64,000 nucleotides of DNA, taken from positions 248,001 through 312,000 of the forward strand of contig NZ_VOBR01000002.1 in the NCBI RefSeq assembly GCF_007845675.1. Direction: 5' to 3'. A program made the position numbers and the translations under genes. Source of the DNA: Lentzea tibetensis (GTDB lineage Bacteria > Actinomycetota > Actinomycetes > Mycobacteriales > Pseudonocardiaceae). Under the pieces are notes generated by a model. The model ran no database searches, was not told the origin of the DNA, and saw only the letters and a list, made by a program, of their open reading frames with translations. Shown here in pieces: positions 1 to 64,000 of this stretch; the stretch's first letter is position 1, and each line of letters starts with the position of its first letter.

Positions 1-32
1 GTCGTTCGATTCCTGACCGCCGTCGGGCGCGA

Positions 33-62
33 CGAGGTCCAGCCCGCGCGGGCTGGACCTCG
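33..62. terminator. perfect 30-bp palindrome, probable bidirectional terminator
   Basis: Two 15-base arms with no loop are perfectly complementary, so a stem of about 13 bp with a GCGC tip would form in RNA from either strand. It lies just beyond the stop codon of the minus-strand amidohydrolase and probably ends that transcript, and perhaps a plus-strand one entering from the left. Confidence 0.6.
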
Positions 63-77
63 TTGTCCGCCTTGCGG

Positions 78-1526
78 TCAGGCCTCCGGTGGTGGTGTCA
101 GGATGCCGCCCGCCGCCGTGCGGATGCGCAGCGAGGACGCCTTGACGTTGCGGACCAGCTTGTCGACGTCGTAGGCGACGAGCTTGCCGCCGCGCTTGAG
201 GATGCGGCCGTCCACGAGGACGGTGTCGACGTTCGCCGGCGTGGCGGACTGCACGACGGTGGTCTCGATGTTGGCGATCGGCGCGATGTTCACGTCGTTG
301 GTGCGGATGAGGATGATGTCCGCGCGCTTGCCGACGGTGAGCGACCCCGTCGCGTCGCCGAGTCCCAGCGCCCGCGCGCCGTTGATCGTGGCCATGGTGA
401 GGACGTCCCGGAAGCCGATCTCGGGCAGCGTCGCGGACGGCGTGCCCTGCCACGGGATTCCGGTGTTCCAGGTGAGCCGCATGGTCTCGAACATGTCGGG
501 CGGCGCGATCGAGGTCGCGTCGGACGACAGGGAGACGCTGACCCCGGCCCTGCGCAGGCGCAGCAGCGTGTCGCGGGGATCGCCCGCGCTGCCGAGCCGG
601 AACTCCGAGTGCGTGGACCAGGCCAGCGGCGTCCTGGTCCTGGCCAGGATCTCCATGTCGCTGTCGAGTGCGGTGATGTAGTGGCAGAGCAGCACGTTCG
701 GGCCGAGCCACCCGCGTCGCTCGTAGTCGGCGGCGTCGACGATCCGGGGTGGTGCCTGGCCCGCGTGGATCGCGACGGGCAGCCCGCGCCCCATCGCCGC
801 TTCCATGTCAGTGATGAAGGCGGCCTCGGTGCTCTGCGAGAGTCCGCGCAGGTTGATGCCGAAATGGACGAGGCCGTCGAACGCGGTGCCGCCGGGGAAG
901 TACTGCCGCCGCACCCGGTCCAGGTCGGTGAAATCGACCGGCTGTTCCCGCGGCATTTGGTCGATGTGACCGTAGGAGTACCGGGCGCGCACCATCGCGT
1001 CCCGATGTGCGCGCAACTCGGCGTCCGCGTGTGCCGGTGTGCGGGTGTTGTTCGACCAGTTGTGCACCGTGGTGACGCCCGCGTTCACCAGTTCGACGAG
1101 GCCGAGCAGGACGCTGTTGTAGAAATCGCGCGGCTCGTAATGCGTCGACGTGGCCCGTTTCGCCGCGAAGTAACCGAATCCGTCCGCGATGTAGTTCCGG
1201 CCGAGCGCGCTCCACATGTGGTAATGCGTGTTGACGAAGCCGGGCATGACGATCATGTCCGTCGCGTCGATGATCTTGGCGCCGCGTGCGGGCAAGTTGC
1301 GGCCGACGGCTTCGATCCGGCCGTCGTCGACGAGGACGTCACCTCGGGGCAGGGTCCCGAGTGCCGGATCGACGGTCACCACCGATCCGCCTTTGATGAG
1401 GTACCTGCCCCGGCGGCCGGGTGGTTCGTGCGGAGCGGGATCCGCCTGTGCGATGCCCGCTCCGCTCGCCGTGGTGACCACGGCCGCCGCGCCCAGCGCC
1501 TTCGTCAGAGTCCTGCGGTTGATCAT
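78..1526 (-). CDS. Tat-exported amidohydrolase (cytosine deaminase / chlorohydrolase type)
   Basis: 482 residues. The N-terminus carries a twin-arginine signal (NRRTLTKALGAAAV, then an Ala-rich stretch to about residue 30), so the enzyme is probably exported folded. The body is a metal-dependent TIM-barrel amidohydrolase: the HxH metal pair lies in NTHYHMWS, further metal ligands in AIHAGQ and LLCHY, and the late Asp in SSDAT. The C-terminal segment (GSLTVGKRADIILI) is the usual composite beta-sandwich closure. Relatives deaminate or dechlorinate heterocyclic amines or cleave cyclic amides; the substrate cannot be read from sequence. The ATG at 1526 follows GAGGTGG. It lies about 70 bp downstream of the binding-protein gene on the same strand, so co-transcription is possible. 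Confidence 0.85.
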   Translation of the reverse strand: MINRRTLTKALGAAAVVTTASGAGIAQADPAPHEPPGRRGRYLIKGGSVVTVDPALGTLPRGDVLVDDGRIEAVGRNLPARGAKIIDATDMIVMPGFVNTHYHMWSALGRNYIADGFGYFAAKRATSTHYEPRDFYNSVLLGLVELVNAGVTTVHNWSNNTRTPAHADAELRAHRDAMVRARYSYGHIDQMPREQPVDFTDLDRVRRQYFPGGTAFDGLVHFGINLRGLSQSTEAAFITDMEAAMGRGLPVAIHAGQAPPRIVDAADYERRGWLGPNVLLCHYITALDSDMEILARTRTPLAWSTHSEFRLGSAGDPRDTLLRLRRAGVSVSLSSDATSIAPPDMFETMRLTWNTGIPWQGTPSATLPEIGFRDVLTMATINGARALGLGDATGSLTVGKRADIILIRTNDVNIAPIANIETTVVQSATPANVDTVLVDGRILKRGGKLVAYDVDKLVRNVKASSLRIRTAAGGILTPPPEA

Positions 1527-1596
1527 CTGCCACCTCTGTCAGGGGGAGTCGGCACACGTGTGCCCGCACCCTAACCGGCAGAGGTATGCGTCATGA

Positions 1597-2658
1597 TCAT
1601 CTGACTTGGTCCAGTGGTCGCAAATGCTTCTCGACGTCGGTGATCACCGCGTCGACCTGCGGCCGGAACCACGACTGCTTGTCCTTCGCCGCCTGACGTT
1701 GCGCGATTTCGTCCACATTGGACGAAGAGACCACGAGACCGGGCGTGACCAGCCAGCCCTCGGGCAGCTGCCGGACGTCCTTCGCGTGCTGGGCCAGCAG
1801 CCACCCGGCCGCCGCGCCCTTGACGAAGTGCTCGGCGGAGACCGACGCGAACAGGTTGCCGTCCTTGATGCCCTGCAATGCACGAGGGTCGAGGCTGAAC
1901 CCGCCTGCCAGCCACTTCCCCTTGGTGTCGGCGCGCACGGTGGCGAGGTTGACCGCGTCGATGTCACCGGTGCCCAGGAACGCGACGGCGTCCGGGTTGG
2001 CGTCGGCGAGCGTCCGCCAGGCGACCAGGTTCGGCGGCGCGTCGCGCTGGGTGTCCAGCGGGCCGATCACCCGCACGGACGGCAGCTTCTCGGCGAACCG
2101 GTCCCGCATGCCTTGCGCCCGTTGGTCCAGCGCGGGCTGGGCGGGGGAGTTGCTGCCGAGCACGACCTTGCCGGTGCTGGCGGCGGGCAGCCGCTTGATC
2201 GCCTCGTCGGCGAGCATCTGGCCGAGCTCGTAGTTGTCGTTCTCGAGCAGCAGCTTCACGCCCGCTCCCGGCGCGATCTGACCGCCTGCCACGGCGATCA
2301 CCGGTATGCCGCTCTCGGTCACCTTGCCCATCGGGGCCGCGAGCAGCTCCGGCGCCACCGCCGAGACGCCGATCCCGCCCTTCGCCTTCGTGGTGAGCTC
2401 CCGGAACAGCTCGACCTGCTTGAGTCCGTCGTGGGTGGGCGGACCGGTCACCACGAACTCGACTCCACCCGCGATCTGCGCGCCCGCGGTGAAGCCGTCG
2501 CTCATCTCGTTCGAGAAGTCCCGGCTCGTGTTCTGGGACACGAAACCGATCGTGGGCCGATCATTGGATGTTTTCTCGTCGCCGCATCCGCTCAGGGTGA
2601 GTGCCAGCACCAGGCCGGACGAAACAGTTACCGCGACGGAACGTGAATGAAGCGTCAT
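1597..2658 (-). CDS. periplasmic-binding-protein-like lipoprotein (sugar/RbsB type)
   Basis: 353 residues with a lipoprotein signal: a hydrophobic helix ending in the lipobox LTLSGC, Cys25 being the predicted lipidated residue. The rest follows the type I periplasmic binding fold (PTIGFVSQNTSRDFSNEM near the start, PVIAVAGG and FLGTGDIDAVNLA in the two lobes), as in ribose and other sugar ABC-transporter binding proteins. No permease or ATPase gene is next to it, so it is an orphan receptor in this window. The neighbouring exported amidohydrolase suggests a shared extracellular role, but that is only inferred from position. Confidence 0.85.
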   Translation of the reverse strand: MTLHSRSVAVTVSSGLVLALTLSGCGDEKTSNDRPTIGFVSQNTSRDFSNEMSDGFTAGAQIAGGVEFVVTGPPTHDGLKQVELFRELTTKAKGGIGVSAVAPELLAAPMGKVTESGIPVIAVAGGQIAPGAGVKLLLENDNYELGQMLADEAIKRLPAASTGKVVLGSNSPAQPALDQRAQGMRDRFAEKLPSVRVIGPLDTQRDAPPNLVAWRTLADANPDAVAFLGTGDIDAVNLATVRADTKGKWLAGGFSLDPRALQGIKDGNLFASVSAEHFVKGAAAGWLLAQHAKDVRQLPEGWLVTPGLVVSSSNVDEIAQRQAAKDKQSWFRPQVDAVITDVEKHLRPLDQVR

Positions 2659-2786
2659 CAGCCGCCAATCCTGATTGTTCGCGGCGGCCGACGGTACTCG
2701 ACCACGACGAGTGACGAGATTCGGCTGCCATTCCCCGATTCCGGCTAGCCGCGCGGCGAAACGGGCGCCGTATTGCGCCGAGTTGC

Positions 2787-2792
2787 TACGAT
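2787..2792 (+). promoter_or_regulatory. possible -10 element for the GGDEF/EAL gene
   Basis: TACGAT matches the TANNNT pattern and lies 36 bp upstream of the ATG at 2829, inside the 170-bp divergent gap 2659-2828. No convincing -35 hexamer is seen at the usual distance. Nothing else recognisable is in the gap. Confidence 0.3.
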
Positions 2793-2828
2793 CACGCGTC
2801 CATGTCCGCGTGACACGGGATCAAACAG

Positions 2829-4814
2829 ATGCTCTGGAAGTGGATCGAGGCTCGGGCCACCGCGCGGGCAGCGGTGGCCGGTCTGTCGATCGGCTTGGTC
2901 GTACTGGCCGGTGTGGCTCTGTGGACCAGCATGAGCATGCAGAGCACGAACGCCCACCTCCGCGAGCTCACCGAGACCAGCGACCGCTGGGGCCAGGTCG
3001 TCCAGCGCGTCGACGTCGCGGACCACGCGATGGGCGACTACCTGCTCGCAGGCACCGACATCATGCGCGAACCCCTCGCCACGGCGGCTGGTGCGGACGA
3101 CGAGAACCTGCGCTGGCTGGCGGACAACGGGACGCCGTCCGATGTCAGGGCGTCGGCGAAGATCGGCAGGTTGTACGGCGACTACACGACCCTGCTGAAG
3201 GAGATGCTCGCACTCGGCGACCGCGGCGACACCGAGGGCCTGCGGCTGAACGCGGCCCAGGCCGAGCTCACCGCGGGGTCGCTGCGCAAGCAGTTGGCCT
3301 CGGTGGTGCAGCTGAAGCGGCTGGAGACCACCGAGTACCTCAAGCTGGCCGACCGGCGGAACCACCAGCTGCGGCTGGCCGCGCTGGTGGCGTCCGTCGT
3401 CGACCTCGCACTGGTCGGCCTGTGCGGGATGGTGCTGCTCGGCCACCGGCGCAAGGTCCTGCGGCAGGCCGCCAGCAGCGAGCACGACGCGACGCACGAC
3501 TCGCTGACCGGGCTGGCCAACCGGACCCTGCTCGCGCAACGCACCGAACAGGCCATCCAGCGCGCCGACGACGACCACCCGCTCGCACTGCTCCTGATCG
3601 ACCTCGACCGCTTCAAGCCCGTCAACGACACGCTGGGCCACTCGTTCGGCGACCGGCTGCTGCAGCACGTGGCGGCCCGCCTGACGACGACGGTCCGCGA
3701 CCTCGACACGGTGGCCCGGCTGGGCGGCGACGAGTTCGCGGTGCTGCTGCCGGGGGTGCACGCCGTGGCCAACGCGGTGCGCGTGGCCGAACGGATGCAC
3801 GAGGCGCTCGCGTCCCCGGTCGACCTCGACGGGCTCTCACTGGAGGTCAGCGGCAGCATCGGGATCGCCGTGTACCCGGCCGACTCGGTCAACGCGAACG
3901 AGTTGCTCAAGCACGCCGACATCGCGATGTACGCGGCCAAGCGCGGCCGGCTGGGCACGGCGGTCTACGAACCGGTGCTCGACGAGTACAGCACCGCCCA
4001 GCTCACCGTCATCAGCGATCTCCGGCACGCGCTCGACCACGGCGAGCTGGTCCTGCACTACCAGCCCAAGGCGACGGTGCGCAGCGGTGCGGTCTGCGGC
4101 GTGGAGGTGCTGACGCGCTGGCAGCACCCGCAGCGCGGCCTGCTCGGACCGGACCAGTTCATCCCGGCGGCCGAGGACAGCGGCCTGATCGAACCGCTCA
4201 CCCAGTACGTGCTCGATCGGGCGCTCGCGCAGTGCCACGCCTGGCACACGAGCGGCTGGGACGTGCCGGTCTCGGTGAACGTCGGCGCTCAGTGCCTGCA
4301 CAACCGGACGTTCCCGGACCAGGTCGAGGCGGTGCTGGCGCGCTACGGACGACCGGTGGAGACGCTCACGCTGGAGATCACCGAGAGCGCGATCATCGCC
4401 GACCCGCAGTGCGCGACCGAGGTGCTCGGCAGGCTGCGGGACCTCGGCGTGCGGCTGTCGATCGACGACTTCGGCACCGGCTACTCCTCGATCGCCTACC
4501 TGCGCACCATGCCCGTGCACGAGATGAAGATCGACCGTTCGTTCACGACGAACATGCTCACCGACGCCAGCAGCAACGCCATCACGCGTTCCCTGCTCGG
4601 GCTCGCGCACAACCTCGAGCTCGAGGTGGTCGCCGAGGGCGTGGAGGACCACGAGACGTGGCGCGTGCTCGCGGCGCTCGGGTGCGACATCGTGCAGGGG
4701 TACTGCCTCAGCAAGCCGCTCCCCGCCGAGGAGTTCGTCGCGTGGCTGGACCGGCACGAGTCCACACAGGACGCTGAAGGCGATGCGGCGCCGGTGACTC
4801 AGGCGTCCAGGTAG
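2829..4814 (+). CDS. membrane GGDEF-EAL cyclic-di-GMP enzyme
   Basis: 661 residues. One transmembrane helix near residues 15-36 and a second near 178-203 bracket a mostly helical extracytoplasmic sensor segment. A cytoplasmic GGDEF domain follows: GGDEF is intact at residues 299-303, and RDLD at 290-293, five residues upstream, fits the inhibitory I-site RxxD. The C-terminal EAL domain has EVL instead of EAL at 426-428, but DDFGTGYSS (from 546) is intact, and E-x-L variants are common in active enzymes. It probably makes and/or degrades cyclic di-GMP in response to an envelope signal. The last 16 bases overlap the convergent glycosyltransferase gene. Confidence 0.92.
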   Translation: MLWKWIEARATARAAVAGLSIGLVVLAGVALWTSMSMQSTNAHLRELTETSDRWGQVVQRVDVADHAMGDYLLAGTDIMREPLATAAGADDENLRWLADNGTPSDVRASAKIGRLYGDYTTLLKEMLALGDRGDTEGLRLNAAQAELTAGSLRKQLASVVQLKRLETTEYLKLADRRNHQLRLAALVASVVDLALVGLCGMVLLGHRRKVLRQAASSEHDATHDSLTGLANRTLLAQRTEQAIQRADDDHPLALLLIDLDRFKPVNDTLGHSFGDRLLQHVAARLTTTVRDLDTVARLGGDEFAVLLPGVHAVANAVRVAERMHEALASPVDLDGLSLEVSGSIGIAVYPADSVNANELLKHADIAMYAAKRGRLGTAVYEPVLDEYSTAQLTVISDLRHALDHGELVLHYQPKATVRSGAVCGVEVLTRWQHPQRGLLGPDQFIPAAEDSGLIEPLTQYVLDRALAQCHAWHTSGWDVPVSVNVGAQCLHNRTFPDQVEAVLARYGRPVETLTLEITESAIIADPQCATEVLGRLRDLGVRLSIDDFGTGYSSIAYLRTMPVHEMKIDRSFTTNMLTDASSNAITRSLLGLAHNLELEVVAEGVEDHETWRVLAALGCDIVQGYCLSKPLPAEEFVAWLDRHESTQDAEGDAAPVTQASR

Positions 4815-5995
4815 GGCTGCGCGGTGCTCGTGGCCGAGGGTGACCCCCGCCGGGCCTGCCACGTGGAACCTCGGACCATCCAGAACGTGGCGCCGAGCAC
4901 CAAGAGGTACAGGTTGGCCCAGATCAGCTCGAGCCCGTGCCACGCGGGCAGTCCGATCAATCCGAGCGCGGGGACGTCCATCCGGTGCCCGGTCAGGAAG
5001 TGCACCGGCCAGGCGAACAGCACCAGCACGAGCCCCGCGGCCAGCCGAGGCGAACGCTGGTACAGCAGGATCGCCAGCGGCACGAACCACACCCAGTGGT
5101 GGCTCCACGAGATCGGGGACACAGCCGCGCCGGTGAGCCCGCACACCGTGATCGCGAGCAACTGGTCGCCACCGCGGTGTGCCCGTGCGGCGACGAGCAG
5201 CCCGAGCACGGCGACGGGCACCGCGACGGCCAGCCAGAGCCACGTGGGCGGCTGCGGCACCGCGAGCAGCCTGGCGAGCACGCCGTTGATCGACTGGTTC
5301 ATGGCCGAGGCCACCTCGCCGACCCGCTCGGCCCGCAGGAACGTCCCCGACCAGTAGCGAAGCGTGTCCGCGGGGGCGAACACGAGTCCGATGAGGACGG
5401 TGACGGCCGTGGTCGCCGCAGCGACCAGCGCCGCGCGGAACTGTCGGGTCACCAGCAGGTAGACCACGAAGATCAGCGGAGTCAGCTTGAGGCCGGCCGC
5501 GATGCCCACGCCGATGCCGCGCCAGCGGCCCGGCCGGTCCGATCCCAGGTCCCACAACAGGAGCACCAGCAGCAGAAGGTTGATCTGTCCCAGGTAGACG
5601 GTCCAGGACACCGGTTCCAGCCAGAACAGCACCGCGCTGAGCCCCAGCACTTCCAGACGCCGCGCTGTGCGCAGGCACAGCCGCACGGCCGTGCAGAGGA
5701 GTGCCAGGTTGGCCAGGAACACCAGTGCCTGCCACAGCTGGACCGGTCCGAGCGCCAGCGGGGTGAACAGCACGGCGGCGAAGGGCGGATAGGTGAAGGC
5801 GAACGCGCCACCCGCGATCTTGCCGTCGTAGAGCGGCTGCCCGGCCAGGAACGCCTGCGCGCCCGCCCGGTACACCTCGAGGTCGAGGAACCCGCTCATC
5901 ACCAGGTAGCTGGTGACGTGGTGGTGCAACACCGACACCACCGCCGCCAGCGCCAGTGATCCGGCCACGACCAGTCCCACGCGCATGCCGCTCAC
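4799..5995 (-). CDS. GT87-type (DUF2029) polyprenyl-phosphate-dependent glycosyltransferase
   Basis: 398 residues, with about ten hydrophobic helices along the whole length. The first extracytoplasmic loop carries the acidic FLDLEVYR...GQPLYDG pattern of the DUF2029/GT87 family, whose actinobacterial members transfer mannose or arabinose from a polyprenyl-phosphate donor at the outer face of the membrane. The GTG start at 5995 overlaps the stop of the GT39 gene by 4 bp, so the two are translationally coupled. It is the last gene of the operon that starts with the isocyanide synthase, which suggests that the isocyanide product, or a carrier of it, is glycosylated at the envelope. The acceptor is unknown. 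Confidence 0.8.
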   Translation of the reverse strand: MSGMRVGLVVAGSLALAAVVSVLHHHVTSYLVMSGFLDLEVYRAGAQAFLAGQPLYDGKIAGGAFAFTYPPFAAVLFTPLALGPVQLWQALVFLANLALLCTAVRLCLRTARRLEVLGLSAVLFWLEPVSWTVYLGQINLLLLVLLLWDLGSDRPGRWRGIGVGIAAGLKLTPLIFVVYLLVTRQFRAALVAAATTAVTVLIGLVFAPADTLRYWSGTFLRAERVGEVASAMNQSINGVLARLLAVPQPPTWLWLAVAVPVAVLGLLVAARAHRGGDQLLAITVCGLTGAAVSPISWSHHWVWFVPLAILLYQRSPRLAAGLVLVLFAWPVHFLTGHRMDVPALGLIGLPAWHGLELIWANLYLLVLGATFWMVRGSTWQARRGSPSATSTAQPYLDA

Positions 5996-7596
5996 CCGCA
6001 GTCGAAGAGTTGTTCAGGTGGCGCCTGAACGTCCACCGGCTTGCAGTGCGCGGTCACCCACGCCTGGCGTTCCTGGGCGATGGGGCCGCCCATCATCCCG
6101 TGGAACCCGCCCACCATCACGAACCGGAGCCTGCCGCTGTCCACAAGGGACTGGAGCTGGTCCGTGGAGGGGAACGGTGCCGCGCCGGTGAACCCGCCCA
6201 TCGGCAGCACCGACTCGCCGGCGGCCAGGTAGGGCGCGGCGGTGTTCGCCGTCGGCACCGCCATCAGGTACTGCTCCGACCGGTGGTGTGCGCGAACGTG
6301 ATCCAGCAGCGCCTGGTTCGGCGTGAGCATGTGCATGTCACCGAGGCCGGGCGGCATCTTCGCGTCGGACGGCAGCCCGTGCATGGCGGCCATGCCCGCG
6401 GCGGGCAATGCGACCGCCTGTCCCACCACGGGATTGATGCCGTCCAGGCCGTCGATCGGCTTGGCGGACGCGGTCACGGCGAGGCCGCCCGGAACGATCA
6501 GCACGAGCGCGGTGGCCACGACCGCCCAGCGAGGCGATGGCAACCGGGCCAGTCCGGCACCGGCCAAGGCCGCCACGGCGGGCGCCAGTGCCGCCGTGTA
6601 GTACGGGTGGATGCCGGTGGCCGCGGAGAAGACCGCCAGGTGCCCGAGGAGCCAGCCGGCCCACAACACCCAGCCGGGTCGTTCGGCGCGGCCGCCACGC
6701 GCCAGGCCGTGCACCAGCGCGATCAACGCCACCGGCAACAACCAGCCCACTCCGGGGCTGAGGACCCGGCCGAGGCCGGGCGGCCCGCCGAAGTCCGTCA
6801 GCATGCTCGTCAGCTGGCCGCTGGGTGCGTCGCCGTGCCACAGGCGTCCGAACCCGTTGTAGACGAACACCATCTCCCACACGGAGTTGTGCGTGCTGCC
6901 GTCGACGTACGGCCGGGCGCCGGCAGGCGTCATCGCGACCAGGAGGATCCACGAGCCGCTGACCACCAGGGTGACGACAGCGGACACCGCGGTCCGGCCG
7001 ATCCTGGCGAGCAGGGTGCCGTGCGCGCTGAGCAGGTAGGCGGCGAACAACCCCGGCAGCACCAGGAACGCCTGCGCCATCTTGACCTGGAACGCCAGCC
7101 CGACCCAGAGGCCGGCCAGCAGCAGTGGCCGCCAGCGGCCGTCGGCGACCGCCCTGGTCATCGCGTTCGTCGCGCAGACGAGCAACAGGACGAACAGGGT
7201 GTCCGGGATGTTCACCCGCGCCAGCACCACGGAGATGGGCGTCAGTGTGAAGGCCACCGCCGCGATGATCGCGGCACGCTCACCCGACCACCGCCGCACC
7301 GCGTCGTAGAGCACCGGCACCGTGGCGGCGAAGGCGAGTGCCTGCGGCAGCAGCACCACCCACGGGTGGAAACCCAGCACCCGCACGAACAACGCCTGCA
7401 CCCACAGCGCTCCGGGAATCTTGTCCACGGAGATCGACCCGGCCGGATCGTAGGCGCCGTAGAGGAAATCGTGCCAGCTCGTGCTCATCGCCCGCACCGC
7501 GACCGTGTAGTAGTAGTGCGGGTCCACCTGGCCCACCGCCCAGTACGCGAGCGCGAACGCCAAGGTGGTGAGACCGGCGACCAGCCACCGCGTCAC
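5992..7596 (-). CDS. GT39-type membrane glycosyltransferase (ArnT/PMT-like)
   Basis: 534 residues. The N-terminal two-thirds is polytopic with the GT-C layout: helix 1, then a large first extracytoplasmic loop (DPHYYYTVAVRAMS ... YDPAGSISVDK), then PMT/ArnT-like helices. A soluble C-terminal domain of about 130 residues follows, beginning after TASAKPIDG. Such proteins move a sugar from a lipid-phosphate donor to a lipid or protein acceptor outside the cell. Start GTG 7596 overlaps the isnB stop by 4 bp, and the stop overlaps the GT87 start by 4 bp. This coupling to isnB is unusual: known glycosylated isocyanides (rhabduscin type) use a soluble glycosyltransferase. Confidence 0.82.
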   Translation of the reverse strand: MTRWLVAGLTTLAFALAYWAVGQVDPHYYYTVAVRAMSTSWHDFLYGAYDPAGSISVDKIPGALWVQALFVRVLGFHPWVVLLPQALAFAATVPVLYDAVRRWSGERAAIIAAVAFTLTPISVVLARVNIPDTLFVLLLVCATNAMTRAVADGRWRPLLLAGLWVGLAFQVKMAQAFLVLPGLFAAYLLSAHGTLLARIGRTAVSAVVTLVVSGSWILLVAMTPAGARPYVDGSTHNSVWEMVFVYNGFGRLWHGDAPSGQLTSMLTDFGGPPGLGRVLSPGVGWLLPVALIALVHGLARGGRAERPGWVLWAGWLLGHLAVFSAATGIHPYYTAALAPAVAALAGAGLARLPSPRWAVVATALVLIVPGGLAVTASAKPIDGLDGINPVVGQAVALPAAGMAAMHGLPSDAKMPPGLGDMHMLTPNQALLDHVRAHHRSEQYLMAVPTANTAAPYLAAGESVLPMGGFTGAAPFPSTDQLQSLVDSGRLRFVMVGGFHGMMGGPIAQERQAWVTAHCKPVDVQAPPEQLFDCG

Positions 7597-8387
7597 GAGG
7601 TGACAGCCGGGTTGACGAAGTGCGGGTCGCCCAGCACGTGCACGCGGCGCAGGTGCCGCGGTGCCCGGTGGGTGAACGCCTCACGTCCGTGCAGCAGCCC
7701 GTAGTTGTCGGTGATGACCACGTCCCCGGCCCGCCAGTCGTGCGCGTAGAAGTAGCGCGGGTCGTACAACGCCTTGCGCAGCTCTTCCTTGAGCGCCACC
7801 ACGTCCTCGACGCCCGCGAACTCGTGCAGCGGCTTGTTCAGGAACGACTCGTCGCCGTCGACGGGCGGTTCGTTGTACCGGAGGGTGGGTTCGCCGGTCC
7901 TGGGGTGCGGCACGACGAGCGGGGACACCGCCTTGCCGCCGTAGTGCACGACGTTCTGGATCCGGTACGTCACCACGATCTCCCGCCACCTGGCGAGCGT
8001 CTGCTCGTCCAGTTCGCGCAGCAGCCTCGTCGTGTCGCAGAAGGTCGTGCGGCCCCCGTGCCCCGGCCCCGGCTCGCTCACGCACTGGAAGACCTGGAAC
8101 TCCGGGATGAGCGGCTTGTACATGCCGTCCCAGTGCATCGGCACGTAGCTGTGGTCGAAGATGTGGTCGGTGGGGGAGTCGGCCTCGACCAGCTCCAGCA
8201 CCGGGCCGAACGGCCACATCATGATCTCGCCGAGTCCCTCGCACCAGGTGCTGAACGCCTCGGCGCTGCCGGGCGCGCCGAAGTCGTCCAGCACGACGAT
8301 GTGGTGTTCGCGGACCAGCTCACGCACCTGCCGGTGCGTCAGCGAGGAGGCGGAGACCCGCGCGCCGAACGGTTCCAGGTGGATCAT
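7593..8387 (-). CDS. isnB: Fe(II)/2-oxoglutarate dioxygenase of isocyanide biosynthesis (IsnB/PvcB-like)
   Basis: 264 residues in the TauD/TfdA clan. The metal triad is visible as His85-x-Asp87 (in PMHWDGMY) and His233 (in LLHGREAF), with Arg241 or a nearby Arg positioned to bind 2-oxoglutarate. In the PvcA/PvcB and IsnA/IsnB systems this enzyme acts on the tyrosine- or tryptophan-derived isocyanide acid made by its partner, giving decarboxylative desaturation to a vinyl isocyanide or a cyclised product. The IsnA-type gene directly upstream supports this assignment over taurine or clavaminate-type relatives. I chose ATG 8387, which follows AAAGAGG; a TTG lies one codon earlier. The stop overlaps the GT39 start. 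Confidence 0.82.
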   Translation of the reverse strand: MIHLEPFGARVSASSLTHRQVRELVREHHIVVLDDFGAPGSAEAFSTWCEGLGEIMMWPFGPVLELVEADSPTDHIFDHSYVPMHWDGMYKPLIPEFQVFQCVSEPGPGHGGRTTFCDTTRLLRELDEQTLARWREIVVTYRIQNVVHYGGKAVSPLVVPHPRTGEPTLRYNEPPVDGDESFLNKPLHEFAGVEDVVALKEELRKALYDPRYFYAHDWRAGDVVITDNYGLLHGREAFTHRAPRHLRRVHVLGDPHFVNPAVTS

Positions 8388-8419
8388 CAACAGCCTCTTT
8401 CACGCCCAGAGTGTGATCA

Positions 8420-8453
8420 GGTGCAGAAGTTGGTCAGGTGCAGGAGTTGGTCA
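8420..8453. repeat. 17-bp tandem direct repeat spanning the isnA stop codon
   Basis: Two adjacent 17-base copies (8420-8436 and 8437-8453) differ at one position. Each contains TTGGTCA, the complement of TGACCAA, so the isnA stop TGA sits in the repeat unit. A single copy would also end in TGA, so the duplication leaves the protein end essentially unchanged. It looks like a local slippage event. Confidence 0.6.
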
Positions 8454-9375
8454 GCACGAAGTGACTCGGCCGGCCGCGGTCGAGCACGAGCACGGCGCCC
8501 AGCCGTTCGGCCTCGGCCCGCTTCATCAGCTGGAAGCGGCCGCCGCCCTGAACGGCCACCGAGTGCCACGGCGTCAGCCAGCTGTCAGCTCCGCCGCCGA
8601 GCAGGATGCCGAGCTTGGCCGAGCCGCAGGGCTGCGGATGGATCGACAGCCGCACGGCGTGCGGGAACCGGTCGCCGACCAGCCGGCCCCACGCACGGCT
8701 GCGCGCCACCACGCCGTAGGCGCGGTCCCGGCTCTCGCGCTGCAGCGCCGAGCGGGTGCCCTGGTAGTCCGGGCCGAGCCGGTCCTCCACGAGGAAGCGC
8801 ACGATGCCCAGATAGGTCGCTCTGGTGTTCTCGTTCGCGCGGATCTCCGCGCGCAGCTGCTCGAGGCTCTCGCTGTACCGGCTGTCCAGGTCACGCCGCA
8901 GTTGGTCCGGGCACAGCCCGGCCGCCGCGTCGTCGAGGGTGAACAGCCGCAGCGCGTCCGGTGCCTCGCGGGCCACCAGCCGAGCCATCGCCCGCTGGTA
9001 CGCGCTGACGTGGGCGTCCGGCACCCCGATCAGATCGGCGAAAACCCGCCCGTCCGCGCAGATCGTGATGCGCGCTCCCGGTTCGTACACCGCGGAGATC
9101 TGGTCGCACAGCCCGGCGAGAAAACGCACCGCGATTTCTTCGGCCTTGTCCGGAAGAGGGCCGAGGACCTTGTTCCGGTTCGGCGACTTCGCCGGGAAAG
9201 CGGGCAGCGACAGCTCTACCGGGCGACCGTCGCGGACCTGCTGAACAACCTGGTCAAGGTGCGGTCGCAGGCAGTCGGGGCAGTGTTCGGAGAAACATTC
9301 GCCGCCATGGCGTGCGCGGCGCCGATGTGTGAGAAGAATGGACAGGATTCTGCGTGCTGTGCGTTCTTCCGTCAC
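8434..9375 (-). CDS. isnA: isocyanide synthase (IsnA/PvcA, DIT1_PvcA family)
   Basis: About 313 residues if the GTG at 9375 is used. The signature LPAFPAKSPNRNKVLG, then ARITICADGRVFADLIGV and the C-terminal LSIHPQPCGSAKLGI, identify the DIT1/PvcA family. These enzymes convert the amino group of tyrosine or tryptophan to an isocyanide, taking the carbon from ribulose-5-phosphate. A CFSEHCPDC cluster sits near the N-terminus. The start is uncertain: the frame is open back to an ATG at 9483, but no candidate has a clear ribosome binding site. The 9483 start would place coding sequence across the T-N11-A dyad, so the later GTG is preferred. First gene of the operon isnA-isnB-GT39-GT87, divergent from a LysR gene. 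Confidence 0.88.
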   Translation of the reverse strand: MTEERTARRILSILLTHRRRARHGGECFSEHCPDCLRPHLDQVVQQVRDGRPVELSLPAFPAKSPNRNKVLGPLPDKAEEIAVRFLAGLCDQISAVYEPGARITICADGRVFADLIGVPDAHVSAYQRAMARLVAREAPDALRLFTLDDAAAGLCPDQLRRDLDSRYSESLEQLRAEIRANENTRATYLGIVRFLVEDRLGPDYQGTRSALQRESRDRAYGVVARSRAWGRLVGDRFPHAVRLSIHPQPCGSAKLGILLGGGADSWLTPWHSVAVQGGGRFQLMKRAEAERLGAVLVLDRGRPSHFVLTNSCT

Positions 9376-9422
9376 GATTGAAGTATCGAACGACCACAAT
9401 GCGTTGTCTAATAAAAGGAGGT

Positions 9423-9439
9423 CATCAAGGTTCTTGATG
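9423..9439. promoter_or_regulatory. LysR-type T-N11-A operator between isnA and the LysR gene
   Basis: A perfect dyad, CATCAAG-GTT-CTTGATG, contains TCAAG-N3-CTTGA, which is the T-N11-A pattern recognised by LysR regulators. Toward isnA it sits about where a -35 element would be for the -10-like TATTAG at 9413-9408. Toward the LysR gene, TTGACG (9447-9452) and TAAAAC (9468-9473, 15-bp spacing) form a weak promoter just beyond it. One bound regulator could therefore control both directions. Confidence 0.65.
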
Positions 9440-9501
9440 TCAACGGTTGACGCGCGCGCAGGTAGTTTAAAACCAAACAACATCGCGTAGGCTGCGGTGA
9501 C

Positions 9502-10455
9502 ATGGAGGTCGAGGTACGTCAGCTGCGGATGATCTGCCAGATCGTCAAGTCCGGCAGCATGACGAGAGCCGCGGCCGAGCTGAACATCACCCAGCCCGCG
9601 CTGACCTACCAGCTGCAACGCGCCGAGCGCATGTTCGGCGGTGCGTTGTTCGTGCGCGACCGGCGCGGCACCCGCCCCACCGCACTCGGTGAGCTGGTGC
9701 TCAACTACGCGCGAACCCTGTTGCCGTCGCTGGACAAGCTCGTCAGCGAGACCCGCCTGCGCACCGAGACCGGCGCGGACGTGCCCAGCCTGGTCCGGAT
9801 GGCGTCCCAGCCGTCCCCGGTGGCCGCGCCCGTGGTCCAGCGCCTCGGCGAGCTGCTGCCCGGCAGCGAGCTCGTGGTCCGCCAGCAGCGCAGCGGCCGG
9901 GAGATCCTGGAGCTGATAGCCGCCAGCAACCTCGAGCTCGCCACGGTGCTCGAACACCCGGAGCTCCCGCTGCCCCGGCCGGACGGCGTCGTCCTGCACG
10001 AGATCGTCACGGAGCCGTTGTTCGTCGCCATGGCCGCGACCGGCCCGCTGGCCGACCGCAGCGAGATCAGGCTCGCCGACCTGGCCGAGCAGTCGTGGAT
10101 CCTGCCCGAGGAACTCGAAGTGCAGTGCTCCGAGTACCTGCACCTGGTGTGCCAGCGCGCCGGGTTCACGCCCACCATCGGCTACCGGCTCGGCGGCTTC
10201 ACCGCGCGTGACGTCCTGCGGCGCGGGCTGGCCGTGGCGCTCGCGCAGGCCACCAGCACATTCGGCGACGGCGTGGCCGTGCTGCCCATCGCCGACGTGA
10301 AGACCGAGCTGCGGCACGTGCTCGCCATCGCCGCGGACAGCCCGGTGGCCGTGCACACCGCCGCGTTGCTGGAGGCCGCCGACGCGGGCTACTGGGACAG
10401 CGCCGCCAGGGCGGGCGTGTACCAGCGCTGGCTGACCCGCCGCATGGCCGGGTAG
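9502..10455 (+). CDS. LysR-family regulator, probable regulator of the isocyanide operon
   Basis: 317 residues. The N-terminal winged helix is typical (QLRMICQIVKSGSMTRAAAELNITQPALTYQLQRAE, residues about 7-45), followed by the linker helix and a substrate-binding-like effector domain. It is transcribed away from isnA with a T-N11-A dyad in the shared gap, the classic LysR arrangement in which the protein controls itself and the divergent operon. The effector is unknown; an aromatic amino acid or the isocyanide product is a reasonable guess. Its stop is adjacent to the stop of the convergent P450. Confidence 0.88.
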   Translation: MEVEVRQLRMICQIVKSGSMTRAAAELNITQPALTYQLQRAERMFGGALFVRDRRGTRPTALGELVLNYARTLLPSLDKLVSETRLRTETGADVPSLVRMASQPSPVAAPVVQRLGELLPGSELVVRQQRSGREILELIAASNLELATVLEHPELPLPRPDGVVLHEIVTEPLFVAMAATGPLADRSEIRLADLAEQSWILPEELEVQCSEYLHLVCQRAGFTPTIGYRLGGFTARDVLRRGLAVALAQATSTFGDGVAVLPIADVKTELRHVLAIAADSPVAVHTAALLEAADAGYWDSAARAGVYQRWLTRRMAG

Positions 10456-10456
10456 T

Positions 10457-11542
10457 TCAGCTCCCGGAGGTGACCCTGAGCGCCGCGATCTGCGGCCCGA
10501 CCGGGGTGCCGTCGACCTTGAGATCCAACGGTCGCCATGTGCGCGGGAGTTGGGCGAGCGCGACGGCGACCTGTGCGCGAGTGAGGTGTGCGCCGAGGCA
10601 GAAGTGGGTGCCGCGCCCGAATCCGAGGTGCGGGTTGGGGTTTCGTCCCGGCCGGTGGACGTGGGGATCGGCGAAGACGTCGGGGTCCCTGTTCGCCGAG
10701 ACGACCATCGCCACGACGCGGTCGCCGCGTCGGATCCGGTGGCGACCGATGGTGGTGTCGCGGGTGGCGAAGCGGTCCGTTCCTCCGGCCGGTGGCAAGA
10801 GTCGCAGCAGTTCTTCGACGTCGTCCGGTGCGCCGGGGAAGCGGTCACGGACGAGAACGGCGCTCGCCAGCAGGGTTGTCGTCGTTTCGGTGCCGTTGGT
10901 GAGGAGGAGGGTGCAGAAGTCCGCGACCTCCTGGTCGGTGAGGTCGCTGCGCGCCAACGGGGTGTCGCTGGTGCGCCGCCACGTGCGGAAGTAGTCCGCG
11001 ATCTCGGCGAACGTCCGCTGCGTGTCGTGGGTCGCGCGGGTGCCGATGAACGTCGTCACGGCGTCGGTCCAGCGGGCGAAGCGGGGGTCGGGCTCGATGC
11101 CGAGCAGGTGGCAGATCGTGCGGGTCGGAAGTGGACGCGCGAACGTCTCGATGAAGTCCGCGCCTTCGTGCAGCTCGTTCGCGAGCTGGGCGGCGTCGTG
11201 ACCGATCCTCTCGCGAGTTCGATCGAGGACCCTCTTGGTGAACTGCTGGGCGACCACGGCTCTGAGCGCCGCGTGCCTCGGCGGGTCGGTCGCGATCAGG
11301 CTGCGCAGCACGGGGTTCGCGGCATGCGGTGCTTGCGGGTTGTACCGCAGCTCGTCCGACGAGAACGTGTCGTGGTCGGTCAGCACTCGTCGTGCGTCGG
11401 CGTACCGGTGCACGAACCACGCGCCGTGCTCCCGGCGAACCGGGTCACGCAGTCCTTCGCGCGCCGTCCGCTCGTGCCATTCGAAGATCATGCGTCGAGC
11501 CTGATCCGCTCGCTTTGCCTGCGGCTTGGAGAAAACGGACAT
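10457..11542 (-). CDS. cytochrome P450
   Basis: About 361 residues, slightly short for a bacterial P450. The heme-binding loop is FGRGTHFCLGAHLTR, the I-helix threonine region is LLLTNGTETTTT, and the ExxR motif is EELLR. Soluble bacterial class with ferredoxin partners expected elsewhere. The start is uncertain: ATG 11542 lies inside the end of the AraC gene (98-bp overlap), and ATG 11491 is an alternative; neither has a strong ribosome binding site. The arrangement suggests co-transcription with the AraC regulator. Substrate unknown. It could tailor the isocyanide, but the LysR gene lies between them and runs the opposite way, so this is weak. Confidence 0.82.
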   Translation of the reverse strand: MSVFSKPQAKRADQARRMIFEWHERTAREGLRDPVRREHGAWFVHRYADARRVLTDHDTFSSDELRYNPQAPHAANPVLRSLIATDPPRHAALRAVVAQQFTKRVLDRTRERIGHDAAQLANELHEGADFIETFARPLPTRTICHLLGIEPDPRFARWTDAVTTFIGTRATHDTQRTFAEIADYFRTWRRTSDTPLARSDLTDQEVADFCTLLLTNGTETTTTLLASAVLVRDRFPGAPDDVEELLRLLPPAGGTDRFATRDTTIGRHRIRRGDRVVAMVVSANRDPDVFADPHVHRPGRNPNPHLGFGRGTHFCLGAHLTRAQVAVALAQLPRTWRPLDLKVDGTPVGPQIAALRVTSGS

Positions 11543-12092
11543 CCGCGGGCGAGCACCCGGCCTTGCGGAACTCCGCGAGCAGGTGCGCCTGGTCGTAGCA
11601 CCCGCACCGCACCGCGATGTCGGCCCATCGCCCCCGCGACGCGACCGCCCGGTGCAGCCGGACGACCCGCGCGTACTCCTTGGGCCGCAACCCGACCTCG
11701 ACCGCGAACCGCCGCCTCAACTGCCGTTCGGAGAGCCCCACCAGCCCCGCCAGCTCGGTGATCGCGACACCGGGCGTCGCACGGATCGCCGCGATCGCGC
11801 GAGCCACGACGGCGTCCGGTTCGAGCTCGGCGGACCGGGGCGACGACACCGGCACACCGTCGACCGGCACCTCGTCGGCCGCGATGCCGAACAACGCCCG
11901 GCACGCCCCCGGCCGCAGGTGAAACCCGCTGAGCGGCATCGGCAGCATCCCGCGCCGTGCCACCGTCTCCGGCCCGGTGAGCAGGAACGACCCGTCCGGC
12001 AACCGCACGAGGTCGACGGAGGGCACGGGCAGCTGGGGCGGCAACAACCCCGGCTCCCGCGTCCACACGCGACTCACGTGCTCAGCCTGCAC
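11445..12092 (-). CDS. AraC-family transcriptional regulator
   Basis: 215 residues. The C-terminal half is a double helix-turn-helix of the AraC/XylS type (ITELAGLVGLSERQLRRRFAVEVGLRPKEYARVVRLHRA, then DQAHLLAEFRKAGCSPADVRFLQ). The N-terminal part is short and matches no effector domain I can name. GTG start at 12092. The conserved fold ends at VRFLQ; the last 20 or so residues overlap the start of the P450 gene and may simply be read-through. The overlap suggests that it co-varies with, and perhaps controls, the P450. Confidence 0.8.
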   Translation of the reverse strand: MQAEHVSRVWTREPGLLPPQLPVPSVDLVRLPDGSFLLTGPETVARRGMLPMPLSGFHLRPGACRALFGIAADEVPVDGVPVSSPRSAELEPDAVVARAIAAIRATPGVAITELAGLVGLSERQLRRRFAVEVGLRPKEYARVVRLHRAVASRGRWADIAVRCGCYDQAHLLAEFRKAGCSPADVRFLQAAGKASGSGSTHDLRMARADGARRTA

Positions 12093-12126
12093 ACCACCGA
12101 TTCAACCAGCCACTGGGCGTTGCTAC

Positions 12127-12136
12127 ATACCGGTAT
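12127..12136. promoter_or_regulatory. 10-bp palindrome in the AraC/membrane-protein divergent gap
   Basis: ATACCGGTAT is perfectly symmetrical and is the only obvious structure in the 126-bp gap 12093-12218 between the two divergent genes. It does not match the actinobacterial LexA box. Function unknown. Confidence 0.25.
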
Positions 12137-12218
12137 CTCTGGACGTGTGCCACCCCTCGGCCCGCGTGCTTGTGCCTACCATTCGGCGGATGCCGATCCT
12201 CGGCGCAGGAAGGTGTGG

Positions 12219-12605
12219 ATGAATCCGTGGTTGCCGGTCGCCGCGGCGCTGCTGGCCGCGGTCTGCACCGCAGGGGGTGCGCTCCTCGGAGCTCGTATGA
12301 ACACGGGTGCCGGCGATCGCGCCACCGAGCAACGCGAAGCGCAGGGGCGCCGGGAGGAGTGGTCCAAGCGTTTTCTCGAGATCCTCGCCTACGCCGTTGA
12401 CGAGTCTCCGCGCAAGCGCACCGCGGGTCTCGAGCTCTTGGCGGCGCTGGCCGACTCGGAGCTCGCGGGCCCGGATGAGCGCAAGCTGATGTACGCACTG
12501 ACCGACCGTGTGCTGAATCCACTCCTTCGCGAGATCGAGAAGGACGATCTTGCTTCGGCAACGCCGGAGCTCCCGGATGACGAGGGGCGAGGTCGCGATG
12601 ACTGA
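12219..12605 (+). CDS. small single-span membrane protein of unknown function
   Basis: 128 residues. A hydrophobic helix at about residues 4-25 ([20 protein letters not shown]) anchors the N-terminus; the rest is a charged, probably helical cytoplasmic domain rich in Glu, Arg and Lys. The ATG at 12219 follows GGAAGG at good spacing. The final 8 bases overlap the start of the LexA-like gene, so the two are probably translated from one message. I do not recognise the family. Confidence 0.65.
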
Positions 12606-13512
12606 GTCACTGCATCCCGATGCCGAGCAGGTCGCCGCCGCGCGTCTCCGGGTCGTGCTGGACCGCAGGACCGGCAGGCGCACGCCGGCCATCATCGAGG
12701 AACTGGCCCGAATGGACATCGACGTGGCTGCACAGGGCCAGATGTCGACTTCTGAGCAGCACGAGGCGCCTGCCTTCGAACCGGACGACACACCAGACGA
12801 GCAAGACCTACACCTCGACACCGGGCTGACCGTCTCAGCACGTCGTCCGGTGGCTTATCAAACATCGGCCTTGCCATTGCTGGTCACCGTGAATCCGGTA
12901 ACCGCGGGCCTCACGCTGCGCCAGCGGAAGGTCCTGGACGTCATCAGGGACTGGGTCGACAGGTTCGGCTACCCGCCGAGCGTGCGCGAGATCGGCGAGG
13001 CGGTCGGGCTGACCTCGACGTCCTCAGTTGCCGTTCAACTGCGGGAACTGGAGCGGAAGGGCTACCTGCGGCGTGATCCGAACCAGCCGCGCGCGATCGG
13101 CATGCTGCCCGCAGAGGTCGCCCCCGCGTCCAAGTCGACGCCCGCCTACGTACCGGTGCTCGGCCGCATCGCGGCCGGGGGGCCGATCCTGGCCGAGGAG
13201 TCGATCGAAGACGTGTTCCCGCTGCCGCGCGAGATCGTCGGTGAGGGCGAGCTGTTCCTGCTGCGCGTCGTCGGTGACTCGATGGTCGACGCGGCCATCG
13301 CCGACGGCGACTGGGTCGTCATCCGCAGGCAGCCGACCGTGGACAACGGCGAGATCGCCGCCGCGGTGATCAACGGCGAGGCGGTGGTGAGGACGTTCAA
13401 GCGTGAGGACGGGCACGTGTGGCTGTCGCCGCACAACCGCGACCATGAGCCGATCGACAGTGACGACGCCACGATCCTCGGCAAAGTGGTGACGGTTCTG
13501 CGGCGTCTCTGA
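12598..13512 (+). CDS. lexA: LexA-type repressor with a long N-terminal extension
   Basis: 304 residues if translated from ATG 12598. From about residue 104 it is a full LexA: winged helix ([36 protein letters not shown]), the Ala193-Gly194 self-cleavage site, and the Ser228/Lys268 catalytic dyad with the 35-residue site-to-Ser spacing usual for LexA. It should repress DNA-damage genes and cleave itself when activated by RecA. The first ~95 residues (acidic, Pro/Glu-rich) are not part of a normal LexA. A GTG at 12889 would give an ordinary-length protein but has no ribosome binding site. Coupling to the membrane-protein gene is also unusual, so this may be a second, specialised LexA. Confidence 0.85.
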
Positions 13513-13520
13513 ACAGGGCG

Positions 13521-13555
13521 GCAAGGGGGCCCGCGGAAGGCGCAGGCCCCCTTGC
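13521..13555. terminator. terminator between convergent genes
   Basis: An 11-bp perfect stem (GCAAGGGGGCC with GGCCCCCTTGC) and a 13-base loop sit between the LexA stop and the stop of the convergent secreted-protein gene. The symmetry would let it work in both directions. Confidence 0.7.
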
Positions 13556-13559
13556 CTCG

Positions 13560-14720
13560 CTACGGGTAGACGGCGTGGGGCAGGTCGGCCCGTTCGACCT
13601 TCGCCAGCAGCTTCGCGTAGTCGAAGTCCGCCTTGGCCTTCGCGACCAACCGGTCGCGTTCCTCCCCGCCAGGCACGCCGAGTACCTCGCCAGCCACGTC
13701 GGCCGGAGCCTTGCCCTGCGGAGCCCGCAGGCGCCAGCCCGGCCCGGCGGCGGAGTCCAGCAGCTCAGCGCAGTCCGCGCCGGCGCGGTAGCCGCGTGAC
13801 CTGGCGATCCAGACCAGCAACAGCTTGCCGACCGTGAGGTCCAGCGAGCGGTCCAGTGGCCCGTGCCCGCCCAGCCGCACGTACCGCTCTTCGACGAACC
13901 GGGCCGTGCCCTCGATGAGGTGGTACATGTGTTCGCGCTTGCGGGTCTCCGGCAGCCGGTCGTGGCGGGTGGCGCGGATCGCGAGATAGGTGAGCAGGGC
14001 CGTGCGCGCGGTCGAAGGCCGCTGGCCGGGCGGCAGGGTGAGCACCGCGTCCTCGAGCAGGGCCAGCGCCGCGTTCTCGACGTCGCGCGGGTAGTCGTTC
14101 GGCCAGTACTGGACACCGTCCCCGTGGTCCCACCCGGCCTGGTGGACGTGGAACGCCTCGTGGACCGCGATGCGGCCGAACAACCACGTGCTCGGATCGA
14201 GCACCCAGCCCACCGCGGTGCTGAAGCCGACCAGCCAGGTCAGCTCGCCCGCGACCTCCCGTGCGCCGACCGTGCCGCCCGGATCCTGCGCCGCTTCGAC
14301 GCCCGGACCGCGCGTGATGCGGTGCACCCGCGGCAGGCACAGCGCTCGCGGAAGATCCACCGGCTGTGCGTCGCCGACCTTCGCAGGGTCGCGCGAGTTG
14401 AGCACGTAGGCGTAGTCGACCGGGGCGTCCGCACCGGGGAAGTGACCGCAGATCATGGGGCCGCGGTCGGGCCGGTAGCCGTTCCAGATCTGCCCTGAGT
14501 GCTCGCTGAACGTCGAGTGGATCTGGCTCAGGATCGTGAACAACTGACGGTCCGGTAAGGGCAGGGCGCGCCACACCGGTGAGTCGAAGTCCGGAGGCCG
14601 CACCGGCGTGTCCGGGCCGATCCGGCCCGATGCCCAGGTCGGCAGGCCACCGCTGAACGTGGTCAGCAACGCGAGAGCGGCGCCGCCGCGGATCACGGCG
14701 CGTCGATTGAGATCAGTCAC
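13560..14720 (-). CDS. Tat-secreted protein with HExxH motif, putative metallohydrolase
   Basis: 386 residues from GTG 14720. The N-terminus has a twin-arginine signal (DLNRRAVIRGGAALALL). In the middle, RIAVHEAFHVHQ is an HExxH zinc-binding motif in a helix, so a zinc hydrolase function is plausible, though I do not recognise the family. The third ligand is not obvious. No ribosome binding site of normal strength is seen before the GTG; the open frame extends further upstream but those residues look non-coding (Arg/Ser/Pro-rich). The next gene upstream ends about 50 bp away. Confidence 0.65.
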   Translation of the reverse strand: MTDLNRRAVIRGGAALALLTTFSGGLPTWASGRIGPDTPVRPPDFDSPVWRALPLPDRQLFTILSQIHSTFSEHSGQIWNGYRPDRGPMICGHFPGADAPVDYAYVLNSRDPAKVGDAQPVDLPRALCLPRVHRITRGPGVEAAQDPGGTVGAREVAGELTWLVGFSTAVGWVLDPSTWLFGRIAVHEAFHVHQAGWDHGDGVQYWPNDYPRDVENAALALLEDAVLTLPPGQRPSTARTALLTYLAIRATRHDRLPETRKREHMYHLIEGTARFVEERYVRLGGHGPLDRSLDLTVGKLLLVWIARSRGYRAGADCAELLDSAAGPGWRLRAPQGKAPADVAGEVLGVPGGEERDRLVAKAKADFDYAKLLAKVERADLPHAVYP

Positions 14721-14772
14721 GGAGGGAGTGAATCCAGCCGCGAATACGGGCTGGATAAGCACTCCCCGTCCG

Positions 14773-15198
14773 TCACTTCGGGTCGAGCACGAACACCGGG
14801 ATCTGCCGGTCGGTCTTCTCCTGGTAGTCGGCGTAGGACGGGTAGGCCGCGACGGCCCGCTCCCACCACTCGGCCCGCTCGGCGCCGTCGACCTCGCGGG
14901 CGACGTAGTCACCGGTCACGGTCCCGTCCTGCAGCGCGATCTCGGGGTGCGCCTCGATGTTGTAGTACCAGGTGGGGTGCTCAGGAGCACCGCCCTTGGA
15001 GGCCACGACCGCGTACCTGCCGTCGTGCTCCACCCGCATCACGGGGGTGTAGCGCAGCTTGCCGGTCTTCGCGCCGCGCAGCGTGAGCAGCACGATCGGC
15101 TTGCCGAGGACCTTGATGCCCTCGGTCGTCCCGGTCTCGAGGATCTTCCGCGTCTGGTTCTGCACCCACTCGGTGGGGCTGAGCTCAACGTCTGCCAT
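14773..15198 (-). CDS. deazaflavin (F420)-dependent nitroreductase-family protein
   Basis: 141 residues. The sequence runs through the Ddn/FDOR-A signature: [24 protein letters not shown], then [22 protein letters not shown], where the SKGGAPxHPxW stretch contacts F420. These split-barrel proteins reduce quinones or other substrates with F420H2, typically at the membrane. I chose ATG 15198 because the preceding residues up to 15231 are not conserved in the family. No partner gene is obvious. Confidence 0.85.
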
Positions 15199-15351
15199 GC
15201 CCACGATCAACACCTCGCGAGCCGCGATCATTCCCGGCCGTCCGCCTACCTACGCGACTCTCACCGACGCGAAGGACGAGCGCGGCTGGCTGATGATCGC
15301 CAACTTCGTCACCGTCGGCACGCTCACCGGTCTGCTCCGTCGACAACGCCA

Positions 15352-15858
15352 CTAGGTGGACCGAATGACGGCCGTCACGGTGATGTCGACGTACCGGCCG
15401 ATCATGAACCTCGGCGCGCGGATGCCCAGCGTCCTGCGGTCCAGCCGTGCGGTCGCGGTCATCGCCGGTTCGCCGTCCGCGGTGGACAGTTCGACGACGC
15501 CGCTCAGCTCGGTGGAGGTGCCCCTCGCGGTGAGGGTGCCCGCGACCTGCCAGCCGCCTTCGACGGGAGACGCCGACGTCGCGGTGAACGTCATCGTGGG
15601 GTGCCGGTCCAGGTCGAGCAGGCTCGGCTTGCGCAGATCCAGGTCGCGCTTGGCGATCCCCGTGTCGATGGCGCTGAGGTCCAGGGTGCCGTGCACGGCC
15701 AGCAGCGCGCCGTCCGCGCCGATCTCGACGGTTCCTGCGGTGACGGGCACGGTCCCGTTGGCGACGCGACCCAGGTTACCGATCTTGAACGACGCGGTGC
15801 AGCGCGTGAGGTCGGCCCGCCAGGTGCCGGCGGCCAGCGTCTTGGTGGTGGTGGTCAT
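15352..15858 (-). CDS. YceI-family lipid-binding-like protein
   Basis: 168 residues. The pattern AGTWRADLTRCTASFKIGNLG at the start, the DLRKPSLLDLDRHPTMTFT stretch in the middle and RTLGIRAPRFMIGRYVDITVTA at the end match the YceI lipocalin-like beta-barrel that holds polyisoprenoids in some members. No signal peptide is present, so it is probably cytosolic here. ATG 15858 overlaps the stop of the upstream gene by 4 bp. This gene pair is divergent from the LAL regulator, its likely controller. Confidence 0.85.
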   Translation of the reverse strand: MTTTTKTLAAGTWRADLTRCTASFKIGNLGRVANGTVPVTAGTVEIGADGALLAVHGTLDLSAIDTGIAKRDLDLRKPSLLDLDRHPTMTFTATSASPVEGGWQVAGTLTARGTSTELSGVVELSTADGEPAMTATARLDRRTLGIRAPRFMIGRYVDITVTAVIRST

Positions 15859-16175
15859 GACTGCGCTCCGGTGTGGTCGAAAACCTCGTGGACGGGGTAC
15901 ATCTCGACCCGGTCGGCACCCGGCAGCAGCGCCGGGTCCTCACCGGGCAGCAACGAGGTGCTCATGATCGCCTTCTGGGTGTCGATGAGCGCCTGCTCGG
16001 ACTCGGCGATCGACACGACGACCTCCGAGCCGTCGGGTCGCCGCAGCACGTAGGTCCTGATGTTGCCGGGCACCGACGTGGCCGCGGGCTTGATCCGCTC
16101 CTGTGCGGCGAAGTCCGCCGCCGCCAGCTGTTCCGGGGTGCGTGGCCGGTCGAAGTACGTGAGCTGCGCGTGCAT
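15855..16175 (-). CDS. small hypothetical protein coupled to YceI, possible dimeric alpha/beta-barrel
   Basis: 106 residues, no signal peptide or membrane segment. The arrangement (MHAQLTYFDRPRTPEQL... VPGNIRTYVLRRPDGSEVVVSIAESEQALIDTQ) resembles the ferredoxin-like dimeric folds of ABM-type or YciI-type proteins, but I see no decisive motif. It overlaps the YceI start by 4 bp and is the first gene of a two-gene operon divergent from the LAL regulator. Confidence 0.6.
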   Translation of the reverse strand: MHAQLTYFDRPRTPEQLAAADFAAQERIKPAATSVPGNIRTYVLRRPDGSEVVVSIAESEQALIDTQKAIMSTSLLPGEDPALLPGADRVEMYPVHEVFDHTGAQS

Positions 16176-16242
16176 GGCCCGTCTCCTCTCTTCGTGCGGA
16201 CTTGGTGTCGCCGCCGAGTCTTGGCCGGGCGGGCCCGGCGCG

Positions 16243-16285
16243 GATCAGTGCCAGTACGCAGTGCGGTACCGGATCGCCACTGATC
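16243..16285. promoter_or_regulatory. inverted repeat upstream of the LAL regulator
   Basis: GATCAGTG (16243-16250) and CACTGATC (16278-16285) are perfect inverted 8-mers with 27 bp between them, in the divergent gap of the YceI operon and the LAL gene. This suits binding of a dimer or a looped tetramer. The right arm ends 15 bp before the GTG at 16301. Confidence 0.35.
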
Positions 16286-16300
16286 GGAGATACTCCTGAG

Positions 16301-19060
16301 GTGGAGGCTCCGATCGTCGGACGCGACCGCGAGCTCGCCGAACTGCGCGCGGGGCTCGTGGCGGCGGCGGGTGGCTCGGGCAGGTTGGTGCTGGTCGGCG
16401 GGGACGCGGGCATCGGCAAGACGCGGCTCGCGGTCGCCGCGACGGCCATGGCCGCCGAGTACGGCGTCCCGGTCGCACGCGGCCAGGCCGTCGACGACCC
16501 CGGCATGCCGCCGCTGTGGCCGTGGCGCAGGCTCGCCCGTGACGTAGCCGCACTGCACCGAGTCCTCACCGACACGCGCTTCGACCCGGCTGACGCGGAA
16601 GGCTCGGCGACAGCGCGGTTCGCCATGCTCGCCGACGCCACCGACGCGCTGGTCGCCGCGGCCGCGTCCACCGGTCTGCTGGTCGTGCTGGAGGACATGC
16701 ATTGGGCGGACCGGACGTCGTTGCGGCTGCTCGCCCACGTCGCGAGCGAGCTCGACACCGCCCGGATCCTCGTCGTCGCCACCTACCGCGACGCGGACGG
16801 CGCGTTCGCGGACGCATTGCCCGACCTGGTGCGCGCCCCGGCGACCCGCACGGTCCGGCTCGCCGGCCTGACCCGTGAGGACGTCGCGGGCTGGGTGCGG
16901 CGCACCACCAGCGTCGCCGACCCCGACGAGCTGGCGACCCGGCTCACCGACGGAACCGGCGGCAACCCGCTCTACGTGCGGATGCTGCTGGACCGCATCA
17001 CCGACAGCGGCGAGGTCACCGGTCACCCGGAGCTGCACCGGCTGATGCTGGCGAGGCTGGACGGCCTGAGCCTGCGCGCACGGGATGTGCTCGACGCGGC
17101 CAGCGTGCTGGGGGAGCGGATCGAACCGGCGCTGCTCGCGGCCGTCACCGGGGAGGAGCCCGCCGCACTGCTCGACGAGGCCGTCGCCGCCCGAGCGCTG
17201 CAGGTCGACGGCGACGTACTGGCGTTCACGCACGCGCTCGTCCGCGACGCGGCCTACCAGGAGCTGGCGCCCTCCGCCCGTGCCGATCTGCACCGGCGGT
17301 GCGCGCTGGCCCTCGCCGCCACCGGGGGTGCCCCCGGCCGCATCGCGACCCACTGGCGGCGCGCGGACGGACCGGACGCCGCCGGCGAATGCACCCGGTG
17401 GGCGACGGTCGCCGCACGCGCGGCCACCGCCGAGCTCGCCTACGACGAGGCACTCCGGTTCGCTGCGCTCGCCCTAGCCGCAGCCGAGCACGCCCCCGTG
17501 CGGGACCGCGCCGTGCTCACGCTCGACCTGGCCAGGGCCGAGTTCCTGACCGGAGAGGTGGACGCCAGCCTCGACCACTGCCGCGCGGTGGCCCGGCTGG
17601 CCGAGGACGCGGAGGCGCCCGAGCTGATCGCCGACGCGGCGCTCGTGATCACCGGACTCGGTGACCCGGTGCTGCTCACCGCGGTGGGGCAGCTGTGCAC
17701 GACGGCGCTGCGGCACCTCCCGCCGGACGCCACCGCTCCGCGCGCCCGGCTGCTCGCCCGCCGCGCCATGGCGGTGACCGCCGCGGGTGCGTTCGACCTC
17801 GCCCGCGAGTTGTCCGCCGACGCGCTCGACCTCGCCGAGCGCAGCGGAGACCCGGACGCGGAGCTCGACGGCATCCACGCCCGCCACCTCGCGCTGTGCG
17901 CCCCGCAGTTCCTCGCTGAACGAGTGGCACTCGCCAACCGGGCCGTGGCGCTGGCCGACACCGCCCGGCAACCGCACGCCTCGCTGTGGGGGCACGTGTG
18001 GCTGGTCGACGCGGCGTTCCAGGCGGGCGACCTCGCCGCCGTCGACCGCGAGCTGGCGCTGATCGAGCAGTTCGCCGCAGCGCGGCAGCACGCCGTGGCC
18101 TGGTGGCACCTGCACCGGCTGCGGGCCACCAAGGCGGCACTGGTCGGCAAACTGGACGCCGCGCGGGAGCACAACGAGACCGCCCGCGCGCTGGCCGAGC
18201 GGATCGGCGCACCCGCGGCGAAGGGCATGTACCACGCGTTCCGGCACGGGCTGGCGCAGATCAGCGGCACCATCGACGCCGCGTCCGCGGAGGAGTCGCT
18301 CGCCGTGCTGAGCCTGGTCGGCGACGTTGCGCTGGCCCGCGTGTACGTGCCGTTCGTGCACGCCCTGCTCGGCGACCTCGACCAGGCGCGCGCCACGTTC
18401 GAGGAGTTCCGCGCGATGCCCGACGCCGTCGAGGTCGGGCCGATGTGGGCTCCGCTGCTCAGCCAGATCGGTGAGGTGGCCTGCATGCTCGACGACGCGG
18501 CCACCGCCGACCTCGTCTACCGCAGACTGTCCACACTGGACCCGGACTTCTCTGCGGACGGGTCGGGCGTCGTGTTCTGCCGGGCCGCCTCACCGCACCT
18601 GCTCGGCGACCTCGCGATGACCTGCGGCCGAACCGCCGTGGCCATCGACCACTACCGCACGGCCGTCGAGATGAACGCCCGCATCGGCGCCCGTCCGTTC
18701 CTGGCGCTCAGCAGACTCGGGCTCGCGCAGGCCCTCGTCACCGAGGGCGACCTCCCCGCCGCCCGGACACTCGCGACCCAGGCAGCGGCGGAGTTCCGCG
18801 CGCTCGACCTCCCGGTCCGGCTGGCCGCCGCCGACCGCCTGCTGCGCCGCATCGGTACCGAAGAGCGGACCTCGGATCCGTTGTCACCACGCGAGTCCGA
18901 GGTCGTGGAGCTGATCGCGCAGGCGCTCACCAACCGCCAGATCGCGAGCCGCCTCGTGCTGTCCGAACGCACCGTCGAGACGCACGTCCGCAGTGTCCTG
19001 GCCAAGCTGGGGTTGCGCACCAGGACCGAGATCGCCGCGTGGTCACTGCGCAGCTCGTGA
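16301..19060 (+). CDS. LAL-family ATP-binding LuxR-type regulator
   Basis: 919 residues. An N-terminal AAA-type ATPase carries Walker A GGDAGIGKTRLA (about residues 27-38) and a Walker-B-like LLVVLEDMHWAD. The long middle is helical and TPR-like. The last ~60 residues are a LuxR helix-turn-helix (LSPRESEVVELIAQALTNRQIASRLVLSERTVETHVRSVL). LAL proteins are large ATP-dependent activators, often controlling antibiotic clusters in actinomycetes. GTG 16301 gives the canonical N-terminus VEAPIVGRDRELAEL. Nearest partners are the divergent YceI pair and the downstream SnoaL-like gene; a role in the biosynthetic cluster 6 kb away is possible but unproven. Confidence 0.9.
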   Translation: MEAPIVGRDRELAELRAGLVAAAGGSGRLVLVGGDAGIGKTRLAVAATAMAAEYGVPVARGQAVDDPGMPPLWPWRRLARDVAALHRVLTDTRFDPADAEGSATARFAMLADATDALVAAAASTGLLVVLEDMHWADRTSLRLLAHVASELDTARILVVATYRDADGAFADALPDLVRAPATRTVRLAGLTREDVAGWVRRTTSVADPDELATRLTDGTGGNPLYVRMLLDRITDSGEVTGHPELHRLMLARLDGLSLRARDVLDAASVLGERIEPALLAAVTGEEPAALLDEAVAARALQVDGDVLAFTHALVRDAAYQELAPSARADLHRRCALALAATGGAPGRIATHWRRADGPDAAGECTRWATVAARAATAELAYDEALRFAALALAAAEHAPVRDRAVLTLDLARAEFLTGEVDASLDHCRAVARLAEDAEAPELIADAALVITGLGDPVLLTAVGQLCTTALRHLPPDATAPRARLLARRAMAVTAAGAFDLARELSADALDLAERSGDPDAELDGIHARHLALCAPQFLAERVALANRAVALADTARQPHASLWGHVWLVDAAFQAGDLAAVDRELALIEQFAAARQHAVAWWHLHRLRATKAALVGKLDAAREHNETARALAERIGAPAAKGMYHAFRHGLAQISGTIDAASAEESLAVLSLVGDVALARVYVPFVHALLGDLDQARATFEEFRAMPDAVEVGPMWAPLLSQIGEVACMLDDAATADLVYRRLSTLDPDFSADGSGVVFCRAASPHLLGDLAMTCGRTAVAIDHYRTAVEMNARIGARPFLALSRLGLAQALVTEGDLPAARTLATQAAAEFRALDLPVRLAAADRLLRRIGTEERTSDPLSPRESEVVELIAQALTNRQIASRLVLSERTVETHVRSVLAKLGLRTRTEIAAWSLRSS

Positions 19061-19101
19061 ATTCGAACGCGCTGATGGACCGATTCCTGGATCATTGAAG
19101 T

Positions 19102-19506
19102 GTGTCCACATCTCATGACGACCTGTACAAGCGCTACCTCAGGGCCACGATCAGCCAGGACGCCGACGCGGTGGCCGGGCTCTTCACCGACGACGGCGTG
19201 ATCGAGGCGCCGCTCGTGCCCGCCGGGGGAGCCTTCCCCACGCGCATGGAGGGGCGCGGGGAGATCCGCGAGCAGCTCGCCGCGTACTACCTGCGGCCCG
19301 CCGACACGGAACGCCAGGTCGACTTCGAGAAGTCCCGGTACGTGCTGCACGACACCGCCGACCCGGACGTGTTCATCGTCGAGATCGACACCGCGTTCAC
19401 CACGCCGAGCGGGCCCACGACCATGTCGCTGGTGCAGATCTTCCGGCTGCGCGACGGGCAGATCTCCTTGATCCGCGACTACTTCGCACCGGACGCCGTG
19501 GCGTAG
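19102..19506 (+). CDS. SnoaL-like / NTF2-fold protein
   Basis: 134 residues with the SnoaL-like pattern: an N-terminal helix (DDLYKRYLRATISQDADAVAGLFTDDGVIEAP), a polar pocket lining and a C-terminal beta sheet (MSLVQIFRLRDGQISLIRDYF). Such cone-shaped folds serve as cyclases, isomerases or simple binding proteins. No catalytic residue can be assigned. GTG start at 19102, 41 bp after the LAL stop and on the same strand, so it may be co-transcribed. Confidence 0.75.
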   Translation: MSTSHDDLYKRYLRATISQDADAVAGLFTDDGVIEAPLVPAGGAFPTRMEGRGEIREQLAAYYLRPADTERQVDFEKSRYVLHDTADPDVFIVEIDTAFTTPSGPTTMSLVQIFRLRDGQISLIRDYFAPDAVA

Positions 19507-19521
19507 TCGTGGCCCGACTGG

Positions 19522-20541
19522 TCAGAGCGACTGCAGAGTCTCCAACGACCTTCTGATGGCGCCGAGCTCGCGGGGGAGCTTGTCCTGGAAGACGGGGTTG
19601 GTCTGCGCGGTGCCGACGAACCACAGTCCGAACGCGACCTCGCGGATGGCGATGAACATGTCCAGGTGGTCGAGGTGGGCCTGCGGCAGTGGCCGGTGCG
19701 CGGTGTAGCCGTCGATCAGCGCGGTCCGCAGTGCCGGGTAGTCGCCGCGATGACGCAGCTCCCACAGCGCCACGGCGACGTCGTAGATGCGGTGGCCGAT
19801 CCCGCAGTCGTCGAAGTCGATCAGCTTGACCACGTCGCCCGCGAACAGCGCGTTGTCCAGGTGCAGATCGGCGTGGATGAGGCCGAAGGTCTCGGGACCT
19901 TCGCCCAGCTGCGTCATGGCTCGCCGCGCTGCCGCGGCGACCCGGTCGAAGGCTCGGCGGAGATCGTCCGGCAGCAGGTCCCAGACCTGGGCGGCGTTGA
20001 TCCCGCCGTACTGCATGGTGTCGCCGAAGAAGGTCTCCCAGTCCCACCGGGTCCGGACGAAGCCCGCGGGGTGCGGCCAGGTGTCGGCGTGGTTGTGCAG
20101 CCGGGCCATGGCAGCGCCCAGCCGGTGCAGGTGCACCGGCCGGGGTGAGCGGGTGTGTCTGCGGCCGTCCATCCAGCGCAGGACCGAGCAGGTGCGCGGC
20201 TGCGGTGCACCGGGAGCCGAGGTCGTGGTGGTCAGCTCACCCTCGCGGGTGGGCAGAGGCTGGGGTGTCAACAGGTCTGCCTGCGCCCGCAACGCCATCG
20301 ACCAGCGCAGCTCGGAGGCGATGGCGGCGGTGGAGTCGATGAACCGCCCGTGGCGCATCGGCCGGTGCACGCGCAGCAGGAACCGTTCGACCGCGCCCCC
20401 GTCGGTCCGCGCACGAACCTGGAACGTCGTGTTCTCACCGTGTGCGACGAACCGCAACGTCGGATCGGTCAGCGGATACTCGGTCAGCGCGCGCACCGCG
20501 ATCCGCCGAGCCTGGTTCACCTGCTCCCGGTGTGACAGCAC
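19522..20541 (-). CDS. aminoglycoside-phosphotransferase-fold small-molecule kinase
   Basis: 339 residues from GTG 20541. The kinase catalytic loop LIHADLHLDNALF contains the Brenner motif (HxD....N) and IDFDDCGIG provides the metal-binding Asp. The N-terminal lobe (TLRFVAHGENTTFQVRA ... FLLRVHRP) includes a plausible P-loop and ATP lysine replacement region. The fold covers aminoglycoside phosphotransferases, homoserine kinases and SrkA-type stress kinases, so the substrate is unknown; self-resistance is possible in this context. An earlier GTG at 20580 is open, but those residues look unconserved. Confidence 0.78.
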   Translation of the reverse strand: MLSHREQVNQARRIAVRALTEYPLTDPTLRFVAHGENTTFQVRARTDGGAVERFLLRVHRPMRHGRFIDSTAAIASELRWSMALRAQADLLTPQPLPTREGELTTTTSAPGAPQPRTCSVLRWMDGRRHTRSPRPVHLHRLGAAMARLHNHADTWPHPAGFVRTRWDWETFFGDTMQYGGINAAQVWDLLPDDLRRAFDRVAAAARRAMTQLGEGPETFGLIHADLHLDNALFAGDVVKLIDFDDCGIGHRIYDVAVALWELRHRGDYPALRTALIDGYTAHRPLPQAHLDHLDMFIAIREVAFGLWFVGTAQTNPVFQDKLPRELGAIRRSLETLQSL

Positions 20542-20628
20542 GGCGCACTGTCCCACGACACCGCGGCAGCGACAACTCACTTGAGCTCTTTGTCCACATA
20601 GGACGATCGAGCTGTTCAGGGCCGACTT

Positions 20629-21270
20629 TCACGGGGCCAGTACGTACCAGCTGCCTGCCTCGCCCGGCGCGGCTTCCGGTGCGTCGCCGAAGTAGACCGG
20701 TCCGCGAACCCGCAGCGCGATACCGATCATGTACACGTCGCCGACGGCGGCGACCGAGTTCATGATCAGACCGAGGAGGACGAACGAGGACAGCCCGGCC
20801 GGCGCGAAAGCGAGTACCGGCAGGCCGAGCACCGGCAGGACCGTCATCGGCGCCGCGAGCACCGCGATCATCGGCCAGCGCGGCAGGTACCAGCCCGGCG
20901 CGTCGGTGTACGCGTACCAGCCCTTGAACCCGAACACCGGACGCGTCCTGGTGAACAGCCACAGCAGCACTCCGTGCACGGCCTCGTGCACGACGATCGT
21001 GAGCACGTACGTGACGATCAGCCCGCCGACGAGGATCCCGATGATCACCGGGGCCGACACGTGCTCGACGTCGAACACCCAGCCCTGCGGGCGAACGAGC
21101 GAGGCGAGCAGCGCGATACCGGCGACCGACACGACTCCCCACGGCAGCGACAGCAGGGAGATCTTGAGCCACAGTTTGCGGTCGCCCCGGAGGTGCAGCG
21201 TCCCGCCGAGCACGAAATCACCGGGGAGGGATCGACGAGCCAGCATGCCGAAGGCTAGCGCACCGATCAT
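20629..21270 (-). CDS. DUF3267-type membrane zinc metalloprotease-like protein
   Basis: 213 residues with four to five hydrophobic helices. The helix TYVLTIVVHEAVHGVLLWLF contains HExxH, as in intramembrane or membrane-bound M50-like peptidases of the DUF3267 group. I chose ATG 21270, preceded by GGGG. The frame is open to a TTG at 21300, but that codon lies inside a strong hairpin. It is the next gene downstream of the 47-residue peptide gene on the same strand, which raises the possibility that it handles that peptide. Confidence 0.72.
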   Translation of the reverse strand: MIGALAFGMLARRSLPGDFVLGGTLHLRGDRKLWLKISLLSLPWGVVSVAGIALLASLVRPQGWVFDVEHVSAPVIIGILVGGLIVTYVLTIVVHEAVHGVLLWLFTRTRPVFGFKGWYAYTDAPGWYLPRWPMIAVLAAPMTVLPVLGLPVLAFAPAGLSSFVLLGLIMNSVAAVGDVYMIGIALRVRGPVYFGDAPEAAPGEAGSWYVLAP

Positions 21271-21291
21271 GACGATCCCCAGCACGAGAAC

Positions 21292-21321
21292 GGGGTTCAA
21301 GTCGTCCGCGACTTGAACCCC
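21292..21321. terminator. 13-bp perfect hairpin after the small peptide gene
   Basis: GGGGTTCAAGTCG and CGACTTGAACCCC form a perfect 13-bp stem with a four-base TCCG loop. It begins 12 bp downstream of the peptide stop codon and ends just before the protease gene. It is probably a terminator or attenuator of the SARP-peptide message. No U-run follows, which is normal for actinomycetes. Confidence 0.6.
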
Positions 21322-21333
21322 ACTGAGATGGAA

Positions 21334-21477
21334 CTACTCGATGCCGCGCAGGATGTGCGGATCGGCCTCGGTCTCCGCGCCGAGCAGGTGACCCGACAGC
21401 GCCCAGCCCTCGAGGTCGGTCATCTGGTGCGGGATGGTCAGCTCGGCGGTGTCCGGTTGCACGGGCTCCGTGTTCAT
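21334..21477 (-). CDS. 47-residue peptide encoded directly after the SARP gene
   Basis: A short frame with a near-perfect ribosome binding site: AGGAGG at 21492-21487 lies nine bases before ATG 21477. Two further in-frame ATGs at 21486 and 21483 are too close to it. The peptide starts MNTEPVQPDTAELTIPHQ and ends ADPHILRGIE; it has one Trp (residue 25, in LEGWALSGHLLG), no Cys, and an acidic, Gln/Thr-containing first half. It lies 19 bp after the SARP stop and is followed by a strong hairpin, so it is very likely a real translated gene. The role is unknown; a RiPP or signal-peptide precursor and a small regulatory partner of the SARP are all possible. Confidence 0.68.
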   Translation of the reverse strand: MNTEPVQPDTAELTIPHQMTDLEGWALSGHLLGAETEADPHILRGIE

Positions 21478-21496
21478 CGTCATCATCCTCCTCGTT

Positions 21497-22312
21497 TCAT
21501 GCCACCAGGTTGAGTCGCGCGCGGTCGCGCAGCTCGCCGCGGACGGCGCGCGCGAAGATGCGGTAGGTCGTGTCGGTCGGCTCGACGTCGAGCTCGTCGT
21601 GCAGGCGGCGCAGGCAGATGTCGTACCAGAGCCGCACCTGGCCCAGCTGTCCCTGCTTGCCGTGCACGAGCATCAGCGTCTGGTACAGCTCCTCCTGGTA
21701 CGGGTCCACCGCGAGCAGCTGCTGGCACAGCCGCACGGCCGCCAGGTGATCGCCGCGGCGCAACGCGTCCGCGCGCAGGTAGTTCAGCGCCTGCAGGACG
21801 AGTGCCTTGCTGCACGCGCGCTGCTCGTCGATCCAGTCGGCGGACTCGACGGCCAGGAAGTCGCCGCAGTACAGCTCGACCGCACGGGTGTAGTGGCGGT
21901 GCGCGTTCGGGTGGTCGCCCGCGACTTCGGCGGCTCGTGCCGTGTCTATCGCGGACGAGAAGTCGTCGAGGTCGAGCCACACGTCGTGCGCTTTCAGCAG
22001 GTAGCCGTGATCGCGGTTCACGATTTCCACCGCGGGGTGCGCTGAATCGGGCGGCAACGACTGCAGGACCTGGCGCACGCCGTGCATGGCCACCTTGAGG
22101 GAGCTGCCGGTCGGTGACCATTCCTGCGTCGGCCACAACACCTGGTACAGCTTGTCCCTCGGCACCACGCGACCCCGGTTGACCAGCAGGTACTGGAACA
22201 GGCTCCGGGCCTTGCCCGCCCGCCAGCGCTCGACGGGGCGTCCGCCCACGTGCACCGAGAAATCGCCGAAGAATCGTGCTGCCACGGCGGGGCCTGTCGT
22301 TTTCTGCAGCAT
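21497..22312 (-). CDS. SARP-family cluster activator (winged helix + BTAD)
   Basis: 271 residues, the size of a small SARP. The N-terminal OmpR-like winged helix (FFGDFSVHVGGRPVERWRAGKARSLFQYLLVNRGRVVPRDKLYQVLWP) is followed by a bacterial transcriptional activation domain (ALNYLRADALRRGDHLAAVRLCQQLLAVDPYQEELYQTLM). SARPs bind direct heptamer repeats with an 11-bp period just upstream of a -10 element. Exactly such repeats are found at promoters of the biosynthetic operons in this window (33.4, 41.4 and 56.9 kb), so this is their probable activator. It is divergent from the UbiA/two-component operon. Confidence 0.9.
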   Translation of the reverse strand: MLQKTTGPAVAARFFGDFSVHVGGRPVERWRAGKARSLFQYLLVNRGRVVPRDKLYQVLWPTQEWSPTGSSLKVAMHGVRQVLQSLPPDSAHPAVEIVNRDHGYLLKAHDVWLDLDDFSSAIDTARAAEVAGDHPNAHRHYTRAVELYCGDFLAVESADWIDEQRACSKALVLQALNYLRADALRRGDHLAAVRLCQQLLAVDPYQEELYQTLMLVHGKQGQLGQVRLWYDICLRRLHDELDVEPTDTTYRIFARAVRGELRDRARLNLVA

Positions 22313-22414
22313 TGTGGCGACGCCTTTCCTGCCGAGCTGATGTTTTCCTCGACGTTATGGCGTGCGTCACTGCTGCTCAAGTGGGGTTCCACTGGAAGGC
22401 TGATGATGTGCGGA

Positions 22415-22437
22415 AGGTCGTAGCAGCACTACGACCT
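22415..22437. promoter_or_regulatory. operator-like dyad in the SARP/UbiA divergent gap
   Basis: AGGTCGTAG and CTACGACCT are perfect inverted 9-mers around a five-base spacer, about 100 bp upstream of the SARP start and 110 bp upstream of the UbiA start. It is a good candidate site for the NarL-type response regulator encoded on the right, or for the LAL protein. It does not resemble the TAAC repeats at the cluster promoters. Confidence 0.5.
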
Positions 22438-22471
22438 AGGTCGCAACAGTATTTGTCGAATACGTCCCGGG

Positions 22472-22499
22472 TTGCCTGACCAGTTCATTTGGATAGGCT
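22472..22499 (+). promoter_or_regulatory. probable promoter of the UbiA operon
   Basis: TTGCCT (22472-22477) and TAGGCT (22494-22499) are separated by 16 bp, in acceptable agreement with the housekeeping consensus. Transcription would start near 22506, giving a leader of about 43 bases before ATG 22549. Confidence 0.45.
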
Positions 22500-22548
22500 G
22501 CGAGAGGCGGCGCCGTTACCCCGGCCGAGCCGAACCAGAGGGGTCCAC

Positions 22549-23460
22549 ATGCTAGTGGAACACGAAATTCGGGTGGCAGACCGGGTCGCGGCCAAGCATA
22601 TCTGGCTGAGTTGGCTCGAAGCGCGGCCCGCGGTGCAGGGCATCTTCACGCTGAGGTTCATCTGCGGCGCACTGCTCGCCGATTATCACACTGATGGAGT
22701 AGTTTGGCCGCGCGTGATCGCGGTAATGGCGTGCTGGATCGCGGCCATGTGGGCGGTGTACGTCATCAACGGCATCGCGGACATCGTCGAGGATCGCGAA
22801 AACGGCTCCGCCCGTCCCATTGCACAGGGTGTTCTGCCGCTGCGTTCCGCGAAGGCCGTTGCGAGCGCGCTCTGCGTGCTCGCAATCGGCTCAGCGGCGC
22901 TCATCTCTCCGGTGGTGTGCGCGCTGGTCCTGGCCTTGCTCGCGGTGGGATACGCGTACTCGATGGGACCGCGTCCGCTCAAGGGAAATGTGCCGGGTTT
23001 TTTCGGCGCGGTTGTCGCTTTGGGTTGCCTAACCTATCTCGCCGGGTGGTATGCCGCGGGAGCTGGTCACGTCGACGCGCCGTTGGTGCTGTTCGGAGCG
23101 GCGATGTCGCTCTGGATGGGGTTCGGCGGCGCCACCAAGGATCTTTCCGATACGGCCGGGGATCAAATTGCCGGACGTCGCACGTTGCCCGTGGTGCTCG
23201 GCGATCGGGCCGCACGTGCCGCGATGGCGATTGGCGCGAGTCTGGTCGGGTGGGGATTTCTCCTCGCGAGTCTGCTGTGGATGCCGTCGCTCGCGCAGGC
23301 CGGGTTCGTGGTGTGCGCGGGTTCGATCGTGCTCGCGATCGTGGTGACCAGCGCGGTGAGTCAGGGGGATCGCTTCTCCCGCCGGCGTCCGTACCGCGTC
23401 TTCATGATTACCCAGTACGCCGCTCATCTGGTGCTGCTGATGTCCATGATCTTGAAATAG
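22549..23460 (+). CDS. UbiA-family membrane prenyltransferase
   Basis: 303 residues, about eight to nine transmembrane helices. Both Asp-rich motifs of the family are present: NGIADIVEDREN (N-x3-D-x4-D) and KDLSDTAGDQ. UbiA enzymes transfer an isoprenyl chain to an aromatic or other acceptor, or have become terpene cyclases. ATG 22549 is preceded by AGAGGGG. It heads a run UbiA - histidine kinase - response regulator. No other terpenoid genes are visible, so the acceptor is open: a quinone, a chorismate-derived aryl acid of the cluster, or less likely a peptide. Confidence 0.88.
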   Translation: MLVEHEIRVADRVAAKHIWLSWLEARPAVQGIFTLRFICGALLADYHTDGVVWPRVIAVMACWIAAMWAVYVINGIADIVEDRENGSARPIAQGVLPLRSAKAVASALCVLAIGSAALISPVVCALVLALLAVGYAYSMGPRPLKGNVPGFFGAVVALGCLTYLAGWYAAGAGHVDAPLVLFGAAMSLWMGFGGATKDLSDTAGDQIAGRRTLPVVLGDRAARAAMAIGASLVGWGFLLASLLWMPSLAQAGFVVCAGSIVLAIVVTSAVSQGDRFSRRRPYRVFMITQYAAHLVLLMSMILK

Positions 23461-23552
23461 CAATCTCCGATGTTAGTGTGACGGGCGTCGCACGATGACG
23501 GTGTCACGCAGAGTGGTGGGGCGGCCACGGATTGTCTGGGGGAGGTCCGGCG

Positions 23553-24623
23553 GTGACGGACGGTCGATTAGAGGAACAGCGTCGGGGGTTTCGCGCTGAA
23601 GTGCATCAAGAAGTAGTTGAAGCCTTTACCGCTCGCCTTCACCGGGAACGCAGTCCGCTCATTGTCCTGTCCGATGTCCGCGAGCAGTTGGTCCGCCAGG
23701 CCGCGACGGTGCTCGCCGACGTGGAAGCCGCCGTCACCAGACGTCCCGTCGCGCCGCAGCCCGTGCTGATGCGGGAGATCGGCGTCAACCGGGCGCTGCA
23801 CGCCATTCACCCCATCGAATCGGTCCGCGCCGCCACCGCGTTGTTCGAGGTCGCGCTGCCCGTCGTGATCGACGAGCTGCGCGCGGGCGGCCACGACGAG
23901 ACGGAGCTGCTCGCGGCGGGCACGGCACTGCACCGGTCGATCATGTCGCGCATCGCGCAGGGCTCGGTGTCGTACGCGAGCTACCTGCTGAAGAAGGTCA
24001 ACAGCTCGCACGAGGACGAGCGCCACCGCATCGCCCGCGAACTGCACGACCGCGTCGCGCACGCCGTCGGCAACGCGCTGCAGCACCTGCAGCTGCACGA
24101 CGTGTACGTGCTGGACGACCCGGACCGGGCGCGCGCGAAGCTCAAGGCCGCCCAGGAGGTGCTGAACGACGCGTTCGACGTCATCCGCCACCTCGCCACC
24201 GAGCTGCGCGAGTCCGCGGTGGAGGCAGGCGGCCTGGAGGTCGCGCTGTCGAACTACCTCGACGCGCACGCGCCGTTCGGCATGGTGCACACCGTCCTCG
24301 TGCACGGCACCGTGCTGCGACTGCCCGCCGAGGTCGTCGAGGAGCTGTACCTCGTGCTGCGCGAGGCGGCCCGCAACGCGTTGCTGCACGCGGCGCCGCA
24401 ACGCGTCGACGTCGAGATCGAGGTGGGCGACACATCGGTGCGGGCCGGCGTGCGGGACGACGGGTGCGGGTTCGACGTGGACGGCGTGGACCGGGCGGAG
24501 GGCATGGGCCTTGATTCCATGCGGGAACGGGTGGAACTGCTCGGCGGCACGCTCGTCGTGGCCAGCGCACCCGGTGCGGGCACCACGGTCACGGTCTCAC
24601 TGCCCTGGCTGGACGCGGAATGA
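23553..24623 (+). CDS. cytosolic NarL-type sensor histidine kinase
   Basis: 356 residues without any membrane segment. The first ~160 residues form a helical N-terminal sensor region of unknown type (about VVEAFTARLHRERSPLIVLSDVREQL). The dimerisation box is ERHRIARELHDRVAHAVG, the HisKA_3 form with the phospho-His in ELHD. The ATPase domain has EAARNALLHA (N box) and DDGCGFD and MGLDSMRERVELLGG (G boxes). GTG 23553 follows GGGGGAGG; a TTG seven codons earlier is less likely. It senses a cytoplasmic signal. The response-regulator ATG overlaps its stop by 4 bp. Confidence 0.9.
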   Translation: MTDGRLEEQRRGFRAEVHQEVVEAFTARLHRERSPLIVLSDVREQLVRQAATVLADVEAAVTRRPVAPQPVLMREIGVNRALHAIHPIESVRAATALFEVALPVVIDELRAGGHDETELLAAGTALHRSIMSRIAQGSVSYASYLLKKVNSSHEDERHRIARELHDRVAHAVGNALQHLQLHDVYVLDDPDRARAKLKAAQEVLNDAFDVIRHLATELRESAVEAGGLEVALSNYLDAHAPFGMVHTVLVHGTVLRLPAEVVEELYLVLREAARNALLHAAPQRVDVEIEVGDTSVRAGVRDDGCGFDVDGVDRAEGMGLDSMRERVELLGGTLVVASAPGAGTTVTVSLPWLDAE

Positions 24624-25241
24624 AGGTGCGCATCGTCCTGGCGGACGACCACACCCTGTTCCGCGAGGGCCTGCGCGAGCTGCTGTCCACCGACCCGGAC
24701 TTCGAGGTGGTCGGTGAGGGCGCCAGCGGCGACGAGGCGATCGCGCTCGTCGACCATCACCACCCTGATGTCTTGCTGCTCGACGTGGAGATGCCCGGCC
24801 CCGGCGCGAAAGCGGTGATCCAGTCGCTGCGTGCGGGACATCCGGACATCAACGTGATCGTCCTGACCATGCACGAGGGCGCGGGAATGGTGCGCGACCT
24901 GCTGCAGAGCGGCGCCGCGGCCTACCTGGTCAAGAACATCGCACGGGACCAGCTCGTCGCGGCGGTCCGCTCGGTGAGCCGCAACCGGGAGAACGTGGTG
25001 CTGTCCATCCCGCGCGAGACCATGGACGCGCTGGAACCCCCTGAGGCGCAGGAGAACCCGCTGTCGGCCCGCGAGCTCGACGTGCTGCGGCTGGTGGCCA
25101 AGGCGATGAGCAACGCGCAGATCGCGGCCGCGCTGTTCATCAGCGAGGGCACGGTGAAGCGCCACCTCACCAACATCTACGGCAAGCTCGACGCCGTCTC
25201 GCGGGTCGACGCCATCAAGAAGGCCGCCGCGGCCAACCTGA

Positions 25242-25264
<23 letters not shown>
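24620..25264 (+). CDS. NarL/FixJ-type response regulator
   Basis: 214 residues. Receiver domain with the acidic pair in VLADDH, the phospho-acceptor Asp in [11 protein letters not shown] and the conserved Lys in [14 protein letters not shown]-terminal LuxR helix-turn-helix is [43 protein letters not shown]. It overlaps the kinase gene by 4 bp and is its cognate partner. The dyad at 22415-22437 is a candidate target, which would place the SARP under this two-component system. The last 23 bases overlap the convergent DAHP synthase gene. Confidence 0.92.
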
Positions 25265-26281
<1,017 letters not shown>

Positions 26282-26285
<4 letters not shown>

Positions 26286-27457
26286 GTGGTCAAACCCTTC
26301 AGTAGACGGGCGTAGTCCTGCAGCACGCCGTGCTCGGCGCCGGCCGGGTGGTGCGCCTCGATCACCAGGCCGCCGCCTGCGTCCGGCTGGACGTTCACGA
26401 CCAAGGTGAACTTCGAGGTGCGGTACTCCGGCTCGACCACCGGGCCGGTGCCCGAGTCGAGCACGAACATGACGTCGACCAGCGGTGCGGCCGCCAGGTA
26501 CTCGGTGGGGTACAGGCGTTCGACGAGGTGCTCGAACGGCACCTGGCTGTGCGCGAACGCCTCCAGCGCGGTCGTGCGGGCGCGGCGGACCAGGTCCTCG
26601 ACCGTGCCGCTGGTGTTCATGCGCAGCACGATCCGGTTGACGAAGTAGCCGATGGTGCGCTCCACGTCGGGGGAGCGGCCGGAGACCGATGTGCCGATGG
26701 CGACGTCGTCCCGGCCGGTCCGCGTGCCGTGCAGGCGGGCGAAGAGGGCGAACAACGTCATGAACGGCGTGGCGCGGAACCGTCGTCCCAGTGAGCGCAC
26801 GAGATCCGCTGTCTCCTGAGGGATCCGCACCCGCTCCACAGTGGACTGACACGACCTGCCGCTGCGGGGTTCGAGCCCGTCGAGCCTGCGCCGCCAGTAC
26901 GCGATCTGCTGCTCGGCCTGGCGTGAGCCGAGCCACCTGCCCAGACGCGCCGCGTGCTGGTGGTACTGCAGCGGCGCCTCCGGCAGCGCTTCGCCCCGGT
27001 ACGCGCGGGTCAGCTCGTCGACGAACACGCGCATCGACCAGCCGTCGTTGGCGATGTTGTGGATGTTCACCAGCAGCACGTCGTCCACGAGGCCCACCCT
27101 GATCGGCGGCTCCTCATCGAGTCGGAACGGCCGCAGGTTGTCCTCGCGCAGCGCCGTCTGGACGTCCGTGTCGACGACGCGCAGCTCGGTGTGACCACAG
27201 GACTCGTGCCACAACGCGCCGTCGTCCCAGCCGAACGCCGAGGTCAGCACGTCGTGCCGGTCGAGCACCTCGTGCACCGCGCGGCGCAGCCGAGTCAGGT
27301 CCACGGGCGAGGGCAGCCGCAACGCCCACGGCCAGCTGTACGCCGGGTCCGCGGGGTCGGCCTGGTTCAGCCGCCAGAAGCGCAGCTGTCCCGGCGTCGT
27401 CGGCTTGCGCGCCGTCAGCAGCGCGAGCAGCTCGCGTCGTTCGTCGGACGAAGTCAC
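26282..27457 (-). CDS. free-standing NRPS condensation-domain protein with altered active site
   Basis: 391 residues, one condensation fold with no carrier or adenylation domain. Family landmarks are present ([42 protein letters not shown]). The active site HHxxxDG reads HNIANDG at residues 133-139: the second, catalytic His is Asn. Free-standing C domains can condense carrier-bound acyl groups with amines or alcohols; loss of the catalytic His often marks an inactive, structural or mechanistically different member. GTG start at 27457. It is the first gene of a two-gene operon with DAHP synthase, divergent from a type II thioesterase. Confidence 0.85.
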
Positions 27458-27476
27458 GCCACCAGGGTCACCGAAC

Positions 27477-27516
27477 GCGGTTCGTCACCGGTTACGTAAC
27501 CGCGCCGCGCTACACC
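27477..27516. promoter_or_regulatory. weak SARP-like site in the C-domain/thioesterase divergent gap
   Basis: The palindrome GGTTACGTAACC (27490-27501) places one TAAC heptamer in each direction. Toward the thioesterase, TAACCGC is followed after 7 bp by TACACC (27511-27516), matching the geometry at the strong sites, but the upstream heptamer is poor. Toward the C-domain gene, TAACCGG is followed 11 bp later by GAACCGC, with no clear -10 at the expected place. It is probably a degenerate member of the same regulon. Confidence 0.4.
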
Positions 27517-27522
27517 CGCACG

Positions 27523-28260
27523 ATGAACCTGTTGACACCGAAGGAGAATCCGGACGCGCCGGTGCGGCTCGTGTGCTTCCCCAACGCGGGCTCCGGCGCG
27601 GCCGCGTACCGCGCGTTCGCGCCGCTGCTGGCGCCGGAGGTCGAGCTGACGATCGTGCGGCTGCCCGGCCGCGAGGCTCGGATCGCCGAGGAACCGCACC
27701 GGAAGCTCGGTGAGCTCGTGCCCGCGCTCGCGGACGAGCTGGCGCCGTGCCTGGACGTCGGCGCGCGAAGGCTCGCGTTCTTCGGGCACAGCATGGGCGC
27801 GCTGGTGGCGTTCGAGCTGGCCAGGCACCTGCGCCGCACCGGAGCCAGGCTGCCGGACAAGCTGGTCGTGTCCGGCAGGCCCGCGCCGCACGTGCCGTAC
27901 CCGCCGGGGTACGAATTCGTGCACGACCTGCCGGAGGACCGGCTGGTGCGACGGCTGCGCGGGTACGCGGGCACGCCGGACGAGCTGCTCGCGGACCCCG
28001 AGCTGCTGCGGATGTTCCTGCCCACGCTGCGGGCGGACTTCGAGGTCGTCGAGACCTACCGCCACCACCCCGAACCGCGGCTGCCGTGCGACATCGCCGC
28101 GTACGGCGGGCGCGCCGACGAGGAGGTGCCACCGGCGACCGTGGCGAGCTGGGCCGAGCACACCTCGGGCGCGTTCCGGCTGCGGCTCTTCGACGGCGGC
28201 CACTTCTACCTGGACGACGCCCGCTCCGAAGTCGCGAAGGCGGTCCTCACCGACGTGTGA
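27523..28260 (+). CDS. type II thioesterase
   Basis: 245 residues, alpha/beta hydrolase. The nucleophile elbow is FGHSMGAL with Ser90, and the catalytic His is in GGHFYLDD near the end; FPNAGSGA forms the oxyanion region. Stand-alone thioesterases of this type clear misprimed or stalled acyl groups from carrier proteins. The 28282-33309 NRPS has no terminal thioesterase and is convergent with it, ending 21 bp beyond its stop. This is the only one of the window's three thioesterases with the normal Ser nucleophile. Confidence 0.92.
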   Translation: MNLLTPKENPDAPVRLVCFPNAGSGAAAYRAFAPLLAPEVELTIVRLPGREARIAEEPHRKLGELVPALADELAPCLDVGARRLAFFGHSMGALVAFELARHLRRTGARLPDKLVVSGRPAPHVPYPPGYEFVHDLPEDRLVRRLRGYAGTPDELLADPELLRMFLPTLRADFEVVETYRHHPEPRLPCDIAAYGGRADEEVPPATVASWAEHTSGAFRLRLFDGGHFYLDDARSEVAKAVLTDV

Positions 28261-28281
28261 GGACCGCCTTCCCGGCAGGGG

Positions 28282-31200
28282 TCAGTTCCCGGCGACGGGA
28301 ACGCCTTCGAACTCCTCGTCCACCAGATCCGCGACGGCCTCGGCGAAGTCCACGATCCGCGGGTCCCGCGCCAGCTCCTCGGCGAGCTGCGCGCAGGTGG
28401 GCGTGGTGAACACGTCCCGCACGGACAACGCCACGTCGAACGTCTCGTTGAGCTTGTTCGCGAACCGCGTCCCGGTCAGCGAATCGCCGCCGAGCTGGAA
28501 GAAGTTGTCCCGCACGCCGACCGCGGGCAGCTCCAGCACCTCGGCGCACACCCCGGTCACCAGTGCCTCCAGCGGCCCGCACGCCACCGCGGTCTCGGAC
28601 ACGGCCACCTGCGCGGCGCGCGAGGTGAGCGCGAGCCGGTCGACCTTTCCGTTGCCGGTCAACGGGAACGCGTCCAGCGCGCGGACGTCCGCCGGCACCA
28701 TGTAGCCGGGCAGCTGCGACCGCAGGAACTCCTCGATCTCCGGCGACCCGACGACGAAGCACACCAGCCGCCTCGCCCCGCTCGCGGACTCGGGCGCGAC
28801 CACGACGCAGGACTGCACGTCCGGGTGGCGTTCCGCGCACGCCTCGATCTCACCGAGCTCGATGCGGTGCCCGTTGACCTGGACCTGGAAGTCGTCGCGA
28901 CCGAGGATCTCGATCGAGCCGTCCGGCAGGTAGCGCCCGAGGTCGCCGGTCGCGTACACCCGCTCGCCCGTCGACGGCAGCCGGAAGAACTTCTCCCTGG
29001 TCCGCTCGTCGTCGTGCCAGTAGCCGTGCGCGAGACCGACGTCGCTGCCGACCACGATCTGGCCCGGCACCCAGGTCGGACGGTCCTGCCAGCGCTGGTC
29101 GAGCACGTGGTAGCGGTGGTTGGTCATCGGCCTGCCGTACGGGATCGACGTCCACTCCGGCGAGATCTCGCCGATCGGATTGATCACCGACCAGCAGATC
29201 GTCTCGGTCGGCCCGCCGGAGCCGATCACCCGGACGTCCGGCGCCAGCGCGCGCAGCCGGTCCGGCAGCGTCAACGGGATCCAGTCGCCCGCCATCACGA
29301 CCGTGCGCAGCGAGTCCAGGTCTCCGGGGGAGGCGTCGTCGACGAGCAACTCGACCAGCGCGGGCACCGAGTTCCAGAAGGTGACACCGGTGCCGCGCAC
29401 CAGCTCCAGCCAGCGCGCGGGATCGGGCCGTTCGCTCGACTCCGGCACCACGGCGCAGCCACCGGCGGCGAGAACGCCGAACAGGTCGTACACGGACAGG
29501 TCGAAGTGCAGCCCGGAGATGGCGAACGCGCGGTCGTCCGGCCCGACCCCGAGCCGGGAGTTGATGTCGGACAGCATGTTCACCACACCGCGGTGGTCGA
29601 CCATCACGCCCTTGGGCCTGCCGGTCGAGCCGGAGGTGTAGATGACGTACGCGAGATCGGTGGGGGACTGGACGCTCTCCAGCTCCTCCTCCGGGAAGCC
29701 GGTGAAGTCGTCGACGGTGAACGTCCGGACGTCCTGCGGGAACTCGCGCAAACCCCGCTGTGTCAGGACGAACCGGACGTCGCCGTCACGCAGCAGGAAG
29801 CGCAGCCGCTCGTCGGGCACGGCCGGGTCGATCGGCAGGTAGGCCGCGCCGGAGGTGAGCACGCCGTACACCGCTGCGTACTGCTCCCACCCCTTCTCCA
29901 TGACGATCGCGACCAGCTCGTTCGGCCGTGCACCCGCCTCCCGCAGGCCGCGGCCGATCCGGGTGGCGCACCCGCGCAGCTCGGGGAACGTCAGCGTGCG
30001 ATCCGCGGCGATCACCGCAGGCCCGCCGGACGAGGGCAGCAACTCGTGCAACAGCACGGATGGCACCTCGGCGGCGGTCCGGTTCACATGGGCCCGCACG
30101 GCGAGGTCCGCACCCGGCACGAGCTCCGGCTGCTCGACGTGCCACTGCGCCTCGTCGTGGATCAGCCGCTCGATCAGCCGCACGTACGCGGCGAACATCG
30201 CGTCGATCAGGCCGGGCGGGAACATCGCGTCCAGGAAGTCCCACTTGAGGTGCAGGATTCCGTCGATCTCGCGGATCTGGAAGTCCAGCAGCACCTGCGG
30301 GGTCTGCGAGATGCCGTAGGTCTCCCTGCCCAGCGCGGACACCTGGCGTCGCGGTGGGTGGCCCAGCAGGCTCGTCACCACGATCGGCATGGCCGGCCGC
30401 AGCCCGGCGAACTGCCGCTGCCGCACCAGTTCCCGCAGCACCTGCACCCCGTTGAAGTGCCGGTGCTCCAGGTCGCTCCACATCTGCTCCTGGATGTCGC
30501 GCGCCCGCTCGGCGAACGTGCCGTCGGTCTTCTCGACCGCGACGAGCAGCGTGTTGGTGAAGTCGCCGAGCAACCGGTCGATCTCCGCGTGCATCGGCAG
30601 CCGGTCGAAGATGGGGAAGTTGATGGTGAAGCGGTCGTTCTTGCACCACGTCCGCAGCACCTCGGCGAACGCCGCGACGAGGATGCCCGACGGCGTCACG
30701 CCCGCCTTCTTCGCGCGCTCCTTCAAGCGGTCCCACTCGTCCGGCAGCACGTCGTGCGCGCGCCGGTCGAACTTCACCTCGCCCCGCGGGTTGGTCACCA
30801 TCGGCAGGTCCGGCGCGGCGGGCAGGTTCGGCACCCGCGACACCCAGTACTCGCGCGACCTGCGGTAGGCGTCGGAGTTTTCCAGCGCCGCCTTGGACTG
30901 CAGCACGTAGTCGCGGAACGTGATGTCCAACGGCGGTAGTTCATCGGAGTTGGATGCCGCCTCGGCTGGGGTACTCGCCTCGGCGGGCGGGTTCTCGTAG
31001 AGTTCGATCAGGTCAGGGAAGAGCACCTGGAACGCGCTCCAGGCATCCATGATCAGCAGGTCGATGCCGACGTGCAGGCGGACCTTCTCGTCGTCCAGCA
31101 GGGTGAGCCGGATGTCGTAGAGCGGCCAGCGGTCGGAGTCGAGCACCTGGTGTGACATCTCCTCGCGGGTCGCGAGCGCGTGCGCCTCGGCCTCGTCCGC

Positions 31201-33309
31201 GGGCAGATCACGCAGGTCGGCGACGCGGATGTCCTCGCCGTCGGTTTCGGGCAGCACCCGCTGCGTGCCGTCGGGCAGCACGACCGCGCGCAGCATGTCG
31301 TGGCGGCGCACCAGCTTCCGCCACGCTGCGCGGAACCGGTCGACGTCGAGCCCGTCGCGTTCCCACTCGAAGTAGCCGTGGCAGCCGACGTTGCCGAAGT
31401 CGACCGCGCTGCCGCGGCCGATCCACAGCGCCTGCTGGGTCTCGGTGAGCGGGAACGGCTCGTACCGAGCGGACTCGTCGGCCCGCACGGTGGGGAACTC
31501 CTCGGGCGCGATGCCCTGCGCGCGCAGCGTCTCGACCTTGCGCGCCACCTGCGCGATGCTCGGCGCCTGCACGAGATCGGTCAGGCCGAGCTCGACGTGC
31601 AGCTCGTCGGTGATCCGGCTGAGCAGCCTGATCGCGTTCAGCGAGTCGCCGCCGAGGTCGAAGAAGTTGTCCAGCACACCGACCTCGTCCATCGCCAGCA
31701 CGTCACCCCACACCGCGGCGAGCGCGCGTTCGAGGTCGTCACGCGGCTCGACCAGCTCGACGTCCAGCTCGGGGCGCGTGCGCGGAGGCGGCGGTAGCGC
31801 GGCGCGGTCGATCTTGCCGTTGGCCGAGATCGGCATGTCGTCGACGACGACCAGCACCGCGGGCACCATGTAGTGCGGCAGCTGCTGGCGCAACGCCTTG
31901 CGCACCGCGGCGAGCAGCGGCGGCGCGGTGCGGTCCGGCTCGACGTAGCCGACGAGCTTGCGCTCGCCCTCGACGTGCTCGTACGCCGTCACGGCGGACT
32001 GCCGCACACCGGGTTGCTGGGAGAGCACGGACTCGATCTCGCCGAGGTGCACGCGGTAGCCGCGGATCTTCACCTCGTTGTCGGTGCGGCCGACGACCTC
32101 GATGATCCCGTCCGGCCAGCGGCGCGCGACGTCACCGGTGCGGTAGAGCACCGGGTTCGGGTCGTCGTCCAAAGGGTTCGACAGGAACTTCTCGTCGTTG
32201 GCGTCGGGCCGGTTGAGGTAGCCCTGCGACAGGCTGGCGCCGGACACGAACAGCTCACCGGGCGTGCCGGTGGGCACGGGGTGGAACTCGTCGTCCAGCA
32301 CGTGGACCCGCACGCCGGGCACCGGCAGACCGACGGGAGGGGCCCGGTGCGCGCGTTCGTCGGCGGTGAGCGTGCGGCCGATGGCGGACAGGTTGCACGT
32401 CGTCACGACCGTCGCCTCGGACGAGCCGTAGACGTTGACGACCTCGAACGGCAGGTGGTCCGGCGGCCACGAGCGCAGCCGCTCACCCGCGATGCGGACG
32501 TTGCGCAGCTCGGTCTCCGCGGGCCAGTCCAGCGTCCAGGTGCGTTCCGCGGTCGCGGTGAGCAGCAGCGCGTGCGTCACCTCCTCGGCGACGAGCCACT
32601 GCTGCAGCGCGTCGGCCTTCGCGGCGATGTCGGACGCGGGGATGCACACCGTGCCGCCGGCGGCGAGCACGGGGAAGCAGTCGACCTCGACCAGTCCGGC
32701 ACCGGGGGAGGAGAGCCACGTGCCGCGCGTGCGATCGGTGATGCCGCACTGGTCGACGAGCGTGCCGATGAGCGTCCTCAGTGGACCGTGTCGCAGCAGT
32801 ACGGCCTTCGGGACGCCGGTGGAGCCGGAGGTGTAGGCGACGTGGCACACCGTGTCGTCGTCGACATCGGCGCCGGGGTTCACCTCGGGGGCGTTGCGCC
32901 ACTCGTCGCTCTCGGTCAGCACGACCGGGAACTCGCGGTCCAGGCTGATCCTGTTGAGCAGTTCCTCCCTGGTCACCAGCGCGACGGCTTCGGCGTTGTC
33001 CAGCATGAACGCCAGCCGCGCCTCCGGGTACTCGGGATCGAGCAGCACGACGGCGGCGCCGAGTTTGAAGATCGCGAGCTGGGCGACCAGGCTCGCGGTG
33101 CCGCGCTCCAGGCACAGTCCGACTCGGGAGCCCGCGGTCACACCGAGCGCGCGCAGGTGCTGCGCGAGCCGGTTCGCGAACCCGTCGAGGTGGGCGAAGT
33201 CGATCGCGGCCTTGTCGTGGCCGGTGTTCTGTTCGACGGCGACCGCGCGGGGATCACGGCGGGCCGCCTGCTCTACGAGCTCGTGGAAGTACAGCTGTCG
33301 TTCCGGCAC
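28282..33309 (-). CDS. NRPS: A-T-Cy-A-T
   Basis: 1675 residues. A1 (about 10-500) contains AYTSGSTGVPK, but the A4 region reads SSPGAGLVEVD, lacking the Asp that normally binds the alpha-amino group, so it may activate an aryl or beta-amino acid. T1 has Ser556 in LGGDSL. The next domain (about 610-1050) has DLLIMDAWS at 750-758, the DxxxxDxxS of heterocyclisation (Cy) domains. A2 (about 1065-1560) has the FDLSVYDLFG, FWNSVPAL and MAGDWIPLTLPDRL pattern of cysteine-activating domains in pyochelin/yersiniabactin-type enzymes. T2 has Ser1610. The predicted product is a thiazoline (or oxazoline) built on the A1 acid. There is no thioesterase or oxidase domain. GTG 33309 follows AAGGTGG; an earlier GTG at 33330 has no binding site. 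Confidence 0.9.
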   Translation of the reverse strand: MPERQLYFHELVEQAARRDPRAVAVEQNTGHDKAAIDFAHLDGFANRLAQHLRALGVTAGSRVGLCLERGTASLVAQLAIFKLGAAVVLLDPEYPEARLAFMLDNAEAVALVTREELLNRISLDREFPVVLTESDEWRNAPEVNPGADVDDDTVCHVAYTSGSTGVPKAVLLRHGPLRTLIGTLVDQCGITDRTRGTWLSSPGAGLVEVDCFPVLAAGGTVCIPASDIAAKADALQQWLVAEEVTHALLLTATAERTWTLDWPAETELRNVRIAGERLRSWPPDHLPFEVVNVYGSSEATVVTTCNLSAIGRTLTADERAHRAPPVGLPVPGVRVHVLDDEFHPVPTGTPGELFVSGASLSQGYLNRPDANDEKFLSNPLDDDPNPVLYRTGDVARRWPDGIIEVVGRTDNEVKIRGYRVHLGEIESVLSQQPGVRQSAVTAYEHVEGERKLVGYVEPDRTAPPLLAAVRKALRQQLPHYMVPAVLVVVDDMPISANGKIDRAALPPPPRTRPELDVELVEPRDDLERALAAVWGDVLAMDEVGVLDNFFDLGGDSLNAIRLLSRITDELHVELGLTDLVQAPSIAQVARKVETLRAQGIAPEEFPTVRADESARYEPFPLTETQQALWIGRGSAVDFGNVGCHGYFEWERDGLDVDRFRAAWRKLVRRHDMLRAVVLPDGTQRVLPETDGEDIRVADLRDLPADEAEAHALATREEMSHQVLDSDRWPLYDIRLTLLDDEKVRLHVGIDLLIMDAWSAFQVLFPDLIELYENPPAEASTPAEAASNSDELPPLDITFRDYVLQSKAALENSDAYRRSREYWVSRVPNLPAAPDLPMVTNPRGEVKFDRRAHDVLPDEWDRLKERAKKAGVTPSGILVAAFAEVLRTWCKNDRFTINFPIFDRLPMHAEIDRLLGDFTNTLLVAVEKTDGTFAERARDIQEQMWSDLEHRHFNGVQVLRELVRQRQFAGLRPAMPIVVTSLLGHPPRRQVSALGRETYGISQTPQVLLDFQIREIDGILHLKWDFLDAMFPPGLIDAMFAAYVRLIERLIHDEAQWHVEQPELVPGADLAVRAHVNRTAAEVPSVLLHELLPSSGGPAVIAADRTLTFPELRGCATRIGRGLREAGARPNELVAIVMEKGWEQYAAVYGVLTSGAAYLPIDPAVPDERLRFLLRDGDVRFVLTQRGLREFPQDVRTFTVDDFTGFPEEELESVQSPTDLAYVIYTSGSTGRPKGVMVDHRGVVNMLSDINSRLGVGPDDRAFAISGLHFDLSVYDLFGVLAAGGCAVVPESSERPDPARWLELVRGTGVTFWNSVPALVELLVDDASPGDLDSLRTVVMAGDWIPLTLPDRLRALAPDVRVIGSGGPTETICWSVINPIGEISPEWTSIPYGRPMTNHRYHVLDQRWQDRPTWVPGQIVVGSDVGLAHGYWHDDERTREKFFRLPSTGERVYATGDLGRYLPDGSIEILGRDDFQVQVNGHRIELGEIEACAERHPDVQSCVVVAPESASGARRLVCFVVGSPEIEEFLRSQLPGYMVPADVRALDAFPLTGNGKVDRLALTSRAAQVAVSETAVACGPLEALVTGVCAEVLELPAVGVRDNFFQLGGDSLTGTRFANKLNETFDVALSVRDVFTTPTCAQLAEELARDPRIVDFAEAVADLVDEEFEGVPVAGN

Positions 33310-33350
33310 GACATGTCCACCTTTCCGCACACGGATACCAGTGACGGCGC

Positions 33351-33425
33351 AACGTAGATCCGGCCAGTTAGCACCGGGTTACGCCTCAGGCCCATAACCC
33401 CTGGCTAACTGCGAGCTCCTACGGT
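33351..33425. promoter_or_regulatory. divergent SARP-type promoter pair (NRPS / ALDH operon)
   Basis: Plus direction: TAAC at 33395 and 33406 (11-bp period), then 7 bp after the second heptamer the -10 TACGGT (33420-33425). Minus direction: TAAC starting at 33381 and 33370 (11-bp period), then after 7 bp TACGTT (33356-33351). The two halves form a large imperfect dyad. The spacing matches the known SARP mode, where the repeat lies next to -10 and replaces a -35. Leaders of roughly 30 bases precede the start codons at 33461 and 33309. Confidence 0.8.
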
Positions 33426-33460
33426 CCGGCTACGAGCCGAGGGACGAGGAGGTGGTGGTC

Positions 33461-34687
33461 GTGAGCCCGACACTGGACACGGCCTCTCGCTTGGACGTCA
33501 TTTCCACGATCTGCCAACGGGTGCTGGACCGGGCGGCTGATCTGGAGGACGCCGCCGTGCGACTGCTTCCCTTCCCGCGGCAGGTGATCCGCGCGGACCT
33601 GGCGCTGGCGGCGAGCAGGCTGGAGGCGTTCGCGACGGTGACACCGCGGCTGGCCGGGCGCAGGCCGCTCGGCAGGGTCGCGCTCGCGTTGCCCGGCAAC
33701 GCGATTCTGAGCAATCCGCTCGCCACCATCGCGGCCTCGCACCTGGCGGGCAACAAGACGCTGGTGCGGATGCCGCGGCAACGGCGTGAATGGGCGGCCG
33801 TGCTCAGCGCGCTCGTCGGCGAGGCCGCCGAGTTCGTCGACTTCGGCGGCAGCGGGTTCATCGACCACGCCATGCGTCAGCCCGACGTGGACGCGATCAT
33901 GGTGTTCGGCGACGACAGCTGGGCCGCGGACTACGAGATGGTGGCCCGCACGACGGGGACGAAGTTCGTCTTCGAGGGACCGGGCAAGGACCCGTTCCTC
34001 GTGCTGTGCCCGGCACTCGTCGACGAGGCCGCGCGCGCCGCGGTCGAGGCGGGCATGTTCAACGCCGGACAGGCGTGCACCTCGCCGGAGCGCTTCTACG
34101 TCGTGCCCGCCGCCTACGACGACTTCGTGGAACGCGTCATCGACCTGGTGCGGGAGCTGAACGTCGGCGATCCCGACGACCCGCAGACCCAGATCGGGCC
34201 GCTGGCTCCCGTTGTCGCACACCGTCTCGACGCACAGGTGCGCGACGCCATCAGCAAGGGCGCCGTGGTGCTCAACACCGGGATGGCCCGCCCGATGACC
34301 GTCAACGGCGAGGAACGCGTCCTCGTGCCGCCGATCGTCGTCGCGGGCACCGACCACCGGATGACGTTGATGCGCGAGGAGACGTTCGGCCCGGTCATCG
34401 CGATCCAGCGCGCGGCGTCGATCCACGAGGCGCTGGAGCTCGCCGAGGACTCGCCGTACGGGCTGTCCGCGACGACGTTCGGCCGCGTCGAAGGCGTCGC
34501 GGAACGGCTGGTGCACAGCCACGGCCAGGTGTTCGCCGAACAGACCTGGCTGTCGCAGCGGCGCAGGCACCCGCTCGCGCCCTACGGCGGGCGCAGGCGG
34601 TCGGGCTGGGTGTGGGAGTGGCAGGACGAGCAGTTCGTCCGGCGCGACGGACCGCGACACAACTTTCTTGAGTTCAGCAGGATCTGA
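33461..34687 (+). CDS. aldehyde dehydrogenase family enzyme
   Basis: 408 residues, shorter than the ~480 usual for the family. The catalytic Cys is in MFNAGQACTSPERF. The Glu region reads KFVFEGPGKDPFLVL in place of the usual LELGGK, and the C-terminal EETFGPVIAIQ and SPYGLSATTF are normal. It would oxidise an aldehyde to an acid with NAD(P)+, or run in reverse on an activated acid. GTG 33461 follows AGGAGG at 8 bases; upstream GTGs at 33452 and 33455 overlap that site. First gene of the operon to 41431, probably making an unusual amino acid. Confidence 0.86.
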   Translation: MSPTLDTASRLDVISTICQRVLDRAADLEDAAVRLLPFPRQVIRADLALAASRLEAFATVTPRLAGRRPLGRVALALPGNAILSNPLATIAASHLAGNKTLVRMPRQRREWAAVLSALVGEAAEFVDFGGSGFIDHAMRQPDVDAIMVFGDDSWAADYEMVARTTGTKFVFEGPGKDPFLVLCPALVDEAARAAVEAGMFNAGQACTSPERFYVVPAAYDDFVERVIDLVRELNVGDPDDPQTQIGPLAPVVAHRLDAQVRDAISKGAVVLNTGMARPMTVNGEERVLVPPIVVAGTDHRMTLMREETFGPVIAIQRAASIHEALELAEDSPYGLSATTFGRVEGVAERLVHSHGQVFAEQTWLSQRRRHPLAPYGGRRRSGWVWEWQDEQFVRRDGPRHNFLEFSRI

Positions 34688-34701
34688 CAGGGAAGGCTGG
34701 C

Positions 34702-35868
34702 ATGCGCGACAACGACAACCTGGCGTTCACCGTGGACGAGTACCGGGAACGGCTGGACACCGTGCGCAAGGGAATGGCCGAGCGGGGTGTCGACATCGCC
34801 CTGGTCAGCGTTCCGGAGAACATCTACTACCTGACCGGCTACACCACGCTCGGGTACTACATGTACCAGGTGCTGATGGTGCCGATCGACGACGAGCCGC
34901 TGCTGCTCACCTACCGCGAGGAGCGCATCAACGTCGAACGCTTGTCCTGGTTGGACAGGCACGTCGACTACACGGTCACCGACGACCCGATCGCGGTTAC
35001 CGTCGACACCGTGCGCGGCCTCGGCGTCGCGGGCAGGACGCTCTCCATCGAGGAGGGCGGCTACTTCTTCCCGATCCGCACCTACCGCAGGCTCGTCGAG
35101 TCGCTCGGCGACGTGCGGTGGGTCGACGGGACCGGGCTCGTCGAGTCCGCCCGGCTGGTCAAGTCCGACGCCGAGCTGGGCTTCATCCGCCGCGCGGCCA
35201 CCGCCACGATGGCGGGCATGGTCGACGCGCTCGCCGAAGCGCGTCCCGGCAAGACGGAGAACGACGTCGCCGCGGCCGTCTACGCCGCGACGCTGCGGCA
35301 CGGCAGCGAGTATCCGGGCAGCCCGCCGTACGTGATCAGCGGCGAGCGCTCCGGACTGCCGCACGGCACCTGGGAGGGTCGTGAGCTGCGGGACGGCGAC
35401 ATCGTGTTCCTCGAGTTCTCCGGCTGCGTCAAGCGGTACAGCGCGGCCATGATGCGCACCGCGTTCCTCGGCACGCCGCCGCAGTCGGTGACGGGCCGCG
35501 CCACCGCGGTGGTCGACGCGCTGGAGACCGCGATCGCCACGATCCGGCCCGGCGCCACCTCCGGAGAGGTGGACGCGGCTGCTCGCAAGGCCATTGGCGC
35601 GCACGGCTTCGGCGACCACACGCACGAGACCGGCTACTCGATCGGCGTGTGCTACCCGCCCGGCTGGAACGAGAGCCACATCATGAACCTGCACCCCGGC
35701 GACGACACGGTGTTGCGGCCCAACATGGTCTTCCACCTGGTGCCGTCGCTGATCGTGCCCGAGTTGAACGGCCACGTCGGGTTCAGCGAGACCGTGGTCG
35801 TCACCGAGAACGGCTGCGAGGTGCTGACGGACAAGAGGGTGCCGCGCGAGCTGCAGGTGCTGTCGTGA
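34702..35868 (+). CDS. M24-family hydrolase, ectoine-hydrolase/creatinase-like
   Basis: 388 residues. Creatinase N-terminal domain (SVPENIYYLTGYTTLGYY) and a pita-bread M24 domain. The usual metal-binding Asp residues are changed: the first position reads LEFSG and the second SAAMMRT. This alteration is typical of the ectoine hydrolase (DoeA)-like branch rather than of aminopeptidases. The His in HETGYSIGV and the Glu in GHVGFSETVVV remain. It probably opens a cyclic amidine or hydrolyses an amide or C-N bond without acting as a peptidase. The ATG follows GGAAGG; its stop overlaps the next GTG by 4 bp. Confidence 0.82.
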   Translation: MRDNDNLAFTVDEYRERLDTVRKGMAERGVDIALVSVPENIYYLTGYTTLGYYMYQVLMVPIDDEPLLLTYREERINVERLSWLDRHVDYTVTDDPIAVTVDTVRGLGVAGRTLSIEEGGYFFPIRTYRRLVESLGDVRWVDGTGLVESARLVKSDAELGFIRRAATATMAGMVDALAEARPGKTENDVAAAVYAATLRHGSEYPGSPPYVISGERSGLPHGTWEGRELRDGDIVFLEFSGCVKRYSAAMMRTAFLGTPPQSVTGRATAVVDALETAIATIRPGATSGEVDAAARKAIGAHGFGDHTHETGYSIGVCYPPGWNESHIMNLHPGDDTVLRPNMVFHLVPSLIVPELNGHVGFSETVVVTENGCEVLTDKRVPRELQVLS

Positions 35869-37193
35869 GCGCGCTCGCCGTGCTCGGTGGCCGGCAGGCC
35901 GTGCCGGACGGCGTCGACGAGAGCCGCTGGCCGATGGTCGAGCCGAGCGACGTCGAGGCGGTCACCGACACGCTCCTCAGTGGACAGCTGAGCTGGCTCA
36001 ACGACACCAGGGTGCCCGCGCTGGAACGGAGATGGGCGGACTACGTCGGCGCGGATCACTGCATCGCGGTGAACAGCGGAACTGCGGCGCTGCACGCGGC
36101 CGTGGCCGCCGCGGGCGTCGGACCGGGCGACGAGGTGCTCGTGCCCTCGTTGAGCTTCCTCGCCTCCGCGTCGTGCGTGCTGCACCACCAGGGCATCCCG
36201 GTGTTCGTGGACATCGACCCCCGCACGTTCACGATCGACCCGGCGAAGCTGGGGGAGAAGCTCACCGACCGCACGAAGGCGATCATCGCGGTGCACCTGC
36301 ACGGCCTGCCCGCCGACATGGACCCGATCGTGCGGTTCGCCCGCGAGCACGACCTCGTCGTGATCGAGGACGCCGCGCAGGCGCACGCCGCCACCTACCG
36401 CGGCCGCCGCACCGGATCGCTCGGCGACCTGGCGGCGTTCAGCGTGATGGCCGGCAAGAACCTCGCCACCGCGGGGGAAGGCGGTCTGCTCACGACGTCG
36501 TCGGCGCACCTGCGCAACCGCGCGGACGCGGTGAAGATGTTCGGCGAGAGGATCGGCGCCGACGGCAGCCGCGACTACAACGCGCACACGATGGGCTGGA
36601 ACTACCGGCTCAGCTCGATCGTCGCCGCGTTCACGTGCACGCAGATCGACCGGCTCGACGGCTACACGGCCGAGGTTCAAGAGGGCGCGCGGGCGCTGAC
36701 CAAGGCGCTGGCCGACGTGCCCGGTGTGGCGCCACCGCACGTGCCCGACGACCGCACGCACGTCTACCACCACTTCCGCGTGCTGCTGGACGGAGCGGTC
36801 GCCGGCCTGCCGAACGGCGTGTTCCGCCAGGCCGTCCACGACGCGTTGCTGGCCGAGGGCGTCCCGGTCACCGAGTACCAGAACCGGCCGCTGCCGGGAC
36901 AGACGCTGTTCCAGCAGAAGACCGGCTACGGGCAGGGTTGTCCGTGGACGTGCGGCAAGACGACCCGTGACCACACCTACCGCGTCGAGGACTACCCGGA
37001 GACCTTGGAGGTCATCCGGTCCTCGCTCGTGGTCGGCAAACGACTGTGCATGGCGTCGTTGCGCGACCCGGACTCCGTCGAGCGCTACCGCGACGCGTTC
37101 ACCAAGGTCCTTTCGAACATCGACGAGCTGCGCGAGTACGCGTCGACGATCGACTACGTCGAGCCGTGGCAGCGGGAAAGCAGGTTGTGGTGA
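35865..37193 (+). CDS. DegT/DnrJ/EryC1/StrS-family PLP aminotransferase
   Basis: 442 residues from GTG 35865, which overlaps the preceding stop (GTGA). Hallmarks are LSWLNDTRVPALERRW, AVNSGTAALHAAVAAAGVGPGDEVLVPS, the Asp that pairs with the PLP nitrogen in VIEDAAQAHAATYRGRRTGSLG, and the Schiff-base Lys in SVMAGKNLATAGEGG. Family members aminate keto sugars, inosose rings or the AHBA precursor with glutamine or glutamate. It is longer than typical sugar aminotransferases, and its C-terminal part has GCPWTCGKTTRDH, an unusual Cys pair. In this operon it probably aminates a ketone made by transketolase or alcohol dehydrogenase action. Confidence 0.9.
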   Translation: MSALAVLGGRQAVPDGVDESRWPMVEPSDVEAVTDTLLSGQLSWLNDTRVPALERRWADYVGADHCIAVNSGTAALHAAVAAAGVGPGDEVLVPSLSFLASASCVLHHQGIPVFVDIDPRTFTIDPAKLGEKLTDRTKAIIAVHLHGLPADMDPIVRFAREHDLVVIEDAAQAHAATYRGRRTGSLGDLAAFSVMAGKNLATAGEGGLLTTSSAHLRNRADAVKMFGERIGADGSRDYNAHTMGWNYRLSSIVAAFTCTQIDRLDGYTAEVQEGARALTKALADVPGVAPPHVPDDRTHVYHHFRVLLDGAVAGLPNGVFRQAVHDALLAEGVPVTEYQNRPLPGQTLFQQKTGYGQGCPWTCGKTTRDHTYRVEDYPETLEVIRSSLVVGKRLCMASLRDPDSVERYRDAFTKVLSNIDELREYASTIDYVEPWQRESRLW

Positions 37194-38338
37194 ACTTCTT
37201 CCACCTCGTGCCGCAGGTCCACTACGGACCCGGCTCGGCGACGCGGGCCGGTGCCGCGCTGCGCGATCTCGGTGTCCGCCACGTGCTGGTGGTGACGGAC
37301 CAGGGCGTGCTGGACGCGGGCGTGATCGACCCGGTGCTGAAGTCGGTCAAGGACGCGGGCATCGCGTTCACGGTCTTCTCCGACCTCCGCACGAACCCGA
37401 CCGAACAGCACGTCGCCGCGGCGGCCTACCTGTACCAGTCCGTCGGGTGCGACGGCATTCTCGGCGTCGGCGGCGGAAGCTCGCTCGACGTGGCCAAGTC
37501 CGCGGCCGTGATCATCGCCGACGGTGGCCGCATCACGTCCTACGAGGACGGTGCGCGTGCCGTGACCGGGACGCCTCCGCCGCTGGTGCAGGTGCCCACG
37601 ACGGCGGGAACCGGCAGCGAGGTCGTCGCGGGCGCGATCATCACCGACAGCAGCCGGATGTTCAAGATGCACGTCGTCGCCGTGCCCGCGCAGGTCGCGC
37701 TGTGCGACCCCGAGCTGACGCTGACGTTGCCCGCGGGGCCGACGGCGGCCTCCGGGATCGACGCGCTGGCACACGCGATCGGCGCCTACACCTCCAGCGA
37801 ACGCCAGCCGCTCGCCGACGCCATGGCGGTGCACGCGATCGCGCTGATCCGCCGCTGGCTGCCCGACGCGGTGGCGCGCGGGGACGACTTGCGCGCACGC
37901 GACCAGATGATGACCGGCGCGCTGGCCGCGGGCATCTCGATGAAGGGCGGCGGCGCCGCGGACCACGCGTTCGCCCACGCCGTCAACGCGCTCTTCGACG
38001 TGCACCACGGCGTGGGCGTCGCACTGTTCCTCGCCGACGCCATGGAGCACAACCTGCCGCACATGCCGGACCGCTTCGCCGTCGTGGCGCGCGCACTCGG
38101 CGTGCGGTCCGCGACGGACGACGCGATCGCGCTGGGCCGGGCGGGCATCGAGGTCGTCCGCTCGCTGGTCGCCGACTGCCCCATCCCGACCCTGCCCGCG
38201 ATCGGCGTGACGGAGAACGACGTGCCCGCACTCGTGGACAAGGTCCAGTCCGACGGCTTCCACCTCGGGCTCAACCCCGTGCCGGTCACGGTGGACGACA
38301 CCCGCCGCATCCTGCACACCGCACTTGCGAGGTCGTGA
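37190..38338 (+). CDS. iron-containing (group III) alcohol dehydrogenase, copy 1
   Basis: 382 residues. NAD-binding GVGGGSSLDVAKSAAV, the family stretch PTTAGTGSEVVAGAII, and the metal ligands Asp/His in GIDALAHAIGAYTS, then His in ADHAFAHAVNA and VHHGVGVA. It interconverts an alcohol and an aldehyde or ketone with NAD(P). A second, clearly related enzyme is at 49150-50196. GTG 37190 overlaps the aminotransferase stop (GTGA); a GTG one codon earlier is also open. Confidence 0.9.
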   Translation: MNFFHLVPQVHYGPGSATRAGAALRDLGVRHVLVVTDQGVLDAGVIDPVLKSVKDAGIAFTVFSDLRTNPTEQHVAAAAYLYQSVGCDGILGVGGGSSLDVAKSAAVIIADGGRITSYEDGARAVTGTPPPLVQVPTTAGTGSEVVAGAIITDSSRMFKMHVVAVPAQVALCDPELTLTLPAGPTAASGIDALAHAIGAYTSSERQPLADAMAVHAIALIRRWLPDAVARGDDLRARDQMMTGALAAGISMKGGGAADHAFAHAVNALFDVHHGVGVALFLADAMEHNLPHMPDRFAVVARALGVRSATDDAIALGRAGIEVVRSLVADCPIPTLPAIGVTENDVPALVDKVQSDGFHLGLNPVPVTVDDTRRILHTALARS

Positions 38339-39291
38339 TGACACTGGACACCTGGGTCGCCGAGCACGGCACGTCGAGCCGCACCACCTGCCGCGTCGCC
38401 CAGCTCGAGCTGGCTCGCTCCGACGACCGGATCCTCTCGCTGGAGAACGACCTCGCGCTGCCGTCGGTGCCGTTCGGGACGGAGTTCCCCGACCGCTACC
38501 GGCAGATCGGCATCGCCGAGGCCAACCTCATGGGCGTCGCCGCCGGGCTCGCGCAGTCCGGGCGCATCCCGTACGTCAACACGTTCGCCGTGTTCGCCAC
38601 CATGCGCGCGTGCGAGCAGCTGCGGGTCGACCTGTCGTACCCGAAGGCAGGAGTCAAGGTCGTCGGCTACTACACCGGACTCTCCGGTGGCTTCGCCGGG
38701 CCGACCCACCACAGCACCGAGGACATCGCGGTGACCAGGGCGTTGCCGGGGTTCACCGTGCTGTCGCCCGCGGACGCCTACGAAGCGTTCCTCGCGACCA
38801 AGGCCGCCGCCGACATCAACGGCCCGGTGTACCTGCGGGCCAGCCGCGGCGACACGCCGATGGTCCACCGCGAGGAGTACGACTTCCGCATCGGTGAGGC
38901 GGTGACCCTGCGCGAAGGCTCGGACGTCACGATCATCGCGACCGGCTGCCTGATCGTGCCGCGCGCGCTGGAGGTCGCGGACCGGCTGGCGGAACGCGGG
39001 ATCTCCTGCCGCGTGGTGAACATGCACACGATCAAGCCGCTCGACACGGCCGCGATCATCGCCGCCGCGCGGGAGACCGGCCTGGTCGTCACCTACGAGG
39101 ACCACAACGCGCTGGGCGGTCTCGGCAGCGCGGTCGCCGGCGTGGTGCTCGAGCACGCGCCCGCGCCGGTGCTGCGGTTCGGCGTGCCGGACGTGTTCTG
39201 CACGCGCAGCGACGACTACGAGCAGATCCTCGACCTGCACGGGCTCGGTGCGTCGGACGTGTACGACGGGATCATCGGGAGGCTGCGATGA
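38338..39291 (+). CDS. transketolase C-terminal subunit, copy 1
   Basis: 317 residues. This is the pyrimidine-binding and C-terminal part of a split transketolase: RYRQIGIAEANLMGVAAGLA holds the Glu that activates thiamine diphosphate, followed by GPTHHSTEDIAVTRALPG and the C-terminal domain. Split transketolases need an N-terminal partner; the only one in the window is at 46666-47481, in the next operon. The ATG shares one base with the preceding stop (TGATG). Expected role: transfer of a two-carbon ketol unit to an aldehyde intermediate. Confidence 0.9.
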   Translation: MTLDTWVAEHGTSSRTTCRVAQLELARSDDRILSLENDLALPSVPFGTEFPDRYRQIGIAEANLMGVAAGLAQSGRIPYVNTFAVFATMRACEQLRVDLSYPKAGVKVVGYYTGLSGGFAGPTHHSTEDIAVTRALPGFTVLSPADAYEAFLATKAAADINGPVYLRASRGDTPMVHREEYDFRIGEAVTLREGSDVTIIATGCLIVPRALEVADRLAERGISCRVVNMHTIKPLDTAAIIAAARETGLVVTYEDHNALGGLGSAVAGVVLEHAPAPVLRFGVPDVFCTRSDDYEQILDLHGLGASDVYDGIIGRLR

Positions 39292-40409
39292 CGACCACGG
39301 ACCTGTTGCGGCGCCTGGTGGAGCTCGAGTCGCCGTCCGACGACCACTTCGGTTGCCTCGCCGTGCAGGACGTGCTCGGCGACCTCCTGCGGCAGGCGGG
39401 CGGCCGCGTCGAGCGCGTCACCGGCACGACCGGGACACCCGTCCTGATCGCGCGGTTCGGCGCCCAGCGCGCACCCGCGCTGCTGCTCGGGCACGTCGAC
39501 ACCGTGTGGCCCAAGGGCACGCTGGCAGAACGTCCGTTCACAGTGGACGGTGACGTCGCCACCGGTCCCGGCTGCTTCGACATGAAGGCCGGGCTGGTGC
39601 AGATCGTCACCGCGCTGGCCGCGCTCGACCAGCCGGACGTGACCGTGCTGCTCAACGCCGACGAGGAGCTGGGCAGTCCAGGCTCGCAAGACTTGATCAT
39701 GCGGGAGGCCGAGCGGAGCAGGTGCGCCATGGTGCTGGAGCCGTGCGGTCCCGGCGGAGCGCTCAAGACGCGGCGCAAGGGCATCGGCATGTACACGCTG
39801 GAGGTGGCCGGCCGCGCCACCCATCCGGGACTCGACTTCGCCGCGGGCGTGAACGCCGTGGTCGAGCTGGCGCACCAGGTCACCGAGATCGCCGCGCTGA
39901 CCGACGGCGAGACGACCGTGAACGTCGGCAGGATCACCGGCGGCACCGGGCGCAACGTCGTGGCGGAACGGGCCACCGCGCTGTTCGAGAGCCGGTTCTG
40001 GACGGCGGAGGAAGGCGCGGAGGTGGACCGCGCGGTGCGGCGGCTGCGTGCGGTTGACCCGCGGGCATCGCTGACCATCAGCGGTGGCGTGCACAAGGCG
40101 CCGATGGAACGCGGCCCCGTGGTCGCGGCGCTGGTCGAGCTGGCGGACTCCTGCGCGGACTGGCCGATCACCGAGATGGCGGTCGGCGGCGTGAGCGACG
40201 GCAACGTCACCGCGGCCGCGGGCGTGCCGACGATCGACGGGCTCGGCGCTGCCGGGGGTGGCGCGCACAGCGTGGACGAACACGTGGTGCTCAGCGACAT
40301 CCCGAGGCGCGGAGCGTGGCTCGCGGCGATGCTGGAACGCTTGGAGGGAGAGCAATGGCTGTCATCACCGTCGGCGCACCGTCCGACGACGCGCACCGGA
40401 GCCGGATGA
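39288..40409 (+). CDS. M20-family metallohydrolase (CPG2/ArgE-like)
   Basis: 373 residues. Metal-binding motifs are LLGHVDTVWPKG, CFDMKAGLVQ, NADEELGSPGS (Glu-Glu pair) and GGGAHSVDEH; an internal dimerisation domain (RKGIGMYTLEVAGRATHPGLD) is present. Such enzymes remove an N-acyl or C-terminal amino-acid group. In amino-carrier or N-acetyl routes to odd amino acids, an M20 enzyme removes the protecting group at the end, a likely role here. ATG overlaps the previous stop by 4 bp. The 3' end overlaps the next gene by up to 55 bp. Confidence 0.9.
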   Translation: MTTTDLLRRLVELESPSDDHFGCLAVQDVLGDLLRQAGGRVERVTGTTGTPVLIARFGAQRAPALLLGHVDTVWPKGTLAERPFTVDGDVATGPGCFDMKAGLVQIVTALAALDQPDVTVLLNADEELGSPGSQDLIMREAERSRCAMVLEPCGPGGALKTRRKGIGMYTLEVAGRATHPGLDFAAGVNAVVELAHQVTEIAALTDGETTVNVGRITGGTGRNVVAERATALFESRFWTAEEGAEVDRAVRRLRAVDPRASLTISGGVHKAPMERGPVVAALVELADSCADWPITEMAVGGVSDGNVTAAAGVPTIDGLGAAGGGAHSVDEHVVLSDIPRRGAWLAAMLERLEGEQWLSSPSAHRPTTRTGAG

Positions 40410-41431
40410 GCGCACTCGCCGACGCGCACCGGCGTCGCGAGGCGTTGTTCCGCGCATCGGGACCGAAGGAGCCGCCGCGCGCTCCCGCCGACGTGACGCC
40501 GGGCTGGCGGGCGATCGAACGAGCAATGGCGGGCCCGTCGTGGGGCGAGAGGGTGGACGCCAAGCACCGCAAGGCGATCCGCCGCATCCCCGGCGCCATC
40601 ATCCACTTCCCGCTCGTCGGCGGCGGCGCGGTCGACACCTTCATCACCGACTGGTCGCCGCTGCCCGGGGCGTGCGCCATCGCCGTCCACCCCGGACACG
40701 AGCTGGCGGGCGACGGGTTCACGGGACGGTTCGCCCGCCATCCGCTGACCGGCGATCTCCTGCCGGTGTGGACGACGGACTGGGTGAAACCGGACTTCGG
40801 CACCGGCGCGGTCGTCGTGAACCCGGCCCACTCGGAGGTCGACCTCGAGTTCGCCCGCGAGGTCGGCCTGCCGGTGCGGTTCGCCCTGGCGGACCAGCCA
40901 CCGACGGCCGACCCCGCGACGTGGCCTGCGCCACCGGTGATCAAACAGGGCGTCTCGCTGCGCACCGGGCAACCGCACGACGAGGCCGCGCAGCGGTACC
41001 TCGACGAGCTGTGCGCGGCGGGCCACGCCGAGCCGATCTCGCTGCCCGGAATCGGCAGGCACCACCCGAACGAAGACCTGCTGAACACGCTGCTCGCCGA
41101 CCCGGACGCCACCGTGATCGCGACCGCCGACGCCGTCGCGAAGGACCTCCTGTGGGCGCGCGCGGCACTGGCGGAACTCGGTACGAGCGCCACACCCGGC
41201 GTCGTCACCGACATACCCGTCCACAACCCGCAGCAGGTCGAGTCCATCACCAGGAACCTGGCTGCGAGGGAACCGGGTGACGCGGACCGGAAGCTGTTGC
41301 GAGAGCTGGCGGACGGCGACTTCGCCGCCGCCTTCAAGACGTTGCGGACGACGCGGGACCGGGCATCCGCGCAGATCGGCGCGCACGTGCTGTTCGGTAC
41401 CCAGCTGCCAGCCGAAGTCGTTGTGCCGTAA
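40355..41431 (+). CDS. stand-alone protein resembling the leucyl-tRNA synthetase CP1 editing domain
   Basis: 358 residues. FGTGAVVVNPAHSEVD (from residue 148) aligns with the LeuRS editing motif YGTGAVMGVPAHDERD; Asp163 matches the universally conserved Asp that holds the misactivated amino acid's amino group. Upstream, FITDWSPLPGACAIAVHPGHEL aligns with the Thr-rich editing peptide FTTRPDTLFGATY. No HIGH, KMSKS or anticodon-binding part exists, so it is not a synthetase. Possible roles are trans-editing or deacylation of an aminoacyl-tRNA, self-resistance, or a new hydrolase of the pathway. ATG 40355 has GGAGGGAG upstream and good third-position GC; ATG 40406, overlapping the M20 stop, is an alternative. 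Last gene of its operon. Confidence 0.75.
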   Translation: MAVITVGAPSDDAHRSRMSALADAHRRREALFRASGPKEPPRAPADVTPGWRAIERAMAGPSWGERVDAKHRKAIRRIPGAIIHFPLVGGGAVDTFITDWSPLPGACAIAVHPGHELAGDGFTGRFARHPLTGDLLPVWTTDWVKPDFGTGAVVVNPAHSEVDLEFAREVGLPVRFALADQPPTADPATWPAPPVIKQGVSLRTGQPHDEAAQRYLDELCAAGHAEPISLPGIGRHHPNEDLLNTLLADPDATVIATADAVAKDLLWARAALAELGTSATPGVVTDIPVHNPQQVESITRNLAAREPGDADRKLLRELADGDFAAAFKTLRTTRDRASAQIGAHVLFGTQLPAEVVVP

Positions 41432-41459
41432 CCGGTCCCTAACTCCGCACGCCTAGGTT
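41429..41459 (+). promoter_or_regulatory. SARP-type promoter of the C-T/aminotransferase operon
   Basis: TAAC at 41429 and 41440 (11-bp period), then exactly 7 bp after the second heptamer the -10 TAGGTT (41454-41459). The first repeat overlaps the stop codon of the upstream gene, so the operon starting at 41495 has its own regulated promoter. The ribosome binding site GAGGAGGAACC precedes GTG 41495. Confidence 0.78.
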
Positions 41460-41494
41460 CGCAGCCACTGAGCAGAACTGGCCGAGGAGGAACC

Positions 41495-43315
41495 GTGAAC
41501 GATTCCGTCGCCAGGCTCGCCCGCCTTTCACCGGAGCAGCGAGCGCGACTGGTCGCCCGAGCTCGAAAGGGCACGCCGCCACCGCGGAGCCTGGTCCCGC
41601 GCGTCGATCCGAGCGGGCCGATTCCCGCGTCGTTCGCGCAGGAGCAGCTGTGGTTCCTGAGCAGGCTGGCGCCGGGTGTGCCGAACTACAACGTCCCGTT
41701 CCGCTTCGCACTGGACGGGCCGCTCGACGTCGAGGCGCTGACCGCCGCGCTCAACGACGTGGTGGCACGCCACGACGTGCTGCGCACCACGCTCACCGCC
41801 GCGCCGGACGGTCTGCGGCAGATCGTGCGTCCGCACGACCGTCGCGAGCTCGCCGTGCGCGACCTCAGCGGGTATGAGGACCCGGACGGACTGGCCGACG
41901 CACGTGCCTTCGACCTCGCGCGCGCCGTGTTCGACCTCGAAGAAGGTCCACTGTGGACCGTTGAGCTGCAGCGGTTGTCCGAGCGGCGGCACGTGCTGGT
42001 GTGGATCGCCTCGCACGCCATTGCCGACGGCGGCTCGATCGGTGTCGTGCTGTCCGAGCTGGCGGCGTGCTACGCGGGCCGGGTCACCGGCAGGCAGGCG
42101 ACGCTCACCGAGAACCCCGTGCAGTTCGGCGACTTCGCGGCGTGGCAACGGCAGTGGCTCACCGACGACCGGGTCGCCGAGCTGCTCTCCTACTGGCGCG
42201 ACCAGGTGCACGGCTACGCGGGGCTCGGCCTGTCCTACGACCACCCGAAGCAGCCCGGCATCGCGCTCGACGGCCGCACGGTCACGTTCCAGGTCGCACC
42301 GACGGTCGCCGCCCGCATCACCGAGCTGGCGAGAGAACGCGGCTCGTCGGCGTTCATGGTGCTCCTCGCGACCTACCAGGTGCTGCTCATGCGGTTGAGC
42401 GGCCGGGACGACATCGCGGTCGCCACGCCGCTCGCCGGCCGCGACCGGCCCGAGTTCGAGCGGGTCGCGGGATCGCTCACGAACACCGTGGTGCTGCGCA
42501 CCGCGCTCGACGGCGACCCGTCGTTCGGCGAGCTGGTCGACCGCGTGCGGGACGTGACGTTCGACGCGCTGAAGCACCAGGACCTGCCGTTCGGCAAGCT
42601 CGTCGAGGTGGTGCGGCCCGCGCGCAACGGTCAGTCGAACCCCATCACGCAGACCATTTTCAGCTACGGCGGCACACCGCTCATGCGCGGTGAGACGGCG
42701 TTCGGGCCGAACGCCAGGCTGCGCTGCGACGGGATGTCGAACGACACCGTGCGCTTCGACTTCGAGCTGGTGCTCGACGAGAAGCCCGAAGGACTGTGCG
42801 CCCGCTTCGAGTACAACGCCGACTGGATCGACCGGCGCAGCGCCGAGCTGATCTGCGCGGCGTACCAGGAGATTCTCGCCGCGGCCGTGGACGCGCCCGA
42901 ACTGCCGTTGTCGAAGCTGCCCGCGCCCGAGCTGCCGCGGTGGGAGCCCGACGAGTCCATTCCCGAGCAGGCCCGCCGCAGCACGGACGAGGTGTCGCCG
43001 CTGGAGGACGAGCTGACCGCGTTGTGGGCGAGCAGGCTCGACGTCGACCGGGTCGGCCGCGACGACGACTTCTTCGGGCTGGGCGGCCATTCGTTCCTCG
43101 CCACCGAGCTGGTGAACGACATCAACGCGCGGCTCGGTTCCCGCATCTCGGTCGTCGAGCTCTTCCAGGCCAGCACGGTCGCGTCGCTGGCGAAGGTGAT
43201 CGAGGACCAACCCGACGAGGCGCCGGAGGACACGCCAGATCTCGCCGGCACCGTCGAGCGGATGTCCGACGACGAGGTCGCCGCCGCCCTGCAGCGGCTG
43301 CGGTCCCGCGCCTGA
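41495..43315 (+). CDS. NRPS C-T didomain protein
   Basis: 606 residues. After an N-terminal helix (LARLSPEQRARLVARA, docking-like), a condensation domain spans about residues 40-470. Its active-site motif reads SHAIADG at 173-179: the first His is Ser but catalytic His174 is present. A carrier domain follows with Ser533 in GLGGHSFLATEL. There is no adenylation domain, so the carrier must be loaded in trans, for instance by the A-T protein at 57.9 kb or a CoA/acyl ligase. It begins the operon to 50196 and joins chains from other carriers. Confidence 0.9.
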   Translation: MNDSVARLARLSPEQRARLVARARKGTPPPRSLVPRVDPSGPIPASFAQEQLWFLSRLAPGVPNYNVPFRFALDGPLDVEALTAALNDVVARHDVLRTTLTAAPDGLRQIVRPHDRRELAVRDLSGYEDPDGLADARAFDLARAVFDLEEGPLWTVELQRLSERRHVLVWIASHAIADGGSIGVVLSELAACYAGRVTGRQATLTENPVQFGDFAAWQRQWLTDDRVAELLSYWRDQVHGYAGLGLSYDHPKQPGIALDGRTVTFQVAPTVAARITELARERGSSAFMVLLATYQVLLMRLSGRDDIAVATPLAGRDRPEFERVAGSLTNTVVLRTALDGDPSFGELVDRVRDVTFDALKHQDLPFGKLVEVVRPARNGQSNPITQTIFSYGGTPLMRGETAFGPNARLRCDGMSNDTVRFDFELVLDEKPEGLCARFEYNADWIDRRSAELICAAYQEILAAAVDAPELPLSKLPAPELPRWEPDESIPEQARRSTDEVSPLEDELTALWASRLDVDRVGRDDDFFGLGGHSFLATELVNDINARLGSRISVVELFQASTVASLAKVIEDQPDEAPEDTPDLAGTVERMSDDEVAAALQRLRSRA

Positions 43316-43326
43316 AGGAGGTAGCA

Positions 43327-44412
43327 ATGCCCGTTCCCCCTTACCGGTCCCAGGAATGGCTGTTCGACGTGGCCGCGGGCCGGTACGACGTCGACCTCGC
43401 CGTCAGCGGCATGGAGTCGCAGAGCGTCGAGCCGTTGCTGCCCGAGATGACCACGAAGGCCGGCTACGACGTCGACCGCGGCGCCGGAAAGCTCCGCGCG
43501 GCCGTGGCCGAGTGCTACGGCGTGCCCGCCGAGCAGGTGCTGATCACCCACGGTGCCCAGGAGGCGCTGTACCTGCTGTACGCGGCGCTGCTCGAACCGG
43601 GTGACGAGGTCGTCGCCCGCGCGCCCGGCTGGCAGCAGACGCTCGACCTGCCCGCGCGCTTCGGCGCCACGACGGTGTCGGTCGACTACGACCTGACCGA
43701 CGGCGACGCGCGCGGCGGCGAACGGGTCGCGGAGGCGGTCGGGCCGCGGACGCGGATGGTCGTGCTGAACAGCCCGCACAACCCCACCGGGCTGACGTTC
43801 GCGGACCACCAGTGGGAACCGCTCGCCGCGACGGACACCCTGGTGGTCAACGACGAGGAGTACCTGACCGACTTCGGCCGCAGCGTCGTGCACCACGTGC
43901 CCGGATCGTGCTCGGTCAGCTCGCTGTCCAAGGTGTACGGGTTCCCCGGACTGCGGCTCGGCTGGCTCGTCGGCCCGCCCGAGGTGGTCGAGAAGTGCGT
44001 GAACTACCGGCGCTACACGACCATCAGCAACTCGCCGTTGCTCGAGGACCTGGGCCTCGCCGTGCTGGGCAGGCGCGAGACCTACCTCGCGGCTTACCAG
44101 CAGCGGCTCGCCGACGGCTGGCGGGTGTTCCGCGACTGGGCGTCCGACCACCCCCAGCTGCGGCCGTTGCCGCCGCAGGGCACGCCGTACGTGTGCTGCC
44201 GCGTCGACCTGCCCGGCACGTCGTCGTGGGACCTGTGCACCGAGCTGCTCGACCGCGAGCGGCTGCTGCTGATGCCCGGTGACGTCTTCGGCGCACCCGG
44301 CTACGTCCGGATCTCCTACGCCCGTCCGGTCGACCTGCTCACCGAGGGGCTCGACCGCCTCGGCCGGGTCGTGACCGCGTTGTCCGGCCTCGAACTCGCG
44401 GAGTTGCCATGA
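43327..44412 (+). CDS. class I/II PLP aminotransferase-fold enzyme
   Basis: 361 residues. NSPHNPTG (binds PLP), the NDEEYLTDF Asp/Tyr region, SLSKVYGFPGLRLGWLVG with the Schiff-base Lys, and a C-terminal Arg in GYVRISYARPVD. It is of fold type I, subgroup with aspartate/aromatic aminotransferases and capreomycidine-synthase-like enzymes that use the same fold for elimination or cyclisation; which one cannot be told by eye. ATG follows GAAGGAGG. It overlaps the GNAT start by 4 bp. Confidence 0.88.
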   Translation: MPVPPYRSQEWLFDVAAGRYDVDLAVSGMESQSVEPLLPEMTTKAGYDVDRGAGKLRAAVAECYGVPAEQVLITHGAQEALYLLYAALLEPGDEVVARAPGWQQTLDLPARFGATTVSVDYDLTDGDARGGERVAEAVGPRTRMVVLNSPHNPTGLTFADHQWEPLAATDTLVVNDEEYLTDFGRSVVHHVPGSCSVSSLSKVYGFPGLRLGWLVGPPEVVEKCVNYRRYTTISNSPLLEDLGLAVLGRRETYLAAYQQRLADGWRVFRDWASDHPQLRPLPPQGTPYVCCRVDLPGTSSWDLCTELLDRERLLLMPGDVFGAPGYVRISYARPVDLLTEGLDRLGRVVTALSGLELAELP

Positions 44413-45257
44413 CGATCACGCCTGTCGCCGCCGACCTCGAGGTGATCTCGGTCGGCGCGGAACGGATCCTGCTGCGCCGCGTGCACGGGCACCTCGAGTA
44501 CCAGGCGTGCGAGGAGCTGCAGCGCAGGATCTGGGGAGAGGAGGACATCGCCCGCGTGCCGTTGCTGGACATGGTGACGGCGCAGGAGAACGGCGGGTAC
44601 GTGCTCGGCGCCTTCACCGCGGACGGCGACCTCGCCGGGTTCGTCTTCTCGTTCCCCGGCGTGACCTCCGACGGCGAGGTCAAGCAGTGTTCCGTGCTCG
44701 CCGCGGTCGCGCCGGAGTTCCAGAACCTCGGCCTGGGCTACCAGCTCAAGCAGTACCAGGCCCGGCTCGCCGCCCGGCACGGGTTCCGCCTGATCACCTG
44801 GACGTTCGACCCGCTCTCCGGGCGCAACGTCGTGTTCAACCTCAACAAGCTCGGCGCGGTCGGCGTCGACTACGTGGTGAACGCCTACGGTGTCGGACTC
44901 GGGCTGAACGCGGGACTGGAGACCGACCGGCTGCTCGTCGCGTGGCACGTTCCGCCGGTGCCGCGGCAACGTGACCAGGGCGGTGGCACACCGGTCAACG
45001 ACATCCGCTTCAACCGCCACGACCTCCCCGTGCCCGCGTGGTCCACACCGGACTGCGACGACCACACCGTGCTGCTCAAGGTGCCGTGGGACGTCTACGC
45101 GATCAGCGCCCGCGACCGCGAGCTGGCGATCTCGTGGCGGCACACCGGGCGCGACCTGCTCGGCGGCTACCTCGGCCGCGGCTACCGGGCCGTCGGGCTC
45201 CGGGTGCACGAACGCGGTGCCCCGCCCACCTACGTGCTGCACCGAGGTCGGTCATGA
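44409..45257 (+). CDS. GNAT-family acyltransferase
   Basis: 282 residues. The acetyl-CoA loop appears as VAPEFQNLGLGYQLKQYQARLA (Q/R-x-x-G-x-G/A form), with upstream GGYVLGAFTADGDLAGFVFSF typical of the GNAT core. About 120 residues follow the GNAT core, so it is a two-part protein like some predicted acetyltransferases of the COG3375 type. It could install an N-acyl protecting group on a precursor that the M20 enzyme later removes. ATGA overlaps link it to both neighbours. Confidence 0.82.
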   Translation: MTITPVAADLEVISVGAERILLRRVHGHLEYQACEELQRRIWGEEDIARVPLLDMVTAQENGGYVLGAFTADGDLAGFVFSFPGVTSDGEVKQCSVLAAVAPEFQNLGLGYQLKQYQARLAARHGFRLITWTFDPLSGRNVVFNLNKLGAVGVDYVVNAYGVGLGLNAGLETDRLLVAWHVPPVPRQRDQGGGTPVNDIRFNRHDLPVPAWSTPDCDDHTVLLKVPWDVYAISARDRELAISWRHTGRDLLGGYLGRGYRAVGLRVHERGAPPTYVLHRGRS

Positions 45258-46672
45258 CGCTCGGCGCGTTGTTCGACACCGCCGTCGACCGGTTCGGCGA
45301 CCGGCCGCTGCTGCTCGGCCCCGACGTCTCGTACGCGGACTTCGCCTCGCGCGTCAACGGATGCGCCTGCGTGCTGTGGAACATGGGTGTCGGCAGGGGA
45401 GACGCGGTGGCGGCGGTGCTGCCGAACTCTCCGCTGGTGCTGACGCTGTGGCTCGCGGCGGCCAAACTGGGAGCGGTGTTCGTGCCGCTGAACCCGGCGC
45501 TACGTGACGCGGAGCTCGCGCCACTGCTCACGCACTCCGGCGCCGTGCTCGTCGTCGCGGACCGGCCGATCCCCGGTCACCGGGTCGTCGCTCCCTCGAT
45601 GCTCGCCGCCACCAGTTCGTCGGCGCCGCATGCGTCGGTCCGGGCGGATGATCCGGTGACGGTCCTCTACACGTCCGGCACGACCGGATCGCCCAAGGGA
45701 TGCGTGCTCAGCCACACCTCGTACACCGCGCCCGCGCCCGCGTTCGTGACGCGGCTCGGGCTGGAGGCGGATGACCGGCTGCTCGCGTGCCTGCCGCTGT
45801 TCCACATGGCGGGGCAGTCGTTCGCGGTCAGCGCGCTGCAGGCGGGCGCGTCGCTCGCTGTCGTCCCGCGGTTCAGCGCGTCCGGCTTCTGGGGACATGT
45901 CGACGACTTCCGCGCCACCGCGTTCCGCCACCTCGGCGAGATGCTGACGTTGATCCTGCGCAGCCCGGTGACGCCGCCCGCCGGGCACGGGCTGCGCCTC
46001 GTGTACGGCGGCGGCGCCCGCCCCGACGTGGCGCGGGAGTTCACCGCGCGGTTCGGCGTCACCGTGGTCGAGGGCTACGGGATGAGCGAGACGAACACGG
46101 TGCTGTGCGGTGATCCGTACCTGCCACGACCCGGTTCCATGGGCACGCCGTTGCCGCCGGCCGAGGTGCGCGTGGCGGCGACTCCGGGGGAGATCGGCGA
46201 GATCCAGGTGCGCGGGCCGGGCCTGATGAAGGGCTACCACCGCGACCCCGAACGCACCCGTGCCGCGCTGGCGTCGTCCTGGCTGCGGACCGGCGACCTC
46301 GGCTGGATGGACGACGACGGGCACGTGCACTTCGCCGCGCGCCGCGTGGACGTCATCCGCAGGCGCGGCGAGAACATCGACCCGGCCGAGGTCGAGGAGG
46401 CGCTGGCCGAGCACCCGCAGGTGCTGCTGGGCGCGGTGGTCGGCGTGCCGACCGAGCTGTCCGACGAGGACGTGGCCGCGTTCGTGGTGCCGCTGCCCGG
46501 TTCCCGGCTCGACGAGGACGGCGTGCTGGCGTGGTGCCGCACCCGCCTGGCCGCGTTCAAGGTGCCGCACCGCGTGCACGTCGTCGACCGACTGCCGATG
46601 ACCCCCACCTCGAAGATCAACCGTTCGCTGCTGCGGGCGGCCGGAGCACACGGGAGGAACCCGCGATGGTGA
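45254..46672 (+). CDS. acyl-CoA/acyl-carrier ligase (ANL superfamily)
   Basis: 472 residues. AMP-binding motif VLYTSGTTGSPKGCVLSH, GYGMSETN, the hinge region DLGWMDDDGHVHF ... RRVDVIRRRGENIDPAEVE and the catalytic Lys in TPTSKINRSLL. The overall style is that of carnitine-CoA or short-chain acyl-CoA ligases and not of NRPS A domains. It activates a carboxylic acid, perhaps for loading onto one of the unassigned carriers or for the GNAT enzyme next to it. ATG 45254 overlaps the GNAT stop (ATGA). Confidence 0.87.
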   Translation: MTLGALFDTAVDRFGDRPLLLGPDVSYADFASRVNGCACVLWNMGVGRGDAVAAVLPNSPLVLTLWLAAAKLGAVFVPLNPALRDAELAPLLTHSGAVLVVADRPIPGHRVVAPSMLAATSSSAPHASVRADDPVTVLYTSGTTGSPKGCVLSHTSYTAPAPAFVTRLGLEADDRLLACLPLFHMAGQSFAVSALQAGASLAVVPRFSASGFWGHVDDFRATAFRHLGEMLTLILRSPVTPPAGHGLRLVYGGGARPDVAREFTARFGVTVVEGYGMSETNTVLCGDPYLPRPGSMGTPLPPAEVRVAATPGEIGEIQVRGPGLMKGYHRDPERTRAALASSWLRTGDLGWMDDDGHVHFAARRVDVIRRRGENIDPAEVEEALAEHPQVLLGAVVGVPTELSDEDVAAFVVPLPGSRLDEDGVLAWCRTRLAAFKVPHRVHVVDRLPMTPTSKINRSLLRAAGAHGRNPRW

Positions 46673-47481
46673 ACGACCTCGCCGAGAAGGCACGAATGCT
46701 GCGCAAGCACGTCGTGCACCTGGCAGCCGACTCGCCCGGCGCGCACGTCGGCGGCTCGATGTCGGCCGTGGAGATCCTGACCGCGCTGTACTTCGACGGC
46801 GTGCTGCGGGTCGACCCGGCCAACCCGTCCGCTCCCGACCGGGATCGGCTCATCTTCAGCAAGGGCCACTCCAGCGCGGCCTACTACGCCGCGCTGGCCG
46901 AGGCGGGCTTCTTCCCGGTGTCCGAACTGGACACCTACAAGAAGACGGGCAGCAGGCTCGCCGGCCACCCGCACACCGGCATTCCCGGTGTCGAGCTCGC
47001 CACCGGCTCACTCGGCCACGGCCTGCCGGTCGGCGTCGGCCTCGCCATGGCCGCGTCGGCCGACCGCTCGCCCGGCAGGGTGTTCGTGATCGTCGGCGAC
47101 GGCGAGTGCCAGGAGGGCTCGATGTGGGAGGCCGCGATGGCCGCCGCCCACTACGGACTCGACAACCTGGTCGTGATCGTCGACCGCAACGGCATCCAGG
47201 AGGACGGGCCGACCGAGGAGATCATGGCGTTGGAGCCGTTCGCCGACAAGTGGCGCGCGTTCGGCTGGGCGACCGTCGAGGTCGACGGGCACGACGTCGG
47301 TGAGCTCAGCACCGTGCTGCACGAGGTGCCGCTCACCTGGGGCAGGCCGACGGTCGTCATCGCGAAGACGGTGAAGGGCAAGGGTTTGTCGTTCTCCGAG
47401 AACACGAACACCTGGCACTACGGGCACCTCTCGGAGGAACTGAAGGAGCAGGCGCTGCGGGAGCTGGGAGGTGTGCGATGA
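46666..47481 (+). CDS. transketolase N-terminal subunit
   Basis: 271 residues. Thiamine diphosphate domain: HVGGSMSAVEILTALYF, FSKGHSSAAYYAALAEAG, GSLGHGLPVGVGLA, and the metal/diphosphate motif VGDGECQEGSMWEAAMAAAHYGLDNLVVIVDRN. The partner C subunit follows with a 4-bp overlap, and another C subunit lies at 38338. Transketolases move a ketol unit (hydroxyacetyl) between sugar and aldehyde. ATG 46666 follows GGGAGGAAC; a GTG one codon later would give a GTGA overlap. Confidence 0.92.
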   Translation: MVNDLAEKARMLRKHVVHLAADSPGAHVGGSMSAVEILTALYFDGVLRVDPANPSAPDRDRLIFSKGHSSAAYYAALAEAGFFPVSELDTYKKTGSRLAGHPHTGIPGVELATGSLGHGLPVGVGLAMAASADRSPGRVFVIVGDGECQEGSMWEAAMAAAHYGLDNLVVIVDRNGIQEDGPTEEIMALEPFADKWRAFGWATVEVDGHDVGELSTVLHEVPLTWGRPTVVIAKTVKGKGLSFSENTNTWHYGHLSEELKEQALRELGGVR

Positions 47482-48440
47482 CGGCGCTGGCCGACATCCG
47501 GGAGGGGCTGCGGTTCGACCCGGCCACCACGACCGCGTTCGAGGCGTGCCGGATGGCGCAGCTCGACCTGGCGCTCGAGGACCCGCGCATCGTCTCCGTC
47601 GAGGCCGACCTCGGCGACTGCTGGGGCCTGAAGTTCCGCGAGTCCCTGCCGGACCGCTTCCTCGACTTCGGCATCGCCGAGGCGAGCGCGGTGGGCGCGG
47701 CCGCGGGGCTGGCGATGGCGGGCAAACGCCCGTTCCTCAACACGTTCGGCACGTTCGCGCTGATGCGCGCGGCCGAACAGGTGCGCCTCGACATCTGCTA
47801 CCACCGGGCGCCGGTGGTGATCGCGGGCATGTTCACCGGCATCGCGGCCGGGTTCTCCGGCCCGACGCACCACGCGATCGAGGACGTCTCGGTGGCCAGG
47901 GCGCTGCCGAACCTCACCGTCATCGCACCGGCGGACGCCCTGCAGGCCTACGACGCCACCAGGGCCGCGCTGGAGCACAACGCGCCGGTGTACCTGAGGC
48001 TCGGGGTGGAGCCCGGCCCCCAGGTCTACGCGGGCCACGACCGGTTCGAGATCGGCCGCGGCCGCGTGCTGCGCGAAGGAGGATCGCTCACGATCGTCAC
48101 GTGCGGCGTGACGATCGTGCCGGAGGTGCTCGCCGCTGCCGACCGGCTCGGTGACGTGCGGGTCGTCGACATGCCGACGATCAAGCCGATCGACCGCGAG
48201 CTGCTCAGGCAGTCGGCCGAGCGGACCGGCCGGGTCGTCACGGTCGAGGAGCACTCGACGATCGGCGGGCTGGGCAGCGCGGTCGCGGAGGTGCTGGCCG
48301 AGGACGCGCCGGTGCCGTTGCGGATGATCGGGCTGCCGGACGCCTTCGTGAAGGAGATCGGCGACTACGCCGAACAGTTGCGGCGCCACGGGTTGGACGC
48401 GGCCGGGATCGAGCGGGAGGTGCGGGCGTGGGCGTACTAG
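47478..48440 (+). CDS. transketolase C-terminal subunit, copy 2
   Basis: 320 residues. FGIAEASAVGAAAGLAMAG holds the catalytic Glu, and GPTHHAIEDVSVARALPNLTV the substrate-binding His pair. Clear paralogue of the 38338-39291 protein, which differs more in its N-terminal 60 residues. It directly follows the only N subunit (ATGA overlap), so this is its obvious partner; the other C subunit may compete for the same N subunit. Confidence 0.92.
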   Translation: MTALADIREGLRFDPATTTAFEACRMAQLDLALEDPRIVSVEADLGDCWGLKFRESLPDRFLDFGIAEASAVGAAAGLAMAGKRPFLNTFGTFALMRAAEQVRLDICYHRAPVVIAGMFTGIAAGFSGPTHHAIEDVSVARALPNLTVIAPADALQAYDATRAALEHNAPVYLRLGVEPGPQVYAGHDRFEIGRGRVLREGGSLTIVTCGVTIVPEVLAAADRLGDVRVVDMPTIKPIDRELLRQSAERTGRVVTVEEHSTIGGLGSAVAEVLAEDAPVPLRMIGLPDAFVKEIGDYAEQLRRHGLDAAGIEREVRAWAY

Positions 48441-49153
48441 GAATCCTCATGCTGGAGGGGAAGATGGCTGACGTGCCGGGCTGCATGGCGTCGGCGGAGA
48501 CCTTCCCGTACCCCGTGATCCGCCACGTCGTGCGGGGCTCGCGCACGCCGCGCAGCCAGGAGGAGGCCGAAGCCATGCTGCCGCTGTACGTCGCGGCGGC
48601 GCGCGAGCTGGAGGCCGAGGGCGCCACGGTGATCACCGCCAACTGCGGGCTCATCGCGTTGCTGCAGAACGAGCTGGCGGCCGCGGTCCGGGTGCCCGTG
48701 GTGACGTCCAGCCTGACCATGGTGCCGGCGATCAGGAAACTGGTCGGCGAGCGGCCGGTCGGCGTGCTCACGTTCTTCACCTCGGCGGTGGGAGAGCGCA
48801 ACTTCCGCGCCAGCGGCTGGAGCTCCGCCGACATCCCGGTCGTGCTCGGTGGCGTCGGCGAACACGCGTCGTGGCTCGAGTTCCTGGAGACCAAGGAGGT
48901 CACGCCGCGGCTGCGTGAACGGATGCGCGCGGACCTGCTCGCCGTCGTCGAGGACATGCTGGCGCGCGAACCCGAGCTCGGCGCGATCGTCTGCGAGTGC
49001 ACGATGCTGCCCGCCGTGCTGGACGACGTGCGGGCCGGTGTCCCCGTGCCGATCTTCGACATCCTGACCGCGCTGGACTGGGCGGTCAGCGGGTTCGAGC
49101 GACCCGCCGCGGCGAACACCCGGCTCGCGGTCTCGGGAGGTCGAGTGCGATGA
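48428..49153 (+). CDS. Asp/Glu-racemase-superfamily protein
   Basis: 241 residues. The two-domain racemase fold shows its two active-site cysteines in ITANCGLIALLQNE and in IVCECTMLPAVLDD, the cofactor-independent pair used by aspartate/glutamate/hydantoin racemases and maleate isomerases. It could set the configuration of an amino acid or isomerise an intermediate. GTG 48428 overlaps the preceding gene by 13 bp. Confidence 0.85.
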   Translation: MGVLGILMLEGKMADVPGCMASAETFPYPVIRHVVRGSRTPRSQEEAEAMLPLYVAAARELEAEGATVITANCGLIALLQNELAAAVRVPVVTSSLTMVPAIRKLVGERPVGVLTFFTSAVGERNFRASGWSSADIPVVLGGVGEHASWLEFLETKEVTPRLRERMRADLLAVVEDMLAREPELGAIVCECTMLPAVLDDVRAGVPVPIFDILTALDWAVSGFERPAAANTRLAVSGGRVR

Positions 49154-50196
49154 GACTGCGCCTGCCGCCCAGTGTGCGGTTCGGCGCCGGATCCATCACC
49201 CACCTCTCCGACTCCCTGAGGGAGTGCGGTGTGCGGCGAGCACTCGTGGTCACCGACCACGGAGTGCTCGCCGCTGGTGTTGTGGAGAGGGTCCGTGCCG
49301 AGCTCGACGTCCCGCACGACGTCTTCGTCGCTGGGCGACCCACGGCCGACCAGGTCACCGCGTGCGGCTCTGCGCTGGACGGAGCCGACGGGGTCGTCGC
49401 CGTCGGTGGGGGCAGCGTCATCGACGTCGCCAAGGCGGCGGTGGCGCTGCGCAGTGCGGGGACACGGCTCCAGGACGTCTACGGACTCGACAGGGTGCTC
49501 GGAACGGCCCTACCGGTCATCGCGGTGCCCACGACACCGGGCAGCGGCGGCGAGGTCTCCTCCCACGCGGTCGTGACCGATCAGGGCAAGCGGCACGCCG
49601 TGAGCGGAGCCTGCCTGGTGCCGCGCGCGGCCGTCATCGATCCAACGCTGGCCGAGTCCCTACCGCGCGACGCCACGGTCGCGTGCGCGCTCGACGCGTT
49701 GATGCACGGCGCCGAGGCCTACCTGGCCCGCGCCGCGACGCCGTTCAGCGACGCGCTGGCGCTGCCGGGCGTGCGCCGGATCGCGGCGGCCCTGCCGTCG
49801 CTGGATCGCCACGAGCTGAGCCTCGGCTGCCTGCAGGCGAACCTGGCGATGGCACAGGCCAACGCCGGCCTCGTGCACGCGCTGGGCTACCCGCTCACCG
49901 AACGGCACGGCGTCGTGCACGGCATCGCCAACGCCCTCGTCGCGCCCGCGGTGCTGCGGGCCAGCAGGCACGCGCAGGAACAGCGGGACAGCGACCTCGC
50001 GGAATGCCTTGGCGCACCGGAGTTCGCCGACGGCCTCACGTTGTTGCTCGAGCGCGTCGGCGTCCCACTCGGTCTGCCCGTCTGCGACCCGGACGAACTC
50101 GCCTGCGATGCACTGCACTACGGACCCGTGCGCGCCAACTGGAGGTTCGAGGCCACTGTGGACGACATAGCCGCGATGTACCGCGCATCGATGTGA
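49150..50196 (+). CDS. iron-containing alcohol dehydrogenase, copy 2
   Basis: 348 residues. AVGGGSVIDVAKAAVAL (NAD), VPTTPGSGGEVSSHAVV, and metal ligands in ALDALMHGAEAYLA, HALGYPL and HGVVHGIANA. Shorter than copy 1 and clearly divergent from it. It probably reduces or oxidises the product of the adjacent transketolase. ATG overlaps the racemase stop by 4 bp. Last gene of the operon, followed by a strong terminator. Confidence 0.88.
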   Translation: MRLRLPPSVRFGAGSITHLSDSLRECGVRRALVVTDHGVLAAGVVERVRAELDVPHDVFVAGRPTADQVTACGSALDGADGVVAVGGGSVIDVAKAAVALRSAGTRLQDVYGLDRVLGTALPVIAVPTTPGSGGEVSSHAVVTDQGKRHAVSGACLVPRAAVIDPTLAESLPRDATVACALDALMHGAEAYLARAATPFSDALALPGVRRIAAALPSLDRHELSLGCLQANLAMAQANAGLVHALGYPLTERHGVVHGIANALVAPAVLRASRHAQEQRDSDLAECLGAPEFADGLTLLLERVGVPLGLPVCDPDELACDALHYGPVRANWRFEATVDDIAAMYRASM

Positions 50197-50205
50197 GACA
50201 ACGAG

Positions 50206-50237
50206 AAGAAGGGGGAGCCGATCGGCTCCCCCTTCTT
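50206..50237. terminator. 15-bp perfect stem between convergent operons
   Basis: A 15-bp perfect stem with AAG/CTT ends and a two-base AT loop (in practice a GATC tip) separates the alcohol dehydrogenase stop from the MFS transporter stop. It ends both transcripts. Confidence 0.85.
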
Positions 50238-50247
50238 GTTCGTGGAC

Positions 50248-51717
50248 TCACGCAGGCGCGCCAACGGTGTTGGGATCCTGCGCCTTCACCTTCTGCATGA
50301 ACACGGCCACCAGAGCCGCACCCGCGGCCAGCACGATCGCCGCGATGACGAACGCGAAGCGGTAACCGGACACGATGGCCTCGTTCTGCGGCACGCCGGT
50401 CGCCAGCACGCCGGTGGTGTGCGTCAACGCGACCGTGGTCAGCACCGCGAGGCCGAGCGCACTACCGAGCTGCTGCACCGAGGTCTGCACACCGGAACCG
50501 AGACCGGCGTCCTCACCGGACAGCTCGTGCAGTGCGGCGTTCTGCAGCGCGGGCAGGCCGATGGCGAGACCGAACGCGAGCACCATCGTCGCCGGAACCA
50601 GCTGGCCCCAGAACGAACCCTGCGCGTCGATGCGGGCCAGCAGCAACATGCCCACCGCGCTCACCACGAAGCCGATGATGATGGCGGTCTTCGGACCGAA
50701 CCGGGTCACCAGCTGCGTCGACAGGATCATGCCGGGGATGAACGCGATGCAGAACGGGAGGTAAGCCAGACCGGACTGCAGCGGCGAGTACCCGAGCACC
50801 TGCTGCACGTACAGCGTCACGATGAAGAACATCGCGGCCATCGCGCTGGTCAGCAGGACCGTCGTGGCGTTCGCCGACACGCGCGTCCGGTTCGCGAAGA
50901 ACCGCAGCGGCATCATCGGGTCCTCGGTCCGCGACTCCACGAGCACGAACAGGCCCAGCAGCACGAAGCCGGCCAGGAAGGAACCCCACACGCCGAAGCT
51001 GCTCCACGGGTGCTCGGCCGCGCTCAGCAGGCCGTTCACCACCAGGATCAGACCACCGGTGACCAGCAGACCGCCGGGGATGTCGAGCTTGCGCTTGACG
51101 CCGACGGCGGGCGCGTCCTGAACCAGCTTGGCGCACAGGACGAGCGCGATCGCGGCGACCGGCAGGTTGATGAAGAACACCCAGCGCCAGCTCGCGAAGT
51201 CGACGATCACACCGGAGAGAAGCACACCGACGGTGGCGCCGAGACCGGCCAGACCACCCCAGATGCCCAGCGCCTTCGCGCGCTCCTTGGGCGTCGTGAA
51301 CATCAGCACGATCAGCGCGAGCGCCGCGGGTGAGGCCAGTGCCTCACCGACGCCCTGCATGAACCGGCTGACGATCAGCACACCCGAGTTCCAGGCCGCA
51401 CCGCTGGTCAGCGACGCGAGCGCGAAGACGGAGGTACCGATGACGAAGATCTTCTTGCGCCCCAGCAGGTCGGCGAAGCGACCGCCGAGCAGCAGCAGAC
51501 CACCGGCGGTGAGCAGGTAGCCGTTGACCACCCAGGCGAGACCCGCCTGCGAGGTCCCGAGATCGTTCCGGATCGACGGCAGGGCGATGTTCACGATCGT
51601 GTTGTCGATGACGATCATGAACTGCACCAGCGCCAGTACGGCCAACGCTTGCCACCGGCGAGGATTCGCCTCGGGGGCTGTCTCCCTCTCGCGGCGACGA
51701 TTCTCCACAGTGGACAT
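50248..51717 (-). CDS. MFS drug exporter, DHA2 (EmrB/QacA) family, 14 TM
   Basis: 489 residues with about 14 hydrophobic helices. Motif A-like GGRFADLLGRKKIFVIG lies between helices 2 and 3, and motif C-like GGLAGLGATVGVLLSGVIVD in helix 5. Proton-driven export of drugs or lipophilic metabolites is typical. A divergent LysR gene is the likely regulator, so this is probably the exporter and self-protection of the cluster, or an inducible general pump. Confidence 0.9.
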   Translation of the reverse strand: MSTVENRRRERETAPEANPRRWQALAVLALVQFMIVIDNTIVNIALPSIRNDLGTSQAGLAWVVNGYLLTAGGLLLLGGRFADLLGRKKIFVIGTSVFALASLTSGAAWNSGVLIVSRFMQGVGEALASPAALALIVLMFTTPKERAKALGIWGGLAGLGATVGVLLSGVIVDFASWRWVFFINLPVAAIALVLCAKLVQDAPAVGVKRKLDIPGGLLVTGGLILVVNGLLSAAEHPWSSFGVWGSFLAGFVLLGLFVLVESRTEDPMMPLRFFANRTRVSANATTVLLTSAMAAMFFIVTLYVQQVLGYSPLQSGLAYLPFCIAFIPGMILSTQLVTRFGPKTAIIIGFVVSAVGMLLLARIDAQGSFWGQLVPATMVLAFGLAIGLPALQNAALHELSGEDAGLGSGVQTSVQQLGSALGLAVLTTVALTHTTGVLATGVPQNEAIVSGYRFAFVIAAIVLAAGAALVAVFMQKVKAQDPNTVGAPA

Positions 51718-51804
51718 CTTGGACTCCCGTGGGACTGTTGAAAAACGGGTCTACTCCAGGAAACCTCCCCGGGGTTACCCCGTCCAACAACAATCACTCC
51801 TCAC

Positions 51805-51832
51805 TTGACAACCAACGGTTGTTACCCAAGAT
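51805..51832 (+). promoter_or_regulatory. promoter/operator for a probably leaderless LysR message
   Basis: TTGACA (51805-51810) and CAAGAT (51827-51832), 16 bp apart, would start transcription at or next to the ATG at 51839, so the mRNA may be leaderless. A perfect dyad ACAACC-AAC-GGTTGT (51808-51822) overlaps this promoter and is the probable operator for the LysR protein, also near the divergent MFS gene. Confidence 0.5.
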
Positions 51833-51838
51833 GAACCA

Positions 51839-52777
51839 ATGGAACTGGACATGGCGCAGGTGCGTGCGTTCGTCACCGCGGCCGAAGAACTGCACTTCGG
51901 ACGTGCTGCCGAACGCCTTTACCTGAGCCAGCAAGCACTTTCCAAGCGGATCGGAAAGCTCGAGGAGACGTTGTCGGCACGCCTGTTCGACAGGTCCACC
52001 CAAAAGGTTGAGCTGACACCGGTCGGTGAGCGTTTTCTCCCTTATGCGATTGACGCTCTTTCCGCTGCGGACGCCGCGATCGCGTCGATCCGCGAGACCA
52101 CGCAGACCATCCGGATCGACGTGCTGGACGAGCGCCTGGCGCCGATGCAGCTGGTGCGGCACGCCGTTCGCCACCTGGAGGACGTCCCGCTCGAGGTGAG
52201 CATGCGGCACGGCCTGCCGAACACGCTGCCCGCGCTGCGCACCGGCGAGGCCGACGCGGCGTTCGGGCGGGTGCACTCGCTGCCCGCGTCCGCGCTCGCC
52301 GAGCTGGCGCACCGCCTGGTGCTGCTGGAACCGCTGGCGCTGCTGGTGAGCCGGGACCACGAGCTCGCCGCGGCCGAGTCCATCCGGCTCGACGACCTGC
52401 GCGGCGTCCCGCTGTGGGTGCCGATCGGCGGTGCCGTGGGGGAGTGGGCGGAGTTCCTGCGCGAGTTCGCGGCGGCGTGGCGGCTCGACCTCGACTTCTC
52501 CGGGCCGGCGCTGAGCCTGGACTACCTGGTGGACGAGGTCGGCGCACGCCCGGACGTGGCGACGCTGGTGGGCAGCAGGATGGAGCTGCCGTCCGCTGAA
52601 CGGGCGAACGTCGTCTACATCGTCGACCCGACGCCCGCGTACCCGTGGTCGCTGGTGTGGCCGCGTGGGCGCGAGCACCCGCTGCTGCCGAAGCTGCTCG
52701 ACGCGTTCACCACCGGCTTCACCAGGCCGGACGACCTGTGGCTCACCGAAGCGGACCGGATCGGGCTCGCCACGTAA
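51839..52777 (+). CDS. LysR-family regulator of the exporter
   Basis: 312 residues. N-terminal winged helix MAQVRAFVTAAEELHFGRAAERLYLSQQALSKRIGKLEETL, then the effector-binding domain. Divergent from the MFS exporter across a 121-bp gap with a dyad, so it probably controls that gene in response to a transported compound. There is no ribosome binding site in front of the ATG, in agreement with a leaderless message. The nitrile hydratase genes start 23 bp downstream on the same strand. Confidence 0.88.
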   Translation: MELDMAQVRAFVTAAEELHFGRAAERLYLSQQALSKRIGKLEETLSARLFDRSTQKVELTPVGERFLPYAIDALSAADAAIASIRETTQTIRIDVLDERLAPMQLVRHAVRHLEDVPLEVSMRHGLPNTLPALRTGEADAAFGRVHSLPASALAELAHRLVLLEPLALLVSRDHELAAAESIRLDDLRGVPLWVPIGGAVGEWAEFLREFAAAWRLDLDFSGPALSLDYLVDEVGARPDVATLVGSRMELPSAERANVVYIVDPTPAYPWSLVWPRGREHPLLPKLLDAFTTGFTRPDDLWLTEADRIGLAT

Positions 52778-52800
52778 CCGCGCGGTGCCACGATGGGGTG

Positions 52801-53472
52801 ATGGACGGTCCCCACGACCTGGGCGGTGCGCCCGGCTTCGGACCCGTGCGGTTCGATCCGGACGAACCCCTGTTCGACCACGACTGGCAGCGCAAGGTCT
52901 TCGGTCTCACGATGGCCACGTCGACGATCGGCCTCTACAACCGCGACGAGAACCGCCACGCCCGCGAGCGCATGCCGGCGGCGGACTATCGCGCCACCGG
53001 CTACTTCGAGCAGTGGCTCGTCGCGATGGAGACGAACCTGACCGAGCTCGGCGTGCTGGACGCGGCGACGTTGCGCGCCCGCGTCGAGGAGTTCCTGGCC
53101 GCGCCGGACGAAGAGGTGCGCGGCAAGGCGCAACCCGACCTGTTCGAGCTGTTCCGCGACACGCTGGAGTTCGGCGCCTCGCTGGACCGCCCCGTGCCGA
53201 CCCCACCGCGGTACGCCGTGGGAGACCACGTGCGCGCGGTCTCGTCGGCGAAACCGGGCCACACCAGGCTGCCCGCGTACGTGCGCGGCCATCTCGGCGT
53301 GGTGCGCCGCGTCGACCCGGCGTTCGTGCTGCCGGACACGAACGCGCACCACGAGGGCGAGCACCCGGAACACACCTACAACGTCGCGTTTAACGCTCAT
53401 GACTTGTGGGAAAAGGGAGATCACGAGGTTCGGGTGGACGTCTGGGAGAGCTACCTGGAACCCGCTGACTGA
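52801..53472 (+). CDS. nthB: nitrile hydratase beta subunit
   Basis: 223 residues. MDGPHDLGGAPGFGPV ... EPLFDHDWQRKVFGLTMA is the conserved N-terminus, and the SH3-like C-terminal part ends with GHLGVVRRVDPAFVLPD ... TYNVAFNAHDLW. Pairs with the alpha subunit to form the heterodimer that hydrates a nitrile to an amide. The order beta-alpha-activator is that of cobalt-type enzymes. ATG is preceded by GGGGTG. Confidence 0.93.
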   Translation: MDGPHDLGGAPGFGPVRFDPDEPLFDHDWQRKVFGLTMATSTIGLYNRDENRHARERMPAADYRATGYFEQWLVAMETNLTELGVLDAATLRARVEEFLAAPDEEVRGKAQPDLFELFRDTLEFGASLDRPVPTPPRYAVGDHVRAVSSAKPGHTRLPAYVRGHLGVVRRVDPAFVLPDTNAHHEGEHPEHTYNVAFNAHDLWEKGDHEVRVDVWESYLEPAD

Positions 53473-53496
53473 ACCGACTTCTCGGGGGAGGGGATC

Positions 53497-54072
53497 GTGT
53501 CGGACGACGCCGAGCTCCGCGCACGGGTGAAAGCGCTGGAGTCCCTGCTCGTCGAACGAGGCCTGATCGGCACGGACACCGTCGACCAGATCGTGGAGGT
53601 CTACGAGTCCGAGATCGGGCCGCTGCTGGGGGCTCAGGTGGTCGCGAGAGCATGGGTGGACGAGGAATTCCGGGAACGCCTGCTCGCCGACGCCACGGCC
53701 GCGTGCTGGGAACTCGACATCGGTGGCCTGCAAGGCGAGAAACTGGTCGCGGTGGAGAACACCGACACCGTGCACCACGTCGTCGTGTGCACGTTGTGCT
53801 CGTGTTATCCGTGGCCGGTGCTGGGAATTCCGCCGAACTGGTACAAGAGCCCCGAATACCGCGCTCGCATGGTCGCCGAACCGCGCCGCGTGCTGGCCGA
53901 GGACTTCGGCCTTCCGCTGGGTGAGGACGTGGAGATCCGCGTGCAGGACTCGAGCGCCGAGGTGCGTTATTTCACGCTGCCGCAACGACCCGCGGGCACC
54001 GAGGACTGGGACGAGGAAAGGCTCGCGGGCATCGTGACCCGCGAGTCGATGGTGGGGGTGGCGGTGCTGTGA
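53497..54072 (+). CDS. nthA: nitrile hydratase alpha subunit (cobalt type)
   Basis: 191 residues. The metal claw VCTLCSCYPWPVLG carries the three Cys and a Ser; the Thr in CTLCSC marks the Co(III) form (iron enzymes have Ser). PPNWYKSPEYRARMV and the RYFTLPQRPAGT stretch complete the family pattern. GTG start 53497. It hydrates R-CN to R-CONH2; within a biosynthetic cluster it could make the amide of the product or detoxify a nitrile by-product. Confidence 0.95.
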   Translation: MSDDAELRARVKALESLLVERGLIGTDTVDQIVEVYESEIGPLLGAQVVARAWVDEEFRERLLADATAACWELDIGGLQGEKLVAVENTDTVHHVVVCTLCSCYPWPVLGIPPNWYKSPEYRARMVAEPRRVLAEDFGLPLGEDVEIRVQDSSAEVRYFTLPQRPAGTEDWDEERLAGIVTRESMVGVAVL

Positions 54073-54368
54073 CGACCGAGTTGCCTGCGGACGTGCCGAG
54101 GAGCAACGGCGAGCTGCTGTTCGAGTTCCCCTGGGAGAGCAGGGCTTTCGGTCTTGCCGTCGCGCTGGCTGATGCCGGCGCGTTGCAGTGGGACGACTTC
54201 CGGGCCGAGCTGGTCGACGCGATCGCCGGGCGGGATCCCGATGCGCCATACCGGTACTACGAACACTGGCTGACGGCGTTGGAGCGGGCCTTGGTGTCGA
54301 CGGGAGTGGTCGACACCAAGACCCTGGTGGCGTCGGTGCGTTCTGTCATGGAGCACAAGGAGCACTAA
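54069..54368 (+). CDS. nitrile hydratase activator / accessory protein
   Basis: 99 residues. FEFPWESRAFGLAVALADAGALQWDDFRAELVDAI ... YRYYEHWLTALERAL resembles the N-terminal part of the beta subunit, as all such activators do. These small proteins deliver cobalt by swapping alpha subunits. GTG 54069 overlaps the alpha stop (GTGA). The stop codon overlaps the stop of the convergent P450. Confidence 0.92.
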   Translation: MTTELPADVPRSNGELLFEFPWESRAFGLAVALADAGALQWDDFRAELVDAIAGRDPDAPYRYYEHWLTALERALVSTGVVDTKTLVASVRSVMEHKEH

Positions 54369-55564
54369 CGCAGCGCCACCGGCACGTGGCAGACGCCGCC
54401 GAGGAAGTTGGAGTAGATCCGCCGCGGCTCGCCGACGGGCTCGATCTCGGACACGAGGTCCCGCAACGAGGTCAGCACCGAGTTGATCTCGAGGCGGGCC
54501 AGGTGTGCGCCGAGGCAGAAGTGCGACCCGCCGCCGAGCGTGACGTGCTTGTTGGGCGACCGGGCGAGGTTGAACGCGTCGGGCAGCTCGAAGGCCTTCT
54601 CGTCGCGGTTGGCCGAGACGTTCCACAGCGTCACGATGTCGCCCGCGCGGATCGACGACCCGCCGATCTCGACGTCCGCGACGGCGGTGCGCGCCATGTG
54701 CATGGACGGCGTCGTCCACCGCAGCACCTCCTCGACCGCGGAGTCCACGGACACGTCGCCGTTCTTCAGTGCACGCCACTGGTCCGGGTGCTGCACCAGA
54801 GCGACCACCGCGCCGCCGATGGACATCCGCGTCGTCTCGCCGCCACCGAGGATCAGGCTGTAGCAGTTGAAGATGATCTCGTCCTCGGTCAGCCCCGAGC
54901 CGGAGATCTGCGCGCCGGTCAGCAGGCTGACGATGTCGTCGCGCGGTTCGACACGGCGTCCCTCAGCCATGTTCGCGAAGTAGAACAGGACCTCGTTCTT
55001 GTTGCGCCACGCGTCCTTCTGCGTGTGCTCAGGGGTTTCGGAGGCGACCATCGAGGACGTCAGGTCGAAGATGCGCCAGCGGTCCTCCTCCGGCACGCCC
55101 AGCAGGTCGCAGATCGCCATCAAGGGGATCGGCGCCGCGACGTCCATGGCGAAGTCGCACGTGCCGCGCTCCAGTGCCTGCTCGACCAGACCGCGGGTGA
55201 TGCCGCGGATGCGTTCCCCGACCTGCTCGACACCCCGCTTGGAGAAGGTCTTCATCAGGATCGACCGGACGTCGGTGTGGCGCCGGCCGTCGGTCAGCGA
55301 CAACATCCGCTTCGCCGCCGAGTCGCCGCCCGCGCGCAGCGCGTCCATCACGTTGCCGCGCTCGGACGTGAAGTGCTTGGTGTCGCGGTACACCGCGCTG
55401 ATGTGCTCGTACGCGGTGAGCACCCAGAAGCCGGTGCCGCCGTCCGCGGGCTGGTGCCAGTGCACGGGTTTGGTGTGCCGCAGGTCCCGCCAGAACTCCG
55501 AGAGGTCCTCGGTGGAGTGCAGGACGCGGTCGGTGAGGTCGATGTCGTCGAGCGTGCGGGTCAT
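54365..55564 (-). CDS. cytochrome P450 of the left beta-hydroxylation cassette
   Basis: 399 residues. Heme Cys350 in GGGSHFCLGAHLARLE; I helix LILGGGETTRM; ExxR in EEVLR. Same length and same heme-Cys position as the P450 at 59661, but only distantly similar to it. P450s that follow an A-T didomain and a thioesterase typically hydroxylate an amino acid at the beta carbon while it is bound to the carrier (as in novobiocin and nikkomycin pathways). ATG 55564 starts one base after the stop of the carrier gene, so they are coupled. Confidence 0.9.
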   Translation of the reverse strand: MTRTLDDIDLTDRVLHSTEDLSEFWRDLRHTKPVHWHQPADGGTGFWVLTAYEHISAVYRDTKHFTSERGNVMDALRAGGDSAAKRMLSLTDGRRHTDVRSILMKTFSKRGVEQVGERIRGITRGLVEQALERGTCDFAMDVAAPIPLMAICDLLGVPEEDRWRIFDLTSSMVASETPEHTQKDAWRNKNEVLFYFANMAEGRRVEPRDDIVSLLTGAQISGSGLTEDEIIFNCYSLILGGGETTRMSIGGAVVALVQHPDQWRALKNGDVSVDSAVEEVLRWTTPSMHMARTAVADVEIGGSSIRAGDIVTLWNVSANRDEKAFELPDAFNLARSPNKHVTLGGGSHFCLGAHLARLEINSVLTSLRDLVSEIEPVGEPRRIYSNFLGGVCHVPVALR

Positions 55565-55565
55565 C

Positions 55566-56072
55566 TCACGCCTCCCGCGTCCGGTCGACGACCGCGGCCT
55601 GTTCGGACAGCACGCTGTTCTCGAACAACGCCTCGGGCGCGACCGTGACGCCGTGGTCGCGCTGCAGCCGCATGCGGATCCGCACGGCCAGCAGTGAATG
55701 CCCGCCGAGCGTGAAGAAGTCGTCGTCCGCGCCGATGTCCTCGACACCGATCAGGTCCTCCCACAACGCGGCGAGGTAGCGCTCGGTGTCGGTGCGCGGC
55801 GCGGTGTACGGCATGCGCCTGCGCGTGAGGTCCTTGCGGGAACGGGAGAGTTCGGCCCAGTCGGGTTGCCCGTCCTCGGCGAGCGGCAACGCGGTGAGCA
55901 CGACGAACTCGTCCGGCTCGGTGCCGAGTTCCGCCCGGAGCTCGCGCAGTGAGAGGCCGCCGCCGGCGGGCACGACGAACGCGACCACGCGGTCGCCGTC
56001 CACGGTGACCGCCGCCTCGCCGACCGCGGCGTGGCCGCACAGCTCGCGTTCGATGTCCAGCGTCTGAGTCAT
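55566..56072 (-). CDS. carrier protein with a remnant adenylation C-subdomain
   Basis: 168 residues. The first ~75 residues match only the C-terminal subdomain of an A domain (ERELCGHAAVGEAAVT ... RVVAFVVP ... LSLRELRAEL), and the region of the catalytic Lys reads EDGQPDW, without it. The rest is a full carrier domain with Ser126 in TLGGHSLLAVRI. The same sequence order occurs at the end of the 57904 A-T protein, so this is a paralogue that lost its ~420-residue A core. The carrier must be loaded by another A domain. ATG 56072 is 2 bases after the thioesterase stop. Confidence 0.85.
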   Translation of the reverse strand: MTQTLDIERELCGHAAVGEAAVTVDGDRVVAFVVPAGGGLSLRELRAELGTEPDEFVVLTALPLAEDGQPDWAELSRSRKDLTRRRMPYTAPRTDTERYLAALWEDLIGVEDIGADDDFFTLGGHSLLAVRIRMRLQRDHGVTVAPEALFENSVLSEQAAVVDRTREA

Positions 56073-56074
56073 GG

Positions 56075-56836
56075 TCAACCCCTGAAGTCCTTCTCGACGA
56101 CCTCCTGCAGCTCGGCAGGAGCCTCGAGGAACGTCAACTTGTCTCCGGGCAGCACGTGGTGCGTGACCGGCCCGCACTCCTGCCACACTCCCATCTCGGC
56201 GGGCGGCACGTCGGCGTCGTCGGACCAGCCGATCGTGCTGATCGGACAGCCCGTCGGCGCCAGTGCGGGCGCGTAGCCGAAGCACATCTCCAGGTCGGAG
56301 CGCAGCACCCGCAACGCGAGCGGCAGCAGGTCCGGGTGCAGGTCGGTGCCGCCGACCGTGCGCGACACCCGGCTCACCTCGTCGGCGAGCTGCTCCTCGG
56401 TCATCGACGGGTGGTACACGCCGACCGCGCCGGGTGCCGGCATCCGGTACCGCCTGTCCGGCGGCCAGTGCGGGACCCGTGACGACGAGACGAACAGCCG
56501 CTCGGGCTGCCGGACGTCGCGCGAGCGCAGCTCGGTGACCAGTGCGTGGGCCAGGATCGAGCCCATGCAGTGACCGAAGACGGCGTACGGCCGGTCGAGG
56601 TGGTCCGCCAGCGCGTCGGCCGCGTCGGCCGCGAACGCGGGGAAGTCCCCGTACGCCGGTTGCCCGATGCGGTTCTCCCGGCCGGGCAGTTGCAGCGGGC
56701 AGACCTCCAGCGGCCCGATGTGCGACGGCCACCTGCGGAACACCGACGCGCCCACCCCGCTGTAGGGCAGGCAGAAGAGCCGGGCTTCCGCCTCGGGCGA
56801 CGGATCGCGCAGCAGCCACTTGGTCCGTTGCGACAT
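56075..56836 (-). CDS. type II thioesterase with Cys nucleophile, left cassette
   Basis: 253 residues, alpha/beta hydrolase. LFCLPYSGVGASVFRRWPSHIG and PLQLPGRENRIGQPAYGDF are typical. The nucleophile elbow is FGHCMGS: Cys90 replaces the usual Ser. The catalytic His is probably in PVTHHVLPG. Close paralogue of the 57186 protein, which has the same Cys. In NikP2-like systems the thioesterase releases the hydroxylated amino acid from the carrier. ATG 56836 follows GGAGGAACGC. First gene of the left cassette. Confidence 0.9.
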   Translation of the reverse strand: MSQRTKWLLRDPSPEAEARLFCLPYSGVGASVFRRWPSHIGPLEVCPLQLPGRENRIGQPAYGDFPAFAADAADALADHLDRPYAVFGHCMGSILAHALVTELRSRDVRQPERLFVSSSRVPHWPPDRRYRMPAPGAVGVYHPSMTEEQLADEVSRVSRTVGGTDLHPDLLPLALRVLRSDLEMCFGYAPALAPTGCPISTIGWSDDADVPPAEMGVWQECGPVTHHVLPGDKLTFLEAPAELQEVVEKDFRG

Positions 56837-56871
56837 GCGTTCCTCCGGTGAGCCGGGTCGGTGAGCAACGG

Positions 56872-56947
56872 AACCTACGGACGCCCAGTTAGCACGGGGT
56901 TACGCCCGGCCAGGCATAACCCCGTGCTAACCCACCGCTCGTAGGTT
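56872..56947. promoter_or_regulatory. symmetrical divergent SARP-type promoter of the two cassettes
   Basis: GTTAGCACGGGGTTA (56888-56902) and TAACCCCGTGCTAAC (56917-56931) are perfect 15-base inverted copies. Each holds two TAAC heptamers 11 bp apart. On each side, 7 bp after the outer heptamer, lies an identical -10 TAGGTT (56942-56947 on plus; 56877-56872 on minus). The whole 76-bp element is mirror-symmetrical, so one activator system would drive both cassettes equally. Confidence 0.85.
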
Positions 56948-56975
56948 CTGCTGCCACGCAGGTTCGGGAGGTCTC

Positions 56976-57182
56976 ATGGCACAGGCCGACTGCGGCTTGT
57001 ACTTCCGTGTCGTGGTGAACGAGGAAGGCCGCTACAGCATCTGGCCCACCGACGTCGCCGTGCCCGCGGGATGGCGCCCGACCGGGTTCTCCGGCACCAG
57101 GCAGGCGTGCCTGAACCAGGTTGCCGAACTGTGGCGCGACATGCGCCCCGTTGAGGACGAACGCAGCGAGGGAATGGAGTGA
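56976..57182 (+). CDS. MbtH-like protein
   Basis: 68 residues. VVVNEEGRYSIWPTDVAVPAGW and NQVAELWRDMRP match the MbtH signature (N-E-E ... S-x-W-P ... P-x-G-W ... L ... I/V-x-x-x-W-x-D-x-R-P). MbtH proteins bind A domains and help their folding and activity; the A-T protein two genes downstream and the two-module NRPS are candidates. ATG 56976 follows TCGGGAGGTCTC. First gene of the right cassette operon. Confidence 0.95.
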   Translation: MAQADCGLYFRVVVNEEGRYSIWPTDVAVPAGWRPTGFSGTRQACLNQVAELWRDMRPVEDERSEGME

Positions 57183-57185
57183 TCG

Positions 57186-57893
57186 ATGGGACGCTGGTTG
57201 CTGCTGGAACCCGATCCGGACGCCACCAAGCGGCTGTTCTGCTTCCCGTTCGCGGGCGTGGGCGCCGCGGCGTTCCGCGACTGGCCGGGGCGGATCGGTG
57301 ACATCGAGATCTGCCCGGTGCAGCTGCCCGGCAGGGAGAACCGGATGCGCGAGCCCGCGTACACCGACTTCGACGCGTTCGCCGAGGACGCCGTCCGGGA
57401 GCTCGACCCCTACCTCGACCGGCCGTTCGCGTTCTTCGGCCACTGCATGGGAGCACTGCTCGCGCACGCCGTCGCCGACCGGCTCGACCGGAAGCCGCAA
57501 CGGCTGTTCGTGTCGTCGTCGTACGTGCCGTACCTCGGCGTCTCCAAGCCGTTCCACCCGGACATGAGCGACGACCAGCTGTCCGGCGAGCTGCGCGCCA
57601 TCTCCGTCCGGCTCGGCGACCCGGATCCGTTGCCGGAACTGCTGGAGCTCTCCGTCATGTTGCTGCGCAACGACATCGACCTGTGCTTCGAGTACGCGCC
57701 GCCCGCGCGGCCGGTGAAGTGTCCGATCACGACGATCGGGTGGGCGGGCGACACGATCGTGCCCGCGACCGACATGGGGGAGTGGACCGAGTACGGCGCT
57801 GTGACCCACCACGTGCTGAAGGGCGACTTCTTCGACTTCCTCAGCGCGCCGACGGAACTTCGTGACGTCATCGCACGGGACTTCAAGGAATGA
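57186..57893 (+). CDS. type II thioesterase with Cys nucleophile, right cassette
   Basis: 235 residues. LFCFPFAGVGAAAFRDWPGRIG and PVQLPGRENRMREPAYTDF align almost residue for residue with the left-cassette thioesterase. Nucleophile elbow FGHCMGA with Cys87; His in AVTHHVLKGDFF. It probably releases the modified aminoacyl group from, or corrects loading of, the A-T protein downstream. Three bases separate it from the MbtH stop. Confidence 0.92.
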   Translation: MGRWLLLEPDPDATKRLFCFPFAGVGAAAFRDWPGRIGDIEICPVQLPGRENRMREPAYTDFDAFAEDAVRELDPYLDRPFAFFGHCMGALLAHAVADRLDRKPQRLFVSSSYVPYLGVSKPFHPDMSDDQLSGELRAISVRLGDPDPLPELLELSVMLLRNDIDLCFEYAPPARPVKCPITTIGWAGDTIVPATDMGEWTEYGAVTHHVLKGDFFDFLSAPTELRDVIARDFKE

Positions 57894-57903
57894 GGCGGAA
57901 ATC

Positions 57904-59664
57904 GTGAGCAGCAAGACGCTCGTGGAACTGTTCGCGCAGAGCGTGCGGTCCCACCCCGACGCGGCAGCGGTCACCGACGACGAGCAGCAGCTCAGCTACC
58001 GCGAGCTGGACGCGCGGTCGGACGCGCTGGCGCACCGGCTCGTCGAGCTCGGAGTCGTGCGGGAGGACCGGGTCGCGGTGCACCTGCGCCGCGGCGTGGA
58101 CGTCGTGGTGGCCGTGCTCGGCGTGCTCAAAGCCGGTGCGGCCTACCTGCCGATCGACACGCGGTACGGCGAGGGCAGGCGGAACTACATGATCACCGAG
58201 GGGCGGGTGCGGCTGGTCATCACCGAACCCGACCTCGCCGACGACCTGCCACCCGACGACGTGCTGCGCTGGCGCAGCGAACCCGCGGAGCGGGCAGGCG
58301 AGCCGCTGCCGCCGCCCGCGCCGCACGACGCCGCGTGCGTCCTCTACACGTCGGGCTCCACCGGGCAGCCCAAGGCGATCGTGCTGGAACACCGGCAGAT
58401 GATCGCGTTCACGCTCAACCCCGTGCTGCCCGAGCTCACGCCGGACGACCGCACCGCCCAGGTGGCCAGCATCTCGTTCGACCCGGCCAACTTCGAGATC
58501 TGGTGCACGCTGGCCGCGGGCGCCGAGCTCGTGGTGCTGCCGTCGATCCCCGAGCTGCTCGACTCGGACATCCAGCGCGAGCTGAAGCGCCGCAAGATCA
58601 CCGTGATGCTGGCGCCCGCCATCGCGATCAACCACGCGGTCAAGGTCGACCGCGACTCGTTCGCGCCGCTGCGGATCCTGCACTCCGGTGGCGACGTGCT
58701 GCTGCCGTCCACGTGCCGGGACCTGCTCGCGGGCCGGTTCTCCGGGCGGCTGTTCAACCTGTACGGCCCGGCGGAGACGACCACGGCCTGCACCGCGCAC
58801 GAGGTGACCGGGATCGACGACGACGCGGAGAGCGTGCCGATCGGGAGCGCGTTCGACGGCTACCACCTGTACGTGCTGGACGCCGGCTTCAAGCGGGTTC
58901 CCGTCGGCGAACCCGGTGAGCTGTACGTCGGCGGTGCGGGCGTCAGCCGCGGCTACCTCAACCGGCCGGAGCTGACCGCGGAGCGGTTCGTGCCGGACGC
59001 GTTCTCCGGCGAGGGCGGCGCGATGTACCGCACCGGCGACCGCGTCCGCGACCGCGGCGACGGGGTGCTGGAGTACCTCGGCCGGGTCGACACGCAGGTC
59101 AAGATCCGCGGCTACCGGGTCGAGCCCGGTGAGGTCGAACGGGCGATCTGCGCCAACCCGGACGTGCGCGAGGCGGCCGTGATCGCGGTCGGCGAGGTGG
59201 GCGACAAGCGGCTCGTCGCGTTCCTCGTGCCCGCCGTGGACACGTTGTCGCTCAAGGAGCTGCGGGCCGATCTCGAACGCCGGGTCGCGGACTTCCTGGT
59301 GCCCAGCGAGTTCATCGTGCTGCCGGCGATGCCGACCGACGCGCACGGCAAGCGCGACTGGGAGGACCTCGGGCACACCGCGTCCACCCGGATGCGCCAG
59401 CGCCCCGACTTCGTGGAGCCCCGCACCGAGACCGAGCGCTACCTCGCCGACCTGTGGGAGCGCCTGCTGACCGTGGAGCACGTCGGCGTGCACGACGACT
59501 TCTTCGTGCTGGGCGGGCACTCGCTGCTGGCGGTGCGGGTCCGGTCGGTGGTGCGCAAGGAGCTCGGCGTGAAGCTCAAGCCCCGCGCCGTGTTCGAGTC
59601 GAGCGTGCTGGAGGAGCTGGCGCAGCTGGTCGACCGCACGCGTGAGGAGGTGCTGATCTCGTGA
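57904..59664 (+). CDS. NRPS A-T didomain
   Basis: 586 residues. A domain with LYTSGSTGQPKA, Asp193 in ISFDPANFEIW (binds the alpha-amino group, so the substrate is a normal amino acid), LYGPAETTTAC, YRTGDRVRDRGDGVLEYLGR and catalytic Lys483 in HGKRDW. The carrier domain has Ser540 in VLGGHSLLAVRV. With the P450 that follows, it fits the scheme of a carrier-bound amino acid for beta-hydroxylation. It may also load the truncated carrier of the left cassette. GTG 57904 follows GAGGCGG. The specificity code cannot be called safely by eye. Confidence 0.9.
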   Translation: MSSKTLVELFAQSVRSHPDAAAVTDDEQQLSYRELDARSDALAHRLVELGVVREDRVAVHLRRGVDVVVAVLGVLKAGAAYLPIDTRYGEGRRNYMITEGRVRLVITEPDLADDLPPDDVLRWRSEPAERAGEPLPPPAPHDAACVLYTSGSTGQPKAIVLEHRQMIAFTLNPVLPELTPDDRTAQVASISFDPANFEIWCTLAAGAELVVLPSIPELLDSDIQRELKRRKITVMLAPAIAINHAVKVDRDSFAPLRILHSGGDVLLPSTCRDLLAGRFSGRLFNLYGPAETTTACTAHEVTGIDDDAESVPIGSAFDGYHLYVLDAGFKRVPVGEPGELYVGGAGVSRGYLNRPELTAERFVPDAFSGEGGAMYRTGDRVRDRGDGVLEYLGRVDTQVKIRGYRVEPGEVERAICANPDVREAAVIAVGEVGDKRLVAFLVPAVDTLSLKELRADLERRVADFLVPSEFIVLPAMPTDAHGKRDWEDLGHTASTRMRQRPDFVEPRTETERYLADLWERLLTVEHVGVHDDFFVLGGHSLLAVRVRSVVRKELGVKLKPRAVFESSVLEELAQLVDRTREEVLIS

Positions 59665-60860
59665 CCACCACCCGGCCGATCGATCTCACCGACACCGATC
59701 TGTTCGTGCACGGCGACCCGCACGAGGTGTGGGCGCACCTGCGCCGCACCGAGCCGGTGCACTGGAACCCCTCGGGTGACAGCGGGTTCTGGTCGCTGAC
59801 GAAGTACGCCGACATCCACGACGTGTACGTCGATCCGGGCACGTTCAGCTCGGAGCAGGGCACCGTGATGGGCGGGTCGTTCGGCAGCGAGCAGGACACC
59901 GCCACCGGCCAGATGCTCATCTGCGCCGATCCGCCCGAGCACCGCCTGCTGCGTCAGCAGGTCAAGCAGGGCTTCGCCAACGCCATGCTGAAGGTGATCG
60001 GCGAGAGCGTGCGCCGCTACGCGCACCGCGCCGTCGACCGCATCGTGGCGCAGGGAGGTGGCGACTTCGCCGTCGAGGTGGCGCCCGAGCTGCCGGCCGG
60101 CGTGCTGGCCGCGATGTTCGGCCTGCCCGCGGAGGACGCGCATCACCTGCTGGCACTGACCCGCAACATGATCGGGTCCGAGGACGGCGAGTACCGGGAG
60201 GGCGAGCTCGCACTGGTCACCGCGCAGGTGGAGATCTTCGACTTCCTCGCCGACCTGGCGGAGGAGCGCAAGGACCGGCCGGGTGACGACCTGGTGAGCA
60301 TGCTGCTGAGCTCGTGCGTCAACGGCCGTCCGATGAGCGACGCGGAGATCCTCTACAACACGCTCAACGTCGTGGTCGGCGGCAACGAGACCACGCCGTA
60401 CACCGCGTGCGCGGGCGTCGCGGCGTTCGCCGAGTTCGGCGACCAGGCCGACCGGTTCTACGCCGACCCGTCCGTGCTGCCCACGGCCGTGGACGAGATC
60501 CTGCGCTGGACGTCGACGAACGCCTACGTCCAGCGCACGGCGACCCGTGACGCGACGATCAGGGGCGTGCCGATCGCGAAGGGGCAGAAGCTGACCCTGT
60601 GGAACGCCTCGGCGAACCGCGACGAGGACGTCTTCCCCGACGCAGACCGGTTCGACGTCACGCGGACGCCGAACCACCACATCGCGTTCGGCGTGGGCAA
60701 CCACCGGTGCATCGGCCAGACCGTGGCCCGTCAGGAGATCACGATCCTGTTCGAGCACCTGCGGGAGCGCGGAGTGCGGTTCGAGCTGGACGGCCCGATC
60801 GAGCGGCTGCGGTCCAACTTCATGCTCGGCACCAAGCACATGCCGGTCAAGGTGGTGTGA
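59661..60860 (+). CDS. cytochrome P450 of the right beta-hydroxylation cassette
   Basis: 399 residues. Heme Cys350 in VGNHRCIGQTVARQE; I helix NVVVGGNETTPY; ExxR in DEILR. Sits directly after the A-T didomain with a GTGA overlap, the arrangement seen for P450s acting on carrier-bound amino acids. The N-terminus (DLTDTDLFVHGDPHEVWAHLRRTEPVHWN) is similar in plan to the left P450. Last gene before a strong terminator. Confidence 0.92.
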   Translation: MTTTRPIDLTDTDLFVHGDPHEVWAHLRRTEPVHWNPSGDSGFWSLTKYADIHDVYVDPGTFSSEQGTVMGGSFGSEQDTATGQMLICADPPEHRLLRQQVKQGFANAMLKVIGESVRRYAHRAVDRIVAQGGGDFAVEVAPELPAGVLAAMFGLPAEDAHHLLALTRNMIGSEDGEYREGELALVTAQVEIFDFLADLAEERKDRPGDDLVSMLLSSCVNGRPMSDAEILYNTLNVVVGGNETTPYTACAGVAAFAEFGDQADRFYADPSVLPTAVDEILRWTSTNAYVQRTATRDATIRGVPIAKGQKLTLWNASANRDEDVFPDADRFDVTRTPNHHIAFGVGNHRCIGQTVARQEITILFEHLRERGVRFELDGPIERLRSNFMLGTKHMPVKVV

Positions 60861-60870
60861 GACGACGGAG

Positions 60871-60900
60871 AAGGGGGCGGCTCCGCGGAGCCGCCCCCTT
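60871..60900. terminator. 30-bp perfect palindrome between convergent operons
   Basis: Two 15-base perfect arms with no loop, flanked by AAGG and CCTT, lie between the P450 stop and the stop of the minus-strand amidotransferase gene. It is a bidirectional terminator of the same design as the one at 50206-50237. Confidence 0.85.
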
Positions 60901-60902
60901 CG

Positions 60903-61490
60903 TCATGCGATTCGCGCTGCCGCCCACGTTCTGACGAAGTTCGCGAAGAGGCGCGGGCCGTGGTCGGTGGTGATGCTCTCGGGGTGGAACTGCACCGACT
61001 CGACGGGCAGCACGCGGTGCCGCAGCCCCATGACGTAGCCGTCGTCCTCCGCGTGCGCGGTCACCTCGAGGCAGTCGGGAACGGTGTCCTCGACGACGAT
61101 CAGCGAGTGGTAGCGGGTGGCGTCGAAGGGGTTGGGCAGCCCGCGGAACACGCCCTTGCCGTCGTTGCGGACCGGGCTCGTCTTGCCGTGCACGAGATGC
61201 GCGGCCGGCCGGACGTCGGCGCCGTGCGCCAGCCCGATCGCCTGGTGGCCGAGGCACACGCCGAGCATCGGCACCTCATCGGCGAACCGGTGCACGAGCT
61301 CGACGTGCCCGGACGCCGCCGGATGCCCCGGTCCGGGACCGAGCACGATCAGGTCCGGCCGCACGGCGCTGATGTCGTCGTGCGTCAGCTCGTTCGACCG
61401 GACGACCCTCGGTCCGGCGTCCACCGAGTCGAGGTACTGCCGGATGATGTGCACGAAGCTGTCGTACGCGTCGATCACGAGCGTCCTCAC
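60903..61490 (-). CDS. TrpG/PabA-type glutamine amidotransferase
   Basis: 195 residues from GTG 61490, overlapping the upstream stop (GTGA). Class I amidotransferase: VIDAYDSFVHIIRQYL at the start, LGPGPGHP, nucleophile Cys in LGVCLGHQAIGLAHG, and the His-Glu of the triad in VQFHPESITTDHG. It provides ammonia to the chorismate enzyme encoded just upstream, giving anthranilate or aminodeoxy(iso)chorismate. Confidence 0.93.
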   Translation of the reverse strand: MRTLVIDAYDSFVHIIRQYLDSVDAGPRVVRSNELTHDDISAVRPDLIVLGPGPGHPAASGHVELVHRFADEVPMLGVCLGHQAIGLAHGADVRPAAHLVHGKTSPVRNDGKGVFRGLPNPFDATRYHSLIVVEDTVPDCLEVTAHAEDDGYVMGLRHRVLPVESVQFHPESITTDHGPRLFANFVRTWAAARIA

Positions 61491-62872
61491 GAGACCAGCT
61501 CCTTCCCGGTGACCGCCCAGTAGGCGGCGCTCATCTTGGCCAGGGTCTCCCGCCACTCGGCGCCCGGATCGGAGTCCGCGACGACGCCGGCGGACGCCCT
61601 GGTGCGGTAGGTGTTCCCGGCGTGCGTGAGGCTGCGGATGCACAACGCGAGGTTCAGCGCGCCGTCGAAGTCGATCAGCCCGAGCGCACCCGCGTAGAGG
61701 CCGCGGCGGCTGGACTCGATCGACTCGATGATCTCCATGGCGCGGATCTTCGGCGCGCCGGTCATCGTGCCGGACGGGAACAGCGCGCGCACCACTTCGT
61801 AGGAATCCACTTCGGACACCCGTCCGACGACCGTCGACACGAGGTGCGCCACGTGCGAGTAGCGGTCAACGGCCAGCATGTCGGGCACGTCGAGCGTGTC
61901 GCGGTCGCAGACCCGGCCGATGTCGTTGCGGCACAGGTCGACCAGCATGACGTGCTCGGCGATCTCCTTGGGGTCGGCGCGCAGTCTCGCCGCGGCCTGC
62001 GGTCCGGCGTCGAGCGGGATCGTGCCCGCGATCGGGCGCATGGTCGCGACACCGTCCTCGAAGCGGACGAACAGTTCCGGGCTCGCGCCGATGACGGTGT
62101 CGCCGGCGAGCCGGGCGAGGTACATGTACGGCGAGGGGTTGCGTTCCCGCAGTCGCCGGTAGACGTCGACGGGCGCGAGCTCGCTCGTGATGCGCAGCTC
62201 GTGCCCGATCTGCACCTGGTAGATGTCGCCGATCGCGATGTGGCCCAGCGCGCGGCGCACGTTGCGCCGGAACGTCGGCTCGTCGGTCTCGTCGACGCAG
62301 ACAGCGGGCGGCACCCGCGCGTCGGCGGGTTCCGGCGCGACGCGAAGCGCGTCCAGCACGGCGTCCGGCTCCAGGTCGGGCCACAGCTCGCTGTGGTGCA
62401 GCAGGAGCTCGGCCTCACCGGACGCGACGTCGAACCGGATCCGGCCCCGGTGCAGCACCACGCACACGTCCGGTGCCCCCGGTTCGCCGGGGATGGTCCT
62501 CGGCAGGTCCTCGACGTAGTGCGCGGTGTCGTAGCCGAAGAACGACAGGAAGCCGAAGCCCGGTGTCCGCGGGAACGCGCTCTGCGCGTCGCGCAACAGG
62601 TCCCACACCCCGCGCCGGTCGGTCAGCGGCAACGAGACGCGTGCCCGCACGGCGGCCACGACGTCCGGCTCCCCGGTGATCCGCACGTCGGTGCCGGTGA
62701 CCGAGATGGTCAGCAGCACACCGAAACCGACCACCGCGTGGCGGCGGTCGGTCGCTGGTCCGGACGGGGACTCGAGCAGGTAGATCTCGTCGTCGCCGAA
62801 CCGTTCGGCGAGCGCGAGGTAGGCGGTCAGCGGGTCGAGTGCCGGCAACGCCCGGCGCTCGGTGGACACCAT
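61487..62872 (-). CDS. TrpE-like chorismate-utilising enzyme
   Basis: 461 residues. Chorismate-binding fold: GDIYQVQIGHELRI, NPSPYMYLARL, GASPELFVRFEDG, PIAGTIPLD, AEHVMLVDLCRNDIGRVC and LFPSGTMTGAPKIRAMEIIE. PIAGT with Ala (not the Lys of PabB PIKGT) favours anthranilate or aminodeoxyisochorismate formation. LLESP near the N-terminus resembles the Trp feedback site of TrpE. With DAHP synthase and the PaaK-like ligase it probably supplies the aryl building block. ATG follows GGGAGG and is 13 bp after the ligase stop. Confidence 0.88.
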   Translation of the reverse strand: MVSTERRALPALDPLTAYLALAERFGDDEIYLLESPSGPATDRRHAVVGFGVLLTISVTGTDVRITGEPDVVAAVRARVSLPLTDRRGVWDLLRDAQSAFPRTPGFGFLSFFGYDTAHYVEDLPRTIPGEPGAPDVCVVLHRGRIRFDVASGEAELLLHHSELWPDLEPDAVLDALRVAPEPADARVPPAVCVDETDEPTFRRNVRRALGHIAIGDIYQVQIGHELRITSELAPVDVYRRLRERNPSPYMYLARLAGDTVIGASPELFVRFEDGVATMRPIAGTIPLDAGPQAAARLRADPKEIAEHVMLVDLCRNDIGRVCDRDTLDVPDMLAVDRYSHVAHLVSTVVGRVSEVDSYEVVRALFPSGTMTGAPKIRAMEIIESIESSRRGLYAGALGLIDFDGALNLALCIRSLTHAGNTYRTRASAGVVADSDPGAEWRETLAKMSAAYWAVTGKELVS

Positions 62873-62885
62873 CGCGGCCTCCCGA

Positions 62886-64000
62886 TCAGGTGGTGTACGA
62901 ATGCCGTGCCGCGGCTTCGCGGGCGGCCTCGACGACGTGGTCCGGTCCGATGCGGTTGTCCTTGATGCGCGCGGCCTTCCAGCTCACGAACGCGCCGGTG
63001 TTGGTGATCGGGTCGAGCTCGGCGTCGACCGCGATGTCCGCGCCCACGCCGAACCGTTCCCGCAGGCGCCGGACGATGCCCCGCACGGCCCCGGTCGCGT
63101 CGCCGTCGAGCAGCTCCAGCCGGACCGTCACGCGGTCACCGGGGTCGATCTCGACCTGGTAGCCGAGACAGCCCGTGACCCCGTTCAGCACCGCGGACTC
63201 GATCTCGGAGGGCTGGAACCTCCCGCCGCCCAGCGCGATGCGGTCGTCGACCCGCCCGATCACCTCGACGAGCCTGCCGGGCATGCCGCAGTCGCACGAT
63301 CCGCCGACCCGCACCAGGTCGCCGGTGCGGTAGCGGATCAGCGGCTTGATCCCGTCGATCAGCATCGTGAGGCACAGCTCGCCCGCGCCGCCGGCGGGTT
63401 CGAGCGTGTCCGGGTCGATCACCTCGACGAGGTAGTTGGGATCGGACAGGTGCAGCCGGTTGCGCACGCACCCGGTCGCGATCGCGAGCGCCTCCTGCGA
63501 GCCGTACAGGCCGGGCAGGACGTCCGCGCCCCAGATGGACTTCACGTTGGCGGCGAACTCCGGTGTGCAGATCTCGCCCAGCACCAGGAACATCTTCACG
63601 CCGAACTCGCCGAGGTCGTACCCGTGGTGCAGCGCGGCCTTCGCCAGGTTGAGGCACAGCGTGGGCGCGCACGCGATCACCTCGACGTTCAGCTCCTTGA
63701 TGAGCCGCAACGCCTTCGCGAAGCCGACCCGGCTCGACTCCGGCCAGATCTTGGCGTGACAGGCGCCGAGGCGCTGTGCGACGTCGCCGAACGTGTCGCC
63801 GAACGCGTACAGCTCGGACGGTCCCATCAGCCCGATGACGGGCATGCGCTCACCGAAGTGGTGCGCGAACATGTCGCGCCACGACCGTTCGACGTGGAGG
63901 TTGCTCCACTCGATGTCCTTGGCGCTGCGCGGACACGGCGTCGGCGGGCCGGTGGTGCCGGTGGTCTCGTAGTAGATCGCGGCCTCGTCGACACCGCCGC
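62886..64000 (-). CDS. PaaK-family aryl-CoA/aryl-AMP ligase, 5' end outside the window
   Basis: Partial: about 371 residues of the C-terminal part; the start lies beyond position 64000. AMP-binding loop YYETTGTTGPPTP is at the window edge, then GLYGSQEALAIATG, RYRTGDLVRVGG and GRVDDRIALGGGRFQPSEIE of phenylacetate-CoA-ligase-like enzymes. These activate aryl acids (phenylacetate, anthranilate and similar) to CoA or carrier thioesters. It lies in one operon with the TrpE/TrpG-like pair, so anthranilate or a derivative is the probable substrate. Confidence 0.9.
   Translation of the reverse strand, partial: GGVDEAAIYYETTGTTGPPTPCPRSAKDIEWSNLHVERSWRDMFAHHFGERMPVIGLMGPSELYAFGDTFGDVAQRLGACHAKIWPESSRVGFAKALRLIKELNVEVIACAPTLCLNLAKAALHHGYDLGEFGVKMFLVLGEICTPEFAANVKSIWGADVLPGLYGSQEALAIATGCVRNRLHLSDPNYLVEVIDPDTLEPAGGAGELCLTMLIDGIKPLIRYRTGDLVRVGGSCDCGMPGRLVEVIGRVDDRIALGGGRFQPSEIESAVLNGVTGCLGYQVEIDPGDRVTVRLELLDGDATGAVRGIVRRLRERFGVGADIAVDAELDPITNTGAFVSWKAARIKDNRIGPDHVVEAAREAAARHSYTT

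Follow-up and report, generated by a model that had tools for sequence, protein, structure and literature searches.

A nonribosomal peptide synthetase (NRPS) cluster of 39 kb lies in the window, a 64,000-nt stretch of Lentzea tibetensis contig NZ_VOBR01000002.1, and runs past its right edge; numbered from the window start, the cluster spans roughly 26.3–65.5 kb. At its left end a condensation-domain (C) gene (26282–27457, minus strand) and a thioesterase (TE) gene (27523–28260, plus) diverge, followed by the gene for a 1682-aa NRPS with two A domains, two PCP domains and one C stretch (28282–33330, minus). Next come two plus-strand runs, one of AldDH, M24, DegT, Fe-ADH, M20 and LeuRS-editing-like genes (33452–41431), the other of genes for C-PCP, a capreomycidine-synthase-like PLP enzyme, a borderline GNAT, an acyl-AMP ligase, a split transketolase, an Asp/Glu racemase family member and Fe-ADH (41495–50196). 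Farther right are a plus-strand run of MbtH, TE, A-PCP and P450 genes (56976–60860) and minus-strand genes for an anthranilate-synthase-like enzyme and a PaaK-type ligase (61487–63872), the ligase gene probably starting in frame outside the window, at 64214.

To the left of the cluster is a SARP gene (21497–22312, minus), already named in the first-pass annotation and borne out by Pfam. Its 271-aa product has an OmpR-type winged-helix DNA-binding domain (Trans_reg_C, 2.9e-7) followed by BTAD (1e-17), the arrangement of a small SARP, and its relatives are AfsR and EmbR. It is encoded on the cluster side in all four Lentzea that have it. Beside it, assigned by Pfam and synteny, are genes for a UbiA-family prenyltransferase (22489–23460, plus), a HisKA_3 histidine kinase (HK; 23532–24623, plus) and a NarL/LuxR-type response regulator (RR; 24620–25264, plus). 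Together these make up a recurring SARP-UbiA-HK-RR cassette, complete in eight of the 14 other SARP-positive genomes. An inverted repeat between SARP and UbiA, GGTCGTAG-N5-CTACGACC (22416–22436), is a candidate operator for the response regulator; it is largely conserved in the four Lentzea, and a related box, CTACGAC-NTTNGTRACA, lies near SARPs of other genera. Two further regulatory genes, the LAL at 16202 and, beyond the window, a large SARP at L036:9402–12665, were set aside as candidates for control of the cluster, since neither turned up in the regions fetched from the three other Lentzea.

The first-pass annotation had proposed five promoters, each with two TAAC heptamers at an 11-bp period and a -10 element 7 bp after the second. 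All five TAAC-N7-TAAC-N10-TANNNT sites are present where and on the strands it had placed them, and the geometry holds in 5/5. The first repeat is TAACC and the second TAACY in every case. Back to back between the NRPS gene and the AldDH gene are site A- (33351–33381, minus; TAACCCGGTGCTAACTGGCCGGATCTACGTT), the putative promoter of NRPS gene 28282–33330, and site A+ (33395–33425, plus; TAACCCCTGGCTAACTGCGAGCTCCTACGGT; -10 TACGGT), which would serve the run beginning with AldDH at 33452. Site B+ (41429–41459, plus; TAACCGGTCCCTAACTCCGCACGCCTAGGTT) would drive the run beginning with C-PCP at 41495. Site C- (56872–56902, minus; TAACCCCGTGCTAACTGGGCGTCCGTAGGTT) is the predicted promoter of a thioesterase gene (56075–56836) and P450 genes, and site C+ (56917–56947, plus; TAACCCCGTGCTAACCCACCGCTCGTAGGTT) that of the MbtH/TE/A-PCP/P450 run from 56976. 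All five are exact matches. Allowing up to one mismatch, the window contained five matches, against a mean of 0.01 and a maximum of 1 in 100 shuffles, none of which reached five. The annotation had also called for a genome-wide search, holding that a motif equally frequent elsewhere would tell against the link to the SARP; in the 9.36-Mb genome the only exact matches were the five cluster sites, and the exact reversed pattern had no match.

Degenerate sites and a palindrome extend this set. Before condensation gene 26282–27457 lies site E- (27464–27494, minus), TAACCGG-N4-GAACCGC with a weak -10 (GACCCT). It scored 13.5 bits in the window and 12.6–14.1 bits in the other three Lentzea, with TAACC/GAACC retained in 4/4. 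The range given in the first-pass annotation begins at 27477, and the site there (27494, minus) is this degenerate one. The palindrome GGTTACGTAACC (27490–27501, between the divergent C and TE genes) occurred in a genome search at only two places, each between divergent cluster genes, and here it is identical in all four Lentzea; read on the plus strand it gives TAACCGC-N7-TACACC, with the ATG at 27523 following 6 nt later. A sixth site, absent from the first-pass annotation, has two mismatches and lies about 0.9 kb past the window end (window-equivalent 64927, minus; L036:897–927), preceding same-strand genes that run back into the window, the anthranilate-synthase-like and ligase genes being downstream of it; in the looser search that found it, the reversed control matched at one place in the genome as well. 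The claim that the code predicts cluster extent and operon structure stood in part. It held for most biosynthetic gene runs, counting degenerate sites and two palindromic pairs, but failed for the SARP, UbiA-HK-RR, MFS, LysR and NHase units, for which motif scoring of the window gave no site of at least 9 bits.

The SARP (E <= 1e-30) was found in four of 25 Lentzea genomes, exactly the four in which we found the cluster, the 25-genome search being for the SARP and not for the cluster. The Lentzea with at least two TAACC/TAACT tandem sites were these same four, and this coincidence supports the SARP link, which the first-pass annotation had guessed from geometry. SARP-negative G013 and G021 had one loose-pattern match each. 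TTACCGWCGGCTAACC... was present in seven Lentzea. In regions of the three other cluster-bearing genomes aligned by flanking genes, the core was retained at 13/15 corresponding positions. Sites A-, A+ and C+ had intact cores in 4/4 Lentzea. Site B+ was kept in three of four, missing in G020, where the upstream gene abuts C-PCP. Site C- was missing in G001 and kept in G020, where the thioesterase and P450 genes are present; it was also at the corresponding place in G012, though that genome lacks close counterparts of those genes. At the three sites common to all four genomes, 33/33 core columns were invariant versus 23/60 other columns. Another alignment gave 55/55 invariant core columns, which is not evidence because the sites were selected by that core.

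Outside these four Lentzea, the window-type motif occurred in 8/14 genomes with a SARP homologue (E <= 1e-50, a cutoff of our choice) and in 0/373 without (Fisher 2.6e-13). The window flavor was defined from the five window sites, but after the loose-pattern genome results had been seen. The count uses 27 rows of the loose-pattern search, excluding SARP-positive Lentzea (four genomes) and repeated single-copy families, for which a match to the window flavor is impossible; denominators were taken from the underlying genome searches, and ORF starts came from a crude caller that favors starts after the -10. Loose-pattern sequences not of the window flavor went uncounted, namely TAACACGGCGGTAACGTTTTG..., carried by many g11 genomes, and other sequence families that occur once per genome (TAACGAGAACATAAC... 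and TAACTTCCGCGTAACAC...). Three of the eight motif-bearing genomes have some genes of the window cluster (in G240 and G031, chorismate enzyme, ligase, FMN reductase, TE and MFS; in G068, TE, A-PCP and P450) and are therefore not fully independent. Window-type matches lie some 20–50 kb from the SARP in G031 and G246, and off the SARP contig in G239, where the site beside the SARP begins TAACT.

The first bit-score and period scans, the co-occurrence site list and part of one search for another repeat code (described below) included regions fetched for their motif matches (G246b, G239b and the G031 extension), and one G246 site was counted twice in the bit-score scan and the site list, apparently from overlapping contig ends. 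A repeat of the test used 14 neighborhoods picked by SARP alone (543 kb). The PWM gave 19 matches of at least 15 bits there, versus two with the reversed PWM; control regions (400 kb, 20 regions hand-picked at round coordinates in eight of the 14 genomes) gave one. Pairs numbered 17 at period 11 and at most five at any other period, and TANNNT stood at exactly N10 in 11 of the 17 and at no other period. Of the 18 four-mers that a de novo analysis showed recurring at 11 bp together with that -10, AACC accounted for 12.

The exact window-derived code was missing in six of 18 SARP-positive genomes. G035 and G038 have degenerate sites. The other four, all of genus g11 (G116, G137, G176 and G186), have no site of at least 15 bits in their SARP neighborhoods, and three of them (G116, G137 and G186) carry the complete cassette. 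An alternative 11-bp repeat code was sought in six site-poor genomes with no match, and a further search in the four g11 genomes gave only singletons.

These distributions also bear on which protein reads the sites. The neighboring response regulator (24620–25264) adjoins the SARP, has been kept together with the cluster in each of the four Lentzea and belongs to the cassette that is complete in eight other genomes, yet as reader of the TAAC repeats it fits less well than the SARP, and we consider it improbable in that role. Sites lie near the SARP in G237, G239 and G068, whose fetched regions yielded no RR orthologue (G237 and G239 had only 33–34% RR-like matches), and G246 has sites of 15–17 bits with none found in a fetched region cut at the contig start; conversely, G116, G137 and G186 have the regulator and no sites of at least 15 bits. 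The interval between SARP and UbiA has a conserved element of another kind, and an arrangement of tandem repeats with an 11-bp period and a constant offset to the -10 is that of SARPs (PMC10936776).

Sigma factor recognition is less credible still. ECF sigma factors typically use AAC-containing -35 elements, which would suit the first TAAC as the -35 of an ECF or other alternative sigma factor, but the presence of two similar repeats spaced at 11 bp, with 10 bp from the second to the -10, speaks against it, as does co-occurrence with the SARP; in the subset of ORFs scanned, weak overlap with sigma region 4 came from LuxR-type domains alone. Equally hard to credit is a PhoP-type OmpR response regulator encoded elsewhere and reading the sites as 11-bp repeat boxes. 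Direct-repeat sites can be common to PhoP and AfsR (PMC10972967, in part), but the sites are not GTTCACC repeats, TAACC being unlike that Pho box (PMC7040171, in part), they co-occur with the SARP, and the genome held no exact site outside the cluster, where a global regulator ought to have some. The cluster LysR (51839–52777) is the least plausible reader, for although it sits inside the conserved cluster, the 14 other SARP neighborhoods gave no match to it (E <= 1e-10), and the site layout is not LysR-like.

The best reading, which we hold to be highly probable from comparative sequence evidence, is a clade of SARPs that recognize a TAACC-type heptamer across the -35, with the geometry usual for SARPs. 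The contrast of 8/14 with 0/373, which includes genomes with no RR orthologue or cluster-LysR relative found in the fetched regions, supports the SARP link. The small SARP would be the pathway activator of the NRPS cluster. At the -35 region of every gene run, two protomers would sit next to each other on two TAACCNN heptamers spaced by one helical turn and would hold RNA polymerase at the weak -10 (TANNNT) 7 bp downstream. The kinase and response regulator probably control the SARP by way of a separate box in the SARP–UbiA interval, and a putative cascade would run from signal to HK/RR to SARP to cluster. The sites, their geometry, conservation, confinement to the cluster and co-occurrence with this SARP clade are computed results; SARP binding, activation, the operon extents and this cascade are our inference. 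A broader idea, which we offer as speculative and rather unlikely, is that SARP-UbiA-HK-RR is a self-contained signalling cassette moving between different clusters in this actinobacterial family, in which UbiA might make a membrane prenyl signal read by the kinase, the regulator would switch on the SARP, and the SARP would read a portable TAACC code; this code would have two operator grammars, tandem for one promoter and the abutting palindrome GGTTACGTAACC for two divergent, nearly leaderless promoters.

To our knowledge, SARP heptamer specificity has been worked out for only a few proteins, mostly from Streptomyces, and here the code of one SARP clade outside that genus was derived from genomes alone. 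Its background is very low, the window-type motif being absent from all 373 SARP-lacking family genomes searched. The code could delimit clusters, having already pointed to genes outside the window, and help test how recognition-helix residues set SARP specificity. It could also help with silent antibiotic clusters of Lentzea and related genera, both in mapping them and in identifying which activator to overexpress to switch them on.

A known SARP heptamer is the TCGAG type. As the first-pass annotation had remarked, the window repeat differs from it, with TAACC/TAACY at 5/5 sites and AACC dominant de novo. Nor does it match the other heptamers compared, GTCAGSS, CGTTYATCG and CGGCAAG, as given in the available parts of their sources. 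A search of partial texts found no TAAC-type SARP heptamer; in these, TAACC occurs within primers (PMC7480387), in a -10 box and a primer (PMC6283541), and once in PMC5930380. The DNA preference of this SARP family appears not yet described. The following comparisons draw on excerpts of the cited papers. A TTGCAGT-N10-TTGCAGT double repeat in Streptomyces was likewise identified de novo and assigned to a SARP, but has another heptamer and spacing and concerns one operon (PMC12224297). PimR, a SARP-LAL, has operators of heptameric direct repeats separated by 4 bp, where each heptamer takes one monomer and binding requires two heptamers (PMC5930380); it differs in its heptamer (CGGCAAG), its three repeats or 10-bp units, its main operator off the -35 and its nature as a large ATP-binding regulator (PMC5930380). 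SARPs of the PapR2/RedD type are likewise cluster-situated and use heptameric direct repeats with 4-bp spacers. Their consensus is GTCAGSS in place of TAACC (PMC7040171). The general SARP geometry is of repeats 11 or 22 bp apart with the -10 8 bp from the 3' repeat (PMC10936776); direct repeats at 11 bp are present at 5/5 window sites, with a period-11 peak in other genomes too, and the distance to the -10 is 7 bp by the TAACNNN frame at 5/5, against 8 in the published rule. AfsR of Streptomyces coelicolor offers a further likeness, with two 11-bp direct repeats overlapping the -35 in the afs box, side-by-side protomers, a weak -10 and activation of secondary metabolism (PMC10936776, PMC10972967), and its SARP domain is detectably homologous to ours (E 1.7e-9). 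AfsR is large, with NOD and TPR regions, and the afs box repeat is CGTT(T/C)ATCGNN rather than TAACCNN. Its base-contacting residues T88 and R92 correspond in the alignment to V74 and G78 of the small SARP, a change expected if the repeats differ. The TAACC sites may act as those of AfsR do, with another repeat.

All five promoters with tandem TAAC repeats described in the first-pass annotation (33381 minus, 33395 plus, 41429 plus, 56902 minus and 56917 plus) are present in the window sequence as described. With up to one mismatch to TAAC-N7-TAAC-N10-TANNNT, the window yielded five matches against 0.01 expected, a number reached in 0 of 100 shuffles. The genome-wide search that the annotation had proposed turned out in its favor: all five exact occurrences in the 9.36-Mb genome fall in the window and none outside, with zero for the reversed control. 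A search allowing at most two mismatches to a tighter pattern gave one extra place, as many as its reversed control gave in the genome, on the minus strand at window-equivalent position 64927 (G000:C22:312897-312927). This site lies directly before an FMN-reductase gene, with 7 nt from -10 to ATG. Close behind on the same strand follow genes for a PaaK-type ligase (start probably at 64214) and an anthranilate-synthase-like enzyme, both ending in the window; the motif thus pointed to a gene run starting beyond it. Sites of at least 9 bits were lacking for the window's SARP, UbiA-HK-RR, MFS and LysR/NHase units (LysR, 51839-52777); self-regulation of the SARP through the TAAC code is therefore improbable.

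Pfam and NCBIfam scans identified the cluster as NRPS type. Its proteins include a 1682-aa NRPS, separate C, C-PCP and A-PCP proteins, MbtH, thioesterases, P450s, a capreomycidine-synthase-like PLP enzyme, a split transketolase, Fe-ADHs, the anthranilate-synthase-like enzyme and an MFS pump. Relatives carrying the AldDH gene include L. aerocolonigenes NBRC 13195, L. indica PSKA42 and Lentzea sp. NBRC 105346, and at a greater distance Amycolatopsis acidicola. Inside the cluster, a nitrile hydratase alpha subunit, which scored above cut-off, is accompanied by an accessory-like protein (53497-54368, 90–92% conserved); no full beta subunit was found among the proteins scanned. Another gene, at 40316-41431 in an NRPS gene run, encodes a protein that includes a stretch of leucyl/valyl-tRNA synthetase editing domain; this protein is 68% identical in G012 and absent at E ≤ 1e-10 or only distant in G001 and G020.

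The SARP was found at E ≤ 1e-30 in 4 of 25 Lentzea genomes (the source genome G000, G001, G012 and G020; 82–88% identity). Ten of the 25 matched the tight pattern with one mismatch, and those with two or more TAACC/TAACT tandem sites were exactly the four SARP-positive ones. The other six had a single match each, five of TTACCGTCGG type and one different; the loose exact pattern had one match each in SARP-negative G013 and G021. The four share the majority of the cluster genes between 26.3 and 65.5 kb, spread across two contigs in G012, as well as the SARP-UbiA-HK-RR module. Absent at E ≤ 1e-10 or only distant were the P450/thioesterase pair (54365-56836) in G001 and G012, and the M20 gene in G012, at a contig end. 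The fetched regions of G001, G012 and G020 yielded no hit for the regulator gene LAL (16202), APH, DUF3267 or a large SARP (L036:9402-12665, beyond the window). Seven Lentzea (regions L041, L042, L043, L046, L047, L056 and L058) carry a TTACCGWCGGCTAACC-N9-TASGTT-like promoter at a single place per genome, perhaps another tandem-repeat activator site.

In G001, G012 and G020, regions aligned via flanking genes retain both TAAC repeats and the -10 at 13 of the 15 corresponding positions; the losses were the 41429 site in G020 and the 56902 minus site in G001. At the three sites found in all four genomes, invariant columns made up 33/33 of the core and 23/60 of the others. Where G020 lacks the 41429 site, C-PCP abuts M20, as expected if C-PCP is read from upstream there, which we infer.

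SARP homologues (E ≤ 1e-50) were found in 18 of 391 family genomes and 4 of 393 other genomes of a class-wide draw. The loose exact pattern matched 71 of the 391, mostly as other single-copy families. One such element, TAACACGGCGGTAACGTTTTGTRCCTAAGTT with close variants, found once per genome across numerous species of genus g11, is distinct, strongly conserved and promoter-like. The window flavour, TAACC-N5-CTAACY-N9-TANNNT, set from the five window sites, appeared outside the four Lentzea in eight genomes: 8 of 14 other SARP-positive genomes versus 0 of 373 SARP-negative (Fisher 2.6e-13). The match lies 2–19 kb from the SARP in G066, G068, G237, G238 and G240, 42 kb away in G031, and apart across contig ends in G246; in G239 it is on a different contig, and the SARP there has a TAACT-type site at 2 kb. 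Three of the eight have cluster genes in common with the window, and so do not count as wholly independent cases: G240 and G031 a chorismate-enzyme/ligase/FMN-reductase/TE/MFS set, G068 a TE/A-PCP/P450 set. The last 9.3 kb of contig G246:C1 (L111, L155) begins with the contig's first 40 bases but does not match throughout; it is probably an untrimmed circular overlap.

A weight matrix trained solely on 18 Lentzea sites gave 19 matches of at least 15 bits in 14 SARP-chosen regions (543,198 bp), versus 2 for the reversed matrix; control regions picked by hand, 400,000 bp in all, contained 1. In 102 kb surrounding 30 further SARP-type genes of the source genome it gave none, and the reversed matrix 1. 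TAACY/[TGC]AACY pairs numbered 17 at period 11 and at most 5 at every other period from 7 to 30; TANNNT stood exactly at N10 in 11 of the 17 and at no other period. With no sequence assumed, AACC accounted for 12 of the 18 four-mers that recur 11 bp apart and have a -10 at the corresponding offset. Among 29 site rows, which include chosen regions and count one site twice, an ORF start lies 1–72 nt downstream in 23 and 149–317 nt in three; three have no nearby ORF start, one of these inside a frame. The downstream genes include MbtH, NRPS, MFS and P450 genes.

Co-occurrence and the geometry of SARP-chosen regions support the proposal, already in the first-pass annotation, that the SARP reads these repeats. 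On this comparative evidence the small SARP (21497-22312, minus) is very probably the activator reading them across the NRPS cluster: it would bind the repeats and activate their promoters in a putative cascade from HK (23532-24623) and RR (24620-25264). The repeat would then be a new specificity inside a known regulator family, a view the data support; the literature searched, largely without subscription journals, yielded no paper on a TAAC-type SARP heptamer. Four g11 genomes with a good SARP homologue (54–60%) do not fit, having no site of at least 15 bits within 20 kb on each side; searches of site-poor and g11 genomes brought up no alternative recurring repeat code.

A second operator layout is possible. 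The palindrome GGTTACGTAACC lies at 27490-27501 and L036:923-934 (64923-64934), between the divergent cluster genes C/TE (27.5 kb) and FMN-reductase/PfpI (64.9 kb), and is unchanged across the four Lentzea; its promoter layout was read by eye from the alignment, the sole statistic being its occurrence at only two places in the genome. Each outward TAACC heptamer stands 7 bp ahead of a -10-like hexamer, often weak (TACACC, CATCCT, CACGCT, TAGCCT), with the start codon ~6–7 nt further. By eye, a second repeat, GAACC, follows 11 bp on at the C side in all four genomes and at the FMN-reductase side in G000 and G020, and where present it is the repeat 7 bp from the -10. Since PimR binding requires two heptamers, according to PMC5930380, single-heptamer promoters here would be unusual.

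Of the 14 other SARP-positive genomes, 8 carry the whole cassette SARP-UbiA-HK-RR (21497-25264; UbiA, 22489-23460), with differing clusters around it. That the cassette is a self-contained mobile signalling unit whose SARP reads a portable TAACC code in two operator grammars strikes us as doubtful. That the RR rather than the SARP binds the repeats is very unlikely, since sites occur in G237, G239, G068 and G246, yet no RR orthologue was found in their fetched regions, G116, G137 and G186 have the cassette yet no site of at least 15 bits, and GGTCGTAG-N5-CTACGACC (22416-22436), between SARP and UbiA, is a better candidate RR operator. A related element in other genera, CTACGAC-NTTNGTRACA, lies directly before the SARP in G066, G116, G137 and G038. 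In G176 it sits ~2 kb away, and G116, G137 and G186 have it at ~9 kb.

With the SARP as the favored reader, its sites can be compared with those of AfsR, as described in PMC10936776. There, AfsR occupies, side by side, two 11-bp repeats over the -35 and makes contact with both sigma region 4 and core RNA polymerase. The spacing given for SARP repeats is 11 or 22 bp, with 8 bp between the final repeat and the -10; the TAAC sites agree with this geometry within a base. AfsR residues T88 and R92, which touch bases (PMC10936776), correspond in a HMMER alignment to V74 and G78 of the window SARP, the latter position being G, A, S or T among its homologues, so it is plausible that this SARP recognises a repeat different from that of AfsR.
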